The notes under the pieces are model-generated. The model saw nothing but the letters and a program-made list of their open reading frames with translations, searched no databases and was not told the DNA's origin. A program made the translations under genes and the position numbers. This document shows positions 1-58,306 of a stretch of 58,306 nt of DNA, piece by piece. Origin of the DNA: a virus; IMG/VR virus record IMGVR_UViG_3300005841_000038, positions 1 through 58,306 of that record. The stretch is one strand, 5' to 3'. Position 1 is the stretch's first letter. Every line of letters begins with the position of its first letter.

Positions 1-248
1 GCCGAGGTCGAATACTGGGAGCTCGGGGCGGCGTGCGCGCCGGTCGTGGCCGACGCCGACAAGATCCAGGAAGTGCTGCTTATCGAAGCGTGTAGAGCGG
101 CTCTTGAGCGTAGTTGCGACCGTCTCGGCAGCGCGATCGACGGCGGCGAGCTGGGCCGCGCGATGGAGCTTGCGGTCCTCGACGCCCGGCTGGTTACTCA
201 TGTAGCCACCTGGTGGCGGCCAGCTCGATTCGATCTCGGCGCGTAGCG
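1..248. repeat. Terminal direct repeat, left copy
   Basis: Bases 1-248 recur at 58059-58306 with only two differences: C at 121 against T at 58179, and A at 136 against G at 58194. This is the overlap expected when a circular or circularly permuted genome is assembled as a linear contig, so the unique genome length is 58,058 bp. The two mismatches look like real population variants, because both are silent in the reverse-strand gene that crosses the junction. Confidence 0.9.
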
Positions 249-291
249 CGCCCAAGGCCTTAGCGAGCTCGGTCCATTCATGCTTGTTCAC
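1..291 (-). CDS. Junction-spanning small protein, N-terminal part
   Basis: Reverse-strand gene cut by the contig end. On the circular genome it runs from GTG at 291 through base 1 and on to the stop at 58047, giving 100 residues. The GTG is preceded by a good ribosome binding site, GGAGG five bases upstream (295-299 complement). It has no recognisable domain and is charged (many Arg, Asp and Glu). The two differences between the terminal copies fall at third codon positions (Thr ACG/ACA, Asp GAT/GAC), which supports this frame over the forward frame at 46-246, where both would change the residue. It is transcribed away from the helix-turn-helix gene at 341. Confidence 0.7.
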   Translation of the reverse strand, partial: MNKHEWTELAKALGALRAEIESSWPPPGGYMSNQPGVEDRKLHRAAQLAAVDRAAETVATTLKSRSTRFDKQHFLDLVGVGHDRRARRPELPVFDLG

Positions 292-340
292 GTCGTCCTC
301 CACTCTCACGATCTATCATGGACCCCTTGCCATATTGTGG

Positions 341-715
341 ATGGTTCGCGTAACGCCGCGTATCGATGCTGCTGAGGACTTGCGAAAGCGAACTAAGCCA
401 TCGTCCGACTTCGCGCAGCGACTTCGGTATTACCGTGAGACTGTAAGCCTTACACAGGAGGCGGTCGCCCACCGAGCAGGAGTCACCGCCAAGTACCTGT
501 CGCAGATCGAGAACCGACACTCGAGCCCGACGATCAACGTAGCGATTCGGATCGTCGAGAGAGGGCTCCGAATGCCGATGGCTACGTTCTTCGCGGGCGA
601 CGTCGACGAGACGGTGGGCGATGATCTGGCGCGCTTGGCGGCGCTGATGGCGTTACAGCCTCCGGCGGTTCGCCGTCGTGCCCTGAGGCTCCTGCGGGCG
701 CTTGTCGAGGATTGA
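341..715 (+). CDS. XRE-family helix-turn-helix regulator
   Basis: Protein of 124 residues from ATG 341, chosen because upstream codons overlap the 5' region of the divergent gene. Residues about 22-80 form a classic XRE DNA-binding domain (FAQRLRYYRETVSLTQEAVA, then a GVTAKYLSQIE recognition helix and an SSPTINVAIRIVE tail). It is likely a dimeric phage or prophage regulator. Its last 134 bases overlap, tail to tail, the 3' end of the convergent gene 582-1052, an unusually long convergent overlap that would also make antisense transcripts. It is one of three XRE-like genes within 1.1 kb. Which one is the true immunity repressor cannot be told from sequence alone. Confidence 0.8.
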   Translation: MVRVTPRIDAAEDLRKRTKPSSDFAQRLRYYRETVSLTQEAVAHRAGVTAKYLSQIENRHSSPTINVAIRIVERGLRMPMATFFAGDVDETVGDDLARLAALMALQPPAVRRRALRLLRALVED

Positions 716-1052
716 GCGCAGCGAATCGCTCGGTCATCTCGAGCACGAACCTGATCCGATCGGTGTCGAGCTTGCTGAGCTTATCGACGGCCTGCACGTA
801 CATCTCATCATCGTCGCCATCGCTGTCACCCGACATCACACGCTCCCACTTCGCGAACAGCGGCTTGCGGATCTGCTTCTGCGTGCCGCGTTCGACGTTC
901 GAGATCGTGCCTTGTGACGTGCCGATCTTGTCCGCGAGCTGCTCCTGATCGAGCCCGATATCGTTGCGGCGCTTGATCCAGCGCTCGCGTCGATCCGGCG
1001 TGATCGTGATCAGCTCGCCTCTTGGCTGCGCCTGTCGCGGGGTCTTAGCCAT
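582..1052 (-). CDS. XRE-family repressor candidate (CI-like position)
   Basis: Protein of 156 residues; ATG 1052 was chosen over the upstream start at 1073 because it begins just before the conserved region. An XRE domain (RNDIGLDQEQLADKIGTSQ, GTISNVERG) fills the N-terminal half. The C-terminal third is Pro/Ala-rich and ends in an Arg-rich tail. It is divergent from the XRE gene at 1129, and the operator palindrome at 1111-1125 lies between them. This is the layout of a CI/Cro switch, so this longer member is the better immunity-repressor candidate. No protease-like cleavage domain is visible, so RecA-stimulated self-cleavage is not supported. Confidence 0.75.
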   Translation of the reverse strand: MAKTPRQAQPRGELITITPDRRERWIKRRNDIGLDQEQLADKIGTSQGTISNVERGTQKQIRKPLFAKWERVMSGDSDGDDDEMYVQAVDKLSKLDTDRIRFVLEMTERFAALNPRQAPAGASGHDGEPPEAVTPSAPPSAPDHRPPSRRRRPRRT

Positions 1053-1092
1053 GACACACCGCGATAAGATCACGAATGCGAATTAGTCGGGC

Positions 1093-1121
1093 TTGACTGC
1101 TCAAATTAGACCGACTAATAG
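1093..1121 (+). promoter_or_regulatory. Sigma70-type promoter for the Cro-like gene
   Basis: TTGACT at 1093-1098, a 17-bp spacer, then TAATAG at 1116-1121. The predicted start of transcription is about 1128, so the GTG at 1129 would be the first codon of a leaderless mRNA. The -10 box lies inside the operator palindrome at 1111-1125, so repressor binding would block polymerase. Confidence 0.6.
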
Positions 1122-1125
1122 TCGG
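1111..1125. promoter_or_regulatory. Operator palindrome O1 (CCGACTA-A-TAGTCGG)
   Basis: Two 7-bp arms separated by one base. The half-site ATTAGTCG/CGACTAAT also occurs singly at 1082-1089 and again in the leftward early promoter at 57558-57572. A shared half-site at two divergent control regions is what a lambda-like repressor needs. Confidence 0.65.
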
Positions 1126-1128
1126 GAT

Positions 1129-1353
1129 GTGGAGCCCAGCCTTGCCGCGCGTCTTGTGTACTGGCGCAAGGCCCGCAAGCTGACGCAGGCCCAGCTCGCC
1201 AAACGGATCGACGTCACGCAATCGGCGCTCTCGCACTGGGAGAGCGAGGGCGACGACCACACGGATCCATCGCAAGCGAACCTCGAGAAACTTGTCGGGG
1301 CGCTCGATCTGACGATGGAGAAATTCTACGGACGCCTGCCGAAGGTGGCGTAA
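1129..1353 (+). CDS. Small Cro-like XRE regulator
   Basis: Protein of 74 residues. GTG 1129 is preferred to TTG 1093, because the upstream part contains the promoter and the operator. XRE fold: RLVYWRKARKLTQAQLAKRI, then DVTQSALSHWE, then ANLEKLVGALDL. It is small, has no extra domain, and lies immediately downstream of an operator, like Cro. There is no ribosome binding site before GTG, consistent with the leaderless transcript predicted from the promoter. It is followed after 8 bases by a convergent membrane-protein gene. Confidence 0.75.
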   Translation: MEPSLAARLVYWRKARKLTQAQLAKRIDVTQSALSHWESEGDDHTDPSQANLEKLVGALDLTMEKFYGRLPKVA

Positions 1354-1361
1354 TTGTGGTG

Positions 1362-1604
1362 TCAACGCTCCGCCTTCAAGCGTTCGATCGCGGTGAGCGC
1401 TGCGCCACCCGCGAGCCCCACAGCGCCGAGCACGAACGCAGGCAGCGCCAAGTAGATCGACGCCATCGTGTCAGCGGCTCGCAGTACGGCATCGCCTTCG
1501 ATGTTCCCGCGCTTGGTCATCACGATGATCACGACGCCGAACACGAAGCCGAACAGCGCGAGCATGTAGAGCACGAACTCGACCACCTGCAGGACGATCC
1601 TCAT
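1362..1604 (-). CDS. Small two-TM membrane protein
   Basis: Protein of 80 residues with two hydrophobic segments, about residues 5-28 (VVEFVLYMLALFGFVFGVVI) and 47-68 (ASIYLALPAFVLGAVGLAGG), joined by a short charged loop. It sits between the lysogeny regulators and the rightward early operon, on the lysogeny-side strand, so it may be expressed in the lysogen. Small membrane proteins in this position often mediate superinfection exclusion, but that role here is inference. Confidence 0.65.
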   Translation of the reverse strand: MRIVLQVVEFVLYMLALFGFVFGVVIIVMTKRGNIEGDAVLRAADTMASIYLALPAFVLGAVGLAGGAALTAIERLKAER

Positions 1605-1839
1605 CGCGCCATCTTACGCCAGAGCGGTGCAGCAAAATGTTGCGGTATTTACGCAACACAGCGGACCGCATGGCTGATTTTCGGAATTAGCTGCGCTTAT
1701 CCGACGAGTTACAGCGCCGTCGACAAGTCGTCCGCGAGCACGGGGCCGCCCGACGACTAGAGATCGCTCGTGTCCACGGAGGGAGTGGACGTGTCGAGTT
1801 TCTTTCGCGTTTCCGACGACGACAAGACAGCAGGGTGCC
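1605..1839. promoter_or_regulatory. Intergenic control region between divergent genes
   Basis: This 235-bp gap separates the leftward membrane-protein gene from the rightward early operon. It holds a perfect palindrome at 1638-1658 (arms TGTTGCG and CGCAACA around 7 bases) and a GTCCAC/GTGGAC inverted repeat at 1772-1790. I do not see a convincing sigma70 promoter, but the start of the rightward operon must be transcribed from here. Confidence 0.45.
1638..1658. promoter_or_regulatory. Palindromic operator candidate TGTTGCG-N7-CGCAACA
   Basis: Perfect 7-bp arms around GTATTTA, in the gap between divergent genes. It has no T-run, so it is not a terminator. Its sequence is unrelated to the ATTAGTCG operators, so a different regulator, for example the gene at 341, may use it. 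Confidence 0.5.
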
Positions 1840-2205
1840 ATGGCCGACGTTCACGAAAAGCGATCTCCTACACAAGCTCCGACTAACGCACCCGCGCGAT
1901 CTGTTCGCCGTGATGCGTTCGCTCGCCAGCTCTGCGCGCGCATCTGCGACGAGCGATTGAGTGTTGATAGCCTCGAGCTGCTCGACGCTGTGCTCGCGCA
2001 ACTCGAACGCGGCGATCGCACATCACTCCTCGACCAGTTCGAGAACGATCGGTTCAACGTCGACGAGGACGACGGCACTCTGTATCGCCACGGCTTCAAC
2101 GCGGCGATGCGTCACGCGACCGCGCTCGTACGCATCGACATCGGCCTGACCGAGCTGCGTCGCTCGGCTGCGTTCGCTTGCGAGACGGAAGGCTCCGCGC
2201 TGTGA
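1840..2205 (+). CDS. Hypothetical protein, first gene of the rightward early operon
   Basis: Protein of 121 residues from ATG 1840. No domain is recognised. It is predicted to be mostly helical and acidic in the middle ([40 protein letters not shown]). It is followed by a GTGA overlap with the sigma-like gene, so it is co-transcribed with it. Confidence 0.6.
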
Positions 2206-2624
2206 GCAATCGTCGTCGCGCAAACCTTGGCCCGCGTGCACGCGTGATCAAGGTTAATCGGATCTCGCGCGACGAGCTGCGCTTTGGCGCGCTGATGTAT
2301 CCGCCGGTCGATCTACCGCGTCCGCGAACGCGCGCCGAATGCCAGGCGGACGGCGACAACGCCGAACGGCCATGCCCATGGGTCGCCTGCAAGCATCACC
2401 TGTACCTCGACGTCAATCCCGATACCGGCAGCATCAAGCTCAACTTCCCCAACCTCGAGCCTTGGGAGCTCACGCATAGCTGCACGCTCGACATCGCCGA
2501 GCTCGGCGGCCATTCACTCGAGGAGGTCGGCGTGCACATGAACCTGACGCGCGAACGCGTGCGCCAGGTCGAAGTGCGAGGCCTGCTCTCGCTGGCTGCC
2601 ATGCAGCTCGAGGCACTCACGTGA
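2202..2624 (+). CDS. Sigma70 region-4-like DNA-binding protein with Cys/His motif
   Basis: Protein of 140 residues from GTG 2202 (GTGA overlap with the previous stop). The middle carries a C-P-W-x-x-C-x-x-H-L motif ([16 protein letters not shown]), followed by an invariant-looking [10 protein letters not shown] stretch. It ends with a helix-turn-helix that reads like sigma70 region 4 ([21 protein letters not shown]). Region 4 contacts the -35 box. There is no region 2, so it cannot be a complete sigma factor; it is more likely a promoter-targeting accessory regulator. A second member of the same family is encoded at 10504 just before the packaging genes. The pair are candidates for early-to-late switching. 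Confidence 0.75.
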
Positions 2625-2917
2625 GCCGCAGGGGCGCGACCAAGAAACGCGTGGTCACCAGACCTGCGCGAGCACATCGCGCGCACGTGCTCTCGATCGT
2701 CGACGATGAGGTGCGCGTCCGGCTCGACGGTGGCGACGCGGGCATCGATGCGCTCGGCGCTGACTTCGGCGTGCGCCTATTCGTGTCCGGTCCGTACTGG
2801 AAAACCGCAGCGACCGTGATCGAGGTGGGCGACGGCGAGCTCGTGCTCGATCTGCCCGGCATCGATCTCGACACACAGCTCGTTGACTTACGGCCGATGG
2901 CGAAGGTGGGTCTGTGA
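2621..2917 (+). CDS. Hypothetical protein, basic N-terminus
   Basis: Protein of 98 residues from GTG 2621. Its first 20 residues are Arg/Lys-rich; the rest looks like a small beta-rich domain ([18 protein letters not shown] ... [17 protein letters not shown]). It overlaps both neighbours by four bases in the early operon. Function unknown. Confidence 0.6.
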
Positions 2918-3216
2918 TCGCCGCACATCCCGCCAAGGAAGATCTCGACGTCTGCGGCGATTGCGGAGCGCGCGCCGAGCATGGCTCGATCATGATCCCG
3001 CTGCGCAAGCCTGGCGGATGGTGGGCGGTGTGCTCGGTGTGCTGGCGGCGGTCCGCACGCGAAGCCGAGCAGGCTCGCGTGGAGCGAACCGCGAGGCTTG
3101 CTGCGCTCGAGGGTAAGACCCGCAAGACGCACCGCAAGCCCAAGGTCGGCAGCCACCAAGACGAGCTGCCCGAATACATCGATGAAATCCTCTCGTGGAA
3201 CGAGGGCGCCGCGTGA
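2914..3216 (+). CDS. Zinc-ribbon-like small protein
   Basis: Protein of 100 residues from GTG 2914. Two Cys pairs, C-G-D-C (about residues 14-17) and C-S-V-C (about residues 40-43), make a four-Cys zinc site. It is followed by a basic linker (KTRKTHRKPK) and an acidic C-terminus. It lies between two other small early genes just ahead of the primase, so a nucleic-acid-linked role is plausible but not shown. Confidence 0.6.
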   Translation: MIAAHPAKEDLDVCGDCGARAEHGSIMIPLRKPGGWWAVCSVCWRRSAREAEQARVERTARLAALEGKTRKTHRKPKVGSHQDELPEYIDEILSWNEGAA

Positions 3217-3440
3217 GCTCGCCGCGCTTCAAACTGTGGTGCGCCGATCCGCACGACTTCGGGCCCGGCAAAATCCACGTGGTGCTCGTCGGCGAGGAGG
3301 AGCGGCTGTTCTGCGGCCGGCTCGTGGCTGACGTGCCCGGGCACTGGCGCGAGGTGTCGCCGAGCTGCAAGGCGACTTGCAAGATCTGCATTCGCGTCGG
3401 GCGGCGGCGATTCCCTCACCTGGTCAGGAGCGCCGCATGA
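3213..3440 (+). CDS. Cys-containing hypothetical protein
   Basis: Protein of 75 residues from GTG 3213, which forms a GTGA with the previous stop. Cysteines are at WCADP and FCGR and in CKATCKIC near the C-terminus, suggesting metal binding. It ends in an ATGA overlap with the primase, so the two are translationally coupled. No family is recognised. Confidence 0.55.
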   Translation: MSSPRFKLWCADPHDFGPGKIHVVLVGEEERLFCGRLVADVPGHWREVSPSCKATCKICIRVGRRRFPHLVRSAA

Positions 3441-4453
3441 TCTCCGCCGATGATGTTCGCGCCGCGCTCACCGTGCGCTCGGTCCTGGAGTTCTACGCGT
3501 GGAAGGTCAAGCGTTCGGGCTCCGAGCTCGAGAGCTGCGCATGCCCGGAACGTTCCGATCATTCGCGGCGCGCGTTCGTGATCAACGCAGCGAGCGGACG
3601 TTGGCAATGTTTCCCATGCGCGACCAGCGGCGATTTGTTCGACTTCATTGCGGGCGTCGAACACCTGACGATGCCGCGCGACTTCGACGCGGTCGTGACC
3701 AAGGGCGCCGAGATCGCAGGCGTGGGGCCGTCGACGCTCTCCGATGCCGAACGCCACGCGCGACGCGAACGCTGGACCAAGCAGCGACGTGAAGCCGAGG
3801 AGCTCGAGAAGGCCGAGCGAGCTGCACTCGAGGAGGCGGCGGTCCCGCTCGCGACCTCGCACTGGGATCACTTGCTCCGCGATCACCGGCGTGGCCTGTC
3901 GTATCTACGTGAGCGCGCCGTCGACGACGTGATCTCGGTGGTGAGCGATGCAGTGCGCTTCGATCCCGTGCACGCTGGATCGCCCGCGGTCGCGCTGTTC
4001 ACCTCGAGCGGCGCGATTCGTAACGTGGTCACGCGCCGGTTGCCCGAGCTCGGCGATCCCAAGACGCCAGGGCTTCGCCGCTGTCCGACGCTGGGGACGT
4101 TCATCAATGCGGTGTGCCAGATCGAACACGATCGCGACGTCGTGCTCACCGAAGGCGTAATGGATTCGATCACCGCCCGGCTCGCGTGGCGCTACGGCAT
4201 CGTGCTCGGCGCGCACGGCGCCGGGAATCTGCCCGACATCGCACGCGTGGCGGTGCCCGCGATCGTTCGCGTCAACACGCGACTGATCGTCGTGCCGCAC
4301 AACGATCGCCGCGGCTACGAGGAAGCAAACGAGGTCGTGAAGCTCGCGCTCGACGGTGGTCTGTCGTTTCGACGCGGAACCCTGGAGGTCGTGCGGCTGC
4401 CCGACAAAGACCTCAACGACGCATGGAGACGCGGATGGAGACCGGCCGCATGA
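3437..4453 (+). CDS. DnaG-like primase (CHC2 zinc finger + Toprim)
   Basis: Protein of 338 residues from ATG 3437, coupled to the gene before by ATGA. The N-terminus has a CHC2-type zinc site (C36, H42, C58, C61; GRWQCFPCATSGDLFDFI), the signature of DnaG primases. A Toprim-like segment follows at about residues 230-300 (DVVLTEGVMDSITARLA with the catalytic Glu, then LIVVPHNDRRGYEEANEVV, where the usual DxD reads as HND). It is shorter than bacterial DnaG (about 600 residues) and lacks the helicase-binding domain. It should make RNA primers for the adjoining DnaB-like helicase. The altered DxD is worth testing. Confidence 0.85.
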   Translation: MISADDVRAALTVRSVLEFYAWKVKRSGSELESCACPERSDHSRRAFVINAASGRWQCFPCATSGDLFDFIAGVEHLTMPRDFDAVVTKGAEIAGVGPSTLSDAERHARRERWTKQRREAEELEKAERAALEEAAVPLATSHWDHLLRDHRRGLSYLRERAVDDVISVVSDAVRFDPVHAGSPAVALFTSSGAIRNVVTRRLPELGDPKTPGLRRCPTLGTFINAVCQIEHDRDVVLTEGVMDSITARLAWRYGIVLGAHGAGNLPDIARVAVPAIVRVNTRLIVVPHNDRRGYEEANEVVKLALDGGLSFRRGTLEVVRLPDKDLNDAWRRGWRPAA

Positions 4454-5688
4454 TGGTGGACGATACCAACGATTACTCGGCCGATCGGCTCATTCGGGAG
4501 GGACTCGCGTACGAGGACGAGCTCGAGAAGCGGCGCGCCGAAGCAGCGCAAGTGCCTTGGGTCAAGCTGTCGTCGCTCGGGCCCATCATCCGCGCGCGTG
4601 CCACGGATCCATGGATCACGCTGTCACTTGGCGACGATCATCTCGTGCGCGCCCGCGTCGGCGCCACGATCGTGATCATGGGCGGCTCCGGCAGCGGCAA
4701 GACGTCGCTCAAGACGTGCCTACTCCTCGATCATGCCCGCAACGTCGGTCCTGCGATTGATCTGTCGCTTGAGCTCCCTGCAGACGAAGCCGGCGCACGC
4801 GTCGTGAGCATCCGCCTCGATGTCAGCTGGGAGGATGCGCTCTGCGCCCGCGTGCTGTCATCCGAGATGGATCGCGTGCTCAACGAGCCGCGCTATTTCG
4901 TACTCGATCGCAGGCGCGCTACGATCAAGAACCTCGAGAAGTGCATCGACGCTGCACGCGCGGAGTTCCCTGGCGAGCCGATCCTTGTTGCGATCGACTA
5001 TGCGCAGCTGCTCGACAGCGACAAGCGCGAGGAGCGACTGCGTGTTGCCGATGCGTTCTCACAGATCGACGAATGTGCCCGTGAGAAGCGTTTCGTAGCG
5101 CTCGCGCTGTCGCAGATGTCTCGCGCAAATCAGAAGCGAGCACGTGACGGAGAAGCGATCGGCGCGGAGTCATCGGACCTCGGCGCGGAGAGCGCAGCGA
5201 TTGAGCGGTTCGCCACGGTGACGATGGCGATCGGCAAGTCAACGCTTCGCGATGATGGCTCCGAGGCCGTCGAGCTCTCGGTGGGCAAAGCGCGCATGAG
5301 CAAGGGCGACAAGGTGTTTCCGATGAGCTACTGGGGCAAGAGCGGGCTTTGGCGTGTGGCCGGTGATGCGCAGAGGGCCGATGAGGTTCGCGAGAAGCGC
5401 AGCACCGCCAAGGTCGAGAAGCGTGAGCAGGCGCTCGAGAACCAAATCGTTGGTGCGCTGACCAAGAGCGAAATTCCGCAGTCGCGCAATCAGCTGATCG
5501 AGCTCACCGGTGGCCGTCGCAACGACGTGCTCAAGGCGATCACCAAGCTGCTCGGCGTTGGCAACGTGGTCGAGATTGCTCGTAAGGCACCTCACTCCAA
5601 GGCGTGGCTGGTGTGGACGCTTGACCGAGCGCGTCAGGCGGGCGCGCCGCTCGTGCGCGATGCCCTAGAAGGAGGGCTATTCGAATGA
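4450..5688 (+). CDS. DnaB-like replicative helicase ATPase
   Basis: Protein of 412 residues from ATG 4450 (ATGA overlap with the primase). It is a RecA-fold ATPase with Walker A GGSGSGKTS near residue 80, a SLELPADEAGAR segment like the DnaB motif after Walker A, and Walker B ILVAIDYAQLL near residue 180. Residues about 335-390 look like a winged helix (ALTKSEIPQSRNQLIELTGG). It lacks the DnaB N-terminal domain and is near the size of the DnaB C-terminal domain alone. Pairing with the primase gene makes it the phage replicative helicase. A RepA/AAA_25-type ATPase is the alternative. Confidence 0.8.
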   Translation: MMVDDTNDYSADRLIREGLAYEDELEKRRAEAAQVPWVKLSSLGPIIRARATDPWITLSLGDDHLVRARVGATIVIMGGSGSGKTSLKTCLLLDHARNVGPAIDLSLELPADEAGARVVSIRLDVSWEDALCARVLSSEMDRVLNEPRYFVLDRRRATIKNLEKCIDAARAEFPGEPILVAIDYAQLLDSDKREERLRVADAFSQIDECAREKRFVALALSQMSRANQKRARDGEAIGAESSDLGAESAAIERFATVTMAIGKSTLRDDGSEAVELSVGKARMSKGDKVFPMSYWGKSGLWRVAGDAQRADEVREKRSTAKVEKREQALENQIVGALTKSEIPQSRNQLIELTGGRRNDVLKAITKLLGVGNVVEIARKAPHSKAWLVWTLDRARQAGAPLVRDALEGGLFE

Positions 5689-7091
5689 AGAGTGAGAGAG
5701 CTTCAAGTGCACTTGGTTCCGTCATGGTACCGAGTAGTTCCCGGGTACCGGTCCCAGACGACTTGGTACCTGGTTCCCGTCACCCTACGGGTGACACGGG
5801 AACTGGGAACCAGGAACCAGTCGGCATTTCTGGGCCGGTTGGCCGGAACCGGGAACCAGGAACCAAGACGACCTCGGGCTCAGAGCAGGTGGGTTTGAGG
5901 ACACCCACCCCCATCGTGAAGTGGGCCGGAGGCAAGGCCAAGCTCATCCCCGAGCTGGTCAAGCGGTTGCCGAGCTCGTACGGCCGCTACTACGAGCCGT
6001 TTGCCGGTGGCGCGGCGCTGTTCTTCGCCCTGGCCGCCAAACGCGCGCACAGCGCAAACGGCGAAGCCTCACGCCGAGCTGGATCGCCAGTCCCGGTCGC
6101 CGCAGCGTTCGGCTTTGAACCCAAGGAGCTCCGAGTGGCTGGCGCGCCGTGGGCCGTGCTCGGTGACGCGAACGCTGATTTGATGGCCATGTATCAAGCG
6201 GTCCGCGACGATGCCGAGGCGGTCATCAAGGCGCTCGAGTTCCATGCCGCGCAGCACGGGGAAGCGCATTACTACGGCGTTCGCGATGCGTGGAACGCAC
6301 GCGAGCTCGTGGCGCGGCCGCTCCATGCCGCGGCGTTTCTGTACCTGAACAAGACCTGCTTTAACGGCCTTTGGCGCGTGAACAAAAGCGGCGCGTTCAA
6401 CGTGCCGATGGGCTCGTACAAGAACCCGACGATCTGCAACGCCGCCGCACTTCGCGCCGCGAGCTGGGCGCTGGGCGGTGCCGAGCTCGTCAGCGGCGAT
6501 TACCTGCAGGTGATCGCGGATGCCGAAGCCGGTGACCTCGTGTATTTCGATCCGCCCTACGACGCTTCATTCGCGAGCTACACGCTCGACGCGTTCGAGG
6601 CGGACGACCAACGAGCTCTCGCCGAGGTGGCTCGCGAGCTCGGTCGGCGCGGCTGCCACGTCGTGCTCTCGAACCGTGACACGCCGTTCGTGCGCTCGCT
6701 CTATCAGGGCTTCGTGATCGAGCGCGTGAAGAACCCGCACATGATCAATTCCGACGGCACCGGGCGCAGCGACGTCGACGAAGTGATCATCACCCACCCA
6801 CCGCATCTATCAGGGCGCGCGACATCCGGTCGACGCGCTCGCAAGCAAGCGACAAGGAGCAAGAGGATGAACGACGACGATAAGACGCCGGTCGAGCCGC
6901 CGGCAGAACACATCATGCAGTTCTTCGCGTACGCGCATCTGCCGCAGGCGATGCAGGACGTCTCGCGCCCGTTCTGCGAGCTGGCGCAGCGCGTGCTCGC
7001 GACGACTGCGCGCAACCCCGAACGGACCGTCGCGCTGCGCAAGCTGCTCGAGGCCAAGGACGCTGCGGTGCGCGCAGCGATCGCGAAGTGA
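5685..7091 (+). CDS. Dam-type adenine methylase with Acb2/Tad1-like C-terminal hairpin
   Basis: Protein of 468 residues from ATG 5685, which has AAGGAGG upstream and an ATGA overlap. Residues 75-380 are a D12-class N6-adenine methyltransferase: TPIVKWAGGK, YYEPFAGGAALF (SAM site) and DLVYFDPPY (catalytic DPPY). Residues 1-70 are low-complexity and encoded by repeated DNA, so GTG 5889 is an alternative start close to the methylase core. Residues 395-468 resemble the Acb2/Tad1 helical-hairpin family, which sequesters cyclic-nucleotide defence signals (FFAYAHLP ... CELAQRVL ... PERTVALRKL ... AAIA). That part has its own start and ribosome binding site at 6867. The product may thus both protect DNA from restriction and counter CBASS or Thoeris. 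Confidence 0.8.
   Translation: MKSERASSALGSVMVPSSSRVPVPDDLVPGSRHPTGDTGTGNQEPVGISGPVGRNREPGTKTTSGSEQVGLRTPTPIVKWAGGKAKLIPELVKRLPSSYGRYYEPFAGGAALFFALAAKRAHSANGEASRRAGSPVPVAAAFGFEPKELRVAGAPWAVLGDANADLMAMYQAVRDDAEAVIKALEFHAAQHGEAHYYGVRDAWNARELVARPLHAAAFLYLNKTCFNGLWRVNKSGAFNVPMGSYKNPTICNAAALRAASWALGGAELVSGDYLQVIADAEAGDLVYFDPPYDASFASYTLDAFEADDQRALAEVARELGRRGCHVVLSNRDTPFVRSLYQGFVIERVKNPHMINSDGTGRSDVDEVIITHPPHLSGRATSGRRARKQATRSKRMNDDDKTPVEPPAEHIMQFFAYAHLPQAMQDVSRPFCELAQRVLATTARNPERTVALRKLLEAKDAAVRAAIAK
5765..5865. repeat. Nested inverted and direct repeats (GGGAACCAGGAACCA family)
   Basis: GGGAACCAGGAACCA occurs directly repeated at 5805-5819 and 5851-5865. Its complement CCTGGTTCCC lies upstream at 5769-5778. 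Between them GTCACCC-TAC-GGGTGAC forms a tight hairpin (5779-5795), flanked by TTCCCGT/ACGGGAA. In frame it encodes low-complexity NQEPVG/NREPGTK peptides at the methylase N-terminus. It looks like a REP-like or iteron-like insertion just downstream of the helicase; origin function is only a possibility. Confidence 0.6.
6867..7091 (+). CDS. Nested in-frame Acb2/Tad1-like anti-defence protein
   Basis: ATG 6867 lies in the methylase frame with AAGGAG at 6854-6859, seven bases upstream, an ideal ribosome binding site. It would give a free 74-residue protein: an acidic lead (MNDDDKTPVEPP) then a helical hairpin, HIMQFFAYAHLPQAMQDVSR, an LA segment, then NPERTVALRKLLEAKDAAV. This spacing matches the small Acb2/Tad1-type phage proteins that sponge cyclic oligonucleotides made by CBASS and related systems. 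Family assignment is from memory of the pattern, not a search. Confidence 0.6.
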   Translation: MNDDDKTPVEPPAEHIMQFFAYAHLPQAMQDVSRPFCELAQRVLATTARNPERTVALRKLLEAKDAAVRAAIAK

Positions 7092-7675
7092 TGGAGGGCA
7101 ACGTGATTCGTCCACCAGAGCAGACTTGGATCGACGGCATGAGGCCGCCCGACGTGCCTGACGTCGAGCCGGTCAAGCTCGCGATCTACCACTGGCTCGA
7201 TCGCAAGGTAAATCAGAAGCGTGCTGCCGAGGAGACTCGCGCGGCGCACGCCGCGATGATCGCCTCGCTTGCGGAGGCCAAGCTCGATTGGCATCCGTAC
7301 ACCGATCCGAGCAATGGCCGGAAGCGGCGCGTGTGGATTGCCAAGGAGCCCAAGGCCAAGACGAGCGTGGTCGTCGAGTTCAAGCCCAAGCGCGGCCGCA
7401 AGCGACGCGGCGGCGCGGATCGCTCGGCCGATGCGGTCATCGATCCAGACGCCGAGCCCAAGGAGGACGCCAGGGTTGAGTCACGCCGCGTGCCGCGCAA
7501 GAGCGTCGAGGACGACATCGACCCGATGCGCAAGATCCGCGAGGGCATGAAGGGCGGCGTGCTCGACGACGCCGAAGCTGCGCAGCGCGGCGAGCTGCCA
7601 CCGCCGACGCACGCCAATGGCGTGAGCGTGGGCCGGGCCATCAAGCGGCCCAAGAAGCGGAGCAAGCGCAAGTGA
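7088..7675 (+). CDS. Basic hypothetical protein
   Basis: Protein of 195 residues from GTG 7088 (GTGA overlap). GTG 7103 is an alternative with GGAGG five bases upstream. The N-terminal 90 residues look folded (PVKLAIYHWLDRKVNQKRAAEETRAA...); the rest is strongly basic and probably disordered, ending in a lysine-rich tail (KRPKKRSKRK). It may bind nucleic acid. It sits in the early operon after the methylase. Confidence 0.6.
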   Translation: MMEGNVIRPPEQTWIDGMRPPDVPDVEPVKLAIYHWLDRKVNQKRAAEETRAAHAAMIASLAEAKLDWHPYTDPSNGRKRRVWIAKEPKAKTSVVVEFKPKRGRKRRGGADRSADAVIDPDAEPKEDARVESRRVPRKSVEDDIDPMRKIREGMKGGVLDDAEAAQRGELPPPTHANGVSVGRAIKRPKKRSKRK

Positions 7676-7857
7676 CGATCGCTGCGCGCACCAAGCAATC
7701 GGCGTCGGTGCTGTGCGCCGATCCGAAGACCGTCTCGATCAAGCGGCTGGCGTGGGCATTTGGCTGCGCCAAGCGCGACAGCGAGGAGGAACAGGCGCTC
7801 TATGTGGCGCTGGTCGAACGCGTGCTCAAGTCGCGTCACGCCAGGGAGGGCACATGA
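7672..7857 (+). CDS. Hypothetical 61-residue protein
   Basis: GTG 7672 overlaps the previous stop, and its TGA overlaps the next ATG. It is short, helical and charged (KRLAWAFGCAKRDSEEEQALYVALVERVLKSR). No family is recognised; its reality rests on the tight overlaps. Confidence 0.55.
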   Translation: MTIAARTKQSASVLCADPKTVSIKRLAWAFGCAKRDSEEEQALYVALVERVLKSRHAREGT

Positions 7858-8006
7858 AGAGCCGATCGCTTCAGGTGGCCGAGCTCAAGGCGGCCAACGA
7901 GCGACTGTCCGCGCAGCTGTTCAAGGCGCTTGCCGATCTCGCAGCGGCAAACGCCGAGATCAGGCAGCTGCGCCGAGAGCTTGGGCAAGGGCTTGGTGCG
8001 CAGTGA
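7854..8006 (+). CDS. Short coiled-coil protein
   Basis: ATG 7854 gives 50 residues with heptad-like leucines (LQVAELKAANERLSAQLFKA, then DLAAANAEIRQLRREL). It overlaps both neighbours by four bases. It is probably a helical dimer; function unknown. Confidence 0.55.
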   Translation: MKSRSLQVAELKAANERLSAQLFKALADLAAANAEIRQLRRELGQGLGAQ

Positions 8007-8470
8007 TCATCGACGTCGCGAATCTCGATCCCGAGCTCGTGCCCAACTGCACGCTCGAGTGCGAGTGTGGCCGGCCCAAGCAGCGCACGCTCGAGTGCTG
8101 TTCGCGATGTCGCTATCTCGATGTCGGCTCGCCCGTCGCCACGCCATTTGCCAACGGCTACACGACGGGACGCCACGGGCAGATCATCGCTGCGCTACGC
8201 GGCACCGATGGTCTCACCGTCCTCGAGCTCTGCCGCGAGCTCGGGCTCAACACGGACAACAACAACGGCCGGGTCTCGATGCTGCGCACGATGAAGCTGT
8301 TGATCAGGCAGCGCCGCGTCCGCCGCGTGTGGCTCGAGGCCGACGTCCACGAGCTGGATCCGGCGCGGCTTGGTAAGGCGCCAGAGCGGCTCGGTCGGCG
8401 TCGGGCGAATCAGGGCAGCTGGCTGTACTTGCTCGATGGACTCAGCGAGCTCGAATGGAGGTCTTCGTAA
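8003..8470 (+). CDS. Zinc-ribbon / winged-helix-like protein
   Basis: Protein of 155 residues from GTG 8003. N-terminal Cys cluster C-T-L-E-C-E-C-G ... C-C-S-R-C is a likely zinc ribbon. Residues about 55-110 resemble a winged helix (RHGQIIAALRGTDGLTVLELCRELGLNTDNNNGRVSMLRTMKLL). It is likely a DNA-binding protein of the early operon; regulatory role is inferred. Confidence 0.6.
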   Translation: MIIDVANLDPELVPNCTLECECGRPKQRTLECCSRCRYLDVGSPVATPFANGYTTGRHGQIIAALRGTDGLTVLELCRELGLNTDNNNGRVSMLRTMKLLIRQRRVRRVWLEADVHELDPARLGKAPERLGRRRANQGSWLYLLDGLSELEWRSS

Positions 8471-8970
8471 TGTCGGATGAGCTGATAGTCAGTAGAGCCA
8501 CCGATCCGGAGAGCGTTGCTGCGATCGTTGACGATCAATTGCGAGCTCAGCTCGAATTCCTGAGCGGGCAGAATGTTTCGTTTCGCGAGGTCAATGCTTC
8601 GCTTCGTGCAGAGCTTGAGCGCGTGCGCTCTAGCTGCCCCAAATGCGAGCAGCTGGAAGCGCGACTCAAGATCGCAGGTCTTCAATCTCAGCAGGCTCGA
8701 TGCGAGCAGCTGGAAGTAAGGCTTGAAGAGCTGACAAACGAAAACAAACTCAAGACCGCCGATCTTCGACGACTTCAAGCCGAGCGAGATCCAGAGCGCA
8801 TTGCCGCAGCTATCGCTGAGGCATGCGAGCGCACACGTGTTTCTGCAGATGCTGAGATCGCTAAGCTGCGCTCCGACAACGCTCAGCTCGTAGCTGAATG
8901 TCGTGAGCTGAAAGCCTCCAAGAAGAAATTACGCGAGGCACTCGAGCGTGCACGCGAGGTCGGCAAATGA
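8470..8970 (+). CDS. Coiled-coil protein
   Basis: Protein of 166 residues. ATG 8470 is preferred to 8455 because GGAGG lies eight bases upstream and a TAATG overlap couples it to the previous gene. It is nearly all helical coiled coil, with a repeated C-x-x-L-E/CEQLE pattern (CPKCEQLEARLK, then RCEQLEVRLEEL). No enzymatic motif. Its codon use is less GC-biased than its neighbours, a possible sign of later acquisition. Confidence 0.6.
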   Translation: MSDELIVSRATDPESVAAIVDDQLRAQLEFLSGQNVSFREVNASLRAELERVRSSCPKCEQLEARLKIAGLQSQQARCEQLEVRLEELTNENKLKTADLRRLQAERDPERIAAAIAEACERTRVSADAEIAKLRSDNAQLVAECRELKASKKKLREALERAREVGK

Positions 8971-9293
8971 TCCGCGTCATCCTCGAGAGTCCGTTCGCGG
9001 GCGACACCGAGCGCTACCTCCGCTACCTTCGCGCGGCGATGCGCGACTGCCTGCATCGTGGCGAAGCACCGTTCGCATCGCACGCGCTCTACACGCAACC
9101 CGGCGTGCTCGATGATGACTCCGTCACCGAGCGGGCGCTCGGCATCGAGGCGGGCTTTGCCTGGCGCCACGTCGCCGATAAGACCGTCGTGTACATGGAC
9201 CTCGGGATCTCGAGCGGCATGCAGGCCGGCATCGATCACGCGATGGAACTCGGCCTGCGCGTCGAGTTTCGTCGGCTCGAGGGCTGGCCGTGA
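8967..9293 (+). CDS. DUF7768-like protein (deoxyribosyltransferase-like fold)
   Basis: Protein of 108 residues from ATG 8967. It matches the phage DUF7768 pattern: VILESPFAGD, then CLHRGEAPFASHALYTQPGVLDD, then ERALGIEAG and TVVYMDLGISSGMQAGIDHA. The family resembles nucleoside 2-deoxyribosyltransferases; the actual substrate is unknown. A more distant relative with the same fold signature lies at 41251. Confidence 0.7.
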   Translation: MIRVILESPFAGDTERYLRYLRAAMRDCLHRGEAPFASHALYTQPGVLDDDSVTERALGIEAGFAWRHVADKTVVYMDLGISSGMQAGIDHAMELGLRVEFRRLEGWP

Positions 9294-9844
9294 TCCTCGG
9301 CCTCGACACTGGACTTGGTACGTGCGGTTGGGCGCTGCTCGATGAGTCGCGCTGCGAGTTCCTCGATCTCGGTGTTGTGATCCAGCGCCGCAAGCCAAGC
9401 ATGCTGCTGACGATTGATCGCGAACGGCGCGCCAACATCCAAGCCGAGATCATCGCAGCCAAGGCGCCCGGCTGCTCAGCGATCGCGGTTGAGCGGATGA
9501 GCTTCCCGCCAGGTGCCGGAATCAAGGCTGCAGTTCCGATCGCGCTGTCATGGGGCATCGTGGTTGGCATCGCTGCGACGATGAATCCACGCCCGCGCCT
9601 CTACACGCTGTCGCCGCAGAAGTGGCAGCGCGAGGTGTGTCCCAACGTCAAGGGCGCAGTCGACTACGAGACGCTTGCGACGGCGGTCGGCTGGCACATT
9701 CTCAAGCGCCACCCGCGTGCGGCTGACAAGCTGCGCGCGATTCCCGATGAACAGAAGCAGCACGCGATCGATGCTGCGATGATCGCGCTCGTCGCCGGAC
9801 TAAGGCCGCATCGCTGTGATGTCGTCGGCGAGGTGCAGCTGTGA
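9290..9844 (+). CDS. RuvC-like Holliday junction resolvase
   Basis: Protein of 184 residues from GTG 9290. RNase-H-fold nuclease motifs in RuvC order: ILGLDTGLGTCGWALLD (first Asp), SAIAVERM (Glu), and a C-terminal HAIDAAMIAL (last Asp with His). Length equals bacterial RuvC (about 170-185). It probably resolves branched replication or recombination intermediates before packaging. It is the last clearly enzymatic gene of the rightward early block. Confidence 0.8.
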   Translation: MILGLDTGLGTCGWALLDESRCEFLDLGVVIQRRKPSMLLTIDRERRANIQAEIIAAKAPGCSAIAVERMSFPPGAGIKAAVPIALSWGIVVGIAATMNPRPRLYTLSPQKWQREVCPNVKGAVDYETLATAVGWHILKRHPRAADKLRAIPDEQKQHAIDAAMIALVAGLRPHRCDVVGEVQL

Positions 9845-10233
9845 AGGTGATCGATCCCGGCCATTGCTATGAGCTCGCCACGCTCGACGGCTACGGGCAT
9901 CCCGAGCGGCTGCAATTCGTGAAGCGAATCGGTCCGGGCTATCCGGGCAATGAGCCACCGGCGCGTGCGGGCACAACGATTCAAGAGGTCGTGCGCGTGC
10001 TGATCGATCGGCTGCGCTACGTTCAGCGACAGGCGACTGCGCTCGACGACTTCGAGTCGATCGCGGATGACGCGACCGCGATCAGTTATCTGCGTGATGT
10101 CCTCGCGCTCCTCGAGCAACGAGCTGCGCGCCGGCATGGTCGCGATCTTTGTGCGAGCGCGATCGCGCGAATCGAGCAAGAGCCGGTGTGCACGCGGTGC
10201 GGTCACATCCGTTGCGAGGAAGATTGCCGGTGA
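9841..10233 (+). CDS. Conserved phage protein with GTTxxEVVxVLIDR motif
   Basis: Protein of 130 residues from GTG 9841. It shows the pattern of a small family common in phages of proteobacteria: FVKRIGPGYPGNEPP, AGTTIQEVVRVLIDRLRYVQRQ, then ATAISYLRDVLALLEQRAARR. A Cys/His tail (CTRCGHIRCEEDC) is added. In other phages such genes often lie near Acb2-like genes (from memory); no function is assigned. Confidence 0.6.
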   Translation: MKVIDPGHCYELATLDGYGHPERLQFVKRIGPGYPGNEPPARAGTTIQEVVRVLIDRLRYVQRQATALDDFESIADDATAISYLRDVLALLEQRAARRHGRDLCASAIARIEQEPVCTRCGHIRCEEDCR

Positions 10234-10460
10234 TGGGGATCCTGATCGTCACCTTCCTGCTCGGCTACGCCGCGCATGAGCTCGTTGCCACGCGATCGCG
10301 ACGAGCACACCGGCCGCGCGCGGCGCTGCTTCGACTGCCGGATCCGGGCGCGCACCGCTGCGAGTATGCACGCGAGAAGAAACTCGGCCTCATGTGCAAG
10401 ACGTGCAGACGGCCACCGCCCACGCCGATGCCGGGTCCCGGCATGCCGAGGCTCGGATGA
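10230..10460 (+). CDS. Small single-TM protein
   Basis: Protein of 76 residues from GTG 10230 (or ATG 10233). An N-terminal membrane segment (GILIVTFLLGYAAHELV) is followed by a basic region with C-x(n)-C-x-x-C and a Pro-rich tail. Function unknown. Confidence 0.5.
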   Translation: MMGILIVTFLLGYAAHELVATRSRRAHRPRAALLRLPDPGAHRCEYAREKKLGLMCKTCRRPPPTPMPGPGMPRLG

Positions 10461-10503
10461 TGTGCCGCGGTGTACGACAACCGGACGTCTCACGAGGCGC
10501 ACA

Positions 10504-10998
10504 GTGGTGAGCGTCAGCACGTCGTGCCATCCTGCCGTTGTGCGAGGGCCACAGCGCTCCGTGCGACTCCGTGTGATCGGCGGCTTCGTCGAGCTCCGCG
10601 ATGATGTGCCGGCGACGCGTGCCGAGTGTCCGTCCGGCAGGCCGTGCGGTCATGTCAAATGTCCGTGGCACCTCTGGCGCGTCGACGGCGTCGATCAGCC
10701 AGGCCGACCACGCACGAGCACGAGCACGCGCCACCGCGGCGAGCAACGACCGACCGAGCTCCGTCCGGTGTGGATGGAGTGGCCGTTGCCGCCGAGCTGC
10801 TTCCTTGACGCGCTCGAGATGGCGCGACGCGAGGGCTGGAACCTGCAGAAGATGGCGCTGGTATTCGACGTCACCCGACGCGGGATGAAGTACCTGCTCC
10901 AAAAGTCGATCACCAAGGTCAAGCGCGCGGGTGTGGGCCTGCGTGAATTCACTGACGCTGCCGAATCTGGCCGTGGCACGCTGGTCGCCGATGAGTGA
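10504..10998 (+). CDS. Second sigma-region-4-like regulator (paralogue of the 2202 gene)
   Basis: Protein of 164 residues from GTG 10504 (GTG 10507 also possible). It shares with the 2202 product the RAEC motif, a C-x-x-V-K-C-P-W-H-L metal-site-like motif, and a C-terminal helix-turn-helix (WNLQKMALVFDVTRRGMKYLLQKSITKVKR). The recognition helix differs, suggesting a different DNA target. It directly precedes the terminase genes, where a late-gene activator is usual. Late-promoter recognition is inference. Confidence 0.6.
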   Translation: MVSVSTSCHPAVVRGPQRSVRLRVIGGFVELRDDVPATRAECPSGRPCGHVKCPWHLWRVDGVDQPGRPRTSTSTRHRGEQRPTELRPVWMEWPLPPSCFLDALEMARREGWNLQKMALVFDVTRRGMKYLLQKSITKVKRAGVGLREFTDAAESGRGTLVADE

Positions 10999-11440
10999 CC
11001 GTCCGGATCCGCGCGGCCCGTATGGCAAGGGCTTTCCTAAGGGTGTCAGCGGCAACCCAGGAGGACGTAAGCGCGGTGCGGAGCGACGGTTTCGCGATGT
11101 CGTCGAGAGTCGCAAGTACACGGCCAAGGATGGCAGCGAGCACACCGGCCTCGACGCGCTCGCACATGTGCTGCTCGACATCGCGTTTGACCACGAGGAG
11201 CGGGCGCACAGCCGGATCCACGCCGCATGCCGCTACGTCGATCGCGGCTGGGGTGCGGTCAAGCAGTCGGTGCAGATCACGGCCGACACCCAGACAGCCG
11301 TGACGGATGATTTCGATCCTACGAAGATGTCGGATACCCAGCTGCGCGAGGCACTCGGTGCGATCGGTACGCTGAAACGGCTCGGTGCGGTTGCGGCTGC
11401 CGAGGATGCGCCCGCCGATGGTGGCCCTACCGAGCATTGA
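10991..11440 (+). CDS. Terminase small-subunit-like protein (DUF5681)
   Basis: Protein of 149 residues from ATG 10991. The N-terminus has the DUF5681 signature (KGFPKGVSGNPGGRKRG), a basic motif seen in small proteins next to large terminases. The rest is helical and acidic at the C-terminus. Overlap with the large terminase fits a DNA-recognition or packaging-initiation role. Confidence 0.65.
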   Translation: MSDRPDPRGPYGKGFPKGVSGNPGGRKRGAERRFRDVVESRKYTAKDGSEHTGLDALAHVLLDIAFDHEERAHSRIHAACRYVDRGWGAVKQSVQITADTQTAVTDDFDPTKMSDTQLREALGAIGTLKRLGAVAAAEDAPADGGPTEH

Positions 11441-12980
11441 TTTTGACGAGCTCGATGCCAAGGAGCGCAGGCTCCTTGCCGAGCTTATGCAACGGAGCTT
11501 TCGCGATTTCGCGGAGTTCTTTTGGCCGCAGCTCACCAACCTGCCATGGCCCGAGAACACCGCGACGCAGGCGCTGTGTGCGGCTCTACAGGCGGTTGCG
11601 GATGGTCGGATCTGGCGGCTGCTCGTTGCGATTGCACCAGGTATCGGCAAGAGCTCGATGCTCGCGCTTTATTCGGCGTGGCGGTTTGCCCGGCGCGGCG
11701 ACTGGCGCGGTCTGCACGGCATGGCGGCGGCCAACGATGCCAACCGCGAGAGCGCACGCGTTCGCCGTCTCGTTACGAGCGATGACTTCGTGTGGCTATT
11801 CCCGCATGTCCAGCTCGCCGACGACGAGCAGACCATCCAAGCATGGGCGACCTCAACTGGTGGGCGCTACTTCGCGGTGGGTCGCGATTCGGCCGTCACC
11901 AGCAAGCGCGTTCTCGAGCTCGTGATCGACGATCCGATGACCGCGGCTGACCGTCGTAGCAAGGCTGCGCGTGACGAGGTGTGGACGTGGCTCGATGAGT
12001 CGCTGACATCTCGTCTCGACGGTGATCGGGCACCCATGATCATCGTGGCGCAGCGGCTCGATCGCGATGACGTACATGCTCGCTGTCGGGCGAGCGGGCA
12101 GCCGTGGTGCATGCTCGAGCCGGCGGCGGAGCGCGATGGCCGCGGCTTGCAGCTGTTTGATCACGCAGGCGAGCTCGTCTGGGAGGATCCGCGGCAGCCC
12201 GGGGAGCTCATCGCAACACAAATGCTCTCGCATGAAAAGCTCGCCGGTCTCTCGCGCTCGGTGCGCGTCACGCAGTTTCAACAGCGCCCCGAGGAGGATG
12301 CTGGCGGTGGCACGATCGCGCGCGATGCGTGGCGGTTCCATGCACCCGCCGGTGCAAATCCGAATGCGTCACGTCCCGATGGCTGCGCCAAGCCGTACGA
12401 GTCACCCACGGTGGTCACGCCGTCGTCGTTTGCGGCAATCGTGATCTCCGTGGATCCGACATTCGGCGGCACTTCGAACGAAAACGATTTCTGTTCGATC
12501 CAGGTCTGGGGGCTTGCGCGCGTCAAGGCGTCGACGTTGCTGATTCCCAACCTTGTCGGGGATGCCACCGTGAACGCCTACTACCTGCTCGCGCGCTGGC
12601 ACGAGAGAGCGAAACAGCTCGTCCAGCGAGATGCGATCAGGGAGATGCGGAAGCGGTTTCCGCGTTCAACGATCGTGCTTGAGTTGACCGCGGGTGGTCG
12701 CGGCATTGATGAGATCTTCGAGGCTGAGGGCATCAGGAACGTAGAAGGCGAGACGCCGACGACCGCAAAGGCAGCGCGCCTCGATAACGTGTCGCCCGAG
12801 ATCGAGCAGGGGTTGGCGTTTTTGCCGATCGGCATGGCGGACCTGCAGGGCTTCGTGGACGAGCTCGCCGGGATGACCGTGCACGATGACGATATGGACG
12901 CATGCTCGCAGGCAATTCATTGGCTCAAGGTCAAGGCGCCACCCGATGCCCGGTCCCGCTGGAAAGTGCTGAGCTCGTAA
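11418..12980 (+). CDS. terL: Terminase large subunit
   Basis: Protein of 520 residues from ATG 11418. Packaging ATPase: Walker A APGIGKSS near residue 73, Walker B LELVIDDPMT near 168. RNase-H-like nuclease: ISVDPTFGG near 345, VLELTAGGRGIDEI near 422, and DDDMDACSQAIHW near 490 supply the acidic residues. It cuts and pumps concatemeric DNA into proheads through the portal encoded next. Length is normal for the family. Whether it packages by headful or at specific sites cannot be read from sequence. Confidence 0.92.
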   Translation: MVALPSIDFDELDAKERRLLAELMQRSFRDFAEFFWPQLTNLPWPENTATQALCAALQAVADGRIWRLLVAIAPGIGKSSMLALYSAWRFARRGDWRGLHGMAAANDANRESARVRRLVTSDDFVWLFPHVQLADDEQTIQAWATSTGGRYFAVGRDSAVTSKRVLELVIDDPMTAADRRSKAARDEVWTWLDESLTSRLDGDRAPMIIVAQRLDRDDVHARCRASGQPWCMLEPAAERDGRGLQLFDHAGELVWEDPRQPGELIATQMLSHEKLAGLSRSVRVTQFQQRPEEDAGGGTIARDAWRFHAPAGANPNASRPDGCAKPYESPTVVTPSSFAAIVISVDPTFGGTSNENDFCSIQVWGLARVKASTLLIPNLVGDATVNAYYLLARWHERAKQLVQRDAIREMRKRFPRSTIVLELTAGGRGIDEIFEAEGIRNVEGETPTTAKAARLDNVSPEIEQGLAFLPIGMADLQGFVDELAGMTVHDDDMDACSQAIHWLKVKAPPDARSRWKVLSS

Positions 12981-12982
12981 TG

Positions 12983-13015
12983 CTGTCCCGCTCATCGGGC
13001 GCGCCCGCACGCTGC
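12983..13015 (+). promoter_or_regulatory. Late promoter candidate 1 (before portal)
   Basis: TAATGCTGTCC with CTGTCC at 12983-12988, an 18-bp spacer, then GCACGCTGC at 13007-13015. The second box ends four bases before the GTG start at 13020, and there is no ribosome binding site. It is member one of a six-copy motif found in the gaps of the structural and lysis region. Confidence 0.55.
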
Positions 13016-13019
13016 GTGC

Positions 13020-14558
13020 GTGGCCGACGAACCGAGTAACGAGCGAACGGCGAATGGACGGTTTGCTCCGGGTAATTCCGGTCGGAAACGGTCAAAGCAT
13101 CGGCGCGAAGAGCGGCGCGATGGCTTCGTCAATGTGTTCCTGGGGCACGGCACCGAGCGCGATCGCGCAACCGCTACGCACCACTTCACGAATGCGGTTC
13201 TCGACTTCGAGGCGATCGATCTGCGGCGTGGCAACTGGCTGGCCAAGCGGATTGTCGAGATGTTGCCAGCGGATGCGTTTCGTCGCGGCTACGATCTCAA
13301 GCTCGACGACAAGGAAACCGCCGAGGAGATCCAGGGCGCGCTCGAGGAGCTCGACCTCGACGCCAAGATGGTTGCCGCGTGCCAGATGGAGCGCTGCTGC
13401 GGTGGCGCGGCGCTGTTCCCGGTGCTCGATGGCGCGCAGGGCGAGCTCGCCGCGCCGCTTGACGATACCCGCATCACCGCGGTGCGCGCGCTGCATCTCT
13501 ACGAGCCGCGCGAGCTCTACCCGGCGAGCTGGTACACCGACATCACGAATCCCAAGTTCGGTCTGCCCGAGACCTACCGGCTCGATCCGCTGTCGGGCGG
13601 CGCGCCGATCGCGGTAGCTCGGCCGATCATTCACGAGTCCCGGATGGCGATCTTCCCGGGCATCCGGGTCACACGCGAACCGCTGCACGGTCAGCGTTGG
13701 GGCTGGGGCGACAACGTGCTCACGCCGGTCAACGACGTGATCCAAAACTTCGGCCTCACGTGGGGCTCGGTCGCGGCGCTGCTTCACGACTTCGCGCAAG
13801 GCGTGATCAAGCTCGACCAGTTGATCGAGATGCTCAAGGAGGACGACGGCGAGAAGCTCGTGCAGAAGCGGCTCGCGGTGATGGATATGGCGCGGTCGAG
13901 CTTGCGCGCGATGGTGCTCGACAAGAACGATGAGTTCTCGCGGACGACCACGCCGGTGTCCGGGCTCGCCGAGCTCGTCATTCAGCTGTCCGAGATGGTC
14001 TCGGCTTCCGCTGACACGCCGCGCACGCGGCTATTCGGCACGAGCCCGGCTGGACTCAATGCGACCGGCAAGAGCGACGATGATGGCTGGAACGATCGCG
14101 TCAACGCCGAGCAGGCGCGCCGAGAGTGCCCGCTCGAGTTTCTGATCGGCCTGGTCATCAAGTCGAGCGAGGGTCCGACGGGTGGCAAGGAGCCCGATCT
14201 GTGGAGCGTGCAATGGCGTCCGCTCGATGACCCGGACGAGAAGCAGATCGCCGAGACCCGCAAGCTCAACGCCGAGGCGGACAAGATCTGGTTCGAGATG
14301 GGCGCGGTGTCGAGCGACGACGTCGCTAGATCGCACTGGGGCGGCGACACCTACTCGGCGGATCTCACGGTCGACTTCAAGGCGCGTGAGGAGCAGAAGA
14401 AAATCGACGAGGAGCAGGCGAAACTGCTTGATGCCCAGGCGCTCGCCGCGATGGGCCGGCAGCCGCCCAACGGGGCCAACGGCACCAACGGTAAGCAGCC
14501 ACCGAATGGTGCGAACGGCGCCAACGGTAAGCCGGCCCCGGCGCCGACGGAGCCGTAA
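13020..14558 (+). CDS. Portal protein (DUF1073 / phage_portal_3 type)
   Basis: Protein of 512 residues from GTG 13020. It matches the DUF1073 portal family: IDLRRGNWLAKRIVEMLPADAFR near the start, RWGWGDNVLTPVNDVIQN in the middle, and the diagnostic RLFGTSPAGLNATGKSDDDGW. It forms the dodecameric ring through which DNA enters and to which the tail joins. The C-terminus ends in Asn/Gly-rich repeats (GANGTNGKQPPNGANGANGK), probably a flexible tail. No Acb1 fusion, which some DUF1073 portals carry, is seen. Confidence 0.85.
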   Translation: MADEPSNERTANGRFAPGNSGRKRSKHRREERRDGFVNVFLGHGTERDRATATHHFTNAVLDFEAIDLRRGNWLAKRIVEMLPADAFRRGYDLKLDDKETAEEIQGALEELDLDAKMVAACQMERCCGGAALFPVLDGAQGELAAPLDDTRITAVRALHLYEPRELYPASWYTDITNPKFGLPETYRLDPLSGGAPIAVARPIIHESRMAIFPGIRVTREPLHGQRWGWGDNVLTPVNDVIQNFGLTWGSVAALLHDFAQGVIKLDQLIEMLKEDDGEKLVQKRLAVMDMARSSLRAMVLDKNDEFSRTTTPVSGLAELVIQLSEMVSASADTPRTRLFGTSPAGLNATGKSDDDGWNDRVNAEQARRECPLEFLIGLVIKSSEGPTGGKEPDLWSVQWRPLDDPDEKQIAETRKLNAEADKIWFEMGAVSSDDVARSHWGGDTYSADLTVDFKAREEQKKIDEEQAKLLDAQALAAMGRQPPNGANGTNGKQPPNGANGANGKPAPAPTEP

Positions 14559-17030
14559 GTGCACGCGGCCGCGCATGTGGTTGCGCGCGTCCAGGCGCAC
14601 AACGCGCTCCGCGCGGTGCTCGGCCGGCGCAAGCGGCTCGGCAGGATGCCGCGGCAACAGCCGCCGCTCGCCATCGAGGCAGCGTATGCGCGCGACCTCG
14701 TCGCGATCGTCAACGTCACCCGGCCGCTGTTCGATCGGCTGATCGATCGGTTGCCGGAGCTCCTGCACGGCGCTCACGAGGCGCGCGGCATCCGCCAGGA
14801 CGAGGGCGAGACGCAGCGGCTCCGCGCGGTGTTCGATCAGGCTGGCAAGCGGCTCGAGGGCGCGCTGCGCGTCGGCAACCTTGAGGATCTCGCGCGTCGC
14901 CATGCGCACGCGACGAGCGCGTTTCAGCGTGGCCAGCTCGCGCGCCAGGTGCAGGCAGCGCTCGGCATCGACATCGCGACGCACGATCGCCGCGTGCCAG
15001 CGATGATCGATCACTTCGTGCACGAGAACGTCGCGCTCGTCCGCAAGCTCGGCCGGACGTCGCTCGGCGATCTCGAGACGCTCGTTACCCGCGCATTCAG
15101 GACGGGTGGGCGCGCGCAGTCGATCGCCAAGGAGATCGCCGCTCGCTACGGCGTGCACGAACGCCACGCGCGGCTCATCGCCCGCGATCAGATCGGCTCG
15201 CTCAATGGCGCGATCAACGAGGCAAGGCAGCGCGAGCTCGGGCTGACCGAGTGGCGATGGCGCACGGTTCGTGATGAGCGCGTGCGGCCAACCCACCGCG
15301 CTCTCGAGCGCCAGAGCGAGGAGCGGCCATTCTCGGACACCAATCCGGCGCTCGAGGATGGCGTGCCGGTGGTCCCCGGGCAGCCGATCCTTTGCCGCTG
15401 CTATCGCGAGCCGGTGTTCGACTCGCTGCTCGAGACGGTGGCTCAAGCGGAGCCAGCGCCGGGATCGGGGATCTTGCTGCTGCCGCCGCAGCAGCCGCCA
15501 GCCCCGGAGCCACCGGCGCCGGAGTTCACGCCCGAATACCTCGCCGAGCGAGAGCGTATGGCGCAGGCGTCGGCGGTGGCGCGAGAGGTCGCGCAAGAGG
15601 AGCTCGCTGCGTTCGCGGCGCATCAACAGGCGCAGGCTGCCGAGCTCGCTGCCAAGCAAGCCGCGCAGGCCGCGGAGCTCGCCGCGCAAGAGGCGGCCAA
15701 GGCGGCCAAGAAAGCAGCGACGGCCGAGAAAGCGCGCGCGACGAGGGCGGCTAATAAGGCCAAGCGCGAGGCGCAGAAGGTTGCCGAGCAAGCTGCGGCC
15801 GCAGCGGCCAGGCCCGGCGAGGTTCGCTATGCAGCGATCCCGGAACATCACTTCCATGGGTTTCACGGCCGAGGCTTTGTTCAGGATGCGGACGCGATCG
15901 AGGGTGGCTCGGTGCGCGTGGTCCGCGTCAAGGGCGCCGATGGTGACTATTTCGAGGCGGTGTTCAAGGTGACCACGCCGTACGGCGACAAGGCGCGCAG
16001 CTATGGCAGCGAGCAGGCGCATGGCTGGGAGTTCCGCCGGCGCAAGGTCAGCGGTGGCGCGCTCGAGGATCTCAAGCAGACCGAGATCACACCGAACGCG
16101 GCGCGGATTCGTCGTTCTGCTAGCGGTGGCACGGTCGAGATCGGTACCCAGGGCGCGCTCGCCAATCAGGTGCGCATCCGCGCCAAGAGCCTCGGCGAGC
16201 TCGACGCGCAAATGGCAGAGCTCTCGAGACACCTCGGGCTCGAGCTTCACAAGGAGCCGTCGCGGGTGGACATCGAGCTGCAGACCAAGGCCAAGCTCGC
16301 AGCGAAGTTCGATCCCAAGGCGTTCGGCTCGCTGATGACCGGCGTGACGAGTCCCGAGGAGCAGCGTGCAGCGATCGAGCACGTGTTCGATGCCGCGGCC
16401 AAGCAGCATCCGATCATGCTCGATGCGCTCGCCGATGCCGAGGTCCGCGAAGTCTACCCGGGCCATAAGGCGCTCTACAGCGAGTCGCTCGGTAAGCACA
16501 TGGCCAAGCAGTGGGGCTCGATGTATCACGACGGCAATCCGTCGGCGGACATCGCCGCGAAGATCGTTGGCGACACCGGGCTCATGTCTTCGAACCGTCG
16601 CTACAACGGCGGCGTGTTCGTGACCGGCATGTCGACGAGCCGCGACTTCGAGACCGGCGGCGCCGATGGCGTGTTCATGCGCGTGGCCAAGGAGTCAGCG
16701 CTCAAGGGATCCGGCGGGCGATTCCGCGCCGTCATCGATACCGAGCAGGTAATGGGCCGGCTCGATTGGTGGGCGTTCGATCACGACAACTACGGCCGTG
16801 CTGGCTATCGCGATTATCAGAGTCGGTGGTCGATCCCGGCGCAGCTCGCCGAGACTCGGGCCAGCGGCGGTAACGAGGTGATGGCCCCGCATGGTGTACC
16901 CCCAAGTGCGTTCAAGCGGTTCATCGTCGAGGACGAGAGCTATCGGCAGCGGGTCCTGGACGAGCTCCGCAAGATGGGGGTTACCAAGATCAACGGTAAG
17001 CCCGCGGAACAGTTCGTCACCACGAGGTGA
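14559..17030 (+). CDS. Mu gpF-like head morphogenesis protein with large C-terminal domain
   Basis: Protein of 823 residues from GTG 14559. Residues about 150-290 are the gpF/SPP1-gp7 minor head domain (RARLIARDQIGSLNGAINEA-type helix, WRWRTVRDERVRPTHRAL, and the closing PGQPILCRCY). Residues 310-430 are an Ala/Lys-rich coiled coil after a Pro linker. The remaining 390 residues are extra; the last 150 (RRYNGGVFVTGMSTSRDF ... GGNEVMAPHGVPPSAFKRF) resemble an ADP-ribosyltransferase layout (STS and a late Glu). ART domains fused to gpF-like proteins are known in phages and can be injected effectors. That assignment is tentative. Confidence 0.75.
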   Translation: MHAAAHVVARVQAHNALRAVLGRRKRLGRMPRQQPPLAIEAAYARDLVAIVNVTRPLFDRLIDRLPELLHGAHEARGIRQDEGETQRLRAVFDQAGKRLEGALRVGNLEDLARRHAHATSAFQRGQLARQVQAALGIDIATHDRRVPAMIDHFVHENVALVRKLGRTSLGDLETLVTRAFRTGGRAQSIAKEIAARYGVHERHARLIARDQIGSLNGAINEARQRELGLTEWRWRTVRDERVRPTHRALERQSEERPFSDTNPALEDGVPVVPGQPILCRCYREPVFDSLLETVAQAEPAPGSGILLLPPQQPPAPEPPAPEFTPEYLAERERMAQASAVAREVAQEELAAFAAHQQAQAAELAAKQAAQAAELAAQEAAKAAKKAATAEKARATRAANKAKREAQKVAEQAAAAAARPGEVRYAAIPEHHFHGFHGRGFVQDADAIEGGSVRVVRVKGADGDYFEAVFKVTTPYGDKARSYGSEQAHGWEFRRRKVSGGALEDLKQTEITPNAARIRRSASGGTVEIGTQGALANQVRIRAKSLGELDAQMAELSRHLGLELHKEPSRVDIELQTKAKLAAKFDPKAFGSLMTGVTSPEEQRAAIEHVFDAAAKQHPIMLDALADAEVREVYPGHKALYSESLGKHMAKQWGSMYHDGNPSADIAAKIVGDTGLMSSNRRYNGGVFVTGMSTSRDFETGGADGVFMRVAKESALKGSGGRFRAVIDTEQVMGRLDWWAFDHDNYGRAGYRDYQSRWSIPAQLAETRASGGNEVMAPHGVPPSAFKRFIVEDESYRQRVLDELRKMGVTKINGKPAEQFVTTR

Positions 17031-17041
17031 CCGATTTTCGA

Positions 17042-17070
17042 TTGACAGTGTCAATCACAATTGGTAGGGT
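17042..17070 (+). promoter_or_regulatory. Sigma70 promoter with operator for the moron cassette
   Basis: TTGACA at 17042-17047, a 17-bp spacer, TAGGGT at 17065-17070. Predicted transcription start is 17077, exactly the A of the ATG, so the mRNA would be leaderless. The palindrome TTGACAGTGTCAA (17042-17054) covers the -35 box and matches TTGACGGCGTCAA at 19275. It lets the host RNA polymerase express this cassette from the prophage. Confidence 0.7.
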
Positions 17071-17076
17071 GTTCAT

Positions 17077-18372
17077 ATGACGAACACCGCAGCCGCGATC
17101 ACCCCGCCCTCCCAACCGCTCAGCATCGTCCGCGAGGACAAGGGGGCCATCGGCTTCGACGAGGCTGGCGCGGAGCGCGCTGACAACGACAACGCGCTGC
17201 TCAAGGGTGTGCTCTCGATCGACACGGGAACGACGTTCTTCGCGCACGGCACGGTGCTGATGGATCGCGCAGGCGCCAAGGCGCGCCGGCATCGCGCGGA
17301 GTTTCTCAAGCTGCCGACGGTCGAGACCGGGATGGCGTCGCTCATCGACGCGGTGCAAGCGGAGGATCGTCGGGACCACACGGTCAAGCTCGGCGAGGGC
17401 TACGTCAATCTCAGCGGCAAGCTATGCGGCTGGCGCGACCGCGATGGCGCGTCCATCGTCGATCTCGTTCCGTCCGAGACTGGCTGGCAGCGGCTCGCGT
17501 CGTTCGCACCGTCGGGCGTCAAGACGGGCCTGCGCACCAACGTCAACACGTGGCTGCCGCGCCGGCGTGAGGACGACGCGGTACTGCGCACGCGCAAGGG
17601 CGCAGGCGACGATCGCGAGCTGTTCGCAGTGGTGTCCACCGGCTACGTGCCGTTTGACCTTGACGCGATCGCGGCGTGCGTGGCCGAGCACATGCCGTCC
17701 GATGCACGCTGCCGCGTCCGCTACGACGGCGGCCGGGCTCGCATCGACGTCGTGCTCCACAACCCGCATCACTTCGGGCCGCGTGGCGACGCGGGCACGG
17801 TCGGCGAGCTCCATCGGCTCGCGCTGCGCATCACGACCGCGGACGACGGCACGGCTGGCTTCCGGCTGACCTGGATGGCGGAGCGTATCCGCTGCATCAA
17901 CCTCACGATCCTCAAGGGCAAGAACACGATGTTCGCGGCGCGCCATACCCGCGAGGATCTCGCCGAGATGGTCGAGACCGCGCTCGCCGCGCAGGGCGAG
18001 GTTGCTGAGTCGTTCTCCGCTCGCTGGCGCACGGCCTGGACGGAGTACTACGTCGACCAGGGCTCCAAGCAAAAGCTCGAGGCTGACGAGGTGCTCAAGC
18101 GCATTGCCTACCACGGCACGGTGCGCATCCCCGGCATCCGTGGCGCGGCGGCGACGTACGAGGCGCTCCGGGCGGCGTGGGACACCGAGCCGGGCGATTC
18201 GCGCGCCGCGATCCACAACGCGATCACCCGCGCTGCGCACGAGGCTCCGACCACGTGGCGCGCGTCGGCATGGGCGGACGACGAGACCGAGGAGCAGGCC
18301 AGCCAGCTGCTCTACGCGAAAAACCTCGTGCTCGACCTGCCCGAGGACAAGCGCGAGCAGCTCGGCTGGTAG
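17077..18372 (+). CDS. DUF932-family protein
   Basis: Protein of 431 residues from ATG 17077 with no ribosome binding site. It resembles DUF932 phage/plasmid-like proteins (ELFAVVSTGYVPFDLDAIAACVAEHM, then RLTWMAERIRCINLTILKGKNTMFAARHT). Function is unknown; members are carried by plasmids and phages as accessory genes. It heads a cassette (17.0-20.1 kb) that splits the head genes and has its own sigma70 promoter and operator, the hallmark of a moron. Confidence 0.75.
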   Translation: MTNTAAAITPPSQPLSIVREDKGAIGFDEAGAERADNDNALLKGVLSIDTGTTFFAHGTVLMDRAGAKARRHRAEFLKLPTVETGMASLIDAVQAEDRRDHTVKLGEGYVNLSGKLCGWRDRDGASIVDLVPSETGWQRLASFAPSGVKTGLRTNVNTWLPRRREDDAVLRTRKGAGDDRELFAVVSTGYVPFDLDAIAACVAEHMPSDARCRVRYDGGRARIDVVLHNPHHFGPRGDAGTVGELHRLALRITTADDGTAGFRLTWMAERIRCINLTILKGKNTMFAARHTREDLAEMVETALAAQGEVAESFSARWRTAWTEYYVDQGSKQKLEADEVLKRIAYHGTVRIPGIRGAAATYEALRAAWDTEPGDSRAAIHNAITRAAHEAPTTWRASAWADDETEEQASQLLYAKNLVLDLPEDKREQLGW

Positions 18373-18444
18373 CTCTGCGCTGACGAGCCCGGAAGGGCGA
18401 AACGCCGCGAGGCGTCCGCAGATAACTTGCGAAAGGAGCAAAAC

Positions 18445-18663
18445 GTGAAAACCACCACCACCCTGTTCGTGTTCGAGGACGGCGCTCGCGAGGTTACGGT
18501 CGACCTCGCCAAGATCGCGCTCATGGCCAAGCGCTACGATGGCAGTTACTGGCTGCGCATGACCGGCGGCGATTCGCTCAACCTCGATGCCGGGGTCGGC
18601 GTCGCGATCCGGACCGCCTGGGTCGCGTTCCAGAGCAAGTTCGATCCGGCCAAGGATCGGTAG
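18445..18663 (+). CDS. Hypothetical cassette protein
   Basis: Protein of 72 residues. GTG 18445 was chosen because AAAGGAG lies six bases upstream. Probably a small beta-sheet fold (TTLFVFEDGAREVTVDLAKI). It is the second gene of the moron cassette. No family is recognised. Confidence 0.55.
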   Translation: MKTTTTLFVFEDGAREVTVDLAKIALMAKRYDGSYWLRMTGGDSLNLDAGVGVAIRTAWVAFQSKFDPAKDR

Positions 18664-18876
18664 ATGAGCGATCTCATCCGCTGCGCGCACTGTGGACATC
18701 GCAAGCGCGAGCACGGCGCCTTCGATAACCCGATCCGGCCGTTCGCGTGCCCTGGCGACAGGGAGCCGAAGTGGCCGAGCTCGATCACCAATGAGCTGCG
18801 AGCCGGCGAGGTTTACGATCGGCGGCTCGTCGAGTTTTGGTCGGAGCGCACCACGAGCTTCAAGGAGAGGCGGTAG
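18664..18876 (+). CDS. Small Cys/His protein
   Basis: Protein of 70 residues from ATG 18664 immediately after the previous stop. C-A-H-C-G-H ... H ... C-P-G is a possible zinc site (LIRCAHCGHRKREHGAF ... FACPGD). Part of the moron cassette; function unknown. Confidence 0.55.
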   Translation: MSDLIRCAHCGHRKREHGAFDNPIRPFACPGDREPKWPSSITNELRAGEVYDRRLVEFWSERTTSFKERR

Positions 18877-18878
18877 TC

Positions 18879-19262
18879 ATGTACCTGCACTGCAAACGCG
18901 GATTCGTTGAGGCCGATCGCTGGGATGGCTCGCCGATCCCGGTTGCCGAGCAGCAAGCCCAGGCGATTGCCTGCGCTGAGCGTGGCGGTGCTGTCATCAT
19001 CGCCCGCAGTCGAGACGGGGTGACGCTGGTCGCCTTGCTGGCTGACAGCGGCATCGACGCCAAGGTGTTTCACAGTCCGGCGTGGGACTACCCGTTCCGC
19101 GTCTACCTGACGCTCGACGAGTGGGCGCTGATGCTCACGGGCGCCGCGTTCGCGATCGATTACCGCAACTTCAAACATTGGACGAGCGCTCACCAGCGCG
19201 GGCAATACGAGCTCGCGATGCGGATCTGGCAAGCCGCCTACGACAGCGATCCTTATCGCTAG
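18879..19262 (+). CDS. Hypothetical cassette protein
   Basis: Protein of 127 residues from ATG 18879 (GGAGAGG nearby upstream). Alternating hydrophobic pattern suggests an alpha/beta fold (GGAVIIARSRDGVTLVALLADSGIDAKVF). It is soluble, with no signal. No family recognised. Confidence 0.55.
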   Translation: MYLHCKRGFVEADRWDGSPIPVAEQQAQAIACAERGGAVIIARSRDGVTLVALLADSGIDAKVFHSPAWDYPFRVYLTLDEWALMLTGAAFAIDYRNFKHWTSAHQRGQYELAMRIWQAAYDSDPYR

Positions 19263-19274
19263 CCACGTTGGCCA

Positions 19275-19287
19275 TTGACGGCGTCAA
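19275..19287. promoter_or_regulatory. Operator TTGACGGCGTCAA
   Basis: 13-bp palindrome upstream of the ribbon-helix-helix-like gene at 19309. It matches the palindrome at 17042-17054 in 11 of 13 positions (consensus TTGACRGYGTCAA). TTGGCC at 19268 and TAAATC at 19291 with 17 bp between could be the promoter it controls. Confidence 0.55.
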
Positions 19288-19308
19288 CGGTAAATCGGAG
19301 GATGCCTC

Positions 19309-19494
19309 ATGCCTGCAAAGAAGCCCGCTCGAGGGCGGCCACGCCTGCACCCGGAGGCGATGGACACGACCGTTCAGATCCGTTGCACGTCCGATGACCG
19401 CGAGCGTTGGATCGAGCTGGCCGAGGAGCTCGGGCTCGCGGTTGGCCCGTGGCTCCGCATGCTGGCGATGCGCGAGGTCAAGAAAGCGCGCTAG
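19309..19494 (+). CDS. Ribbon-helix-helix-like regulator candidate
   Basis: Protein of 61 residues from ATG 19309 with GGAGG at 19297-19301. A basic N-terminal arm (KKPARGRPRLHPEA) is followed by a strand-helix-helix pattern (DTTVQIRCTSDDRERWIELAEELGL). This is the size and shape of dimeric RHH repressors. It lies just downstream of TTGACGGCGTCAA, so autoregulation and control of 17077 through the twin operator are plausible. Confidence 0.6.
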   Translation: MPAKKPARGRPRLHPEAMDTTVQIRCTSDDRERWIELAEELGLAVGPWLRMLAMREVKKAR

Positions 19495-19502
19495 GGTGCG
19501 AC

Positions 19503-19814
19503 ATGGAGTTTTCCGATAGCAAGCTCTACGCATGCGGTGCGGAGGGCGGCGAGGTCGCTGGCCGCGTCCGCTACGATGCTGCTGCTCGGCTGATCACCTG
19601 GTTCAACCCGGGCGGTCGACAACGCGCCTACGAGGTGGAAACGATCAGCACGAACGACGCTGACCGGTTCGATTTCATCGATACCGAAGGGCGCCGGTTC
19701 GTGCTGTTCGAGCTCACGCCCGGGTATTACAACGAGCAGATTCGTCGGCCGCAGGATCCGTTTCTGGTCACCGCGGCCGAGCTGCTCGCCACGTTCGAAC
19801 GCACGCAAGCGTAA
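19503..19814 (+). CDS. Hypothetical cassette protein
   Basis: Protein of 103 residues from ATG 19503. A small beta-rich domain (GEVAGRVRYDAAARLITWFN ... RRFVLFELTPGYY). It follows the RHH-like gene by 8 bases. No family recognised. Confidence 0.55.
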   Translation: MEFSDSKLYACGAEGGEVAGRVRYDAAARLITWFNPGGRQRAYEVETISTNDADRFDFIDTEGRRFVLFELTPGYYNEQIRRPQDPFLVTAAELLATFERTQA

Positions 19815-19853
19815 CTCGAGCCGGCGCTCGAGGGCCGCTGCTACGGTCCTCGC

Positions 19854-20144
19854 ATGACCGACGATTCCGACGCGCCGCACGTGCCGAGTGAAGAGCGCAA
19901 GACCGACGAGCTCGACCCGCGCGACGTCCGGGTATCGTGGCCGGTCGCGCTCGCGCACCTCGAACAGTTGGGCGACTGGACCGTGCACGGGATGCGGCTC
20001 GGTGCGCTCGCGACGCTGCGGCAGCTCATCGAGTATGCGGCGCATCCAGGCGCGAGCGGGCTTGTCGTCGATCGGATGCGCGACATCATCGAAGCGCTGG
20101 CGCGAATGCCCTGGGATCACGACGAGGGCGAGACCGCCGCATAA
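19854..20144 (+). CDS. Hypothetical cassette protein
   Basis: Protein of 96 residues from ATG 19854. It is acidic, and mostly helical after residue 30 (ALAHLEQLGDWTVHGMRLGALATLRQLIEYA). A CTCGAG-6-CTCGAG hairpin lies in the 39-bp gap before it. Last gene before the capsid protease; its stop TAA begins late promoter candidate 2. Confidence 0.55.
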   Translation: MTDDSDAPHVPSEERKTDELDPRDVRVSWPVALAHLEQLGDWTVHGMRLGALATLRQLIEYAAHPGASGLVVDRMRDIIEALARMPWDHDEGETAA

Positions 20145-20146
20145 TC

Positions 20147-20179
20147 CTGTCCGCCGATTTGGGTGCTCGTGCAGCGTTG
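20147..20179 (+). promoter_or_regulatory. Late promoter candidate 2 (before protease/scaffold)
   Basis: TAATCCTGTCC with CTGTCC at 20147-20152, an 18-bp spacer, then GCAGCGTTG at 20171-20179, nine bases before ATG 20189. No ribosome binding site is present in front of that ATG. Same motif as candidates 1 and 3-6. Confidence 0.55.
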
Positions 20180-20188
20180 CCCTCGTAG

Positions 20189-21334
20189 ATGGGCGATGAC
20201 CAGGCCAAGACCAAGCGCGTTTTCCGCATCGATGCCGGAATGCTGCGCTCGCCGACGCGAACACCGCAAGGCTTCTTGCGGGTCGATGGTTATGCGGGTC
20301 GCGTTGGCGTGTACCCATACGTCAACGAGGACGGCACGACGCGACTAGAGCTCCGGCTGCCGGAGGAAGTGTTCCGTGCTGATGCGCTCGCCAGCTTCGA
20401 GGGCGCGCCGCTCACCGATGGTCACCCGACCGTTCCGGTGTCGGCGAAAAATGTACGTCAGCTCGAGGTCGGCACCGTCACCGGTCCGGCCCGGCAGGAT
20501 GGCGAGCACGTCGCGGTCGCCACCATGTTCAAGGATCCGACGGCGATCGCGAAGGTCGAGAGTGGCAAGCGCCAGCTCTCGCCGGGCTACACGCTCGATC
20601 TCGACGAGACGCCTGGCGTGCATCCGCTGTACGGGCGCTACGACGCGATCCAGCGCAACATCACGATCAATCATCTCGCGCTTGTTGATCAGGCGCGCGG
20701 CGGCAGCTCCGTGAAGCTGCGCATGGACGGCGCCGATATCGCCGTCGCCCACATCGAGGAATCGTCATCGAGAGGAGACGGTATGGCCGAGCAACGCACC
20801 GATGCCGAGAAGATCGGCGAGTTGTCCGCCAGGGTTCAGACCCTGACGGATGCAAACGCCGAGCTGCAGCGGCGGCTCGACGAAGGCGTCGAAGCAGCGA
20901 CGACCGAGGCGCTCAAGAAAGAGCGCGAGCGCGCGGATAGCGTCACCAAGGCGCTCGACGAGCTCAAGGCGTCGATTCCCGGCCTCGTCGCTGCGCGTAC
21001 GGCCCTTGAGCGCAAAGCGCGCACGGCCATGGGCCCGACGTTTCGCGTCGACGGCCTCGACGATCGCGCACTGCGCGTCGCGGTGATTCAAAAGCTCGCG
21101 CCCGGTCAGCCGGTGCCGAGCGACGCGAACGATGGCTGGCTTGAAGGGCGATTCGATTCGCTCGTCGAGCAGGCGACGGTCACTCGGTCGAACAACGATT
21201 CGATCGGGGCCGCGACATTCGCCGGAGGCGCTGGCGCGCGCCGCGACGAAGCAACCGAGCGCGCCGAGCGCGAGCGCAACCACCGCGAGCAGTGGAAGCA
21301 GCCGCTCGCATCCACGATCCACAAGGGGAGCTGA
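20189..21334 (+). CDS. DUF2213 prohead protease fused to scaffold
   Basis: Protein of 381 residues from ATG 20189. Residues 20-180 are the DUF2213 phage protease type: RTPQGFLRVDGYAGRVGVYPY, LASFEGAPLTDGHP (likely catalytic His), RQLSPGYTLDLDETPG, and NITINHLALVDQARGG (second His). Residues about 199-381 are a coiled-coil scaffold (KIGELSARVQTLTDANAELQ). The protease should cut itself, the scaffold and perhaps capsid N-termini during prohead maturation. Order protease, cement, capsid is canonical. Confidence 0.85.
   Translation: MGDDQAKTKRVFRIDAGMLRSPTRTPQGFLRVDGYAGRVGVYPYVNEDGTTRLELRLPEEVFRADALASFEGAPLTDGHPTVPVSAKNVRQLEVGTVTGPARQDGEHVAVATMFKDPTAIAKVESGKRQLSPGYTLDLDETPGVHPLYGRYDAIQRNITINHLALVDQARGGSSVKLRMDGADIAVAHIEESSSRGDGMAEQRTDAEKIGELSARVQTLTDANAELQRRLDEGVEAATTEALKKERERADSVTKALDELKASIPGLVAARTALERKARTAMGPTFRVDGLDDRALRVAVIQKLAPGQPVPSDANDGWLEGRFDSLVEQATVTRSNNDSIGAATFAGGAGARRDEATERAERERNHREQWKQPLASTIHKGS
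20783..21334 (+). CDS. Nested in-frame scaffold protein
   Basis: ATG 20783 within the protease frame has GAGGAGA shortly upstream (20772-20778) and starts exactly where the protease domain ends. It would give a free 183-residue scaffold that is largely coiled coil, as in lambda C/Nu3. The arrangement lets many scaffold copies be made per protease. Confidence 0.65.
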   Translation: MAEQRTDAEKIGELSARVQTLTDANAELQRRLDEGVEAATTEALKKERERADSVTKALDELKASIPGLVAARTALERKARTAMGPTFRVDGLDDRALRVAVIQKLAPGQPVPSDANDGWLEGRFDSLVEQATVTRSNNDSIGAATFAGGAGARRDEATERAERERNHREQWKQPLASTIHKGS

Positions 21335-21336
21335 TC

Positions 21337-21876
21337 ATGCAGATGGAAGTGAAGGATCTACCGATCGGGTCCCCGGGAAAAATCGGGGACTTCTACACGG
21401 CCAATTCCGGCCAGATCGACAGCGCTACGAACGAGGAGGAGAGCGCGCAAATCCCGTTCGGTGTCATGGTCCAAAAGACCGCGACGCGCAACGCGAAGCT
21501 GCTCTCCGGAAGCAGCCAGGACCTGCTCGGCATCTCGGTGCACGGGCATGCGTACCCGATCCCGGCCGAGCTCGGCGACATGGGCGCGGGCGTTGCCGAC
21601 GTTCCGGGCCTCAAGCCGGGAACCACGTTCGGCGTCGGCCGCAAGGGCCGGTTCTGGGTCCGCGTCGAGGCGGCAGTCGCGCTCACGGATGAGGTCCACG
21701 TCCGCGCGGTTGCCGATCCGGATGCCGACGAGATCGCCGGCGCATTCCGCGGCACCGACGACGGAGCCGACACGATCGATATCTCCGACTTCGCCGAATG
21801 GATCGAAGCCGGCGACGAGGTGGCACTCGTCGAAATCGACATGTCTCGCGCTGCCGGCGCGGTCGCGGATTCGTGA
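21337..21876 (+). CDS. Structural cement / decoration-like protein
   Basis: Protein of 179 residues from ATG 21337. The opening (GSPGKIGDFYTANSGQIDSATNEEESAQIPFGVMVQKT) and later GRFWVRVEAAVALTDEVHVRA fit the gp24-like cement / DUF2190-like capsid accessory proteins. It lies between scaffold and major capsid. It probably caps capsid surface contacts. Confidence 0.65.
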   Translation: MQMEVKDLPIGSPGKIGDFYTANSGQIDSATNEEESAQIPFGVMVQKTATRNAKLLSGSSQDLLGISVHGHAYPIPAELGDMGAGVADVPGLKPGTTFGVGRKGRFWVRVEAAVALTDEVHVRAVADPDADEIAGAFRGTDDGADTIDISDFAEWIEAGDEVALVEIDMSRAAGAVADS

Positions 21877-21886
21877 GGAGATCGCC

Positions 21887-22810
21887 ATGAAGCAATACAT
21901 GAACCTCGACACCTTCCAGACCGCGTTCTTTGACCGAGCGCTGACTGCCATCGACCCGACCAAGTACTGGGAGCTCACCCCGGGCTTCAAGGCACGTCGG
22001 TTCGTGCCGCCGGTCGCGAACCTGTCCCCGTACGATCGTGCGTACGAGTACACGATGTGGAAGATCACCGGCGATGCCAAGTACTACGGCCAACACGCCA
22101 AGGATCTGCCGATCGTCGGCGTCGAGGCAGTGCCGTTCTCGCGCCCGATCAAGCCGCTCGGCGCGGCGATGAATTGGACGCTCGACGAGATTCGCTCCGC
22201 GGCTGCTCGTCAGGTCGGTCTCGAGGAAGCGACGATCATGGCCGCGATGTCGGTCATCGCGCGCAAGCTCGACAAGTCGCTCGCGTTCGGCGACGGCATC
22301 AACACCGGCCTCGTCAACGACGCCGACATCATCAACGACAACACGGTCGCTGCGGTCGGCGGTTTCGATAGCGCGCAGGACTACATCGACTCGCTCATTA
22401 AGCTGGTCGCTGATACCCGCGCGCGCTTGAAGCAGGCTTCGACGCTGCCCGGCGGCGATGCGCTGCCGGCGTTCGATCGGTTCACGATCTTGATGCCGAC
22501 GGACAAGTACACCAAGGTCAAGACCACGCTCATGCCCGGCACCGCCGGTAACATGACGGTCCTCAATTTCTTCCTAGAGGCGATGGGCCCCTGGGTCGAA
22601 GGCGTCGAAGACTGGGCCGAGCTCGACGACGACAACCGAGCGATCTGCTACCCGCGTAACCCGATGGCGCTCGGCGCGGTCATCGCGCGCGAGTACACGC
22701 AGGAAGCTCCGCAGCCGGTCGGCCTCGAGATCAACGTACCCGTGCACGCGAGCTCGGGCGGCACGGTGATCCGGTACGGCGTCGCGTTCTCGTACATGAC
22801 GCTGTCTTAG
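21887..22810 (+). CDS. Major capsid protein (DUF2184-like, HK97 fold)
   Basis: Protein of 307 residues from ATG 21887 with GAGGAG just upstream. Its length and opening (DTFQTAFFDRALTAIDPTKYWELTPG), a helical spine region (ATIMAAMSVIARKLDKSLAFGDG) and the ending in a beta-rich GGTVIRYGVAFSYMTLS fit DUF2184 major capsid proteins. It follows scaffold and cement directly. No signal for a cleaved N-terminal delta domain is seen; the separate scaffold fills that role. Confidence 0.82.
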   Translation: MKQYMNLDTFQTAFFDRALTAIDPTKYWELTPGFKARRFVPPVANLSPYDRAYEYTMWKITGDAKYYGQHAKDLPIVGVEAVPFSRPIKPLGAAMNWTLDEIRSAAARQVGLEEATIMAAMSVIARKLDKSLAFGDGINTGLVNDADIINDNTVAAVGGFDSAQDYIDSLIKLVADTRARLKQASTLPGGDALPAFDRFTILMPTDKYTKVKTTLMPGTAGNMTVLNFFLEAMGPWVEGVEDWAELDDDNRAICYPRNPMALGAVIAREYTQEAPQPVGLEINVPVHASSGGTVIRYGVAFSYMTLS

Positions 22811-22935
22811 CGGTTTGACGGGCCGTGCAGGCTCGTGCTGGGCGTTCGCTCGCCTGGCGAATTGCGGACGAGGGAGACAGCAACCCGGAGCGCTCATACC
22901 GCTCAGAACCGCGTGCAATTCGCGGGTCCGCGACG
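22811..22935. other. Gap between capsid and Ala/Pro-rich gene
   Basis: A 125-bp stretch. It begins with a degenerate CTGTCT (22802-22807) followed by CGGTTTG, reminiscent of the late-promoter motif, but far from the next start codon. Nothing else is clear. Confidence 0.3.
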
Positions 22936-23286
22936 ATGGCGAATCAACGACGTACCTCGAAGCATGAGCAGGACTTCCGCGCTCGCCGTCTCGCGCGACT
23001 TGCGCAGCGTGCGGGCAAGGCTGCCGCGACAGCGCCAGCGGCCAAACCCAAGGGCAAGGGCAAGCCGAAGGCTGACAAGCCGGCGGCCAGGCCTCCGGCG
23101 AGGGTTGCGACGAATCCGCATCCCGCGCCGCTGCCGCCTGCGCCGTCGGTTCCGCACACGCCGCACACGCCACCGGCGCCGCATGCGGCCAAGGATGTCG
23201 ACGGGGCGTTCGACGATAAGTCGTCCGAGCACCTGACGCCGCCCGAGAAGCGGCATTGGTTCGGCCGCAAGAGCGACAAGGAGTAG
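22936..23286 (+). CDS. Basic Ala/Pro-rich protein
   Basis: Protein of 116 residues from ATG 22936. An Arg/Lys-rich N-terminal helix is followed by Ala/Lys/Pro-rich disorder (AAKPKGKGKPKADKPAAR) and a charged C-terminus. No domain. It lies between capsid and connector genes, so it may be a minor head component. Confidence 0.5.
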   Translation: MANQRRTSKHEQDFRARRLARLAQRAGKAAATAPAAKPKGKGKPKADKPAARPPARVATNPHPAPLPPAPSVPHTPHTPPAPHAAKDVDGAFDDKSSEHLTPPEKRHWFGRKSDKE

Positions 23287-23294
23287 ACTCCGTT

Positions 23295-23675
23295 ATGGCG
23301 GACATCGCCTGGACGGACGTCACCGCTCGGTTTCCGAACGATGCCGAGCTCGCAGCCGTTGATCCGGACGTCGCCGGGGCTGGCTGGGCGGCGCTCGCCA
23401 ACGGCCTTTCGGCGTCGTTCTTCGGTGGCAAGGATTCCGAGAAGTACAAGACCGCGAGAATTCTCTACGCTGCGCACTTCGCGCTCGGCGGCGGCACTGG
23501 CGGAGGGCAGGTCGCCGCCGGGCCGGTGATCGAGCAGACCGAGGGCGGCGTCACCGAGCGCTACGCCGTGACGTCTACGACGTCGGTAGACGGCGTGCAC
23601 AACGCCACCAGCTACGGCCGGCTGTTCGATGAGCTGATGCGTAGCTGCCCGAGGCGGCTCGGGGTCACGACGTGA
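23295..23675 (+). CDS. Head-tail connector protein (DUF4054-like)
   Basis: Protein of 126 residues from ATG 23295. The pattern DVTARFPNDAELAAVDP, GLSASFFGGKDSEKYKTARILYAAHFAL and ERYAVTST fits DUF4054 adaptor proteins that bind under the portal. Position after capsid is canonical. Confidence 0.7.
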   Translation: MADIAWTDVTARFPNDAELAAVDPDVAGAGWAALANGLSASFFGGKDSEKYKTARILYAAHFALGGGTGGGQVAAGPVIEQTEGGVTERYAVTSTTSVDGVHNATSYGRLFDELMRSCPRRLGVTT

Positions 23676-24253
23676 CCAAGAACGTCGAGGTGAACGATCG
23701 CATCTGGCAGGCGCTACAGAAGCGCGCGCAGGAACTCTCGCACCACGCCGCGAAGGTTGGAATCATCGGCACGCAGGCGACGGAGCAGCATCGTGACGCC
23801 GATAAAGAGCGGCAGGCATGGAAGGCACTGCGCAAAAAGAAGGTGCGCAAGACTGCGGCCAACAAGGAAGCTCTCCGCGAGGCGCTGAGCGCGGCGATGC
23901 AGCAGTCCGGGGCGACCGGCGCGACGAATGTCGAGATCGCGGTCGCGATGGAGCTCGGCACGGCCACGATCCCATCCCGCCCGTTCATTCGCCAAGCGTT
24001 TCTGACGCGCAGGGGGCCATTCGAGGCGCTTGCAGCAAGGCTGGCCAAGGCCTTTTTGCTGGGGAAGATGAGCGCCGAGCAGGTGATGGGGTTACTCGGC
24101 GCATGGGGGCAAAACGCGATCAAGGCGACGATCACGCGCACCGGGTCCTTTGCTCCGCTGGCACCGGCGACGATCAGGCGCAAGGGCTCGAGTCGTCCGC
24201 TCGTGGATACCGGGCAGCTCGCGAACTCGGTTAGCTGGATCGTGGTCCCATGA
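23672..24253 (+). CDS. Tail completion / HK97 gp10-like neck protein
   Basis: Protein of 193 residues from GTG 23672. Family features are NVEIAVAMELGTATIPSRPF, a helical middle, then PLAPATIRRKGSSRPLVDTGQLANS, as in neck/tail-completion proteins that are mutually paired with the DUF4054 adaptor. Confidence 0.75.
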   Translation: MTKNVEVNDRIWQALQKRAQELSHHAAKVGIIGTQATEQHRDADKERQAWKALRKKKVRKTAANKEALREALSAAMQQSGATGATNVEIAVAMELGTATIPSRPFIRQAFLTRRGPFEALAARLAKAFLLGKMSAEQVMGLLGAWGQNAIKATITRTGSFAPLAPATIRRKGSSRPLVDTGQLANSVSWIVVP

Positions 24254-24474
24254 TGTGCGGTCGCTGTGGCGATCCCGGCCGCGAGATCGAGCTCGTGCGC
24301 GATGGCACCGTGGTTGGCGCAGGCGCGCTTTGTGATGTCTGCTTTGCCGCGGCAGCCGCAGGCGCCGACGAGCTGCGCCGTCAGTTCGAGGAGCTGCTCG
24401 CGGCCGGCATCCCGCGCGACATGGCCAACGACATCATGATCGCCCGCGTCACGGGCGAGGCGGCGCAGGCGTGA
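24250..24474 (+). CDS. Zinc-ribbon small protein in the neck cluster
   Basis: Protein of 74 residues from ATG 24250 (or 24253). C-G-R-C and C-D-V-C pairs form a zinc site; the C-terminal half is helical. It overlaps both neck genes by four bases, but no structural family matches. Function unknown. Confidence 0.55.
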   Translation: MMCGRCGDPGREIELVRDGTVVGAGALCDVCFAAAAAGADELRRQFEELLAAGIPRDMANDIMIARVTGEAAQA

Positions 24475-24848
24475 GTCTCAATAGCGTCAAGTTTCCAACC
24501 GGCTCGTACGAGGTCACTCGCACCGAGACGGGCGAATACACGCAAGGGCGTTACGCGTCGGGCGGTACGTCGACGTTTCCGATCGTCGCTGACGTGCAAG
24601 ACGTTACCGGCCGTGTGCTCCACGATATGCCGGAGGGCATGCGCGCCGAAGACACCAAGGTGCTCTACACGATCACCGAGCTCCGCGGGCTCTACCCGAC
24701 GTTGCCCGCAGCTTCCGGGCCCGATGTTCCCGGCAATGAGCCCGACGTCATCTTGATCGAGGGCGAGCGCTATCGCGTGCACACCGTGCAGAAGTTCCGC
24801 GTGTTCGCGAAGCGATATCGCGCATGGGTAGAGCGGATCGCCGCATGA
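24471..24848 (+). CDS. Head closure / neck protein
   Basis: Protein of 125 residues from GTG 24471. Beta-rich (YEVTRTETGEYTQGRYASGG, TFPIVADVQDVTG, ILIEGERYRVHTVQKF) like head-closure proteins of the SPP1 gp16 or DUF3168-adjacent type. Placement after the gp10-like gene supports this. Confidence 0.65.
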   Translation: MSLNSVKFPTGSYEVTRTETGEYTQGRYASGGTSTFPIVADVQDVTGRVLHDMPEGMRAEDTKVLYTITELRGLYPTLPAASGPDVPGNEPDVILIEGERYRVHTVQKFRVFAKRYRAWVERIAA

Positions 24849-26101
24849 TCGTTGCGACGATGGCATCGCTCAAGGGGCGCGAGCCGTTGCTCAAGCGCGT
24901 CATCGACTCGCTCGCACCGCAAGTCGATGCGATCTGCGTGTACCTGAACGGGCACGAGGAGATCCCGACATGCCTGCGCCATCCCAAGGTGCTTCACGCG
25001 GTGCTCAGCAAGGAGGCCGGCTGGCGCGGCGCCGAGGCCAAGCTCTGGTGGTGGGACCGCGACCAGTTCAAGGCGGCGCCCGAGTGGCGCGACGACGACA
25101 TCGCGCTGATCTGCGACGACGACATCGTGTATCCGTCGAACTACGCCGCGCGCATGGTCGCCGAGCTTGCCGCGCATCCACGCTCGGCGGTGTGCGTGCA
25201 CGGCTCGATCATGATGGACCACTTCGTCACCTACGCGGATTCGCGATGGGTGGCGCGCGCTCGAGGACACCTGCTCGCGACGTCACGCGTGCACATCCCC
25301 GGCACCGGCACGATGGCGTTTCGCCGCGGCGATATCGACTTCCGGCTCGCGCGTGACGTGTCGTGGTCGCACTGCGTCGACGTGTGCATGGCGATCGCGA
25401 TGAAGCGCGCAGGCATGCCGTGCTACGCGATCGCGCGGCCGGATGCCTGGCTTGTGCCGATGCCGCTGCCGGTCGGAACCTCGATCTATCGGCAGCGGAC
25501 GGGTGCTCGCAACGAGCAGGTCGAAACCCGGATGCTTGTCGAGCAGGCGCCTTGGGAGCCACTCGAGGCGGGAATGGATGGCTTCGTCGAGCGCGTTGCC
25601 AAACCGACGTGCGTGCGGCCGAACAGAAACTCGATGGCGCCGCGCGAGATCTGGGACTTTCTGGCGCCGCGCCTCGCGGGTCGAGCCGGGACGTTCGTCG
25701 AGCTGGGTAGCGGTCATGGCACTGCAAACCTGCTCGCCGCGCTGCCGCATGGCATGCCGCTGATCTCGGTCGAGCACGACCGCAAGTTCGTCGGCCTGGT
25801 ACGCGGCACGACGTACGTGCATGCGCCGCTCCGCGGTGGTTGGTACGACGCGGGCCTGGTCGCGCGCCGGCTGCCGCCACCGGGCGAGATCGCGGCGGTG
25901 CTCATCGATGGCCCGCCGGGCGGCTACGGGCGCGCAGGCGTGCTCAAGCATCTCGAGCTGTTCGGCAACGCGCCGATCGTGCTCGATGACGTGCACCGTC
26001 CGGCGGAGCTAAGCCTTGCCAAGATCCTCGGCGAGCGGCGCGGGGTGGCGCCCGAGATCCATGAGTGCGGCGGGCGCGCGTTCGCATCGATTGGCTGGTA
26101 G
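24845..26101 (+). CDS. Glycosyltransferase-like / methyltransferase-like fusion
   Basis: Protein of 418 residues from ATG 24845. Residues 1-240 are GT-A-like: TMASLKGREPLLKRVIDSL, a metal-binding acidic cluster in ALICDDDIVYPSNYA, then an acceptor-side GTGTMAFRRGDIDF. Residues 270-418 are Rossmann-like: FVELGSGHGTANLLAAL (SAM glycine loop), LISVEHDRKF (ribose-binding acidic) and AVLIDGPPGG. It is inserted between head-closure and tail-terminator genes. It could glycosylate and methylate virion protein, phage DNA or the host surface; the target is unknown. Confidence 0.72.
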   Translation: MIVATMASLKGREPLLKRVIDSLAPQVDAICVYLNGHEEIPTCLRHPKVLHAVLSKEAGWRGAEAKLWWWDRDQFKAAPEWRDDDIALICDDDIVYPSNYAARMVAELAAHPRSAVCVHGSIMMDHFVTYADSRWVARARGHLLATSRVHIPGTGTMAFRRGDIDFRLARDVSWSHCVDVCMAIAMKRAGMPCYAIARPDAWLVPMPLPVGTSIYRQRTGARNEQVETRMLVEQAPWEPLEAGMDGFVERVAKPTCVRPNRNSMAPREIWDFLAPRLAGRAGTFVELGSGHGTANLLAALPHGMPLISVEHDRKFVGLVRGTTYVHAPLRGGWYDAGLVARRLPPPGEIAAVLIDGPPGGYGRAGVLKHLELFGNAPIVLDDVHRPAELSLAKILGERRGVAPEIHECGGRAFASIGW

Positions 26102-26112
26102 CGGACGTAATC

Positions 26113-26145
26113 CTGTCCGCGGTAGCCGCGGTGTCCTTAGCGTGC
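26113..26145 (+). promoter_or_regulatory. Late promoter candidate 3 (before tail terminator/sheath)
   Basis: TAATCCTGTCC with CTGTCC at 26113-26118, an 18-bp spacer containing a CCGCGG-TAG-CCGCGG hairpin, then TTAGCGTGC at 26137-26145, four bases before GTG 26150. No ribosome binding site. Here the TAAT is not a stop codon of the preceding gene, so its conservation is not due to coding. Confidence 0.6.
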
Positions 26146-26149
26146 TTGC

Positions 26150-26728
26150 GTGGCAGCGATTGCCTGGATCACCATCGAGAACGCAATCCACGCGTGGCTC
26201 GTCGCCGCGACGGGGCTCGCGGCCGGCCAGGTGATCTGGAGCTTGCCCGAGGAGGGCGCCCCTCGCCCCGAACGGCCCTACATCACGGTGCTGATCAATG
26301 AGATCGATCAGTTCGGTCATGATTGGCTCGTCAAGGATGCGGCGCCGGATCCCGAGGAGGGCGCGGAGATCCGTGTACGCGCACGGGGTCAACGCACGGC
26401 GAGGATCCATCTCCGCTGCTTCGGCGTTGATGGCTCGGGTAGCGATGCCGCGAAGATCCTTGTTGACGCGATCGCTGGTCTGCCACTGTCCACCTACGAT
26501 CTCGACCTGGCGGGCGTCGGCATCGCGGACACCGAGGCGGTGCAGACCGTGCCAGGCCGACGTGGCGGCATTCTCGAGCCGCAAGCCACGACGGCAGTGA
26601 ATATCCATCTCGCTTCCGAAGTGGAGGCGCGGTTGCCCGAGGTCGCGCACATCCAGATCCGGATCAACGAGGAGTCGATCGGTGAGGTCGGCGAGCTCTG
26701 GGTTCCGGATCCGCCGCCCGATTCCTGA
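26150..26728 (+). CDS. Tail terminator / neck protein (LIC_12616-like)
   Basis: Protein of 192 residues from GTG 26150. The opening IENAIHAWLVAATGLAAGQVIW and PYITVLINEI fit phage neck-terminator proteins that sit upstream of DUF3383 sheath genes. It likely caps the tail tube and joins it to the neck. Confidence 0.7.
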   Translation: MAAIAWITIENAIHAWLVAATGLAAGQVIWSLPEEGAPRPERPYITVLINEIDQFGHDWLVKDAAPDPEEGAEIRVRARGQRTARIHLRCFGVDGSGSDAAKILVDAIAGLPLSTYDLDLAGVGIADTEAVQTVPGRRGGILEPQATTAVNIHLASEVEARLPEVAHIQIRINEESIGEVGELWVPDPPPDS

Positions 26729-26739
26729 AGGAGATACGC

Positions 26740-28119
26740 ATGTCCATCGACCAGCATGTACCGGTAACCGTCAGCGTGAACAACGCAGGGATCGCGAAAC
26801 AGGGCTTCGGCCTGACTGCGATCCTCACGTACAAGACGGTCTTTCCGGAGCTGTCGCGCGCGTACGCGAAAGTGTCCGACGCGGTCGCGGACGGCTTTGC
26901 GACGGATTCTCCGGAGGGCCGCGCGCTCGCGCGCATCCTCGGTCAGTCGCCGCATCCGGTACAGGTCAAGATGATCCGCGGCACGCGGATCCCGACGCAG
27001 CGCTACGAGCTCGGCGTGCTCGATGTCGTCGAGGGCTTCACGTACAAGATCAACGTCAAGGGCGAGGGCTTCTCGGACACGTTGCTCTCGTACACCGCGC
27101 TTGAGGGCGACGACGAGGACGATATCGTAGCGGCGCTCGTGACGCAGGCGCAGGCGGTCGAGGATCGCAACTACACCGCGAGCGCGGTGGTCGACGCGTC
27201 GGGCCCCGACACGCTGCGCTTCCTCGGCAATGCGCCCGGCGATTGGTTCTCGCTGCAGGTATTCGACACGCTCATGCTGTCGATCGTTCAGAACCACGAC
27301 GATCCGGGCATCGCCGATGACCTCGCCGACGTCATGCTGTACGACCCGGATTGGTACTACCTCGAGACCAACTTCAACAGCTCGGCGACGGTGCTCGAGG
27401 CGGCGGACTTCATCGAGTCGGCCGGGTTCAAGGCGTACATCGTCGATCTCGTCGACAGCGAGATCGAGAATAGCGCGCCCGGCGGCGACGACATCGCATC
27501 GCAGCTCGACGCGCTCGGCTACAAGCGGACGCTCTACGCGTATCACCGCAAGCCGAACGAGATGATGGCCGCCGGCTGGGAGGGGCGCATCTCGCCGCTC
27601 GCTGTCGGTACATGGGATGCCGCGTACAAGCCGATCACCGGCGTGACCGCAGACTCGTTCACTGCAACGCAGATGAACAACATGGACGGCAAGAAGTGCT
27701 CCTATTACAAGGCCGAGGCCGGTCGGAGCTTCACTTGGAACGGCGCCATCGCGAACACCGATTACGGGTTTTTCGACAACACGGTGTCGCTCGACTTCGT
27801 CGTCGACGACATCCAAAAGTCGGTACTCGCCGCGCGGCTCGCGCTCAACAAGGTGGCGTACACCGACGAAGACATCCAGGGCGTCATCAAGGGTGCCGTC
27901 GAGGGCGCTGTCGATCGCGCGAAGTCTGAAGCGCACAAGATCATCGCGCTCGGTATGCCGGGGGACGAGGACGACCCGGAGCCAACGGTGTTCTTCCCGC
28001 GCGTCAAGGATATCGATCCTGGCGCTCGCGCGCTGCGCACGATCCCTGACGGGACCGTCTCATTCCGGCTGCAGGGCGCTGTCAACACGGTGCCTATCAA
28101 TCTCACCGTGACGTTCTAG
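26740..28119 (+). CDS. Contractile tail sheath protein (DUF3383-like)
   Basis: Protein of 459 residues from ATG 26740 with AAGGAG upstream. DUF3383-type sheath: V-x-V-x-V-N-N-A-G-I-A start, a mid region with DIVAALVTQAQAVEDRNYTAS, KRTLYAYHRKPNEMMAAGWEGRI, and an ending V-N-T-V-P-I-N-L-T-V-T-F. Its presence defines a contractile (myovirus) tail. It is the largest product of the tail block apart from the tape measure and fibres. Confidence 0.88.
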   Translation: MSIDQHVPVTVSVNNAGIAKQGFGLTAILTYKTVFPELSRAYAKVSDAVADGFATDSPEGRALARILGQSPHPVQVKMIRGTRIPTQRYELGVLDVVEGFTYKINVKGEGFSDTLLSYTALEGDDEDDIVAALVTQAQAVEDRNYTASAVVDASGPDTLRFLGNAPGDWFSLQVFDTLMLSIVQNHDDPGIADDLADVMLYDPDWYYLETNFNSSATVLEAADFIESAGFKAYIVDLVDSEIENSAPGGDDIASQLDALGYKRTLYAYHRKPNEMMAAGWEGRISPLAVGTWDAAYKPITGVTADSFTATQMNNMDGKKCSYYKAEAGRSFTWNGAIANTDYGFFDNTVSLDFVVDDIQKSVLAARLALNKVAYTDEDIQGVIKGAVEGAVDRAKSEAHKIIALGMPGDEDDPEPTVFFPRVKDIDPGARALRTIPDGTVSFRLQGAVNTVPINLTVTF

Positions 28120-28132
28120 AGAGGAGCCGACG

Positions 28133-28594
28133 ATGGCGCTGCAAAAGTACAATCCCAAGAAAATGACCGGCTCCTGGAAGGGGCTAATCGGCGGCACGCG
28201 TCCATTTGTCGTGCAGTTCGCTGGCGGCTTCATGGACGACACGTTCATCAACGCGAAGTACTCCGGCGATCGCGTGACCGAGCACGAGGGCGCAGACGGC
28301 ACGGTCACCATCGTGCTCAACGCAAGCGAGCTCGCCATGGTCACGCTCCATCTCTCGCAGGGCGCACCTGCGAACCTATTGCTCACGCGCCTGTTCGGTA
28401 GCGCGAAGCGGAACTATCTACCGGTCGGCGCGTTCACGTTCGAGGATCTCAACGGCACAACCTTGATCAAGTCGCCGCAGGCGTACATCAAGACGACGGC
28501 CGAGATCGAATTCGGCAAAGAGGTGAAGGGTCGGAGCTGGGTCTTCGGCCTGACCGAGGCCGAGCTCCGCGTCGGGGACGCAGGCGACTTCTAA
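28133..28594 (+). CDS. Tail tube protein (DUF3277-like)
   Basis: Protein of 153 residues from ATG 28133 with AGAGGAG upstream. KYNPKKMTGSWKG, VVQFAGGFMDDTFINAKYSGDR and DGTVTIVLNASELAMVTLHLSQGAPAN fit DUF3277 tube proteins. It directly follows the sheath, as expected. Confidence 0.82.
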   Translation: MALQKYNPKKMTGSWKGLIGGTRPFVVQFAGGFMDDTFINAKYSGDRVTEHEGADGTVTIVLNASELAMVTLHLSQGAPANLLLTRLFGSAKRNYLPVGAFTFEDLNGTTLIKSPQAYIKTTAEIEFGKEVKGRSWVFGLTEAELRVGDAGDF

Positions 28595-28597
28595 GCC

Positions 28598-29071
28598 ATG
28601 GCGAAGGAGCCAAAAACCACGAAGATCGACGGGCTCGAGGTCACCTCGACCCCGCTGCCGTTCGAGAGGGCGGAGCCGATGCTTCCCGACGTCGGGCAGT
28701 TCCTGGCGCTGATGATCGCGCAGATGTCGAGCGCGTTCGCAGGCGTCGATCTCAAGTCACTCAGCCTCGGCCAGCTCGACGTGAGCCGGCTCGCGCCCGT
28801 GCTATCGGCGGTCTCGATGCACCTCGGAGATGGCAAGCTCTCGAAGCTCGCACCGAAGCTGCTCTCAACGACCACGGTCGTATTCGTCGACCCGATCAGC
28901 GGCGAGCGCGAGCTCAAGGATCTCTCGAAAGCCAAGGATCGAGAGCTCGTGTTCGATGAGCATCCCGCCGCGTACCTTCCGACTGTCTTCTTTGCGGGGA
29001 GGACAACCTACGAACGTTATTTTTCCGAAGCCGTCCTAACCGGCGGCGCGACCCCAAACGGATCGAGCTGA
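28598..29071 (+). CDS. Tail assembly chaperone, short form
   Basis: Protein of 157 residues from ATG 28598. A mainly helical protein with a Pro-rich lead (VTSTPLPFERAEPMLPDVGQFLAL), between tube and tape measure: the G-protein position of lambda. A CCCAAAC slippery heptamer sits four codons before its stop and leads into a second frame, giving the longer GT-like form. Confidence 0.75.
   Translation: MAKEPKTTKIDGLEVTSTPLPFERAEPMLPDVGQFLALMIAQMSSAFAGVDLKSLSLGQLDVSRLAPVLSAVSMHLGDGKLSKLAPKLLSTTTVVFVDPISGERELKDLSKAKDRELVFDEHPAAYLPTVFFAGRTTYERYFSEAVLTGGATPNGSS
29053..29059 (+). other. Programmed -1 frameshift site C_CCA_AAC
   Basis: In the frame of the chaperone gene the codons read ACC CCA AAC, so the heptamer CCCAAAC has the X_XXY_YYZ phase needed for -1 slippage. 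After the slip, reading continues CGG ATC GAG in an open frame of 64 codons to TAG 29251-29253. Tail chaperone pairs in long-tailed phages use exactly this device. Confidence 0.8.
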
Positions 29072-29253
29072 CGGGCCTGCAGCCGGAGCACCTCCGGCCG
29101 CTCAGTCCATTCCGCCTCGTGCAGGCCGGCGTCGGCAGCCACCTCGAGATCGAACAGATGAGCTTGGACGATGTTGACCTCTGGCACCTCTACCTCGACG
29201 CGGTCGACGAGGCCGAGCTCGTCGCGCGTGAGCAGGACAGCGAGGAGGAGTAG
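29059..29253 (+). CDS. Frameshift-encoded extension of the tail chaperone (GT-like)
   Basis: Sixty-four codons read in the -1 frame (RIELTGLQPEHLRPLSPFRL ... DAVDEAELVAREQDSEEE). There is no good start codon or ribosome binding site of its own, so it is made only as a C-terminal extension: 154 plus 64 residues. The extended form is expected to bind the tape measure encoded next. Confidence 0.75.
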   Translation, partial: RIELTGLQPEHLRPLSPFRLVQAGVGSHLEIEQMSLDDVDLWHLYLDAVDEAELVAREQDSEEE

Positions 29254-29255
29254 CC

Positions 29256-30767
29256 ATGCAGGTAGCTGATCTGTTCGGCCTGCTCGGGATCAAGATCGAC
29301 AAGGTCTCGTGGGATCGCGCGAACAAAGCGATCGGTGGCATGGGCAAGTCGCTCGGCGGTCTCATGCAGAAAGCGCAGTCGTGGGGTGGCTCGCTCACCG
29401 GGACGCTCGCACGGCTGACCGCAGGGTACGGCTTCGGCAAGCTCGTCGAGACGGGCCTCAAGTTCAACGCGAACATGGAGGACACCAAGAACCAGATCGC
29501 CGGAATGATGGCGCTGGCGACGAAGACCGATCTCAACGACAACCTCGGCAAGGCTGGCACGCTGCTCGACCACCTGCGCGAGCGGGCGGCCAAGCTGCCG
29601 GGCACGACAGCTGAGTACGCGCAGATGCTCGGCATGCTCACGCAGCCGATCCTCGATGCGAAGCTCAGCATGCAGGATCTCGAGGATCTCACGGTCAATA
29701 GCGTGGTCGGAGCGAAGGCGCTCGGCGTCGAGTGGTCGGCCGCGGCGCGCGACATCGATCAAGCGTTGCGCGGCTCGTTCCACTCCACGGACGTGTTCAC
29801 GGGCAAGCTGCTCGGCTCGCTCGGCTTCAAGGGCGAGGAGGGGCGCGCGCGGTTCAATCAGTTGAGCGCCAAGGATCGAGCTCAAACGCTCAAGCGCGCG
29901 CTCACGCAGAAGCAGCTCACGCAGCTCGCTGCCGCGCAGGGCCAGACTGCCTCCGGCAAGTTCTCGACGCTCGTCGACACCGCGCAGCAAACGCTCGGGC
30001 GCGTGATGGCGCCGCTGTTCGTCAAGCTCGTCGGCTATCTCGAGCAGGTTAACCAATGGCTCGACAAAAACAGCGCCAAGGTTGCTCAGTTTGCCGGCAC
30101 GATCGGCGGGGTCCTCGTGACAGCGCTTGAACAGATCGTCGAGGCGATCAAGTTTCTCGCTGAGAACCCCGAGCTCGCAGCCGGGCTGGGAGTGATCCTC
30201 GGCGTGTTTCTCGCGATGAGCTCGCCGATCACCATGATCGTGATTGCTGTCATTGCGCTGGTGAAAATCGTAAAGGCGCTTGGCCCGGCGTTCGTGGCGG
30301 TGAAGAACGCTGCCGCGGATGCGCTCGGCTGGATCGACGATCAGCTCGTAGCGCTCGGCGGTGCGATCGTGGATCTCGGTGAGACGATCGCCGCGCCGTT
30401 TATTGCTGCGTGGGATGCGGTCAAGGCCGCGTTCGACGCGGTCTACAACTGGATCCGCGACAAGCTCAGTTGGGTCGAGGGCAAGATCGGTTGGCTGGTC
30501 GGCAAGGCCGGGACGATTGCCGGCTTCGTTGGCGGCGGCGTCGGCCTCGCAGCTCCGGCAATTGTCGGCGCAGCTCCGACGATTCCAACGATCCCGGCTC
30601 CGGCTGCGGCAGCTGCGGGCGCCACGACAAACACGACGCTCAACCTCACGCCGACGATCAATGTCAATGGCGTCAGCGACCCGCGAGCTGCCGCGGAAAT
30701 GATGGATCAGAAGCTGCGGCAGACGATGTCGGACGCGTACGCGGCCGCTCGAGGCGGACGGCGATGA
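29256..30767 (+). CDS. Tape measure protein
   Basis: Protein of 503 residues from ATG 29256, with GAGGAG at 29244. Long helical N-terminal half, hydrophobic segments in the middle (AAGLGVILGVFLAMSS, TMIVIAVIALVKIV) and a Gly/Ala-rich part after residue 420. It is short for a tape measure; at about 0.15 nm per residue it predicts a tail near 75 nm. Position after the frameshifted chaperones is canonical. Confidence 0.82.
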   Translation: MQVADLFGLLGIKIDKVSWDRANKAIGGMGKSLGGLMQKAQSWGGSLTGTLARLTAGYGFGKLVETGLKFNANMEDTKNQIAGMMALATKTDLNDNLGKAGTLLDHLRERAAKLPGTTAEYAQMLGMLTQPILDAKLSMQDLEDLTVNSVVGAKALGVEWSAAARDIDQALRGSFHSTDVFTGKLLGSLGFKGEEGRARFNQLSAKDRAQTLKRALTQKQLTQLAAAQGQTASGKFSTLVDTAQQTLGRVMAPLFVKLVGYLEQVNQWLDKNSAKVAQFAGTIGGVLVTALEQIVEAIKFLAENPELAAGLGVILGVFLAMSSPITMIVIAVIALVKIVKALGPAFVAVKNAAADALGWIDDQLVALGGAIVDLGETIAAPFIAAWDAVKAAFDAVYNWIRDKLSWVEGKIGWLVGKAGTIAGFVGGGVGLAAPAIVGAAPTIPTIPAPAAAAAGATTNTTLNLTPTINVNGVSDPRAAAEMMDQKLRQTMSDAYAAARGGRR

Positions 30768-31735
30768 CCACGATCGACGGATACCCGATCGACTGCGTGA
30801 CCGACGAGCGGCTCACCTACGAGAGCGAGGTGACCGAGTTTCCGATCGAGAACGGCGCGCCGGTTGCGGACCACATTATCGCGAAGCGCCCCGTACTCGA
30901 GCTTGAGGGCGTGGTCAGCGACACGCCGATCGGTGCGATCGCGAACGACATCACGCGCACGAGCCTGTCGGGCTCCACGCTGCCATCGCGTGACGCGTTC
31001 GACCGCTTCGTGCAGCTCCATGGCGATCGGCGCTCGATCACCGTGGAGTGCTCGTTCGGCAAGTTCGACGATATGGTGCTGACGTCGCTCACGCCGACGC
31101 GCGACAAGACCACGCTCAAGGCGTTCAAGTTCACGGCGACGTTTCGCCAGATCGAGATCCGACAGAACAACCGCACCACGATCCGCGTCGCTGTGCCTGG
31201 CGCGTCCGGGCTTCGCAACTTCGGCGCGCTGCTCGGCCAGCTCAAGGATATGGGCGTCACGTTCGTCACCAGTCGTCCGGCCGATCCGCAGCTACGCGCG
31301 CTCAAAATTCGGGCAGGCGATCGATTGATTTCGACCACGACGCACAAGCAGCGGCTCGCTACCTCGCTCAAGAAAGGCGGCATCAACTCCTCGGGCCTGC
31401 AGACCACCGAGACGGGCGACGTCGTTAAGTCGAACGGATGGGACCTCTGGGAGAAAGCTGGCTTTGGTCCCGAGGGCAAGATGGATCACTACGGGCTCGA
31501 GCCGTTCGAGACCGAGACGAGCGATGGCTACGTCACCGGCCACAACAAGCAGGATTACTACCCGTACACGTCGCACATCACGTCGACGAGCATCCAGGGC
31601 AGGCGCGTGCATTGGGACTACCGATCGTCATCCTGGGTCGACGATGAGAGCAACGTCATCGTGAAAAAGCCGCCCAAGGGTGAGGATCGCTGGAAGGGCG
31701 TAACCGTGGCGCGAGCGCCGGGGCCCAAGCCGTGA
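30764..31735 (+). CDS. Distal tail / baseplate protein (Dit-like N-terminus)
   Basis: Protein of 323 residues from ATG 30764. Residues 1-140 fit the Dit-like domain of myophages (TYESEVTEFPIENGAPVADH, KRPVLELEGVVSDTPIG, and a closing TATFRQIEIRQN). The C-terminal half is Gly/Ser/Thr-rich with no clear domain. It connects tube to hub. Confidence 0.72.
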   Translation: MTTIDGYPIDCVTDERLTYESEVTEFPIENGAPVADHIIAKRPVLELEGVVSDTPIGAIANDITRTSLSGSTLPSRDAFDRFVQLHGDRRSITVECSFGKFDDMVLTSLTPTRDKTTLKAFKFTATFRQIEIRQNNRTTIRVAVPGASGLRNFGALLGQLKDMGVTFVTSRPADPQLRALKIRAGDRLISTTTHKQRLATSLKKGGINSSGLQTTETGDVVKSNGWDLWEKAGFGPEGKMDHYGLEPFETETSDGYVTGHNKQDYYPYTSHITSTSIQGRRVHWDYRSSSWVDDESNVIVKKPPKGEDRWKGVTVARAPGPKP

Positions 31736-32100
31736 TCATCGAGCTGCCGTTTCGCCCCTCGGTCGCGCACTACCGGTTCGGCACGGCGATCGGCGATTTC
31801 GCGTACATCTTCGATGTGCACTGGAACTCGCGCGACAACTTCGATCCGGAAACCGGCAAGGCGGCGGGCGCGTGGTACTTCGCGGTGCGCGAGCAGAATC
31901 TCGAGCTCATCATCAGCAGCGTCAAGATCGTGCTCGGCACGTACCTCGGCCGGCGGCGCAACCATCGCCTGTTCCGTCAAGGCGTGTTCGTGGTCTGCGA
32001 CACCACCGGCAAGGGCAAGGAGGCGGGCTTCGACGATCTCGGCACGCGTGTTGTGGTCCGCTACATCCCGCAGAATGATCTCTTGGTGCTGACGAGGTAG
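31732..32100 (+). CDS. Baseplate plug-like protein (Pam3 gp18 / DUF6983-like)
   Basis: Protein of 122 residues from GTG 31732. IIELPFRPSVAHYRFGTAIG, then FDVHWNSRDNFDPETGKAAGAWYF and a basic loop fit the small baseplate plug family found before the hub gene in simple-baseplate myophages. Confidence 0.68.
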   Translation: MIIELPFRPSVAHYRFGTAIGDFAYIFDVHWNSRDNFDPETGKAAGAWYFAVREQNLELIISSVKIVLGTYLGRRRNHRLFRQGVFVVCDTTGKGKEAGFDDLGTRVVVRYIPQNDLLVLTR

Positions 32101-32102
32101 CC

Positions 32103-33020
32103 ATGGCGGTGCTGTTCGATCGCATCGTCCAGGTCACCGCGTTCTTGCAGCCGAGCGGCTTCGTCGGGTCCAACCCGCAATTCTTCGAGCGCACGGGAAC
32201 GGCGTTCGAGATCTTCTACGACAAGGGCAAGGGCAACCGGATCCAGTTCGAGGTCGAGAAGAACCTCAGCTCGACGCCCAACAAGTGCAAGATCAAGATC
32301 TCGAACCTGTCCGAACATTCGCGCGATGACTTCGAACGACTGCCGGTCGGCATCCAGCTCGCTGCCGGCTACGACGGCGTTGCGAAGCTCCTGTTTACCG
32401 GCGACCTGCACGAGTTCTTTTCCGAGCGGGATGGCACCGAGATCATCACCACGCTCATCGTCAAGGATGGACTCCGCGCCTACGCGCACGCGCGCATGAA
32501 TCGCAGCTACAAGGCGCCGATCACGGTCAAGCGCGTGCTCGAGGACGCAGCCAAATCGATGGGGCTCAAGCTGCCGCCCGAGACCGAGCAAACCACCGAG
32601 TTCAAGCAAGCGCTCGCGGTGGGCATCTCGGCGAGCGGGCCAACGCGTGACGTGCTGACCAGCCTGCTCGCGCCGTACGGCTATCGATGGTCGGTGCAAA
32701 ACGGCAAGCTCCTGGTGATCAAGAACGAGACGTTCGCGCCCGGCGACGTCATCCTCGTCAATCGGCAGACCGGGCTCATCGATTCGCCCAAGCTGACAAC
32801 GCCCGAGAAACCGCCGGCCAAGAAGCCGACGAAGAACAAACGGTATCGGGGCCCCGAGATCAAGTTTCAGTCGCAGCTGTACTCCGAGATCGCCCCAGGA
32901 CGACGCGTGCACCTGGACTCGGAGTTCTTCAATGTCGATCTCAAGGTGCTCGACGTGAAGCACTCCGGCGACACGCACGGGCAAGACTTCAACACCGACG
33001 TCTCAGCGAGGCCGCTATGA
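32103..33020 (+). CDS. Baseplate hub protein (gp27-like)
   Basis: Protein of 305 residues from ATG 32103. The features RIQFEVEKNLSSTPNKCKIKISNLSEHSR, FTGDLHEFFSERDGTE and later KVLDVKHSGDTHG... match trimeric hub proteins of simple contractile tails. It overlaps the spike gene by ATGA. The middle binds the spike. Confidence 0.78.
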   Translation: MAVLFDRIVQVTAFLQPSGFVGSNPQFFERTGTAFEIFYDKGKGNRIQFEVEKNLSSTPNKCKIKISNLSEHSRDDFERLPVGIQLAAGYDGVAKLLFTGDLHEFFSERDGTEIITTLIVKDGLRAYAHARMNRSYKAPITVKRVLEDAAKSMGLKLPPETEQTTEFKQALAVGISASGPTRDVLTSLLAPYGYRWSVQNGKLLVIKNETFAPGDVILVNRQTGLIDSPKLTTPEKPPAKKPTKNKRYRGPEIKFQSQLYSEIAPGRRVHLDSEFFNVDLKVLDVKHSGDTHGQDFNTDVSARPL

Positions 33021-33733
33021 GCGATGAGCCACGCGATCCCGGGCTCGAGGATATCTTCACGCTGGCCGTCGAGACGGCGCTCGCCAGCGCGCGCGTCATG
33101 CTGCCCGGCCGGGTGGTCTCGTACGACGCCGTGAAGCAGAGCGCATCGATCCAGCTCCTGCTCAAGGAGTCTCACCTCGCCGAGGACGATACGGTCACCG
33201 TCGAGGCGGTTGCCGAGCTGCAGGATGTGCCGGTGCGCCATATCGGCGGCGCGACCGGACGCATCACGGTTCCGGTCGTGAAGGGCGATACCGGAATGGT
33301 GATCTTCGCGAGCTCGTCGATCGCGCGTTGGAAGCTGATCGGCGGGCTCATCGACCCGGGCGACGCTCGCAAGCATCACATCAGCGATTGCGTGTTCGAG
33401 CCGGGCCTGCACGACTTCGCGCATGTGCCGACCACGGCGCCCACGGACGCGATTGTGACGCATGGCGAGACCCGGGTGGGCGGGCCGGTGGGCACCGAGA
33501 AGATGCTCCGCGCTGAGAGCTACCGGACGGCCGAGGATGCGCTCATCAATGCGATGACGGTCGCGTTTAACGCGATCCAGATTTATGCGGTGGCGATCAA
33601 GCCCGTTGCCGACCCCTCGAACGCGGCGACGCCTGCGCTGGTGACCGCGATGACCACGACCTGGACGGCTGCAGTAGCCGCCTTCACCGGCGCCGCAGCG
33701 ACGTATCTGGCTCAAAAGGGTCGCGTGCTGTAA
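33017..33733 (+). CDS. Gp138-type membrane-puncturing spike
   Basis: Protein of 238 residues from ATG 33017. The N-terminal OB-like segment (ARVMLPGRVVSYDAVKQSASIQLLL ... LQDVPVRHIGGATGRITVPV ... GDTGMVIFAS) is the Gp138 signature. The rest is Ala/Thr-rich. It is the tail tip that pierces the outer membrane; a Gram-negative host is implied. Confidence 0.8.
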   Translation: MSDEPRDPGLEDIFTLAVETALASARVMLPGRVVSYDAVKQSASIQLLLKESHLAEDDTVTVEAVAELQDVPVRHIGGATGRITVPVVKGDTGMVIFASSSIARWKLIGGLIDPGDARKHHISDCVFEPGLHDFAHVPTTAPTDAIVTHGETRVGGPVGTEKMLRAESYRTAEDALINAMTVAFNAIQIYAVAIKPVADPSNAATPALVTAMTTTWTAAVAAFTGAAATYLAQKGRVL

Positions 33734-33737
33734 TTCC

Positions 33738-33770
33738 CTGTCCACAGTTTGAGGCCGGCTCTTACCGTGG
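33738..33770 (+). promoter_or_regulatory. Late promoter candidate 4 (before baseplate wedge)
   Basis: TAATTCCCTGTCC with CTGTCC at 33738-33743, an 18-bp spacer, then TTACCGTGG at 33762-33770, six bases before ATG 33777. No ribosome binding site. Same bipartite motif as the others. Confidence 0.6.
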
Positions 33771-33776
33771 CAGCTA

Positions 33777-34175
33777 ATGGCGCTGCTCTCGACGGACCGC
33801 CTGGATCGCCGCCTCGATGCGAGCGGTGACATCTACGTCGGTCCGAACGGCAGCGAGGGGATCTCCGGGATCGATGGCGTCGCGCAGCTCATCGTCATCG
33901 CGCTCCGTCTGTTCAAGGAAGAGTGGTTTCTGAACCTGGACAAGGGGATGCCCTGGTACCAGGAGATCCTCGGCGAGAAGTTCAACGAGCAGCTCGTGCG
34001 CAAGCGCGTAGCCGAGGTCGTGCTCGCGGTGCCCGCAGTGACCGGCATCAGCTCGCTCTCGCTCATTTTCACGTCGGCGATCCGGCGGCTCGAGATCAAC
34101 CTCACCGTGCGGACACTGTTCGGTGACACGCCGCCCGACTTCATCCAGTTCGTGATCGGGGGAGGCAATGGCTGA
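33777..34175 (+). CDS. Baseplate wedge / sheath initiator (gp25-like)
   Basis: Protein of 132 residues from ATG 33777. DIYVGPNGSEGISGIDGVAQLI, LFKEEWFLNLDKGMPWYQEILG and IRRLEINLTVRT match gp25/W-like proteins that nucleate the sheath. Followed by the J-like gene as usual. Confidence 0.8.
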   Translation: MALLSTDRLDRRLDASGDIYVGPNGSEGISGIDGVAQLIVIALRLFKEEWFLNLDKGMPWYQEILGEKFNEQLVRKRVAEVVLAVPAVTGISSLSLIFTSAIRRLEINLTVRTLFGDTPPDFIQFVIGGGNG

Positions 34176-35511
34176 GTTCGGTCTTTTGCCGGAGGGCTTC
34201 GTACGGCCCACGATGTCCGAGATCCGGGCGGAGTTCGAGTCCGAGGTTCGCGGCGCGCTGGGCGCGAGTCAGCCGCTCGGCGATGACACGTTCGACGGCC
34301 ACCTGATCGGCGTCCTCTCGGAGCGGCTCGATCTGCTGTGGGAGATTGGGGAGATCTCGTTCTCGTCGATCGATCGCGACAAGGCGAGCGGCGATCAGCT
34401 GCGCGCGACTGGCGCGCTCACCGGCGCCCTCGAGCTCGAGGAGCAGTCATCCAAGGTCACCGAGACACTGTGCGGTGACGATGGTCAGGTGATCCCGTCC
34501 GGGACCACCATCTCGACGGCCAGCACCGGCCAACGCTTCGAGACGGCGAGCGATGCCACGCTCAGCCAGCTCGATGACTGGCTGCCCGATACCGCCTACG
34601 AGGTGGATGATCGGGTCACGAACAGCGATCGCTGCTACGTGTGCATCACCGCGGGCGTCAGCGATTCGTCCGGCGGGCCGACCACGACGGATCCCGACAT
34701 CGTCGACAACACGGCGCATTGGAAGTACCTCGGCGAAGGCCAGGCTGCCGTCGACGTCATCATGACGTCCATCGAGATCGGCAAGATCGTCGCGATCGCC
34801 GGCGACCTCACCGAGATCGAGACGCCAATCGGCGGGCTCAACACTGCGGTGAACCTGCTCGATGCTGACCTCGGCCGCGACAAGCAGACCGACGAATCGT
34901 TTCGCCTCCTCGTCGAAGCCGAGCTCGCCACGCCAGGCACGGGCACGCCGGACGCGGTGCGCGCGGCGCTTCTCGAGCTATCCGGCGTGACCAATGCGCA
35001 CGTGTTCTACAACAACACTGACGAGACGGACGAGAGCACCGGACTGCCGCCGCATTCGACGGAGTGTCTTGTCCAGGGCGGTGACGATCAAGACATCTGG
35101 GATTGCCTGTGGGCGAACGTCCCGCTCGGTATCACGACCATCGGCACCGAGGACGGATTCGCAACGGACGCCGAGGGCAACGCGCAGCCGGTGTCGTTCT
35201 CGCGCCAAGAGGATATCGACATCTACATCATCGTCGATCTCATCGAAGACCCGACGGAGTATCAGGGCGACGATGCGGTGAAGGCGGCCATCGTTGCGTG
35301 GGGCGACGCGCAAAAGACCGGCAAGGATGCCGTGGCCTCAGCGATCGGCGCGCAGGCGTTCACGGTCGCGGGCGTGCTCGACGTCACCAGCGTCAAGATC
35401 GGCACGGCGCCAGCTCCGGGCACGAGCGACACGGTCGACATCAGTCCGCGTCAGCTCGCTATCTACGACACGAGCCGGATCACCGTGAACACCACCGACG
35501 GCACGCCGTAG
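34168..35511 (+). CDS. Baseplate J-like wedge protein with inserted chitin-binding-like module
   Basis: Protein of 447 residues from ATG 34168. Typical J-like start (EGFVRPTMSEIRAEFESEVR ... LGDDTFDGHLIGVLSERLDLLWE) and the usual DESFRLLVEAELATPGTGTPDAVRAAL core. Between them, residues about 135-195 (DWLPDTAYEVDDRVTNSDRC ... NTAHWKYLGEG) resemble a carbohydrate-binding module of the CBM5/12 type, with W...Y..GD.V...Y.C spacing. An inserted sugar-binding domain in a wedge protein is unusual and may add host contact. Confidence 0.78.
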   Translation: MAEFGLLPEGFVRPTMSEIRAEFESEVRGALGASQPLGDDTFDGHLIGVLSERLDLLWEIGEISFSSIDRDKASGDQLRATGALTGALELEEQSSKVTETLCGDDGQVIPSGTTISTASTGQRFETASDATLSQLDDWLPDTAYEVDDRVTNSDRCYVCITAGVSDSSGGPTTTDPDIVDNTAHWKYLGEGQAAVDVIMTSIEIGKIVAIAGDLTEIETPIGGLNTAVNLLDADLGRDKQTDESFRLLVEAELATPGTGTPDAVRAALLELSGVTNAHVFYNNTDETDESTGLPPHSTECLVQGGDDQDIWDCLWANVPLGITTIGTEDGFATDAEGNAQPVSFSRQEDIDIYIIVDLIEDPTEYQGDDAVKAAIVAWGDAQKTGKDAVASAIGAQAFTVAGVLDVTSVKIGTAPAPGTSDTVDISPRQLAIYDTSRITVNTTDGTP

Positions 35512-35520
35512 GGAGGCAGC

Positions 35521-37728
35521 ATGCGTAACTCAACTTCGAGGACACTCGCGATCGCGGCCGGCGCAGCACTGATCGCGATGACGATTGTTGCGTGGGGTGG
35601 GGGCACGGTGATCACCGGGCCGACCGCGGTCCCGAACAACAGCATCACGAACGCCAAGCTCCGTGACTCTGCGGCGCTCAGCGTGATCGGTCGCTCGGCG
35701 AACAGCACCGGCGATCCAGGCGACATCGCCGCATCATCCGACGGCGATGTGCTTCGCAGGAGTGGCACCACGCTTGGCTTTGGCGCGATCCCGGAATCGA
35801 GCGTCACGGGTCTGACATCCGATCTATCCGGCAAGGTCCCGACGACACGCACGCTCACGGCCGGCACCGGACTATCGGGCGGCGGCGATTTGTCCATGGA
35901 TCGGACGTTCACGGTCAGCATCGCGGGCGCGAGCTGCGCATCCAGCGAGGCCGTCACGGCGATCAGCTCTACAGGCACGGGCACGTGTTCGACGGTCGGC
36001 GACATCACGTCGGTGGTCGCCGGTACCGGGCTCAGTGGCGGCGCGACGAGCGGCGCGGCTACGCTAGACGTCAACATCGCCGGCGCGTCGTGCTCGGCAG
36101 GCTCATTCCTGTCCGCGCTCGGAGCGACCGGCACGGGCACGTGCACGGCGGCGATTGCAGCGAGCTCAGCTAATGTGATCGCGAAGTACAGCGGCGCAAA
36201 CGCGATCGCGGGATCGCTCCTTACCGACGACGGCACCACGTTTGCCATCAACAGCAACAAACTGACGGTTACCGAGGCGAGCGGCAACACGACGATCGCT
36301 GGCACGCTGGCACTTACGCCGATGACGTCGGGCTCGGTGCTGTTCGCCGGCACGAGCGGCGTGGTCTCTCAGGACAACACGGCCTTCAAGTGGGACAACT
36401 CAGGCAAGACGCTGACGATCACGTCACCGTCGGGCACGGCGATCGGCGCGCTCAGCAACTCGAGTTCAGCCGGCACGATGTACATCGAGAACACGAACTC
36501 ATCCGGGCCCAGCGATTTCTACGCCACCAACAACTCCGGCACAGCGGAGATTTCGTTTGGATACGGCAACGCGAGTTACTCGGATTCCGCTCGAGCCGGC
36601 AAGGGCTACGTCTGGCGCAACACCGGCGTCAACCTGGTGTTCGCGCGCACCGGAGTGACGGACGCGACGCTGTTCTCGAACGGCAATCTCAACATCGGCT
36701 CGTCGACGTCGGATCCAGGCGTGCTCCTGAATGTGCAGGGCGCGGCCTCGACGACGGGCGCCGTAACGCTCGGCGACGCGACCACCGATCGTCACACCAG
36801 CAACGGCGGCTTCGACGCCTACGAGACGACCGGCAGCACATTTCCCGGGCTCGATTCCACGACGAACTCCAACATCGCCGTTTGGGACACCACTGCACAA
36901 ACGACCGGTGTCGGCGGCGGGATCCTGTTCCTCGGCAAATACACCAACAGCGGAAACTACGCGGGTGCCGCTGGCATCAAGATGATGAAAACGAATTCGA
37001 CGGATAACAACTATTCGTTCGATCTCGTCTTGGGCACGCGTGCGAACGGGGGAAACCTTGCGGAGGTGCTTCGCCTGCTCAGTACAGGTGCGGCGAATTT
37101 CGTCGGCGACCTGACAGTCGCAACCAACAAATTCACGGTCACCGCCAGCACTGGCAACGTGGTTTCTGGACAGGTTGACGGCGCCAGTCTACGATCGGTT
37201 GTCGCGAGCAACAGCGCCGGTCTGGTAGTTGGGACATCGAGCAAGAGTTGGACCTGGTACCCGTCAGGCACGAGCCTTGTGCTGTTCGAGTACAACACGA
37301 CGGTCGGCGCAGGCGGCGGGAACGATCGGCTAACCATCGCCGCTGGCGGCGCCATAACGGACGCAGGCGATTTCCTCGTCAACGGCAACACGACGCTCGG
37401 CAACGCCAATGCCGATCTGACCACCGTGTTCGGCCACATGCTCTACAACGGCACTGCGCCATCCAAGAGCGCCGGCTGCGATGGCTCGGGTGCTGCGACT
37501 GTCACCGGCACCGATGCCGCGTTTCACTCGACGACGGGCACCGGGGCTACCGCGTGCACATGGACGTTCTCGCGCACGTACACGGTCGCGCCGACGTGCA
37601 CCGTGTTCGTTGAGGGCGGCGGAGCGAATCCGACCTGCACGATCTCGGCGACCGCGATCACGTGCACCGTAGCGGCCGCGTCGACGGTCTACCACTGGAT
37701 GTGCGCGACTAGCTCCGGTGGCGCGTAA
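35521..37728 (+). CDS. Tail fibre with hydrophobic N-terminus
   Basis: Protein of 735 residues from ATG 35521 with GGGAGG upstream. It has Ser/Thr/Gly/Ala-rich beta repeats typical of fibres (VPNNSITNAKLRDSAALSVIG, GTGLSGGGDLSMDRTFTVS). The first 30 residues (TSRTLAIAAGAALIAMTIVAWGG) look like a signal peptide or membrane anchor, which is odd for a virion protein. C-terminal cysteines may form disulphides. No intramolecular-chaperone or DGR repeat is seen. It probably determines host binding. Confidence 0.72.
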   Translation: MRNSTSRTLAIAAGAALIAMTIVAWGGGTVITGPTAVPNNSITNAKLRDSAALSVIGRSANSTGDPGDIAASSDGDVLRRSGTTLGFGAIPESSVTGLTSDLSGKVPTTRTLTAGTGLSGGGDLSMDRTFTVSIAGASCASSEAVTAISSTGTGTCSTVGDITSVVAGTGLSGGATSGAATLDVNIAGASCSAGSFLSALGATGTGTCTAAIAASSANVIAKYSGANAIAGSLLTDDGTTFAINSNKLTVTEASGNTTIAGTLALTPMTSGSVLFAGTSGVVSQDNTAFKWDNSGKTLTITSPSGTAIGALSNSSSAGTMYIENTNSSGPSDFYATNNSGTAEISFGYGNASYSDSARAGKGYVWRNTGVNLVFARTGVTDATLFSNGNLNIGSSTSDPGVLLNVQGAASTTGAVTLGDATTDRHTSNGGFDAYETTGSTFPGLDSTTNSNIAVWDTTAQTTGVGGGILFLGKYTNSGNYAGAAGIKMMKTNSTDNNYSFDLVLGTRANGGNLAEVLRLLSTGAANFVGDLTVATNKFTVTASTGNVVSGQVDGASLRSVVASNSAGLVVGTSSKSWTWYPSGTSLVLFEYNTTVGAGGGNDRLTIAAGGAITDAGDFLVNGNTTLGNANADLTTVFGHMLYNGTAPSKSAGCDGSGAATVTGTDAAFHSTTGTGATACTWTFSRTYTVAPTCTVFVEGGGANPTCTISATAITCTVAAASTVYHWMCATSSGGA

Positions 37729-38702
37729 TGCTGCTCGGTGAAACAGATCCAGATGCTCGCCACGTCGGACCGCTGCACGCGGTCGATGGTGATGGCAATC
37801 CCGTGCTCGGCGAGGACTTCTCGGGGGCGGGCGAGCTCGAGATCAAGGTGGCCGGCGGTGCGTTCGGGGCTGCCCTCGGGACCATCGTCGAGACGGGGAG
37901 CGGTTACTACTACTACCTGGCGACCGCAGCCGACGCGCTCGTCGGGCCCTGGATCGAAATCAAGATCGCCGGCGTGTGTCAGGAGTTCACGCTTCGCGAG
38001 GACGTTGCCGCGCAGCTTGGCGGCATCATCGCAGGCGAGACCGATCCCGACCTGCTTGTGATCGGCTCGCTCCGCTTCATCGATGCTGATGGCAATCCGC
38101 TCGGTGCGGCCGACATCGCCGCGGCGACCAAAGAGGTCAGCATCAACGGTGCTGCGCTCGGCGCGCCCGCGGGCACGTTCTCGTGCGTCGATGACGGCTA
38201 TCTCGATTACATCGCCGATCCGACCGAAGTCACCGATCGTGGTTGGGTTGCTGTTCGGATCTCCGGCACGTGTCAGGAGATCATGTTCCGCGAAGACATC
38301 GTCGTAGAGGCCAAGAACGCGACGGCGCCCGAGATCGAGATCGTCTCGCCGACCCCAGGCGTTGCACCAGGGCAGCCGGGCGGCTTTCCTGCTTCGCGCC
38401 GCGCGGCTGAGCGAACGCCGATCGTCCTGCGCATCACGGATGACGCGCCTGGCCTCGGCTACATCGAGGTGGCCGTGCGCTTCTATGGCTCGCAGGCCGA
38501 GCTCGATGCCGATGAGAACGGCGTCGAGGAAACGGTGTTTCGCAAGGGCCAGTTCCGCGGCAAGCACGTCGCGAGCTCGTACGTCGAAGACATCGACGAC
38601 GGCGTCGAGCTCCACGTGTTCCGTGATGGCGGATGGCTCGGACGGTTCATCAAGTTCGCCGTCGACCCGATCGACGAGGATGGCAATCTGACCAATGCCT
38701 GA
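37728..38702 (+). CDS. Tail-associated protein with tandem repeat
   Basis: Protein of 324 residues from ATG 37728 (TAATG overlap). Two copies of an about 95-residue unit: GETDPDARHVGPLHAVDGDG ... QEFTLREDV, and GETDPDLLVIGSLRFIDADG ... QEIMFREDI. A C-terminal fibronectin-like stretch follows (APGLGYIEVAVRFYGSQAEL). Likely a fibre-attached or baseplate-attached domain set. Confidence 0.65.
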   Translation: MLLGETDPDARHVGPLHAVDGDGNPVLGEDFSGAGELEIKVAGGAFGAALGTIVETGSGYYYYLATAADALVGPWIEIKIAGVCQEFTLREDVAAQLGGIIAGETDPDLLVIGSLRFIDADGNPLGAADIAAATKEVSINGAALGAPAGTFSCVDDGYLDYIADPTEVTDRGWVAVRISGTCQEIMFREDIVVEAKNATAPEIEIVSPTPGVAPGQPGGFPASRRAAERTPIVLRITDDAPGLGYIEVAVRFYGSQAELDADENGVEETVFRKGQFRGKHVASSYVEDIDDGVELHVFRDGGWLGRFIKFAVDPIDEDGNLTNA

Positions 38703-39423
38703 GTATGTCTGGGAGCTCCCACCACTCCTCCCCGAGTCGCCCGAGCCGGCCACCGAGGTCACCGGCATGGCGCGCGCTCATGCCGACGAGGCGGTCGAGC
38801 GGCTCGCGCTGCAGTTCCGCAAGCCGCGCATGATCGCGCTCGTGCGTGCGTACTGCGCGCCCATGCAGGCCCTCGAGCAGGCGTTCGTCGATCTGATCAC
38901 CAAGCGCACCATCGAGGATGCCACCGGCGTGACCCTCGAGCTCCTGGCCAAGCTGGTTGGCCAGCGACTGATCCTCGACCTCGACGAGGACACGCTCCGC
39001 TCGTTCATTCGTGCGCGCATCCGCACCAACCGGTCGAGCGGCATGGGCGATCAGATCCTACGCATTGCGCGGCTCGTGCTCACAGACTACGCCAACCGCG
39101 ACGAAGTCATCGCAGAGGGCACGCTATCGCTCGTAGTAAGCAATCTCGGCACGGCCGGGTATAGCCTTCGGGTCAACGGGATCGATCTGACGTGGGAGCT
39201 CGCTACCGTCCTGGCCGTGGACTTCTTGCGCGTCGCGACCGGCGACGGCATCCGCTCGATCCTGGAGTTCGATGTCCAGCTCGATGACGAATTCGACGCT
39301 CACGACTCGGCATTTACGCTCGACGACGCCTCCGATCCAGGCTCGGTCACGGAGGGCGCCGGGCTTGCTGATGCCAGCGAGGGCGAGGATGTCGGCGGCT
39401 ATCTTGCAGCCGTGATCAGCTAA
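38695..39423 (+). CDS. Baseplate protein (DUF2612-like)
   Basis: Protein of 242 residues from ATG 38695. ALQFRKPRMIALVRAYCAPM, VDLITKRTIEDATGVTLELLAKLVGQRL and FIRARIRTNRSSGMGDQIL match the DUF2612 family that closes the baseplate gene run. The C-terminal 40 residues are acidic and Ser/Gly-rich. Confidence 0.75.
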   Translation: MPEYVWELPPLLPESPEPATEVTGMARAHADEAVERLALQFRKPRMIALVRAYCAPMQALEQAFVDLITKRTIEDATGVTLELLAKLVGQRLILDLDEDTLRSFIRARIRTNRSSGMGDQILRIARLVLTDYANRDEVIAEGTLSLVVSNLGTAGYSLRVNGIDLTWELATVLAVDFLRVATGDGIRSILEFDVQLDDEFDAHDSAFTLDDASDPGSVTEGAGLADASEGEDVGGYLAAVIS

Positions 39424-39425
39424 TC

Positions 39426-39458
39426 CTGTCCCAGCGTTTGGGGCGTCGCACATCATCG
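39426..39458 (+). promoter_or_regulatory. Late promoter candidate 5 (before fibre-like gene)
   Basis: TAATCCTGTCC with CTGTCC at 39426-39431, an 18-bp spacer, then ACATCATCG at 39450-39458, five bases before ATG 39464. The downstream box is the most divergent of the six. Confidence 0.5.
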
Positions 39459-39463
39459 CCACG

Positions 39464-40111
39464 ATGCCGACGAAGCCTGATGATCTGCCGGTATGGGCGA
39501 CCGATGACAGCTACCCAGCTGGCGCGCAGCCGTGGGCCGAGTCGGACACGAAGATCGAACCGCTGTCCGGCAAGCAGGCCGAAGGCTTCGAGCCCCGTGA
39601 GAAGCCTGGCGCTCAAACCCTCAACTGGCTGTTCAACCTGATCTACAAGTGGCTCGCGTGGGCCAACGCGATCCCCGAGACGATCATCGTCCCGCTGATT
39701 CCGAACATCCGTTACGACGAGTTCCCGGACAGCTTGACCGGTCAGATCAACGGCAACGCGAGCGGGATGTTCGAAGTAGAGATCAGCGACACGTACCCGA
39801 CGTGGCAGATCACGCTCTCGCTGCCGATCGGTTCCGAGATCCAAGGCGTGCGCGCCTGGTGGGATACTGGTGCTGCCACTTTCCTAAAGGTGACGCTCGC
39901 GCGCAAGGAGATCCTCGGCATCGGCTACGACGTGATTGCGACGGTCATCGCCGACGGAGTGGGCGGCGTCGAGATGGACGAGGCGACGGGCCTCAGCCAC
40001 GAAGTCGAGAGCGGCTGGCAATACATCATGCTATTCACGCGCGATTCGGGCACAGATCAGATGTTCATCTACAATTCGGAAATCGACATCCTGCGCTATG
40101 CGCACGTCTAG
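39464..40111 (+). CDS. Tail fibre-like protein
   Basis: Protein of 215 residues from ATG 39464. The N-terminal LPVWATDDSYPAGAQPW ... GFEPREKPGAQTLNWLFN is a fibre attachment motif common at tail-fibre N-termini. The rest is a beta-rich domain, too short for a full fibre, so it may be an adaptor or a second small receptor-binding protein. Confidence 0.65.
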   Translation: MPTKPDDLPVWATDDSYPAGAQPWAESDTKIEPLSGKQAEGFEPREKPGAQTLNWLFNLIYKWLAWANAIPETIIVPLIPNIRYDEFPDSLTGQINGNASGMFEVEISDTYPTWQITLSLPIGSEIQGVRAWWDTGAATFLKVTLARKEILGIGYDVIATVIADGVGGVEMDEATGLSHEVESGWQYIMLFTRDSGTDQMFIYNSEIDILRYAHV

Positions 40112-40452
40112 CGAAAGCATATTCCGGTCTGTGGCAGATTGCCGATGATCGTTTTGGTTTGAACAGTCGTGACGCCCAACGGGATGACTGACTTGAATCG
40201 ATCGGGCATCAAGATCCAGATGCCAACGTTTGCGGCGATGGCCGTGGCGAAGTAGAAGTCGACTCGCTCCACGGATGGCTTAGCCCCGAGCATGGGGTTG
40301 TTTTCGAAGGTGCCGCGCCAGCCAACCTCAGCTCGAGAGCGGGTCTGGGCCCAGTCGCACGCGAGGCTCGCGCTGCTGGCGAGCAAGGTTGCCCGGTTGA
40401 CGTGCGTACAGCCAGAGGTCAGTAGCAGCGCGATGACAGCAATTCTCAGCAC
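40108..40452 (-). CDS. Lipoprotein moron (superinfection-exclusion candidate)
   Basis: Protein of 114 residues on the reverse strand inside the rightward late region, from GTG 40452. Signal peptide with lipobox LRIAVIALLLTSGC: lipidated Cys at residue 15. No Asp follows the Cys, so sorting to the outer membrane is likely. The mature part (WRGTFENNPMLGAKPSVERVDFYFATAIAAN) has one hydrophobic stretch. Single reversed lipoprotein genes beside lysis genes often block superinfection; here that is inference. Confidence 0.7.
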   Translation of the reverse strand: MLRIAVIALLLTSGCTHVNRATLLASSASLACDWAQTRSRAEVGWRGTFENNPMLGAKPSVERVDFYFATAIAANVGIWILMPDRFKSVIPLGVTTVQTKTIIGNLPQTGICFR

Positions 40453-40661
40453 ACATAAATGGTAGTCCGTACCAGGAAAGCAGCAATCAGCTAACTATGC
40501 AGGATACCCCGCTGATATCCGCGTAACAGGAAATCTACACACCATAACGAGGTGTCAGAGTATGAATGTAAATGCCAAACATATGGGCTATCTATCGCAG
40601 GCGCGTTGCGGCATCGGTAACCCTGTCCGCGCACTTAGTGCGTCCGTAGCGTGGTAGGGGC
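40453..40661. other. AT-richer intergenic gap (moron / lysis boundary)
   Basis: The 209-bp gap has visibly lower GC than the rest of the window, a mark of the moron boundary. It must contain the promoter for the reversed lipoprotein gene, though I see no clear -35/-10 pair. Late promoter candidate 6 is at its right end. Confidence 0.5.
40623..40654 (+). promoter_or_regulatory. Late promoter candidate 6 (before lysis block)
   Basis: TAACCCTGTCC with CTGTCC at 40623-40628, a 17-bp spacer containing a CGCAC-TTA-GTGCG hairpin, then GTAGCGTGG at 40646-40654, seven bases before ATG 40662. TAAC here is noncoding, so the motif is conserved independent of stop codons. Confidence 0.6.
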
Positions 40662-41249
40662 ATGGCGGACGATCCGAAGCACTCGCGGCAGACCAGCCCT
40701 AGGGGGCTGCCGATCCCGCGCGTGGTCACCGAGAAAGGTTCCGCGCGCGTTGGCGATCGCGATCGCTATCTCCCCAAGACGCCCAGCGGTGGCACGCGGA
40801 CGCATGAGAGCTGGGAGGACGATCACACGCCACCGACCACGGATCCGGCGCTCTACCGTGCCATCCGCACGCTCAAGCATGACCTGCAGGAGCACGCACA
40901 GGAGCTCGGCGAGCTCACGACGCAAGTCGCAGTCATCCACGCGCGAACGGATGAATTCGGCAAGGTCATCGAGCGGCTCGACGAGAAGCAGGACGAGCAG
41001 ACCAACAAGCTCGCCACGATCTCAGGCCAGCTCGGCATCATCATCGACGACCGGCATCGCCATCTCGCGGTGACCGAGACGCGGGCGATCGTTCAGTCGA
41101 CGACCCGCGAGAGCATGGCCGATCGTGTGCTGACGCTCGAGGAGCGCCGGCAGAAATTCTGGTCTCAGGTTTGGGTCAAGGTTGTGGGCGGCGTGTTCTC
41201 GGGCGGCGTGCTTGTTGCGCTCGTTGGTCTCATCGCGAGTAGGTGCTGA
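40662..41249 (+). CDS. Coiled-coil protein with C-terminal TM
   Basis: Protein of 195 residues from ATG 40662. Basic, Pro-rich N-terminus; coiled coil at residues about 65-140 (LKHDLQEHAQELGELTTQVA); one membrane segment at the end (VVGGVFSGGVLVALVGLIASRC). The type with N-in coiled coil and C-terminal anchor and its position suggest a lysis accessory or holin-associated protein. Confidence 0.55.
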   Translation: MADDPKHSRQTSPRGLPIPRVVTEKGSARVGDRDRYLPKTPSGGTRTHESWEDDHTPPTTDPALYRAIRTLKHDLQEHAQELGELTTQVAVIHARTDEFGKVIERLDEKQDEQTNKLATISGQLGIIIDDRHRHLAVTETRAIVQSTTRESMADRVLTLEERRQKFWSQVWVKVVGGVFSGGVLVALVGLIASRC

Positions 41250-41250
41250 C

Positions 41251-41823
41251 ATGGGGACCGTAGTTTTCATCAGCCATCCGATCGGCGAGCGGGACGATAG
41301 CCCTGAGGCCTGGCACGACAACCTCGCCAACGCGAGCGAGTGGATCAAGTTCTTCATCGACACCACGAGCTGGGTCGTGCTCGCGCCTTGGTACGTCTAC
41401 GCGCTCGTCCATGAGAACTCGCTCATGGCCGGGCGTCGGCTGATCGATTCGATGACCGCACTCGAGCGCGCGGACGTGTGCTTGTTGATCGGCGGCGTGA
41501 TCTCGCCGCATATGCGCGATTATGACGCGCGCACGGCACGCCGGCTCGGCCTGCCAGTCGTTGACCTAACCGGCTTCGGCGTCATCCCGCCCGACAAGAC
41601 CGACGAGGATACGATCCAGGTCATTCGCTCGCGCGTGCGCACCGCGATCACCAGCAAGCCGCGCCGCGTGTGGATGCCGCTGCTCACGCAAGACGATCTC
41701 GACAATCTCAGGAAAGCGCGCCACGCGCTCTACGCGCACATCGTCAGCGACGCAGGCGAATACGACACGGCCGTTGCGCTGCTTGACCGCATCATCGCTG
41801 CCGCCAGTGAACGCGGCAGCTGA
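41251..41823 (+). CDS. Nucleoside deoxyribosyltransferase-like protein
   Basis: Protein of 190 residues from ATG 41251. VVFISHPIGERDDSPEAWHDN, then WYVYALV, RADVCLLIGGVISPHMRDYDART and LGLPVVDLTGFG follow the layout of NDT-like/DUF4406-DUF7768 proteins (nucleoside or nucleotide-binding Rossmannoid). A smaller relative lies at 8967. Why it is in the lysis block is unclear. Confidence 0.6.
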   Translation: MGTVVFISHPIGERDDSPEAWHDNLANASEWIKFFIDTTSWVVLAPWYVYALVHENSLMAGRRLIDSMTALERADVCLLIGGVISPHMRDYDARTARRLGLPVVDLTGFGVIPPDKTDEDTIQVIRSRVRTAITSKPRRVWMPLLTQDDLDNLRKARHALYAHIVSDAGEYDTAVALLDRIIAAASERGS

Positions 41824-41832
41824 AAGGACACC

Positions 41833-42573
41833 ATGAAGCCAGGTTACAAAACGTCCGAGTTCCTGCTCGCCCTGCTCGTCGCCGGTATCGGCGCGATCGC
41901 TAGCGGCGGCATTCTCGTTCCCGGCTCGAAGGCAGCACAGATCGTCGGCCTTGCATCGGTCACGCTGTCATCAATGTTTTACGCGTACACGCGCATGCGG
42001 ATCAAGATCGCGCATGCGCCTGACGGCTCGGTCAGCGGGGTGACGATCGAAGGCGATGGCGAGGCCAACGTCACGAACGTCACCAACGTGGCACCACCAG
42101 CGGAGCGCGCGACCACCGAGCCCAAGGGATTCGCGAGGCATGATCTGTTGCTGCTACTCGGATGTTCCGCGCTCGTACTACTGCTCGCTCCACTCAGCAG
42201 TTGCTCATGGTTCAAGGGCGAGGCGCAGCACGACGTGGGCAAGCTGATCGACTGCGCAGCCGGCCAGCTCGGTAGCACCGTCAGGGAGCTGCGCCCCATG
42301 GTCGACGATGTTCTCATCGAGTCGATCACCGGCGACGCGAAGCTCGACCAAGACCGCATCCTCGACGTGACCAAGAATTTCGCGAGTGACGTCGGGATGT
42401 GTTTGTTCGCGGACGCCGTGACCCGCGCTCTCAAGCCGGTCAGCGAGGATCCGCAAGCACCGCGAGCGAGCCCGCTGGTCGCCGACCCAACATCGCTGCG
42501 CTGCATGTTCAACGTGGTACGCGCGAAGCACGCGCCCGGCAAGCAGTACAAGACCGAGGCCGGCACGCTGTGA
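41833..42573 (+). CDS. Membrane lysis protein with holin-like N-terminus and internal hydrophobic Cys segment
   Basis: Protein of 246 residues from ATG 41833 with AAAGGA upstream. Two N-terminal TM helices (FLLALLVAGIGAIASGGIL, AAQIVGLASVTLSSMFYAY) are holin-like. A third hydrophobic stretch near residues 102-120 ends in LSSCSWFKG, resembling an internal lipobox; a Cys-containing helical periplasmic part follows. It may be a holin-spanin type fusion or a single lysis-membrane protein. The next gene is the endolysin. Confidence 0.55.
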   Translation: MKPGYKTSEFLLALLVAGIGAIASGGILVPGSKAAQIVGLASVTLSSMFYAYTRMRIKIAHAPDGSVSGVTIEGDGEANVTNVTNVAPPAERATTEPKGFARHDLLLLLGCSALVLLLAPLSSCSWFKGEAQHDVGKLIDCAAGQLGSTVRELRPMVDDVLIESITGDAKLDQDRILDVTKNFASDVGMCLFADAVTRALKPVSEDPQAPRASPLVADPTSLRCMFNVVRAKHAPGKQYKTEAGTL

Positions 42574-43397
42574 GCGGCCTGCTCGTCGACGGCAAGGTGA
42601 TCCCCGTGCCTGGCGTGCGGGTCATCGGGCGTCACGAGGAGGCGTGGGCGTTTCTGTCGCCCGGCGATTGCCGTCCGCGTCGTGACGGCAGCGGGCACGC
42701 CGTGTGGCCGCATCAGTGGATGCTCCACAAGACCATCGCGGACGATCCCGAGAAGCTGATTCCCGGCATCGGTCCATCCGGCGGCGCCGGCGGCGCCAGG
42801 CCGACCGCGGAGTATTGGCAGAACGACCCGAAGCACTCAGGCGCGCACCTGATCACCGGCCATAACGGCGAGCTCGTCTGTCTCGCCGACCTCGTGCAGG
42901 TGATGGCCTACCACGCGACCGTGTCGAATCTGTACTCGGTGGGGCACGAGACGAAGGAGCTCGTGGGCGGCGGCTTCTACGAAGCTGCAGCGCGGACCAC
43001 GGTCGAGGTGACGCTCGCTGGCTGCCGCGCGCTCGGCATTCAGTGGCAGATGCCGCACCAGTACAGCGGTCAGCCGTTGACGCGCATGATGGTCGACGGC
43101 GGTCGCGACTGCTTCGGCATCTTCGGCCATCGCGACAACACCACCGCTCGCGGGCGCTGGGATCCGGGCGACATCCTGCCCGACATGCTGCACGAGCGCG
43201 GCGTGATGCGATTCGATTTCGAGCATCGCGAGGACATCGCGTTCTGGATGACCGTGCAGACCGAGCTCGCCGCGCGAAAGTTCTACCACGGCGCGATCGA
43301 CGGCATCCCCGGCCCCGGTACGACGGCTGCGCTCAAGGCGGACGGCTACATCGACGGCATTCTCGCGCTCGGCAAGCAAGCGTTACCCGACGCATGA
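42570..43397 (+). CDS. Endolysin: N-acetylmuramoyl-L-alanine amidase with C-terminal PG-binding domain
   Basis: Protein of 275 residues from GTG 42570. Amidase_2-like catalytic part: WPHQWMLHKTIAD (zinc His), HLITGHNGELVCLADLVQVMAYHA (second His region), and later CFGIFGHRDNTTARGRWDPG (third His). The C-terminal WMTVQTELAARKFYHGAIDGIPGPGTTAAL is a peptidoglycan-binding_1 module. No signal peptide, so it needs a holin. Confidence 0.8.
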   Translation: MSGLLVDGKVIPVPGVRVIGRHEEAWAFLSPGDCRPRRDGSGHAVWPHQWMLHKTIADDPEKLIPGIGPSGGAGGARPTAEYWQNDPKHSGAHLITGHNGELVCLADLVQVMAYHATVSNLYSVGHETKELVGGGFYEAAARTTVEVTLAGCRALGIQWQMPHQYSGQPLTRMMVDGGRDCFGIFGHRDNTTARGRWDPGDILPDMLHERGVMRFDFEHREDIAFWMTVQTELAARKFYHGAIDGIPGPGTTAALKADGYIDGILALGKQALPDA

Positions 43398-43409
43398 AAG
43401 GAAGCACCC

Positions 43410-43568
43410 ATGCAGATCGTAATCCTCCCATTGTTGGTCGCGTTGCTCGGCTTGATCCTCTACTTCGGGTCGACGAAGAACGAAAAGCTTTCCCAGGTCG
43501 GCAAGCTGCTCTTCATTGTCGGCGCAGCGATCGCGCTCTACTTCGCGACGCTCACCCACAAGTTCTGA
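43410..43568 (+). CDS. Small two-TM holin-like protein
   Basis: Protein of 52 residues from ATG 43410 with AAGGAAG upstream. Two membrane helices (IVILPLLVALLGLILYF, LLFIVGAAIALYFATL) joined by a charged loop (STKNEKLSQVGK). Many phage lysis blocks have proteins of just this layout. Its position right after the endolysin supports a holin or antiholin role. Confidence 0.65.
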   Translation: MQIVILPLLVALLGLILYFGSTKNEKLSQVGKLLFIVGAAIALYFATLTHKF

Positions 43569-43572
43569 TGTG

Positions 43573-43818
43573 ATGCTCTCGATCGTTCTCGAGCTCAACG
43601 AGCCCGGCGTTACGACGCTCGACATCCTGTCGATGGTGCAGCGTGACGCGATCACGCAGGCGCTCCATGCCGCCGATGGCAACATCACGCACGCAGCCAC
43701 GCTGCTCGGCACCACGCGGCAATCGCTACAACGCCGGATGCGACGGCTTCGCGTTCAGCCGCCTTCGAAAGCGCGCAGGGTCCAAAAGTCGTCCGCGAGC
43801 TCGGTGCTCGCGACGTAG
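43573..43818 (+). CDS. Fis-type helix-turn-helix protein
   Basis: Protein of 81 residues from ATG 43573 (GTG 43570 also possible). RDAITQALHAADGNITHAATLLGTTRQSLQRRMRRL is the Fis/NtrC-C-terminal DNA-binding helix pair. No AAA domain. Its 3' end overlaps 64 bp of the convergent peptidase gene. It could be a DNA-bending regulator for late genes or for integration. Confidence 0.65.
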   Translation: MLSIVLELNEPGVTTLDILSMVQRDAITQALHAADGNITHAATLLGTTRQSLQRRMRRLRVQPPSKARRVQKSSASSVLAT

Positions 43819-44525
43819 TCGTACGGCATCGTGAAGTAGCCTCGCATGCCCCAGCTCGTGCCCCAGCTGTTGCGCACGAGCAGCGTCCTGGCGACGTCGT
43901 CGTAGCCAACCGCCATCACGGCGTGACCGCCGAGCTGGGTCTCGAGCCGATCCGGCATCGGCACGATCCCGCTTTTGGCGACCGCGGCCGACACGAAGCT
44001 GTCGTAAACCGAGAACCCGAACACGAACGGATAGCCCTCGGCCAAGCACTGTCGCATCTCGAGCAGCGACACGATGCGGTGATACGAGGTCACGCGATGC
44101 CGCTGCGCTGCGGTGTACGCGACGCTCGGCGGCTTGCGTGCGAACCGCTGCACGAAGTAGGGCCACGCGCTCTCGAGGCAGGCGCCTTTCTTGACGAGCG
44201 ACTTAACGCCATCGCGGAGCATTGCGCCCGAGTCTTCGCCGACCGTCCCCTCGATCACCCGCTCGTTGTAGTAGACGAACAGCCGCGAGTAGTTCGGCGG
44301 CGTCCGCTGCGTGTGCTTGCGGCACAGAAATTCGAGGTTACCCACGAGCGCATTCGCGGTGCAGCTGCCGAGATCGCCCTGGTCTTCGACTGCCGAGCAA
44401 GTGGCGCGGAGATCGACCTTCGGCGGCATCGTGGCCGGCGGCTTGGCGATCGCGCGGTAGAGCCTGTCGCGAAAGTCTGGGCGGTCCGGGATCCATCCGA
44501 GCCGGGCGTGCTTGGACTTGGGCAT
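43755..44525 (-). CDS. Papain-like (C1A) cysteine peptidase
   Basis: Protein of 256 residues from ATG 44525. The catalytic set is complete: Q49 and C55 (VEDQGDLGSCTANA), H201 (GGHAVMAVGY), N219 (VRNSWGTSWG). No propeptide or signal peptide, so it is cytosolic unless released by lysis. It sits between the lysis block and integrase, the usual site of lysogenic-conversion genes. Function may be degradation of a host protein or cargo delivered on lysis. Confidence 0.82.
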   Translation of the reverse strand: MPKSKHARLGWIPDRPDFRDRLYRAIAKPPATMPPKVDLRATCSAVEDQGDLGSCTANALVGNLEFLCRKHTQRTPPNYSRLFVYYNERVIEGTVGEDSGAMLRDGVKSLVKKGACLESAWPYFVQRFARKPPSVAYTAAQRHRVTSYHRIVSLLEMRQCLAEGYPFVFGFSVYDSFVSAAVAKSGIVPMPDRLETQLGGHAVMAVGYDDVARTLLVRNSWGTSWGMRGYFTMPYDYVASTELADDFWTLRAFEGG

Positions 44526-44563
44526 GCCCCATCAGGCAACAGCTGCACGCAAAGCGGGCAGGG

Positions 44564-45943
44564 TTACGCGGGGCGCCTATCGAGCGCAAACTCCTGCTCT
44601 TGCACCTGTTCTTCGATCGGGTGCAAGGCGTTTGCACCCAGCATTGCTATCGAGAGGTCGCACGAGGTCGCGATCGATCGCTCGCCTCCGTCGAGGACGC
44701 GTAGCTCGAAGTTCCCAGAAATCGCAGGCTTGGCCCTTCGAACCCCTCCTCCGGAGCCAATGTTTTCCGACGACGACACGAGGTGCGGGTGCAAGGCGGG
44801 TGCAAGCCTTAGCTTGGCAACCTCGCGGCAGGTGGCCACCCAGTGCGGCCCACGGTCGTAGCCGTCGAACGCATCCCGGCGCGGCTTGGTATGCGTGACG
44901 CGGTCTCGGATGATGTCCGGATCGGCGCCGTCCTCGATGGCCAGGGTGATGAACGTCGATTTTGTGTCGTAGACCGAGCGGTGCCGCCAGCCGAGCATCG
45001 GCTCGTCGTGCTCGCGCCACTTCTTACCGGTGTAGTCCCAGCCGCGAAACCGCTCGCCGGTTCGCTTCGTGCGCTTCACATCGGGCGGCAGCGGCACGAG
45101 CAAATCGTCGGGCCCGGGCGCAACCCCCATCATCCGCGCCCAGCCATGCGCCTGCCACGCGTCCAGGAGCTTCGCGAGCGCCGGGTGCACGGGCACATGC
45201 CGCACCGCTTCGGTCTTGGTGCGCTTCGTCTGCGAGCGGGACGTCGAATAAGAGAGGGCGACCACAAGGCATCGGAGCGGCTTGCGCTCGAGGTAGTGCC
45301 GCCAGCGCAGCGCGGCTCCTTCGCCAGGCCTGAGGCCTGCGAGCAGGCCGAGTGCGTATACGATGCGCCGATCAGGCGGGATGCGCGTGTCGGCCATCAT
45401 GTGCTCGGCCTCCTCGCGCGTGAAGATGGCGCCGTCACGCCACTCTGGATCCTTGTCCACGACGGGGCCGAGCTGACGCTCATCAAGGATGCACGGCGAT
45501 GTCGTGATCCTGCCGGCAAATGCGGCATCGCGGAGCGCAGCGGCCAGCACCGAGTAGATGTTCCGCACGGTGCGATTTGCGAGCTTCTTTTTAAACCGGA
45601 GATCGTGCACGAGGTCGGCAATGCGTGCGGTCGTGACGTCAACAAGCGCGAGATCGCCGAGCGCCGGCAGCACATGCTTTGCGAGTCGGCCGCGATCTTT
45701 CTTCCAGTCGTGCCCGGCTTCCTGGCGCTTGACGAGCCACGCTTTGATCCATTCACGCAGCGATGCTGCGCCTGCCGTGCGCGTCTTGTTTCGCTTGTCG
45801 ATAGTTGCCTGCGCGAGCTTGGCGTACTCGAGCGCCTTGGCTTTGTCGGTCTCACCGGTCGGCGCGTTGCCCCACTTGCCGGGTACTTTTTCGCCCTTGA
45901 GCCGCGCGTAGTACTGGGAGTTTTTCCAGAAAACCGAGGGCAT
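44564..45943 (-). CDS. int: Tyrosine recombinase integrase with extended C-terminus
   Basis: Protein of 459 residues from ATG 45943. SAM-like arm-binding domain at residues 55-145; catalytic domain 170-375 with R205 (AGLRPGEG), H351 (VTHTKP) and nucleophile Y362 (FDGYDRG). At the H-x-x-R motif the sequence is YDTK (325-328), so both usual residues differ. About 90 residues follow the tyrosine; a tRNA-3'-end-like sequence (44737-44759) lies inside them, making the gene's tail a likely attP, as in myxophage Mx8. Integration would then replace the last 57 codons. Confidence 0.85.
   Translation of the reverse strand: MPSVFWKNSQYYARLKGEKVPGKWGNAPTGETDKAKALEYAKLAQATIDKRNKTRTAGAASLREWIKAWLVKRQEAGHDWKKDRGRLAKHVLPALGDLALVDVTTARIADLVHDLRFKKKLANRTVRNIYSVLAAALRDAAFAGRITTSPCILDERQLGPVVDKDPEWRDGAIFTREEAEHMMADTRIPPDRRIVYALGLLAGLRPGEGAALRWRHYLERKPLRCLVVALSYSTSRSQTKRTKTEAVRHVPVHPALAKLLDAWQAHGWARMMGVAPGPDDLLVPLPPDVKRTKRTGERFRGWDYTGKKWREHDEPMLGWRHRSVYDTKSTFITLAIEDGADPDIIRDRVTHTKPRRDAFDGYDRGPHWVATCREVAKLRLAPALHPHLVSSSENIGSGGGVRRAKPAISGNFELRVLDGGERSIATSCDLSIAMLGANALHPIEEQVQEQEFALDRRPA
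44737..44759 (+). promoter_or_regulatory. Putative attP core (tRNA 3' end)
   Basis: The forward strand reads, in order, TTCGAAC (T-loop), CCCTC (T-stem strand), CTCCGGA (acceptor strand), G (discriminator), CCA: exactly the geometry of a tRNA 3' end. The matching 5' acceptor (TCCGGAG) is absent upstream, so it is not a tRNA gene but the 3' fragment that phages carry as attP. TCCGGAG with discriminator G would suit a tRNA-Asn, but identity is a guess. It is embedded in int. Confidence 0.65.
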
Positions 45944-45954
45944 GACCGGCGAGC

Positions 45955-46254
45955 CTAACCGAAACGCCGCCGCACGCGTTCTTCGATGCTGAGCTTGCTG
46001 TCGATCGTCACGACATCGCAGGCTAAAAATCGTTCGAGCTCGTCGCGCCTGACGAGCAATCGCGAGCCCGCCTCGTGCTTCGTCAATTCGCCGCGGCGCA
46101 CCCAGCGACGGATCGTATAGACCGACACGCGCGCGAGCTCGGCAGCTTCCCTGACGGATAGATACTCAGCGGTTGCATCGTTGGCCGGCATGGGGTCTCG
46201 CTTCGCGAGCTCGTCCCGAACGATCGCACGGATGAGCTGCTCGAGATCGCTCAT
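45955..46254 (-). CDS. Excisionase-like helix-turn-helix protein
   Basis: Protein of 99 residues from ATG 46254 (ATGA with the gene upstream). AEYLSVREAAELARVSVYTIRRWVRRGELTKHEAGSR and LLVRRDELERFL is the MerR-like excisionase domain. It is 11 bp upstream of int in the same operon: the normal xis-int arrangement, so it probably directs excision. Confidence 0.78.
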   Translation of the reverse strand: MSDLEQLIRAIVRDELAKRDPMPANDATAEYLSVREAAELARVSVYTIRRWVRRGELTKHEAGSRLLVRRDELERFLACDVVTIDSKLSIEERVRRRFG

Positions 46255-46640
46255 GCAGGAAGCTCTCTTGTGAGCGGCTGGCCGGATAGGATCAAGCTCC
46301 ATTGCCGGTGGAGCTCGCGGCGGACCACGAGAAGAAAGTCTGTTAGCCCTGGCGTCAGCGCGTACCACTCACCACGGATCCTGGACTCGCGCAGCCGACT
46401 ATGGAGCGTCGACTCGAGCGAGGCTGGATGCTCCGTCCAGATGAATGCGACGATCTGTAGTTCGTATGGGCAATCGGTCTGCGCCGACGACAAGCGGGCT
46501 GCGAGGTTTCTGGCGTAGCCGATCTTGACGTGACGATCCGGCGTCGTGCAGAGGATGAAATAAACGTAGCTGCCGCTCGGAGGAGGCGGAGGCAATTGCA
46601 GTCTCACCCAGCGATCGATTTCGAGATCGTGCTCGCTCAC
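46251..46640 (-). CDS. GIY-YIG (T5orf172-like) protein
   Basis: Protein of 129 residues from GTG 46640. YVYFILCTTPDRHVKIGYARNLAARL, then a late Glu in HPASLESTLHSRLRESRIRGEWY, fits the T5orf172 GIY-YIG fold. It is a small stand-alone nuclease candidate with no extra DNA-binding domain. Possible roles include host DNA damage or homing; not determined. Confidence 0.7.
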   Translation of the reverse strand: MSEHDLEIDRWVRLQLPPPPPSGSYVYFILCTTPDRHVKIGYARNLAARLSSAQTDCPYELQIVAFIWTEHPASLESTLHSRLRESRIRGEWYALTPGLTDFLLVVRRELHRQWSLILSGQPLTRELPA

Positions 46641-46984
46641 CGCATCGACCTCAGCTCGTTCGCCCGCTCAATGATGTCAACGAGCCAACATACCGACCCG
46701 TCAGCGTAGTGAACCTTGACGCGGCAGAGCATGTCGTCGTGATCCATGCCCGAGACGGCATCGACGATGATGCGTTCGAGCTCGGCGAGCTCGTTCGGAT
46801 TCCCGTTGAGCGCGCCGTACCGGCCCCATGCGTGGCGCTTGATCTGTCCACGCTCCATGAGACGGCGGAGTGCCTTGCGGAGCGTCCAGGGGTTGATCGC
46901 GAGCGTCTCTCGGAGCTCGTCCGGCGAGAACACTCGATGCGGGTGCTCGTCGATGAAGCGGCGGATTTGCTCGATCATCGTCAT
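46637..46984 (-). CDS. Winged-helix protein
   Basis: Protein of 115 residues from ATG 46984. IEQIRRFIDEHPHRVFSPDELRETLAINPWTLRKALRRLMERGQIKRHAWGRYG is a winged helix; the second half is a small alpha/beta part. Probably a transcription regulator in the leftward operon. Confidence 0.6.
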   Translation of the reverse strand: MTMIEQIRRFIDEHPHRVFSPDELRETLAINPWTLRKALRRLMERGQIKRHAWGRYGALNGNPNELAELERIIVDAVSGMDHDDMLCRVKVHYADGSVCWLVDIIERANELRSMR

Positions 46985-47238
46985 CGCGTGCGCCTCAGCC
47001 TGCGCTCAGCACGCCGCTCGCGTGCACGGTGGTTGCGCTCGTAGCGAGCGCGCTCCTCCGCGTTGATTGCGCGGACACTGCCCGGGTCCTCGCTCGAGAA
47101 CGTGCCATCAAGCCAGCACAGCAAGAGCGACCATGAGCCACGTGGCGTCATCGTGATGGCGGCAATGCGCGCGGCCGACCACTGCCGACGACCGCGGTAG
47201 GGGTCGTCGCACGGCGCTTCGACCCAGGAGCCGATCAT
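46981..47238 (-). CDS. Basic small protein
   Basis: Protein of 85 residues from ATG 47238 (ATGA overlap; GTG 47244 is also open). An SH3-like first half with Trp/Tyr (ITMTPRGSWSLLLCWLDGTF) and an Arg-rich tail (RARYERNHRARERRAERRLR). It may bind nucleic acid. No family recognised. Confidence 0.55.
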   Translation of the reverse strand: MIGSWVEAPCDDPYRGRRQWSAARIAAITMTPRGSWSLLLCWLDGTFSSEDPGSVRAINAEERARYERNHRARERRAERRLRRTR

Positions 47239-47801
47239 GGCCACGCCTCGGGTTCGCGCGTGAGCGGGATAAACAGCTTCCCACGAGCGAGCGGGTGCAG
47301 CGGATAGCCTTCCTTCGTCGAGCCGAGTCGCTCGAGGCGGATGCCCTCATTTGCGAGCATCGAGCGCACGAACGCGCCACGGCCCCGGCGGTGCGCATGG
47401 TTGCCCCACGCTGCGATCACGCGCGATGCGCCGCGACACGCCGCAAGGATCTCGGCGTCATTATCGGGCCCGTCGCCGACGTCGCCGCCAGCATCGAGGC
47501 CTCTGGGATCCGTCGAGCGCAGCGCGAAGATGTTGACCACCTCGAGCACATCAGCGCCCCAGCGGTCGGCGAACCGCCGACACTTATCGACCGTCGGATC
47601 GAGCTTGAATGCGTCCGCCGTGCTGGGGTTGAGCATCACGAACACGACACGCCTGATCTGCGGCATTAGGTACGGCGAGAAACCGAGCTTCGCGGCGTCG
47701 AGCTCGCGCGTTGTGATGAGGCGCCCGAGCCGGTAGCGCATACGGCGGTCATCCGAGAACCGAGCCCAGCCGGTTCGATCAGGGCTGTGCTCGTCGATCA
47801 C
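47235..47801 (-). CDS. DUF1643-family protein
   Basis: Protein of 188 residues from GTG 47801. It matches DUF1643: RRVVFVMLNPSTADAFKLDPTVDKCRRFADRWG, VVNIFALRSTDPRGL, GPDNDAEIL, IAAWGNHAHRRG and GYPLHPLARG. The family is widespread on phages and islands; its activity is unknown. Possibly a nucleotide or small-molecule enzyme. Confidence 0.8.
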   Translation of the reverse strand: MIDEHSPDRTGWARFSDDRRMRYRLGRLITTRELDAAKLGFSPYLMPQIRRVVFVMLNPSTADAFKLDPTVDKCRRFADRWGADVLEVVNIFALRSTDPRGLDAGGDVGDGPDNDAEILAACRGASRVIAAWGNHAHRRGRGAFVRSMLANEGIRLERLGSTKEGYPLHPLARGKLFIPLTREPEAWP

Positions 47802-48040
47802 AGCTTCGCGACCTCCACCGACGGAAACAGCTCGCGTAGATTCTCAAAGCATCCGCGAACGAGCTTCGCGTTGAAATCGACTGCAGCCTTGAGCGTGCCG
47901 AGCTGGACTCCGATATCGGCGAATCCGCCATAATTGGCTCCGGCTTCCACAGCGCGCTCGATGGTGGTCTCGAGATCGCGCGCAGCCTTGTCGAGCATGT
48001 GCAGCAGCACGCCAAGACCGATACGCTGGTTCCGCGTCAT
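47798..48040 (-). CDS. Hypothetical helical protein
   Basis: Protein of 80 residues from ATG 48040. Entirely helical (LLHMLDKAARDLETTIERAVE ... VDFNAKLVRGCFENLRELF). Tight overlaps on both sides within the leftward operon. Confidence 0.55.
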   Translation of the reverse strand: MTRNQRIGLGVLLHMLDKAARDLETTIERAVEAGANYGGFADIGVQLGTLKAAVDFNAKLVRGCFENLRELFPSVEVAKL

Positions 48041-48246
48041 GGCTCCTTACTCCTAGCGAGCTCGCCGGGCCACAGATGGCCGGGCTTTGGATCCTGCCGA
48101 TAGCCGGGGCATTCGTGATCGCAAAGGCTGTTAGCCATCTCGAGCGGAGCCGAGCGGCCGAGCGGCTTCTTGCGCATGCGGCATACCGAGCATTCCGGCA
48201 TCGCCTCACATGCTTCCGTGCAGTTCTCGTCGATCAGTCCACTCAT
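48037..48246 (-). CDS. Cys-rich small protein
   Basis: Protein of 69 residues from ATG 48246. Six Cys (CTEACEAMPECSVC ... CDHEC) suggest one or two metal sites. Unknown function. Confidence 0.5.
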   Translation of the reverse strand: MSGLIDENCTEACEAMPECSVCRMRKKPLGRSAPLEMANSLCDHECPGYRQDPKPGHLWPGELARSKEP

Positions 48247-48449
48247 GGCTCAACCTCTGGCTCGCAGCCCTCGTGCACGTAGCCCTCCTCGAGCGAGCGC
48301 ACGCAATCCATGTATCGGATGCGCTCGCCGCAGCCGAGACAGACCACGCTCCGGCCCTCCTCGCCGTCGTACCCGAACACGGGCGGCAATGGTGGCGGCG
48401 GCTCATCACAGCGACCGCACCGCGCGTTGGGAGCGCACGTGCATTTCAC
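48243..48449 (-). CDS. Zinc-ribbon-like small protein
   Basis: Protein of 68 residues from GTG 48449 (GTGA with the gene upstream). CTCAPNARCGRC and CLGCGERI are two Cys clusters. Unknown function. Confidence 0.5.
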   Translation of the reverse strand: MKCTCAPNARCGRCDEPPPPLPPVFGYDGEEGRSVVCLGCGERIRYMDCVRSLEEGYVHEGCEPEVEP

Positions 48450-48661
48450 GGCTGCACCTCGACGAACCGCCTGCACGGTGCACGATCGGCAAACTCAACA
48501 TAGCCATGAAACTCCTCGGCGTCGCGGACATGGATCTCGCCGGTGGTCAGCGAGACGTAGACCACGACGCCGAGTGGCCGGCGCGGATTCACGCGAGCAT
48601 TGGTCGACTCGGTCGCATTGAACAGCCTGCGATAGAGCCCACCTTTGTAATGGCGGTACAT
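48446..48661 (-). CDS. DUF1653-like small protein
   Basis: Protein of 71 residues. ATG 48661 gives the typical family opening MYRHYKGGLYRRL; GTG 48664 is also open. VVVYVSLTTGEIHVRDAEEFHGYV completes the DUF1653 pattern. Function unknown. Confidence 0.65.
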   Translation of the reverse strand: MYRHYKGGLYRRLFNATESTNARVNPRRPLGVVVYVSLTTGEIHVRDAEEFHGYVEFADRAPCRRFVEVQP

Positions 48662-48921
48662 CACTTGTCGACTCCTTTTGCGGTGAGGGCGGCGTCGACT
48701 GCGTTGCGGAGCTTGTGGACATGGGGCGGTAGACGCTTCGATAGCTCCCCGAAGCTCTCACTCCACTCGATCGCCGCCTCGTACACCGGCCGCATCCGCT
48801 TGACCTCAGCGCGGAACTGGTCGCGTTCGCAAAGCAGGCAGATCTCGGCGCCATCAATCCACGCTGAGAAACGAACGCTGCCATCTGTCGTGTGCTCGCA
48901 GACGATCACTTGCCGACCCAT
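48661..48921 (-). CDS. Hypothetical protein
   Basis: Protein of 86 residues from ATG 48921. A short strand-rich N-terminus with C-L-L-C, then a helical half (RDQFRAEVKRMRPVYEAAIEW). No family recognised. Confidence 0.5.
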   Translation of the reverse strand: MGRQVIVCEHTTDGSVRFSAWIDGAEICLLCERDQFRAEVKRMRPVYEAAIEWSESFGELSKRLPPHVHKLRNAVDAALTAKGVDK

Positions 48922-49139
48922 TGACGGCCCTCAGACTCCATGACGCGCGCGCACTCGAGCGCCTCGATGATCTGCCCGTCGGTCTCGACGTTCTTGCCGA
49001 GACGGATCCGCTCTGCGACCCAGGCGCGAATCGCGACCGGCGCTGCTACGTCTCGGCTGAGCAGCACGAACACCATTTCATCAGGGTGCGCGTGCTGCAT
49101 GCACGTGTGCTCTCTGGATAGCTCGTCTCGCTTTCTCAC
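48906..49139 (-). CDS. Hypothetical protein
   Basis: Protein of 77 residues from GTG 49139, coupled to the upstream stop. EMVFVLLSRDVAAPVAIRAWVAERIRLGKN reads like a small alpha/beta domain. Unknown function. Confidence 0.5.
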   Translation of the reverse strand: MRKRDELSREHTCMQHAHPDEMVFVLLSRDVAAPVAIRAWVAERIRLGKNVETDGQIIEALECARVMESEGRQWVGK

Positions 49140-49345
49140 GGCTCCTCCGTCGGGTTGCATTCATGGATCGAAACATCTGGTGCGCCGAGCTCGACCAGCG
49201 CTCGCACGCACTGCTCGAAGCCATCCGCGGCGAGCTTGTCGAATGGGTGGGAGCTGAGAATCTTTTGCCCGGTGGCGAAGCCGAGAATCTTGTGGAACCG
49301 ATCGGCGAGCTCGCCGAGCAGCTTGATCTGTTGCTCGTTCGTCAC
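49136..49345 (-). CDS. Hypothetical protein
   Basis: Protein of 69 residues from GTG 49345 (GTGA). Helical N-terminal half (NEQQIKLLGELADRFHKILGF). Unknown function. Confidence 0.5.
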   Translation of the reverse strand: MTNEQQIKLLGELADRFHKILGFATGQKILSSHPFDKLAADGFEQCVRALVELGAPDVSIHECNPTEEP

Positions 49346-49659
49346 GCCTGCACCTCGTGGTCGGCCTTGATCGAGCCTCGACTGATGATGCTGTTGACCA
49401 TCCATTCGTAGCCGCAGAAGCCGTCGGACTTCCTGAGGCGCTCACCCTTCGTTAGGCGCCGCGCCGTAACGACCGCGCACCAGCCATCGGCCCACGCGTA
49501 CGACCACGAGCGCTCCTTCCGAGATGGCCCTTCGAACAGGAGCGAGGCCTGCGCCTCGGATACCGACTTGACGATCGTGTAGTTCTTATCGTCGCCGGAC
49601 CATTTGCCGTTCCACGTGTTACGGCCCGGCATGGTGAGCTTGAACTCGATCCGGATCAT
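49342..49659 (-). CDS. Hypothetical protein following the HerA-like gene
   Basis: Protein of 105 residues from ATG 49659 (ATGA overlap with the HerA-like gene, so translated with it). Beta-rich (RIEFKLTMPGRNTWNGKWSG, SWSYAWADGWCAVVTARRL). It may be a partner of the ATPase; no family recognised. Confidence 0.55.
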   Translation of the reverse strand: MIRIEFKLTMPGRNTWNGKWSGDDKNYTIVKSVSEAQASLLFEGPSRKERSWSYAWADGWCAVVTARRLTKGERLRKSDGFCGYEWMVNSIISRGSIKADHEVQA

Positions 49660-51392
49660 GACGCTCCAATCTCGAACACTCGTTCGAGCTGCAGTGGCCA
49701 TCCGCGCGTCAGCAGTGCACGGCTGCGTAACGCGCCGATGTCGTTCACAAGAGCCTTCGTATTCGGATGCTTGCCGAGCTCCTCGGCGAGCTCGCTGCGG
49801 TCTGCCTTGCCGAGCTGGCGAACGGCATCGATGATGCGCCGCTGCGATGGCTTGAGCGGACGCATGAGCAGCTCGCGCACGGCTTCTCGTGACTCAGGCA
49901 TCCGCACATGCGCTGCACGGCGCCCGGTGTCGGTAAGCGCGAAGCCCTCGACGAGCCCGGCTGTGCGCAGCGAGCCGAGGTTATTCACGTACGACTTGCT
50001 GTTCGGATGCGTGCCCAGCCACGCCGCCAGCACGCCGCGCGTGGACTCGATGTCGAGCCGCTCGAGGGTTGCGAGCGTGTCGAGGATTCGCTGTTGTGCG
50101 GGCGACCATGCACCATCCGGCATCGGTCCGCGAGGCACACGGATCTGATGCTTGCCGGCATGCTTGGCGACCTTGCCATCCTTGGCGAAATGCTCGGCAG
50201 CGATCGCACGGTTCGACTTGCCGTTCGGCCTTTGCCTGATCGCGATGACCGTCTTGATGTCGTGGATCGCCGCCTCGACGCGCCTGCCCGCCTCGCTGAC
50301 CGGATCGAGTAGGCCGGCAAGCGTGCTGATCATTCGGCCAAGCGTGCCGAGCATCTCGTCGCTGATCGCCGGCACTTCGACGATCTTCTCGACGGTCATC
50401 ACGCGCTCGGCTCCGAGGAATTTGAGCTTGCTTTCGAGCCCCGCGATGTGCGCGCGCAGCCCAGCGATGTACGCGCGGAGCGCCTTCGGATCATCCTGCT
50501 TCACGCGCTCGACGGTTTCCGAGATGGTCTTGCCGAGCCGGGCGATGTCGACGGGCGCGAGCACCTTGGGCGCTATGGCCCGCTCGCCAGCCCTGGGCGT
50601 CCGCCCTGAGTCGAACGTCTTGCGGCGGCGGATCGTCACCCGCTCGAACAGATCGACGGCGGGCGCCCACAGCCACGCGTCGCCGATCGGCAGCGAGGGC
50701 AGCGACGCCATCATCTTCTTGGCCTCTTTCTCGTCAGCGTGCACTGCCACCCAGTCATCGATCGCGCCAAGATCCTTGGGATGGCTCATGCGTAAGAGCG
50801 TGAGCATGTCGACCTGCGACAACACGTTCTTATTGAGCACCTGTGGACGCTGCGTGATCAGCGTGCAGCCGATGCCGCGGATTCGCCCGCGCCGCACGAT
50901 GTCCTCGGTCGCGCCGAGCACGCGGCCCTCGTCAACGCCGAACGTGCGCTGCGGCGCGACCACATCCGCTTCGTCGATGAACAGGTGGAGCGCGTCGCGA
51001 TTCTTGCGATATAGCGTTTCCATGAACGCCACCATGAAGCGCAGCGACTCGCCCTTGCGAAACAGCGAGAGGTCGAGGATCGCTGAGAAGTGCTCGGCCG
51101 CGATCGCGTCCGCGATGACCTCACCGGCGGTTGCTTCGAGCGGGACATCGGCATGCTCGCCGCCGAGGATCGCGATCGAGTAGCCGCTCGACTTGCCGTC
51201 CGCCGACGAGCGCAGCCCGTGCCATGCCCCAGTGGGATCGATGACAACGATCTGCTGTCCGGCTTCGAGCAGCTCCTCGGCCTGGACGCTCGCGGTGTAG
51301 CTCTTGCCGCTGCCCTTCTTGGCGAGGATGGCTTGCGTGCTCGTGATGAAATCGAGCGGTAGCGAGACGGTCTTGGAAATCTTGAGCGTCAT
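49656..51392 (-). CDS. HerA/FtsK-like ATPase with tandem winged helices
   Basis: Protein of 578 residues from ATG 51392. HerA-type ATPase: Walker A AKKGSGKSYT (24-33), IVVIDPTGAWHGL, Walker B LHLFIDEADVVAPQ, and TLITQRPQVLNKNVLSQ. A long helical linker follows, then two similar winged helices (SPAQQRILDTLATLERL ... GTHPNSKSYVNNLGSLRTAGL; KPSQRRIIDAVRQLGKAD ... GKHPNTKALVNDIGALRSRAL). HerA proteins translocate DNA with a nuclease partner; the Cas4-like nuclease at 52397 is in the same operon. It is the largest gene of the leftward operon. Confidence 0.8.
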   Translation of the reverse strand: MTLKISKTVSLPLDFITSTQAILAKKGSGKSYTASVQAEELLEAGQQIVVIDPTGAWHGLRSSADGKSSGYSIAILGGEHADVPLEATAGEVIADAIAAEHFSAILDLSLFRKGESLRFMVAFMETLYRKNRDALHLFIDEADVVAPQRTFGVDEGRVLGATEDIVRRGRIRGIGCTLITQRPQVLNKNVLSQVDMLTLLRMSHPKDLGAIDDWVAVHADEKEAKKMMASLPSLPIGDAWLWAPAVDLFERVTIRRRKTFDSGRTPRAGERAIAPKVLAPVDIARLGKTISETVERVKQDDPKALRAYIAGLRAHIAGLESKLKFLGAERVMTVEKIVEVPAISDEMLGTLGRMISTLAGLLDPVSEAGRRVEAAIHDIKTVIAIRQRPNGKSNRAIAAEHFAKDGKVAKHAGKHQIRVPRGPMPDGAWSPAQQRILDTLATLERLDIESTRGVLAAWLGTHPNSKSYVNNLGSLRTAGLVEGFALTDTGRRAAHVRMPESREAVRELLMRPLKPSQRRIIDAVRQLGKADRSELAEELGKHPNTKALVNDIGALRSRALLTRGWPLQLERVFEIGAS

Positions 51393-51592
51393 CGCGCACG
51401 CCTCCATTGCTTCGCTTGCGGGCAGTGCGCGAAATGCGGCTCGTAGAACGGCCCCGTATCGCCGGGTGTTGCGAGACTCATGTAGCCACTGCGAATCACC
51501 CATCCACCACCCCCGGGCTCAAGCGGCGCGCGTTTGCCGTTGAGCGTCTTCGCCCACACGATCTCCGCGCCACAGCTGTTGCACCTAGCCAC
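51389..51592 (-). CDS. Zinc-ribbon small protein
   Basis: Protein of 67 residues from GTG 51592. CNSCGAEIVWAKTLNGKRAPLE is a familiar phage zinc-ribbon opening, with a later Cys/His (HFAHCPQ). Overlaps both neighbours. Confidence 0.6.
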   Translation of the reverse strand: MARCNSCGAEIVWAKTLNGKRAPLEPGGGGWVIRSGYMSLATPGDTGPFYEPHFAHCPQAKQWRRAR

Positions 51593-52016
51593 GACGAGCT
51601 CCGAGCGCGGCGAGCACGCGGCCGAGATTCGTGCGCAGCTCCTCGGCGCGCGCCAGGATCAGCCTCACCGCGACGTCATGTTGGAATTCGTCACGCACGT
51701 ACAGCTGAACAGCAGCCCCGTGCGAGTCCGACCGGCGCAGCTCGTACCAGCTACCGTCCTCGAGCTGGACGGACATCCCGCCCGACGGCGTGACGAGCTC
51801 GGCCGATTCGAAGCGTGGCGCGGGACCGGTGTCGGGGAGCGGCGCAAGCATCGAGAGTGGCGCGGCCGATCGCAGGTGCGCGGCAAGCGCTTCGTGGATC
51901 GCTTGCGTCTCGTGCGGATGCTTCTTGGCGTGCTCCTTGGCCGCCTCTAGAGCGGCAGCAAACGTGCGCATCAGCGCGCGCCCGCGATCGCTCATCGTGG
52001 ATGCGCTAGCCACCAT
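51585..52016 (-). CDS. Hypothetical protein
   Basis: Protein of 143 residues from ATG 52016. Helical N-terminus, a beta hairpin region (MSVQLEDGSWYELRRSD), helical C-terminus. No family recognised. Confidence 0.55.
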   Translation of the reverse strand: MVASASTMSDRGRALMRTFAAALEAAKEHAKKHPHETQAIHEALAAHLRSAAPLSMLAPLPDTGPAPRFESAELVTPSGGMSVQLEDGSWYELRRSDSHGAAVQLYVRDEFQHDVAVRLILARAEELRTNLGRVLAALGARRG

Positions 52017-52209
52017 GGTCGGGCAGTCCCCTGAGCGCTTCGATCATGTTCGCCGCGTCCCACTTACTGAACGGCTCGGGCCATTGACCATCGCGCTTGA
52101 TGGGTCGCCCCTTGCGCTCTGCGATGCTGACGATGAGGTTTTTCTGTTCTTCGGTTGCCGGCTCATCCATGAACTCGAAGCCGGGGACCGGGAAATTCTC
52201 ATGCTCCAT
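52006..52209 (-). CDS. Hypothetical protein
   Basis: Protein of 67 residues. ATG 52209 is preferred because GAGGAC lies just upstream; GTG 52224 is also open. ATEEQKNLIVSIAERKGRPI resembles the short helical motif of phage DUF-type recombination accessory proteins. Not assigned. Confidence 0.5.
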   Translation of the reverse strand: MEHENFPVPGFEFMDEPATEEQKNLIVSIAERKGRPIKRDGQWPEPFSKWDAANMIEALRGLPDHGG

Positions 52210-52224
52210 GTTGTCCTCGTGCAC

Positions 52225-52396
52225 CGTCGAGGATTCGAACCCCGAGCTCGCCCGTTCGGCGCAAGTTCGGTCTGCGGTGTGGCGCAGACCGTTCGCTAGC
52301 TTTCTCTGCAGACTTGCTTTCTGTCGTGGCGATCGCGAGCAAGCTTGGAGCTCGACCGCGTGCGAGCGTTACCCGCTGTCGCCCATGGTTCACCTC
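52225..52396. other. Noncoding gap with tRNA-T-arm-like sequence and strong hairpin
   Basis: On the reverse strand 52228-52244 reads CGGGG-TTCGAAT-CCTCG, a perfect T-arm (one G-U pair) with the B-box GGTTCGAATCC. At 52269-52290 an 8-bp stem, GGTCTGCG/CGCAGACC, closes a 6-base loop. I cannot build a full tRNA: no partner for the acceptor strand. It may be a tRNA relic or another structured RNA. Confidence 0.4.
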
Positions 52397-53572
52397 CTAA
52401 GCGGAATCCAAAAGCTGGTCGACGGCGTCGGCGTCGATCGGTGGTTTCTCGGCGGGCTCGTCGCGATCGCGTTGGTACTCACCGATCGGCATGGCGTCCG
52501 CGTGATGACTTGCACCACCGAGCGCGCGGATCTTGCGGATGACAGCTGGCGCGGTGCCACGCTTGCAGCCGAGCTGCTTGGCCGCGCGATCGATCGCCGC
52601 CTTGCTGGTCGAACGTTCGACGGCGAGCGACTCGAACTCGCGCGCGGCCTCGCCGACGACCGCGGCAATCGCTTGGACAGCGACATCGCCGGACAGCTTC
52701 TCGTTGCCCCTGCGAGCGTAGCGCCCGAACGCACGACCGTTGCCGAGATCGATCGGGCCCTGCTCGTCGACGTACGTCTCGAGCCGCTTACGTGCGTCGC
52801 GCACGAGATCCTCGACGGCCACGATCTGCTCGTAGCCACGGCGCGCCCGCTCCGGTGTCATCTCGGTCTCGCCGATGATCGCGAGCCCTTTCTCGGCGAC
52901 CTGAATGAGCAGTCCGACCTTGCTCGGACAGCGCCATTTGGCTGCGCAGTACTTGCACCACGAGCCCTCTCGGGTCTCGAGGATCTCGCCGCGCGACTTG
53001 GCCGCCTTGCGCTCGGTAACCACGAGATGGAGTCGTTCGAGCTGACCCGCGAACTCGGCGAGCTCGAGCCCCTCGATCAGATGCTCGTCGCAGGGCGAGC
53101 CGGGCCGGTTCGTATAGACGATGCGGATGATGGCGCGGCTCTTGTCGAGGGCCCGGCATGCGGCGAGCGCGCAGCCCCACAGCTGGCCATTCGTCGCGGC
53201 CGGCTCGACGTCGGACTGTCCGGTTTTCCAATCGATGACCACGACCGTCTCGCCGTCCTCGTCGACGCCGACCACGTCGGTCGACATGAAGATCTCGAAC
53301 GGACGCGGCGCGCCGTAGTTGCGATCCGACGCCTGACCGACGAACCGGCCCTCATGCGTCGCCGCGTCGTAGCAGAGCTTGACCTCGGCGTGCGGATCGG
53401 GCGGTACGTACTTGGCGAGCTCGGGCGGCAGTGTCCGCGTGCGGACTTGGTGCGCGAGCTCCTCGTGGTCTTCGTGGCCGGCATCCGCCCACTCGGAAGC
53501 GTTCTCGGCCTTCTCGAGTGCTTCGCTCGATGGACAGTTAAGGATGCGCGTAAGCGCGCTGCCGGTGATCAT
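52397..53572 (-). CDS. Cas4/RecB-like PD-(D/E)XK nuclease
   Basis: Protein of 391 residues from ATG 53572. Motifs: STDVVGV then VVVIDWKTGQ (D114, K116) for the PD-(D/E)XK core; a first Cys in LNCPSS and later CKYCAAKWRC give the four-Cys pattern of Cas4/AddB iron-sulphur clusters. It resembles phage DUF2800-type exonucleases that resect DNA for recombination, together with the RecA-like ATPase and SSB encoded just upstream. Confidence 0.78.
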   Translation of the reverse strand: MITGSALTRILNCPSSEALEKAENASEWADAGHEDHEELAHQVRTRTLPPELAKYVPPDPHAEVKLCYDAATHEGRFVGQASDRNYGAPRPFEIFMSTDVVGVDEDGETVVVIDWKTGQSDVEPAATNGQLWGCALAACRALDKSRAIIRIVYTNRPGSPCDEHLIEGLELAEFAGQLERLHLVVTERKAAKSRGEILETREGSWCKYCAAKWRCPSKVGLLIQVAEKGLAIIGETEMTPERARRGYEQIVAVEDLVRDARKRLETYVDEQGPIDLGNGRAFGRYARRGNEKLSGDVAVQAIAAVVGEAAREFESLAVERSTSKAAIDRAAKQLGCKRGTAPAVIRKIRALGGASHHADAMPIGEYQRDRDEPAEKPPIDADAVDQLLDSA

Positions 53573-53742
53573 GACTTGCCATCCAGGATTGCGAGCACGC
53601 GCAGCCACGTCGCGCGCTCTTGTACTTGTCGATACGCTCCGGTCTTGCCGTATTTGTCTTCGGCCTTATTCGCGCTCGCGATACGCCTTGTCGCGAGCCT
53701 GCGAAGCTTGGCGATGCGCTGCCGAGTCTCGATCGGGCTCAC
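53569..53742 (-). CDS. Small basic protein between nuclease and ATPase
   Basis: Protein of 57 residues from GTG 53742. Both ends use 4-base overlaps (GTGA with the ATPase, ATGA with the nuclease). Sequence is basic and helical (SPIETRQRIAKLRRLATRRI). Reality rests on the overlaps and the open frame. Confidence 0.55.
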   Translation of the reverse strand: MSPIETRQRIAKLRRLATRRIASANKAEDKYGKTGAYRQVQERATWLRVLAILDGKS

Positions 53743-54791
53743 GCTGCACCAGCCTTTGCTTCCTTGGCCTGGCGCTTGAGCTCGTTACGACACGCGACGT
53801 AGACCTCGCCCGCGATCTTGTGCTTCGGCGTGCCGGGCTCCGGCTTGGCCGGAATGGTCGCCGCGGCATCGAGATCGCGCTGCGTCTTGGCCTCGCGCAT
53901 GCCTTGCAGGTACTTCTCGAACACCTCGTCGAGCGCATCGGCGACGGGGCCAGGCTGCTCGGCGCGAGCGGCATCCTTGCGATCCATGTCGTCGAGAACC
54001 GCGCGCCCGGTGTCGATCATCGCGCCGAGCGCATCGTTCGCGGGCACGGGCGACGGCGGCACCTCACGCGGCCGAGGCGGTTGCCCGTTCATCAGCCAGC
54101 CGTAGATCTTGGCCGCGAACAACTCACCGGGCCGCTCGAATTGATCGCCGATGTCCATCACGCCATCGCAACGCGTCTTGCTGATCTTGAGCGTGTGGCT
54201 GTGGTCGATGTCGCCGACCAGCGTGAACTCGTATTCCATGCCCTCGCGCTGGATCGCGGCGAGCCCAACCTTCTTGATCTTGGTCTTGCCGTTCTCGACC
54301 TCTTGAACGTGCTCCATCTTCTGCCGCATGGTCGCGATGAAGTGCGCGCGCACGGTCAGCATCGCGTCGACGAATGCGTTGTGCTTGGGCGTCACGTCGC
54401 GCCACGCGGTCCAGCTGTTGCCACCGCGCTCGGCAGCCTGATCTTTCTGATCGAGCGCACCACCCTTGCCGGCCCACGCGTGCGAGATGGAGTCCGCGAT
54501 GATGAAATCGTAGCCAGCCGCCTCGGCTTCGCGGATCTTCTCGACGTAGGCGAGCGGCGAGAACATGTCGAGCTCGGTCACGTCGAAGTCGAATTTGTCC
54601 GCGTAGAGCGATGCGCTGCCGCGCTCACTGTCGATCAGCGCGATACGCCCCTTGCCGTGCCCGTTCGCACGCATGAGCTTGCCCATCTCGTGCGCGATGA
54701 GCAGCGCCGTATAGGTCTTGCCCGCGCCTGCGAGTCCGCACAGCCCGAGCCGGAGCTTTGCTTGCTCCTTGATTGCTTTCTTGAATGCCAT
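53739..54791 (-). CDS. RecA-like / Sak4-type ATPase
   Basis: Protein of 350 residues. ATG 54791 has AAGGAAA upstream and starts at the conserved region. Walker A GLAGAGKTYTA, RIALIDSERGSASLYAD, Walker B YDFIIADSISHAW. AAA_24/Sak4-like recombinases of this size load on SSB-coated DNA in phages. Adjacent SSB and nuclease make a three-part recombination module. The 100-residue C-terminus is Pro/Ala-rich and helical. Confidence 0.78.
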   Translation of the reverse strand: MAFKKAIKEQAKLRLGLCGLAGAGKTYTALLIAHEMGKLMRANGHGKGRIALIDSERGSASLYADKFDFDVTELDMFSPLAYVEKIREAEAAGYDFIIADSISHAWAGKGGALDQKDQAAERGGNSWTAWRDVTPKHNAFVDAMLTVRAHFIATMRQKMEHVQEVENGKTKIKKVGLAAIQREGMEYEFTLVGDIDHSHTLKISKTRCDGVMDIGDQFERPGELFAAKIYGWLMNGQPPRPREVPPSPVPANDALGAMIDTGRAVLDDMDRKDAARAEQPGPVADALDEVFEKYLQGMREAKTQRDLDAAATIPAKPEPGTPKHKIAGEVYVACRNELKRQAKEAKAGAA

Positions 54792-55000
54792 GTCCGTTTC
54801 CTTTTTTCGTTGGGCGAAGGTGCCGATTCGAACGGCGCCCTGTACGGGCCCTGAGGCGCTACCTCGGTACAGCGACCATCGCTGCCATTCCTTCGCAAGG
54901 TGCATGGTGGGGAGGCCACCCCTTGATCAGCCGCGCCGGGTCCACGCCTGGACCTCAACAGACGTGCGTGCGCACTGACCGCGCCCATGCGCGCGGGTTT
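54792..55000. other. Structured noncoding gap
   Basis: The 209-bp gap is full of short hairpins: GGTGG/CCACC (54906-54920), GGTCCA/TGGACC (54939-54954), and a GC-rich one near 54980-54998. It also holds the tRNA-like sequence below. It separates ssb from the RecA-like gene and may affect their relative expression. Confidence 0.45.
54811..54896 (-). tRNA. tRNA-like sequence, class II layout (uncertain)
   Basis: Reverse strand: GCGAAGG at the 5' end pairs with CCTTCGC at the 3' end (7 of 7) and CCA follows directly. A four-pair D-arm TGGC/GCTG has GG in its loop. The anticodon arm CCGAG/CTCAG has one mismatch and T33. A small variable stem is CCC-GTACA-GGG. The T-arm is GCCG-TTCGAAT-CGGC. Length is 83. 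The acceptor equals that of many tRNA-Leu. Problems: no discriminator base, loop reads AGC (not a class II anticodon). It may be degenerate. Confidence 0.35.
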
Positions 55001-55480
55001 CTAGAAGGGCAGCGGCTCCTCTGCTGAGCCCCCTGATGAGCCGTTCGACGGCGAGCCGACGTCGCCCGCTTCGTCGAACCAGCCGTTCACCGCATCGATC
55101 TTGTCTTGCGGAACCGGTGCGAGCGGCGCGGCGGCGAAGCCGAAGCTGCGCGCCGTCGTCCACTGCTTGAGCTTGCCGCTCTTGGGATCCTCCCACGAGG
55201 CGATCTCGGCGGTGAACGGCACCGTGAGATCCGCGGCCTTCACATCCGCCGCGAACGTCTCGACGGCCTTCACACCCTTCCAACCGATCGCGACCATGTC
55301 GCGCTTCGTGTACTTGATGTTCTGCTTGTCGAGCTTGCCCTTGTACGAAGCGCGCTTGCCCGCGTGCTTGCCCTCGGTGACTTCCATCTGCCACCGAACC
55401 ACGTAGCAATTCGACTTCTCGTCGAATCCGATCTCGGGATCGATCGCCTTTCCGTTACAGCTGCCTTCAAAGAGTGCCAT
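55001..55480 (-). CDS. ssb: Single-stranded DNA-binding protein
   Basis: Protein of 159 residues from ATG 55480 with AGGAG upstream. OB-like beta-rich body (CYVVRWQMEVTEGKHAGKRASYKGKL), Gly/Ser-rich linker, and an acidic hydrophobic tail ending EEPLPF, the hallmark of SSBs that recruit partners. It resembles the DUF669-type phage SSBs. Encoded upstream of the RecA-like ATPase. Confidence 0.78.
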   Translation of the reverse strand: MALFEGSCNGKAIDPEIGFDEKSNCYVVRWQMEVTEGKHAGKRASYKGKLDKQNIKYTKRDMVAIGWKGVKAVETFAADVKAADLTVPFTAEIASWEDPKSGKLKQWTTARSFGFAAAPLAPVPQDKIDAVNGWFDEAGDVGSPSNGSSGGSAEEPLPF

Positions 55481-55491
55481 GACACTTGCTC

Positions 55492-55674
55492 CTATCCGCT
55501 TGCGCGGTTGTTCCCTGCTTGGTGCTTCCGACTCGGAAGCTGTGCGCGGAGCTCGCTCTTGAGCTTGCGCATGCGCCGACGCTCGGCGCGGAGCTCGTCG
55601 CTGCGCGTGAGCCACCACAAATAGATCGTGGTGAGCGCGCCGACGACGATTACGACGTAGTACTCAGCGCGCAT
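55492..55674 (-). CDS. Small single-TM protein
   Basis: Protein of 60 residues from ATG 55674. A membrane segment (YYVVIVVGALTTIYLWWL) then a basic helix. Function unknown. Confidence 0.55.
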   Translation of the reverse strand: MRAEYYVVIVVGALTTIYLWWLTRSDELRAERRRMRKLKSELRAQLPSRKHQAGNNRASG

Positions 55675-55676
55675 CC

Positions 55677-55880
55677 TTACAGCTCCGGATCCGATGGGCG
55701 CCATGCGTCCTGCCAGGCTGCACGTTGGTCGCGCTCAGCCTCGAGCCGGGCCACGGTCTTGCGCGCGTCCTCGAACGCAGCCGAGATGGCGTCACGGCTG
55801 CAGTAGCGACACGAGCAGTAGACGCCGTGCCCGGTGATGCCACCAGCGAAGATTGCTGGCGCCGGCATGCCGCCCTTCAC
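55677..55880 (-). CDS. Small Cys-containing protein
   Basis: Protein of 67 residues from GTG 55880 (GTGA). C-S-C-R-Y-C motif and a helical C-terminus. Function unknown. Confidence 0.5.
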   Translation of the reverse strand: MKGGMPAPAIFAGGITGHGVYCSCRYCSRDAISAAFEDARKTVARLEAERDQRAAWQDAWRPSDPEL

Positions 55881-56194
55881 GACAGCACCTCGTGCGCTTT
55901 GGCGAGCGCAGCCTCGACGGCTACCTCGTCGATCGGCATTGCCTCGGTGCGCCGACGATGCGGCCCGTAGACTGTCACGCGGCCGTAGCCAGCCAGCCAC
56001 GTGGAATTTTCGGAACGCTCAAGCTTGAGCGTCAGGCCGAAGATCTCCGCGAGCTCGTGAGCCTTTTCCTCGGTGCTCGTGTTGATCGTGAAATGAGCCG
56101 CACTATCGCCGCTGCCGTAGCGCTGCACCTGCAAGCCGCACACGTTTGGCAGTGCGAGTAAGAGTGCGTCCATGGCGTCGAGAACTCTCTGCAT
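55877..56194 (-). CDS. Hypothetical protein
   Basis: Protein of 105 residues from ATG 56194. Alpha/beta pattern (LQVQRYGSGDSAAHFTINTS ... GYGRVTVYGPHRR). No family recognised. Confidence 0.55.
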   Translation of the reverse strand: MQRVLDAMDALLLALPNVCGLQVQRYGSGDSAAHFTINTSTEEKAHELAEIFGLTLKLERSENSTWLAGYGRVTVYGPHRRRTEAMPIDEVAVEAALAKAHEVLS

Positions 56195-56376
56195 TACGAA
56201 AGCTCCTTGTTTCCGCCCATCTCGTGGGCGAGCTGGTCGATGGCGGCCCTGACCTTCCAGTCAGCTCGCCGGATTTCCTGCGCGATGTCTTCGCGCCCGT
56301 CGGCGCGAGCTCGCATATGGGCACGCCCCAGCTCCTCCGAGCAGGATGTCAGCGTGCGAAGCAGTTGCGCGTGCAT
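56194..56376 (-). CDS. Hypothetical helical protein
   Basis: Protein of 60 residues from ATG 56376; TAATG overlap with the next gene. Wholly helical and charged. Unknown function. Confidence 0.5.
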   Translation of the reverse strand: MHAQLLRTLTSCSEELGRAHMRARADGREDIAQEIRRADWKVRAAIDQLAHEMGGNKELS

Positions 56377-56648
56377 CAGGCGATCTCCTTGTCCGCTTCG
56401 ATCTCGAGCTGCAGCGCGTGCACATCATCGAGCGCGTCGCGCAGCCGGTTCGCGAGCATCGCGAGCGCGTTCAGGCGGTCCGCGCCACCGCGTGCGGCGT
56501 AGTTACTCCACGACGCAGTGATCGTGACGTCGCCGATCTTGACGCTGGCGGTCGCCGTCTCGACGTCAAACTGTTGCGCGACATCGACGGACGCGGCACC
56601 GGCGACCTTGCGAGACAGCAGGCTGCTCTTGGGTTGACGCTTGGCCAT
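56376..56648 (-). CDS. Hypothetical protein
   Basis: Protein of 90 residues from ATG 56648. A short basic lead, a beta part (ATASVKIGDVTITASWSNYA), then a helix. Function unknown. Confidence 0.5.
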   Translation of the reverse strand: MAKRQPKSSLLSRKVAGAASVDVAQQFDVETATASVKIGDVTITASWSNYAARGGADRLNALAMLANRLRDALDDVHALQLEIEADKEIA

Positions 56649-56650
56649 GG

Positions 56651-56863
56651 CTACGCCGGCACCCCAGGCACAAGGTCATCGATTTTGGTGTAGAGCTCCT
56701 TGATGTCGGCCATCCACATCGCCTGCCCGGCGATCTGCGGATGGTTGCGTTTCTTCATGCGCTTGGCTTTCGCGAGCTCGTGCTTGTATAGGCGCGCGAG
56801 CGCTGCGCGCAGCGTACGGAGCTCGTCCTCGGCGAGCTGCACGAGAAGCGTGGCGTTCGACAT
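56651..56863 (-). CDS. Hypothetical helical protein
   Basis: Protein of 70 residues from ATG 56863. Helical coiled-coil look (LVQLAEDELRTLRAALARLY). Function unknown. Confidence 0.5.
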   Translation of the reverse strand: MSNATLLVQLAEDELRTLRAALARLYKHELAKAKRMKKRNHPQIAGQAMWMADIKELYTKIDDLVPGVPA

Positions 56864-56867
56864 CTGG

Positions 56868-57098
56868 CTAGTGCCCCTCTGGCTTGGCGACCGTCGCGTC
56901 GCTGTAATCGATGCGGTCGATCTCGGCGGGATCGACGCCAGCGGCGCGCAGCACGGTCGCCACGTTTTTCGCCATCGAGATCAGCGCAACTTGAGCGACT
57001 CGAGCCATACGCTTGTCGACGTACGACTCGTTCGCTCGGATGTCGGCGCGGATGCGGTCAGCGATGATGCGCATGACGTCGCGATTCGAGGCACCCAT
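56868..57098 (-). CDS. Hypothetical helical protein
   Basis: Protein of 76 residues from ATG 57098. Two helices (VMRIIADRIRADIRANESY, VAQVALISMAKNVATVLRAAG). Function unknown. Confidence 0.5.
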   Translation of the reverse strand: MGASNRDVMRIIADRIRADIRANESYVDKRMARVAQVALISMAKNVATVLRAAGVDPAEIDRIDYSDATVAKPEGH

Positions 57099-57100
57099 GA

Positions 57101-57322
57101 CTAGGCCGCCTCCTTGTCCTCGTCGGACTCCTCATCGACCTGGAACGCCATCAGGCAACCAGCCGCGTTGCGGCCGAGCTCGCGAACCTTCGAGCCATTG
57201 TCGGGCTCGCCAGCGGCGGTCACGATGCGGTGGCCGCTTTCCGCGAGCACATCGCGAATCGACTGCGCGATCGTCTCGTGCAACTCGGCGAGCGTCATCT
57301 CGAGGCGGACACGCGTCGCCAT
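57101..57322 (-). CDS. Hypothetical protein
   Basis: Protein of 73 residues from ATG 57322. Helical N-terminus, acidic C-terminus (VDEESDEDKEAA). Starts right after the previous stop in the leftward operon. Confidence 0.5.
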   Translation of the reverse strand: MATRVRLEMTLAELHETIAQSIRDVLAESGHRIVTAAGEPDNGSKVRELGRNAAGCLMAFQVDEESDEDKEAA

Positions 57323-57523
57323 TTACGCTGCCTCCGACTTGGCCGCGAACGCCTTGAACGCGCCGTGATCGACGCAGAGGCCGGTAGCGCGTTCGGCTTC
57401 GATGTAGAGCGGGCAGCCGCAGTGACAGCGACCATGCGTGCGGACCGTGCGACCGTTGACGGTCAGCCGGCCATCGTGCTCACGCCAAGCATCGCGATCG
57501 ACGTTTTGGAAACGCTTGCTCAT
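57323..57523 (-). CDS. First gene of the leftward early operon; Cys-rich
   Basis: Protein of 66 residues from ATG 57523 with GGAG a few bases upstream. C-H-C-G-C ... C suggests metal binding (RCHCGCPLYIEAERATGLCVD). It is the promoter-proximal gene of the operon, where host-takeover proteins are frequent. Confidence 0.6.
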   Translation of the reverse strand: MSKRFQNVDRDAWREHDGRLTVNGRTVRTHGRCHCGCPLYIEAERATGLCVDHGAFKAFAAKSEAA

Positions 57524-57557
57524 CGGGACTCCCTGGCGGTGCTAGCGACGACCATGT

Positions 57558-57572
57558 ATTAGTCGTACTAAT
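57558..57572. promoter_or_regulatory. Operator palindrome O2 (ATTAGT-CGT-ACTAAT)
   Basis: 6-bp arms around CGT, overlapping the -10 box of the leftward promoter. It contains ATTAGTCG, the half-site of O1 at 1111-1125. Binding here would silence the leftward operon in the lysogen. Confidence 0.65.
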
Positions 57573-57590
57573 TCCACGCCTGACTGTCAA
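57562..57590 (-). promoter_or_regulatory. Leftward early promoter
   Basis: Reverse strand: TTGACA (57590-57585), a 17-bp spacer, TACGAC (57567-57562). A perfect -35 box, a weaker -10. The operon starts at 57523, leaving a leader of about 30 bases with a ribosome binding site. O2 covers the -10. Confidence 0.65.
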
Positions 57591-57596
57591 TGGGAA

Positions 57597-57613
57597 AATT
57601 AGCTAAACTAATT
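57597..57613. promoter_or_regulatory. Operator-like repeat O3 (AATTAG-N5-CTAATT)
   Basis: 6-bp arms around CTAAA, immediately upstream of the leftward -35 box. It shares the ATTAG/CTAAT core with O1 and O2, so cooperative binding to O2 and O3 is possible. Confidence 0.5.
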
Positions 57614-57772
57614 CTACCGTCGACGTTCAGGAGTCCGGGCGAGCAGTTCGGCTACTCGGAGCATCGCTGCAAACGCCTCTCGGTCATGACCGAGGAGCTT
57701 GACCATCCGGCGCGCTGCAGCTTCTACGTGCGCGCGCTTCCTTTGCGCTATGGGCTTCGTCTTGGACATCAT
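57614..57772 (-). CDS. Possible small basic protein
   Basis: ATG 57772 gives 52 residues (SKTKPIAQRKRAHVEAAARR ... LLGHDREAFAAMLRVAELL), a basic helix pair, with AGAGG upstream. The frame is open further upstream, but with low-complexity Gln repeats. Its stop abuts O3. Evidence is thin. Confidence 0.4.
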   Translation of the reverse strand: MMSKTKPIAQRKRAHVEAAARRMVKLLGHDREAFAAMLRVAELLARTPERRR

Positions 57773-58046
57773 CGGTATCGCCTCTCGTCGGCTACGCCGC
57801 TGCTGCTGTTGTTGTGTAAGCCCATCTATAACGGTCGCCTCTGACCGTTTCTCGTCGGAGATCCGGAGTGGCGCGAGACCGCTTCGGATCTTTCTACCGT
57901 CGAGAATCTTCGGCTGCACAGAACTCCGCTGAAAACGAGTTACGTGCTACCGAGCCCAGAACCACACGCCGACCTGCACCGCTGGTTATCGCTTACCGGG
58001 TTCCCGCTTGGGAATCAGAAACGACTGACGATGACCGAGCGCTACC
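57773..58046. other. Intergenic region upstream of the leftward promoter
   Basis: The 274-bp stretch has no convincing gene. It holds a perfect inverted repeat, AACGGTC-N6-GACCGTT (57830-57849), and an AGATCCG/CGGATCT pair around 57860-57895. These may be operators or the terminator of the junction-spanning gene, which is read into this region. No clear promoter. Confidence 0.45.
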
Positions 58047-58306
58047 TCACGAAACGATGCCGAGGTCGAATACTGGGAGCTCGGGGCGGCGTGCGCGCCG
58101 GTCGTGGCCGACGCCGACAAGATCCAGGAAGTGCTGCTTATCGAAGCGTGTAGAGCGGCTCTTGAGCGTAGTTGCGACTGTCTCGGCAGCGCGGTCGACG
58201 GCGGCGAGCTGGGCCGCGCGATGGAGCTTGCGGTCCTCGACGCCCGGCTGGTTACTCATGTAGCCACCTGGTGGCGGCCAGCTCGATTCGATCTCGGCGC
58301 GTAGCG
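58047..58306 (-). CDS. Junction-spanning small protein, C-terminal copy
   Basis: Same gene as at 1-291, seen in the right terminal copy. Its 5' part is missing because the contig ends. The reading frame continues to a TGA at 58047-58049. Only the last four codons and the stop are unique to this end. No function is recognised. Confidence 0.7.
   Translation of the reverse strand, partial: LRAEIESSWPPPGGYMSNQPGVEDRKLHRAAQLAAVDRAAETVATTLKSRSTRFDKQHFLDLVGVGHDRRARRPELPVFDLGIVS
58059..58306. repeat. Terminal direct repeat, right copy
   Basis: Second copy of the 248-bp end overlap. It differs from the left copy at 58179 and 58194 only. The contig ends inside the gene that is read on the reverse strand across the join. 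Confidence 0.9.

Follow-up and report, generated by a model that had tools for sequence, protein, structure and literature searches.

In Gram-positive phages, a small regulator of the RinA / ArpU / Ltr type is encoded beside the terminase genes and turns on the late genes, in the known members mostly from a single promoter ahead of the packaging operon. Mycobacteria have leaderless genes adjacent to the -10 element. The leaderless genes of Deinococcota are described as carrying TANNNT directly before the open reading frame and no ribosome-binding site (PMC12340547). GafA and GafYZ, the activators of gene transfer agents in Rhodobacter and Caulobacter, are presented as phage-like regulators with a sigma-like HTH, with GafY contacting domains 3-4 of RpoD (PMC9638019, PMC11150451). 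For AR9, the published account calls phage transcripts often leaderless and gives leaders of 26-491 nt for AR9 itself (PMC5312081).

Here, we analysed a stretch of viral DNA of 58,306 nt (IMG/VR record IMGVR_UViG_3300005841_000038; hereafter, the window), in which six gaps before genes of the late region carry the same two-part signal. The chances are somewhat better than even (about 0.56) that the six sites serve as late promoters in a temperate phage with a contractile tail, give rise to leaderless or near-leaderless mRNAs and depend on r4b, a small phage protein resembling region 4 of sigma-70. The host is an uncultured soil bacterium, probably a myxobacterium near Kofleriaceae.

A two-part sequence before six late genes

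The signal precedes the genes starting at 13020, 20189, 26150, 33777, 39464 and 40662, all six of the places where the earlier note had reported TAA(T/C), CTGTCC and a second box before the start codon. It consists of TAAY, CTGTCC, a spacer of 19 nt (18 nt in copy 6), YANNNT and a further 6-11 nt to the start codon, always on the plus strand. Copy 1 (12978..13019), before the portal gene (identified via PHROGs and Pfam), comprises TAAT at 12978, CTGTCC at 12983-12988 and CACGCT at 13008-13013, with 6 nt to the GTG at 13020. Copy 2 (20142..20188), before the head maturation protease gene, has TAAT at 20142, CTGTCC at 20147-20152 and CAGCGT at 20172-20177, 11 nt from the ATG at 20189. Copy 3 (26108..26149) precedes the neck/tail terminator (PF23961) and sheath genes, with TAAT at 26108, CTGTCC at 26113-26118, TAGCGT at 26138-26143 and 6 nt to the GTG at 26150, and copy 4 (33731..33776) precedes the baseplate genes, which include a baseplate wedge match, with TAAT at 33731, CTGTCC at 33738-33743, TACCGT at 33763-33768 and 8 nt to the ATG at 33777. 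Copy 5 (39421..39463; TAAT at 39421, CTGTCC at 39426-39431, CATCAT at 39451-39456, 7 nt to the ATG) lies before gene 39464, and copy 6 (40618..40661; TAAC at 40618, CTGTCC at 40623-40628, TAGCGT at 40647-40652, 9 nt to the ATG) before gene 40662, which is probably a lysis gene, judging from a weak match to a PHROG named hemolysin.

The TAA(T/C) begins 5 nt before CTGTCC in five copies and 7 nt before it in copy 4; in copies 3 and 6 it is not the stop codon of the upstream gene, as had been noted before. Box 2 is 1 nt followed by YANNNT, which is present in all six copies, with TANNNT in three. The spacing between CTGTCC and YANNNT (19 nt in copies 1 to 5, 18 nt in copy 6) has a variance of 0.14, compared to 2.9 for the distance from CTGTCC to the start codon (37, 42, 37, 39, 38 and 39 nt in copies 1 to 6).

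The window contains exactly five TAAYNCTGTCC, each within a motif copy and on the plus strand, and no match to the pattern read backward. With at most 1 mismatch, there are 6 matches versus 1.7 expected, namely, five of the copies plus an unrelated minus-strand site at 44556, with copy 4 missing because its TAA spacing differs. This number was reached by 0 of 100 shuffles, and box 2, recovered by unsupervised alignment of the gaps, by 0 of 400. CTGTCC by itself is not enriched in the window (24 versus 30 expected), nor as a 6-mer common to gaps (5 of 32 gaps, with GC-rich 6-mers reaching 6). When the window was scored with a PWM made from the copies, these took the top six places, the best other site scoring 13.8 and the weakest copy 15.8; when each copy was left out in turn, copies 2, 3, 4 and 6 stayed clear of the background, and copies 1 (8.8) and 5 (11.4) dropped into it. 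The strict pattern TAATCCTGTCC-N18/19-YANNNT, which fits copies 2, 3 and 5, is absent from 35 genomes of the putative host order (about 263 Mb). Scans of the viral contig collection returned 31 stretches for CCTGTCC-N17/18-TTAGCGTG, in contexts that look like chance, and 6 stretches of 30-46% GC for TAATCCTGTCC-N18/19-TANNGTG, in similarly chance-like contexts.

Start codons, Shine-Dalgarno sequences and a putative -10 element

The start codons of the motif genes are well fixed by in-frame stops 3-51 nt upstream. None of the 6 genes is preceded by a Shine-Dalgarno (SD) 4-mer of AGGAGG, versus 22 of the 35 other called late genes (Fisher p 0.006), and no such 4-mer accompanies the alternative in-frame starts within 150 nt downstream of the start codon; at copy 6, GTAGGGGC (AGGGG) before the ATG could serve as a weak SD. 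The proposal that motif genes mostly lack an SD thus stands, whereas its counterpart, that other late genes with gaps have one, does not hold generally: several are without, including genes 17077, 19854, 22936 and 29119.

In 20 Myxococcota loci chosen by the author, TANNNT peaks 12-15 nt before start codons, being found at -14..-11 in 24 of 196 genes (2 with SD); the full set of 80 loci from this host group shows the peak too, with 55 of 596 genes (5 with SD). The peak lies at the same place before start codons as box 2, and near-leaderless transcripts are therefore probably ordinary in Myxococcota, the putative host group. The complete layout, CTGTCC-N18/19-YANNNT, was found in 0 of 588 upstream regions of host-group loci. 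Within the late region of the window, the gap before gene 17077 contains TTGACA-N17-TAGGGT-N6-ATG; the six copies do not have TTGACA with a 16-18 nt spacer, the corresponding place being taken in each by CTGTCC, 18-19 nt from box 2. The best interpretation of box 2 is a -10 element. Of the earlier statement that the two boxes match no sigma-70 consensus, the part on box 1, which is unusual, is upheld, but box 2 looks like the TANNNT-type -10 that also precedes leaderless-looking genes in the host group. Because the spacing between the boxes is fixed and the distance to the start codon varies, a promoter fits better than a translation signal. A phage-specific promoter class with leaderless or near-leaderless transcripts, as originally put forward, is still the best reading, with putative transcription starts and with the amendment that box 2 is probably not foreign to sigma-70.

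According to the mechanism we propose, the host RNA polymerase, carrying the housekeeping sigma, would read YANNNT as the -10, and the message would start at the first codon or a few nt upstream of it, yielding leaderless or near-leaderless mRNAs for which no SD is needed. TAAYnCYG(TCC), at about -42 to -32, would replace the normal -35 and make the promoters dependent on a phage factor, most likely r4b, encoded directly before terS. Once made, r4b would turn on the portal, protease, tail, baseplate, gene-39464 and gene-40662 units; we infer both the late timing and the binding of r4b to the element.

Candidate readers and the motif in related contigs

The r4b gene (10504..10998, plus strand) lies upstream of all six copies and encodes a protein of 164 residues with conserved Cys residues. 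Its stop overlaps the start of terS (ATGAGTGA, 10991-10998), and terS (DUF5681) and terL (10991..12980, plus strand) separate it from copy 1. The protein has no Pfam match of its own; it is homologous to Sigma70_r4 family members (E 4.5e-9 to L083), and the profile of its family matches PDB sigma factors in sigma region 4.2. Its recognition helix, VTRRGMKYLLQ, departs in the alignment from the LTRERIRQVE of the family. The C-terminal helices of the structure model have a pLDDT of about 85 (57 for the whole model), and the fold search with this model gave no significant match (best Foldseek E 1.2; all listed Z under 4). P0002 (2202..2624, plus strand), a second region-4-only protein of the same family, is encoded in the early region, has an LTRERVRQ recognition helix and matches PF04545 above the gathering score (E 3.3e-7); its structure model is poor (pLDDT 50). 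The relatives of P0002 are mostly in Myxococcota, where the protein family is widespread. In the 64 proteins scanned of the 99 called genes, no phage RNA polymerase or full sigma factor was found above the Pfam cut-off. The RNA polymerase domain scan also gave a sub-threshold zinc-ribbon Pfam match at 18664-18876.

Homologs sorted by score comprise five r4b-type contigs, one ambiguous case (L168) and, for the rest, P0002-type; an earlier division into close and distant r4b homologs (4/4 versus 0/4 with the motif) was dropped in favour of this sorting. The motif in a relaxed form, TAAYnCYG-N21/22-YANNNT placed shortly before a start codon, is present in 4 of the 5 r4b-type contigs (the window, L158, L049 and G020:C183; not G013:C25) and in 0 of the 4 contigs in which no such protein was found (L008, G019:C327, G022:C49 and G020:C288). 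The relaxed form was drawn after L158 and L049 had been seen and fixed before G020:C183 was scanned, so that only G020:C183 (positive) and G013:C25 (negative) are independent tests. In G020:C183, the motif stands exactly before the ATG of the r4b homolog itself; G013:C25 (L169, 11 kb) contains a TAATCCCG and a gene of the r4b type, without the full motif, and the 3.3-kb L168 has no motif. In the genome search, one relaxed match fell in G020:C436, at a distance of about 6 kb from a gene of the P0002 type. When an ATG within 8 nt was required, the relaxed motif gave 40 matches across 35 genomes versus 20 in the backward control, a weak, scattered excess, and the host-group loci contain 2 in 1.18 Mb. 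CTGTCC was abandoned as the core of box 1, L158 and G020:C183 sharing TAAYnCYG; in the sequences compared, the CTGTCC form is private to this genome, and only TAAYnCYG carries over. None of the prophage-like contigs with terL homologs (G019, G022 and, twice, G020) has CTGTCC in this layout, G020:C183 being negative in this respect and positive later for the relaxed motif.

L158, with a terL only 26% identical to that of the window, has the same gene order (r4b homolog, terS, terL, portal, head morphogenesis, protease) and carries TAATCCCG before portal and protease, both testable gaps. Its protease gap is identical to that of copy 2 at 29 of 48 ungapped positions (0 of 20000 shuffles as high), and in its portal copy the -10 is missing its A (CGTGAT). 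The nearest relative by terL is L008, which shares the order of terL and portal and shows no recognisable copy before portal; a degenerate copy seen there by eye was rejected by the PWM test, in which 3050 of 5000 shuffles scored as high. The case that the earlier note named as evidence against the promoter class, relatives with the same gene order lacking the motif, therefore applies to L008 but not to L158. In L049, the homolog of gene 39464 (35%) is preceded by an SD and lacks the motif. Sheath-based and terL scans, the latter of the genome contig collection, yielded no relatives, and a phylum search of 377 genomes yielded none among the matches listed (20 genomes, at most 4 candidates each). 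The portal relatives L150-L157 are 26-33% identical; 7 of the 8 were compared with the window proteins and the portal gap was inspected in L150 alone, with nothing gained. All terL matches to annotated phages are below 60% identity.

Alternative readings and known systems

Box 1 of the same late promoters could be bound by another protein: P0002, a host activator or alternative sigma, or an HTH protein of the phage, which encodes several. P0002 is, after all, a Pfam-confirmed Sigma70_r4 protein of the early region, and the co-occurrence with r4b is based on five contigs, of which one lacks the motif. However, proteins of the P0002 type occur widely across Myxococcota and retain the standard LTRERxRQ helix, a form that would be suited to TTGACA-like sites; contigs G2 and G3, both with P0002 homologs, lack the motif, as do the stretches around six further P0002-type genes (four of only 2-3 kb), with one match about 6 kb from one of them. 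The lack of TAATCCTGTCC-N18/19-YANNNT in the 35 genomes speaks against a host regulator in control of a separate regulon, and we regard a reader other than r4b as possible but somewhat doubtful.

That the repeat is instead a ribosome or module-border element, acting in translation or recombination, would accord with the position of every copy at a gene start and of several at functional module borders, and the Start-Associated Sequences of cluster K mycobacteriophages show that a phage genome can carry repeated motifs close to its start codons (PMC12699233). This is improbable: the spacing between the boxes is constant although neither stands at a constant distance from the start codon, box 2 matches host-group -10 elements in form and position, and inter-box identity among copies averages 38% (47% over 37 nt), too little for homologous recombination linkers. 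Chance, with a few TAA stops and similar bases picked by eye, would explain why CTGTCC alone is not over-represented and why copies 1 and 5 sink into the background when left out of the PWM, but was already disfavoured and is hardly credible given the shuffles for both boxes, three strict copies in the window versus none in about 263 Mb and the conserved protease gap of L158.

We prefer promoters dependent on r4b, in which box 1 and the protein likely to read it are what is new. A more far-reaching proposal, which we consider unlikely as a whole, is a split sigma, in which a phage region-4-only protein with a new recognition helix would replace host sigma region 4 at a new -35-like element, with host region 2 reading the -10, at six leaderless late promoters and before its own gene in a related prophage. 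If r4b does replace region 4, it would show how one domain of a sigma factor can be detached and given a new target. The r4b-dependent reading offers a late-gene switch, open to testing, for phages that infect uncultured Myxococcota, for which we saw no promoter description among the papers listed; with a short promoter, an r4b of 164 residues and an ordinary host-type -10, the system could be rebuilt in a laboratory strain. Our data also suggest that many messages in this part of the Myxococcota are leaderless, which would affect the annotation of gene starts.

By description only, the phage resembles RinA / ArpU / Ltr systems, from which it differs in having six putative promoters from the portal onward. 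By function only, it resembles GafA/GafYZ, which are reported to turn on structural operons with host sigma-70 polymerase from promoters with a degenerate -35 (PMC9638019, PMC11150451). However, GafY is described as binding about 120 nt upstream with IHF, whereas here the element abuts the -35 position; GafZ binds between -10 and -35, GafA acts via the omega subunit, and this phage has six putative promoters with leaderless-looking transcripts. Repeated phage-specific late promoter motifs are also reported for phiKZ and AR9 (PMC5312081), but are read there by phage multisubunit RNA polymerases, none of which was found in the proteins scanned here. Cluster K SAS/ESAS are likewise conserved motifs near the start codons of many phage genes (PMC12699233), but the published SAS consensus, GGGATAGGAGCCC, has an SD-like core and differs in sequence and layout from the motif of this phage. 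Finally, the leaderless promoters of Deinococcota and mycobacteria are chromosomal, whereas in this phage the -10 is accompanied, at a fixed spacing, by an additional upstream element specific to the phage.

Six copies of a bipartite element in the late region

The window spans a whole IMG/VR virus record (58306 bases; GC 65%) in which terS, terL, portal, head morphogenesis, protease, capsid, sheath and baseplate genes follow each other in this order. The phage is contractile-tailed and probably temperate, the latter reading following from a weak integrase match. Adjoining the integrase is a papain-family cysteine protease gene (43755-44525, minus strand), a probable cargo gene, and an ORF without a Pfam match (40108-40452, minus strand), within a 550-base stretch separating late genes, resembles an inserted cargo gene. 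Operator-like repeats CGACTAAT, probably immunity operators, occur at 1082-1119 and 57558-57565; a 12-nt inverted repeat that lies between a divergent pair of HTH_3 genes contains two of them. Densely packed GGGAACCAGGAACC-type repeats in both direct and inverted orientation, at the methyltransferase ORF start (5711-5870), are a possible replication origin or regulatory site.

The six-copy bipartite motif described in the earlier note was recovered in full, in six gaps, each upstream of a late gene. It consists of TAAY and CTGTCC (box 1), a spacer of 19 nt (18 in copy 6) and a −10-like YANNNT (box 2) ahead of the start codon. Copy 1 (TAA 12978, CTGTCC 12983, CACGCT, 6 nt to the start) precedes the portal gene at 13020; copy 2 (TAA 20142, CTGTCC 20147, CAGCGT, 11 nt) the protease gene at 20189; copy 3 (TAA 26108, CTGTCC 26113, TAGCGT, 6 nt) gene 26150; copy 4 (TAA 33731, CTGTCC 33738, TACCGT, 8 nt) the baseplate gene at 33777; copy 5 (TAA 39421, CTGTCC 39426, CATCAT, 7 nt) gene 39464; and copy 6 (TAA 40618, CTGTCC 40623, TAGCGT, 9 nt) gene 40662. 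A PWM scan of both strands of the window revealed no clear seventh copy; the next-best site (28079, score 13.8) falls below the weakest copy and at about the random-sequence level, for which 3.25 sites scoring at least 12 are expected.

The motif is beyond chance as a whole, but not by its parts alone. TAAYNCTGTCC is enriched in the window and the −10 alignment of the copies is better than that of any of 400 shuffles; CTGTCC alone is not enriched in the window. CTGTCC is also not the commonest 6-mer among the 32 gaps tested; its count there is 5, since copy 6 is hidden beneath a small called ORF. In a leave-one-out PWM, 4 of the 6 copies stay clear of background and 2 do not. A search of 35 genomes from the putative host order returned no match to the strict form.

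Promoter-like spacing and host-like −10 elements

Box-to-box spacing hardly varies whereas the distance to the start codon does, which argues for a promoter rather than a translation signal. The earlier note proposed that most motif genes lack a Shine-Dalgarno (SD) sequence and that late genes with gaps elsewhere have one. The SD 4-mer was found in none of the 6 motif genes, whose starts are pinned by in-frame stops, and in 22 of the 35 late genes called besides these, a comparison that is approximate since the gene caller favours SDs when choosing starts. The first base of YANNNT lies at −12 to −17 in the phage copies, which would place initiation by the host polymerase at the start codon or slightly upstream of it. 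A leaderless-looking start without the motif is found in the gap 19815-19853 (CTCGAG-CCGGCG-CTCGAG, with TACGGT 6 nt upstream of ATG). The palindrome TTGACnGnGTCAA, possibly the site of a second regulator, has two exact copies in late-region gaps (17042-17054 and 19275-19287; 0.01 expected), the former overlying the −35 of a leaderless-looking promoter upstream of 17077.

The family of P0002, a second region-4-only protein of the phage (2202-2624), was detected in 177 stretches in genome_contigs. Titles among the best 80 of the 177, which were used here, comprise 75 Myxococcota/Deltaproteobacteria or their genera, 4 'Proteobacteria' only and 1 Comamonas, indirectly suggesting a Myxococcota group as host. 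In 20 loci hand-picked from these 80, TANNNT has its peak at −15 to −12 relative to the start codon; the titles of 6 name Kofleriaceae and those of the rest Myxococcales, Deltaproteobacteria or the like. TANNNT occupies −14 to −11 in 24 of 196 genes of these 20 loci, 2 of them with an SD, and in 55 of 596 (5 with an SD) across all 80. Once duplicates were removed, 66 of 588 genes carried it at −15 to −12, with TTGAC upstream of 8 (1.4 expected) and CTCGC likewise of 8 (1.5 expected). The Myxococcaceae loci (n = 7, 42 genes), from near-duplicate genomes, have 4 TANNNT at −13 and 6 at −8, a tally that does not permit a judgement. The peak in the 80 loci points to leaderless genes being frequent in part of Myxococcota.

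A region-4-like protein as candidate reader

Among the 64 proteins searched with Pfam, of 99 genes called, neither a phage RNA polymerase nor a complete sigma factor was identified; sub-threshold Sigma70_r4 matches in two HTH_3 proteins were set aside. The gene of r4b, a small sigma-70 region-4-like protein (10504-10998), lies directly upstream of terS and overlaps it. Without a Pfam match itself, r4b matches P0002-type proteins (best E 4.5e-9) in an alignment that includes Cys residues, and the r4b/P0002 family profile matched 69 PDB sequences, all 60 shown being sigma factors or their chimeras. Its recognition helix deviates from the LTRERxRQ typical of most of the family; in sigma-70, the corresponding positions contact −35. 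Fold searches with a predicted structure of r4b gave no decisive match. The 80 host-group loci encode a sigma region-4-only family with conserved Cys residues, mostly from Myxococcota, for which we know of no function.

Motif and r4b in related contigs

Whether related phages share the motif, the point on which the earlier note had staked its reading, received a divided answer. L008, the closest terL relative (71%), has no portal copy by the PWM test; the place upstream of its terS is taken by a different gene, in which no similarity to r4b was detected. L158, which emerged when viral sequences were scanned with r4b together with two of its homologs, has the window's order (r4b homolog 49%, terS, terL only 26%, portal 43%, head morphogenesis 43%, protease 52%) and carries TAATCCCG upstream of both portal and protease. 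Its protease gap equals the window's in length, with 29 of 48 positions identical ungapped (0 of 20000 shuffles as high), and its portal copy has CGTGAT in place of YANNNT. Upstream of L158 r4b itself stands an ordinary host-type, leaderless-looking promoter (TTGACT-N17-TAGCGT-N8-GTG). In the related contig L049, an SD is used upstream of the gene-39464 homolog.

A relaxed motif, TAAYnCYG-N21/22-YANNNT-N4-12-start, was derived from L158 and L049 and then counted: 5 in the window (copy 4, spaced differently, falls outside), 1 each in L158, L049 and G020:C183, none in L008, G019:C327, G022:C49, G020:C288, G2 and G3, and 2 in the 80 host-group loci (1.18 Mb). When contigs were sorted by best score, it occurred in 4 of the 5 of r4b type (window, L158, L049, G020:C183 and G013:C25, or L169) and in 0 of 4 with neither an r4b- nor a P0002-type protein. 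In P0002-type contigs (G2, G3 and six further places, four of these six only 2-3 kb), the sequence covered contains no copy; the exception, from a genome search, is one match in G020:C436, ~6 kb from a P0002-type gene. L168 (3.3 kb), with an ambiguous homolog, has no motif. Since L158 and L049 shaped the relaxed form, the independent tests are G020:C183 and G013:C25 only: the former is positive, its single match lying exactly upstream of the r4b homolog's ATG, and the latter (11 kb) negative, with TAATCCCG but no −10 behind it and hence no full relaxed motif. Across 35 whole genomes, the relaxed motif with ATG within 8 nt gave 40 matches versus 20 in the backward control.

With the terms and collection used, the literature search yielded no description of such promoters in Myxococcota phages. 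Likened by function alone, the motif system would stand nearest to GafYZ/GafA (PMC9638019, PMC11150451) and the RinA/ArpU group.

Follow-up and report, generated by a model that had tools for sequence, protein, structure and literature searches.

In the mycobacteriophages with integration-dependent immunity, attP is located in the repressor gene and integration changes the C terminus of this phage regulator. The target of the myxophage Mx8 is tRNA-Asp. Its attP is located within int, which acquires a new 3′ end when the phage integrates; the changed C terminus modifies the specificity of the enzyme without inactivating it, and Mx9 integrates by a similar principle (PMC6070905). An att site inside the integrase gene is also characteristic of the suicidal integrases, a class that has been described as exclusively archaeal (PMC8371274); in these SSV-type systems, integration partitions the gene. 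The 58,306-nt DNA analyzed here (IMG/VR record IMGVR_UViG_3300005841_000038; hereafter, the window) appears to carry a new, well-supported member of the group formed by the int-to-intX switches of Mx8 and Mx9: with a probability of about 0.85, its attP is complete, falls within the 3′ region of the phage's own tyrosine-integrase gene, and forms an Mx8-type int switch. As in the archaeal suicidal systems, the att site is within the integrase gene; in contrast to them, the catalytic part stays intact and only the C-terminal tail would be exchanged. The change of a C terminus is shared with the mycobacteriophage systems, although there attP is in the repressor gene and here it is in int. What is new is the occurrence of this layout in a diverged phage that targets a different tRNA, together with dozens of integrase loci from myxobacteria that share it.

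The integrase gene and its tRNA-like core

The int ORF (44564..45943, minus strand) encodes an Mx8-type tyrosine integrase of 459 amino acids (aa) in its phage form, as judged from its match to phrog_1 (E value, 2.8e-32), its similarity to Mx8 Int (37% identity over 77% of the protein; E value, 5e-35), and an AF2 model (mean pLDDT, 78) whose best matches among solved structures are lambda Int and Tn1549 Int. Among the INPHARED phages, no homologue of this protein was found other than Mx8 Int, so that what had initially been proposed as an analogy with Mx8 is better described as homology, with the annotated Mx8 site found in the same place and orientation. The catalytic Tyr362 (codon computed from the ORF at 44858..44860, minus strand) is invariant in an alignment of 13 sequences. 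The H-D-A-R box of Mx8 Int corresponds to Y325-D-T-K328 (44960-44971, minus strand) in the window Int and in its viral relative L013 (75% identical), to YDTR in L014 (67%), and to YDMR in L002 (50%). The second catalytic Arg is thus replaced by Lys in the two closest phages, the window and L013, and the presence of Y-D-T-K in place of H-D-A-R makes the activity of the window Int uncertain.

The gene immediately upstream of int, which occupies the place of uoi in Mx8, is an HTH_17 gene (45955..46368, minus strand) that matches PF12728 (E value, 2.6e-12) and the excisionases of phrog_66 (E value, 1.7e-10); judging from these matches, its product is likely the excisionase. The start of this gene is overlapped by a gene encoding a MUG113/T5orf172 (GIY-YIG-like) domain (46251-46640, minus strand). 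A gene for a papain-family cysteine protease (Peptidase_C1; E value, 4.8e-17) is found on the same strand just past the 3′ end of int, at 43755-44525.

The attP core (44737..44759, plus strand), with the sequence TTCGAACCCCTCCTCCGGAGCCA, sits antisense in int, past the Tyr362 codon and ahead of exactly 57 final codons (403-459), as the initial annotation had placed it. It reads as a tRNA-Asn(GUU) 3′ end, from the T-loop (TTCGAAC, 7 nt) through the 3′ strands of the T-stem (CCCTC, 5 nt) and the acceptor stem (CTCCGGA, 7 nt) to the discriminator G and the terminal CCA, a spacing that confirms the tRNA-like reading. ARAGORN predicted no tRNA at 44737-44759 and an Rfam scan of the window returned no matches, so that the 5′ half of the tRNA is indeed absent. 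The 20-mer of the core occurs only one more time in a viral collection of 2.9 million contigs, namely, at the homologous position of the L002 integrase gene, and L013 carries TTCGAAACCCTCCTCCGGAG, with a single difference, at the core position; two viral relatives therefore share both the core and its place. Because the 20-mer recurs at a homologous site and equals the 3′ ends of real tRNA-Asn(GTT) genes, the core is hard to attribute to chance.

The window is a soil phage genome in its unintegrated form. Its gene content includes helicase, methyltransferase, head, terminase-like, and baseplate-like genes, and the unintegrated state of the site is indicated by the missing tRNA 5′ half together with the near-identical ends of the window (1-248 and 58059-58306), which are identical at 246 of 248 positions. 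The remaining two positions may reflect either assembly errors or variation. A search for a lysogen of this phage found none. ARAGORN additionally reported a tRNA-Ala with the anticodon AGC at 54811-54895 (minus strand), which may be a false positive, since there was no Rfam tRNA match at this position.

Target tRNA and flanking repeats

The genome scan identified L014, located on a metagenome-assembled genome (MAG) contig titled Kofleriaceae bacterium, in which the core in the int tail, TTCGAAACCCTCCTTCGGAG, is identical to the 3′ end of the MAG's tRNA-Asn(GTT) gene, with the same variant in both. The pattern TTCGAANCCCTCCTYCGGAG was found in 13 of the 30 genomes searched in the GTDB family of L014, mostly within ARAGORN-called tRNA-Asn genes. 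The exact window core is present in the genomes G026 and G032, in both cases within tRNA-Asn(GUU), with 22 bp of identity in G026 and 23 of 23 bp in G032, which supplies the bacterial tRNA that the initial annotation had suggested searching for, within the family of L014. In a phylum-wide sample of 379 genomes, the exact core string was detected in a single one (G032). Given that the exact core is found in the tRNA-Asn of few genomes of one GTDB family, the phage probably infects a member of this family whose tRNA-Asn resembles that of G032.

The only element seen integrated at tRNA-Asn is L048 (G012:C373), which extends over 16 kb between the tRNA and a core repeat, confirming the target for a relative of the phage. 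Its Int ORF stops before the site, with a 281-aa ORF in between, so the overlap of int and attP can be lost. Isolated copies of the tRNA-Asn 3′ end that have no 5′ half (L030 and L035 in G030 and L025 in G010) may be scars left at this tRNA by other elements.

The core is flanked by arm-type repeats. The heptamer GGTGCAA is present in 13 copies in the window, of which 5 fall within 44600-44805, all inside int and on both sides of the core: two in tandem, with an 11-bp period, in the segment that separates the Tyr codon from the core (44788-44794 and 44799-44805, plus strand) and three on the other side (44600-44606, minus strand; 44620-44626, plus strand; and 44632-44638, minus strand). All four copies of GGGTGCAA in the window are confined to the same interval. 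Exact tandem repeat pairs past the Tyr codon, counted as pairs of a defined period, are a family trait, being found in 18 of 45 family loci versus 15 of 650 control windows from the int body. A generic count of repeated 9-mers past the Tyr codon did not separate the loci from the controls. The AF2 model begins with three strands and a helix, and the arm repeats would be bound by the N-terminal domain of Int.

The annotation of an Mx8 record places a recombination site and repeats inside intP, and the sequence there is an antisense tRNA 3′ end. The window shares with Mx8 a homologous Int, a core that is placed and oriented alike past the Tyr codon and consists of an antisense tRNA 3′ end, repeats within int on either side of this core, and the HTH gene directly upstream. 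It differs from Mx8 in the tRNA-Asn target, the unrelated tail sequence, the GGTGCAA sequence of the repeats, and YDTK in place of HDAR. The likeness of Mx9 to the window concerns the principle of its integration as described in the review (PMC6070905).

Predicted exchange of the integrase tail

With attP inside int, insertion into the host chromosome should swap the Int tail. In the proposed mechanism, Int would recombine the core with tRNA-Asn, the tRNA gene would be regenerated at the int junction, and int would then read backwards through it. Joining of the window to the tRNA-Asn gene of either G026 or G032 predicts a shortening of Int from 459 to 415 aa, such that the phage-only tail, codons 403-459 (44567..44737, minus strand), would be replaced by 13 codons (TPDQAVNSRLLYH) followed by a stop inside the antisense tRNA. 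The integrated form, IntX, would accordingly end in ...GVRTPDQAVNSRLLYH, and excision would bring back the long form. By the example of Mx8, the long and short forms probably differ in activity, in which case the product of the reaction would limit its own reversal. The reading frame across the core differs from that of the window int in both L014 and L002, so the host-encoded ending is not conserved. Since this ending varies between relatives and its reading frame is unfixed, it is probably the loss of the phage-only tail, rather than the gain of a host-encoded one, that matters. The lost tail is similar among the window, L013, and L014 (z scores of 10.5, 11.3, and 5.7), with the best similarity in the int frame. 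However, in the 29-codon tail block compared between the window and L013, the differences are spread over codon positions, so that protein-level constraint on the tail is only moderately supported. The helical character of the tails is a by-eye judgement accompanied by a low-confidence AF2 helix (427-439).

Scans of viral contigs, named genomes, and whole genomes yielded 47 nonduplicate integrase loci with a recognizable Tyr; a second scan of the viral contigs with a wider alignment added no new relatives. In 23 of the 47 loci, a complete tRNA or tmRNA gene encoded on the other strand overlaps the Int ORF; the product is tmRNA in 8 cases, tRNA-Asp in 6, tRNA-Leu in 3, tRNA-Pro in 2, and the tRNAs for Glu, Arg, Ala, and SeC in one case each. 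The SeC case (L076) is the least certain, as it sits in a very long frame. The prophages of this family keep the catalytic domain in an open frame up to the Tyr codon. A second copy of the core (22-24 bp) was found for four integrase loci, forming the junction pairs L016/L087 at tRNA-Glu, L064/L093 at tRNA-Ala, L006/L095, whose two ends are in one viral record and whose core has its match in the L015 tRNA-Leu, and L015/L118 at tRNA-Leu, which is less certain because the second copy is on another contig of the same MAG. The prophage Int of all four pairs ends shortly after entering the antisense tRNA; when int is joined to the sequence past the second core, the ORF continues in frame into a tail of about 75-85 residues, which the prophage form does not have. 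The suggestion that the Mx8 logic may operate here finds support among the relatives, whose prophage Int ORFs stop in or traverse an antisense tRNA or tmRNA and whose four junction pairs represent tail swaps. Compared with shuffled sequences, the rejoined L016 tail resembles that of the viral contig L012 (z score, 10.8) and the L006 tail resembles that of L015 (z score, 9.6), which argues that these tails are real coding sequences. A family-wide similarity of the tails was considered and rejected, the likeness being confined to the subgroups L012/L016, L006/L015, and window/L013/L014.

At the tRNA-Ala site, there is a single core copy in three genomes with no family integrase found there. The flanks retrieved for L041, L055, L056, L061-L063, L065, L067, L068, and L007 contained no second core copy, and L054 and L066, with ambiguous second copies, were left out of the count of junction pairs. 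Near the L066 integrase, tandem tRNA-Leu core copies of 24 and 28 bp (L111:2046 and L111:3240) are located about 1.2 kb apart, perhaps as a result of two nested elements. Overall, the sequence evidence suggests that the attP-in-int layout is family-wide among these myxobacterial integrases.

Alternative explanations and implications

The overlap of attP and int might reflect nothing but a compact module, in which the tail is translated att DNA, its swap has no regulatory effect, and both forms work equally well. The spread of the window-L013 differences over codon positions, the dissimilarity of the tails across the whole family, and the example of L048, which works, or worked, with no overlap, all fit this explanation. 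It is nevertheless rather unlikely, since the rejoined and viral tails are open, in frame, and similar within subgroups, and the changed C terminus of Mx8 has been reported to modify the enzyme (PMC6070905).

Inactivation of int by integration, as in the archaeal suicidal systems, would account for a site within the gene (PMC8371274). However, the catalytic positions of the window Int are all upstream of the core in a single ORF, so that integration would leave the catalytic part unsplit, the family prophages retain an open frame up to the Tyr codon, and the suicidal class is described as exclusively archaeal (PMC8371274), all of which makes this outcome highly improbable. Even less credence can be given to the tRNA-like stretch being a chance match or a relic, with the real attP located elsewhere. 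The junction of the window phage itself has not been seen, which would fit that explanation; against it stand three relatives (L002, L013, and L014) with the core at the corresponding place, the exact match of the core to a host tRNA, the flanking repeats, and the Mx8 precedent.

An attP within int that exchanges the Int tail upon integration, as in Mx8, thus remains the preferred reading for the window phage, and the attP core points to a likely host lineage of this uncultured phage. It is an evenly balanced proposition that the whole myxobacterial integrase family, whose targets comprise tmRNA and about seven tRNA species, employs DNA recombination to switch the Int protein reversibly, in which case the free phage would produce the form with the phage-only tail, and this tail would be removed by fusion of int to the antisense strand of a tRNA or tmRNA gene and restored by excision; the tail, which comes in several subtypes of unrelated sequence, would then promote integration. 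The many natural pairs of Int forms in this family make it possible to ask whether recombination takes its direction from the phage-only tail.
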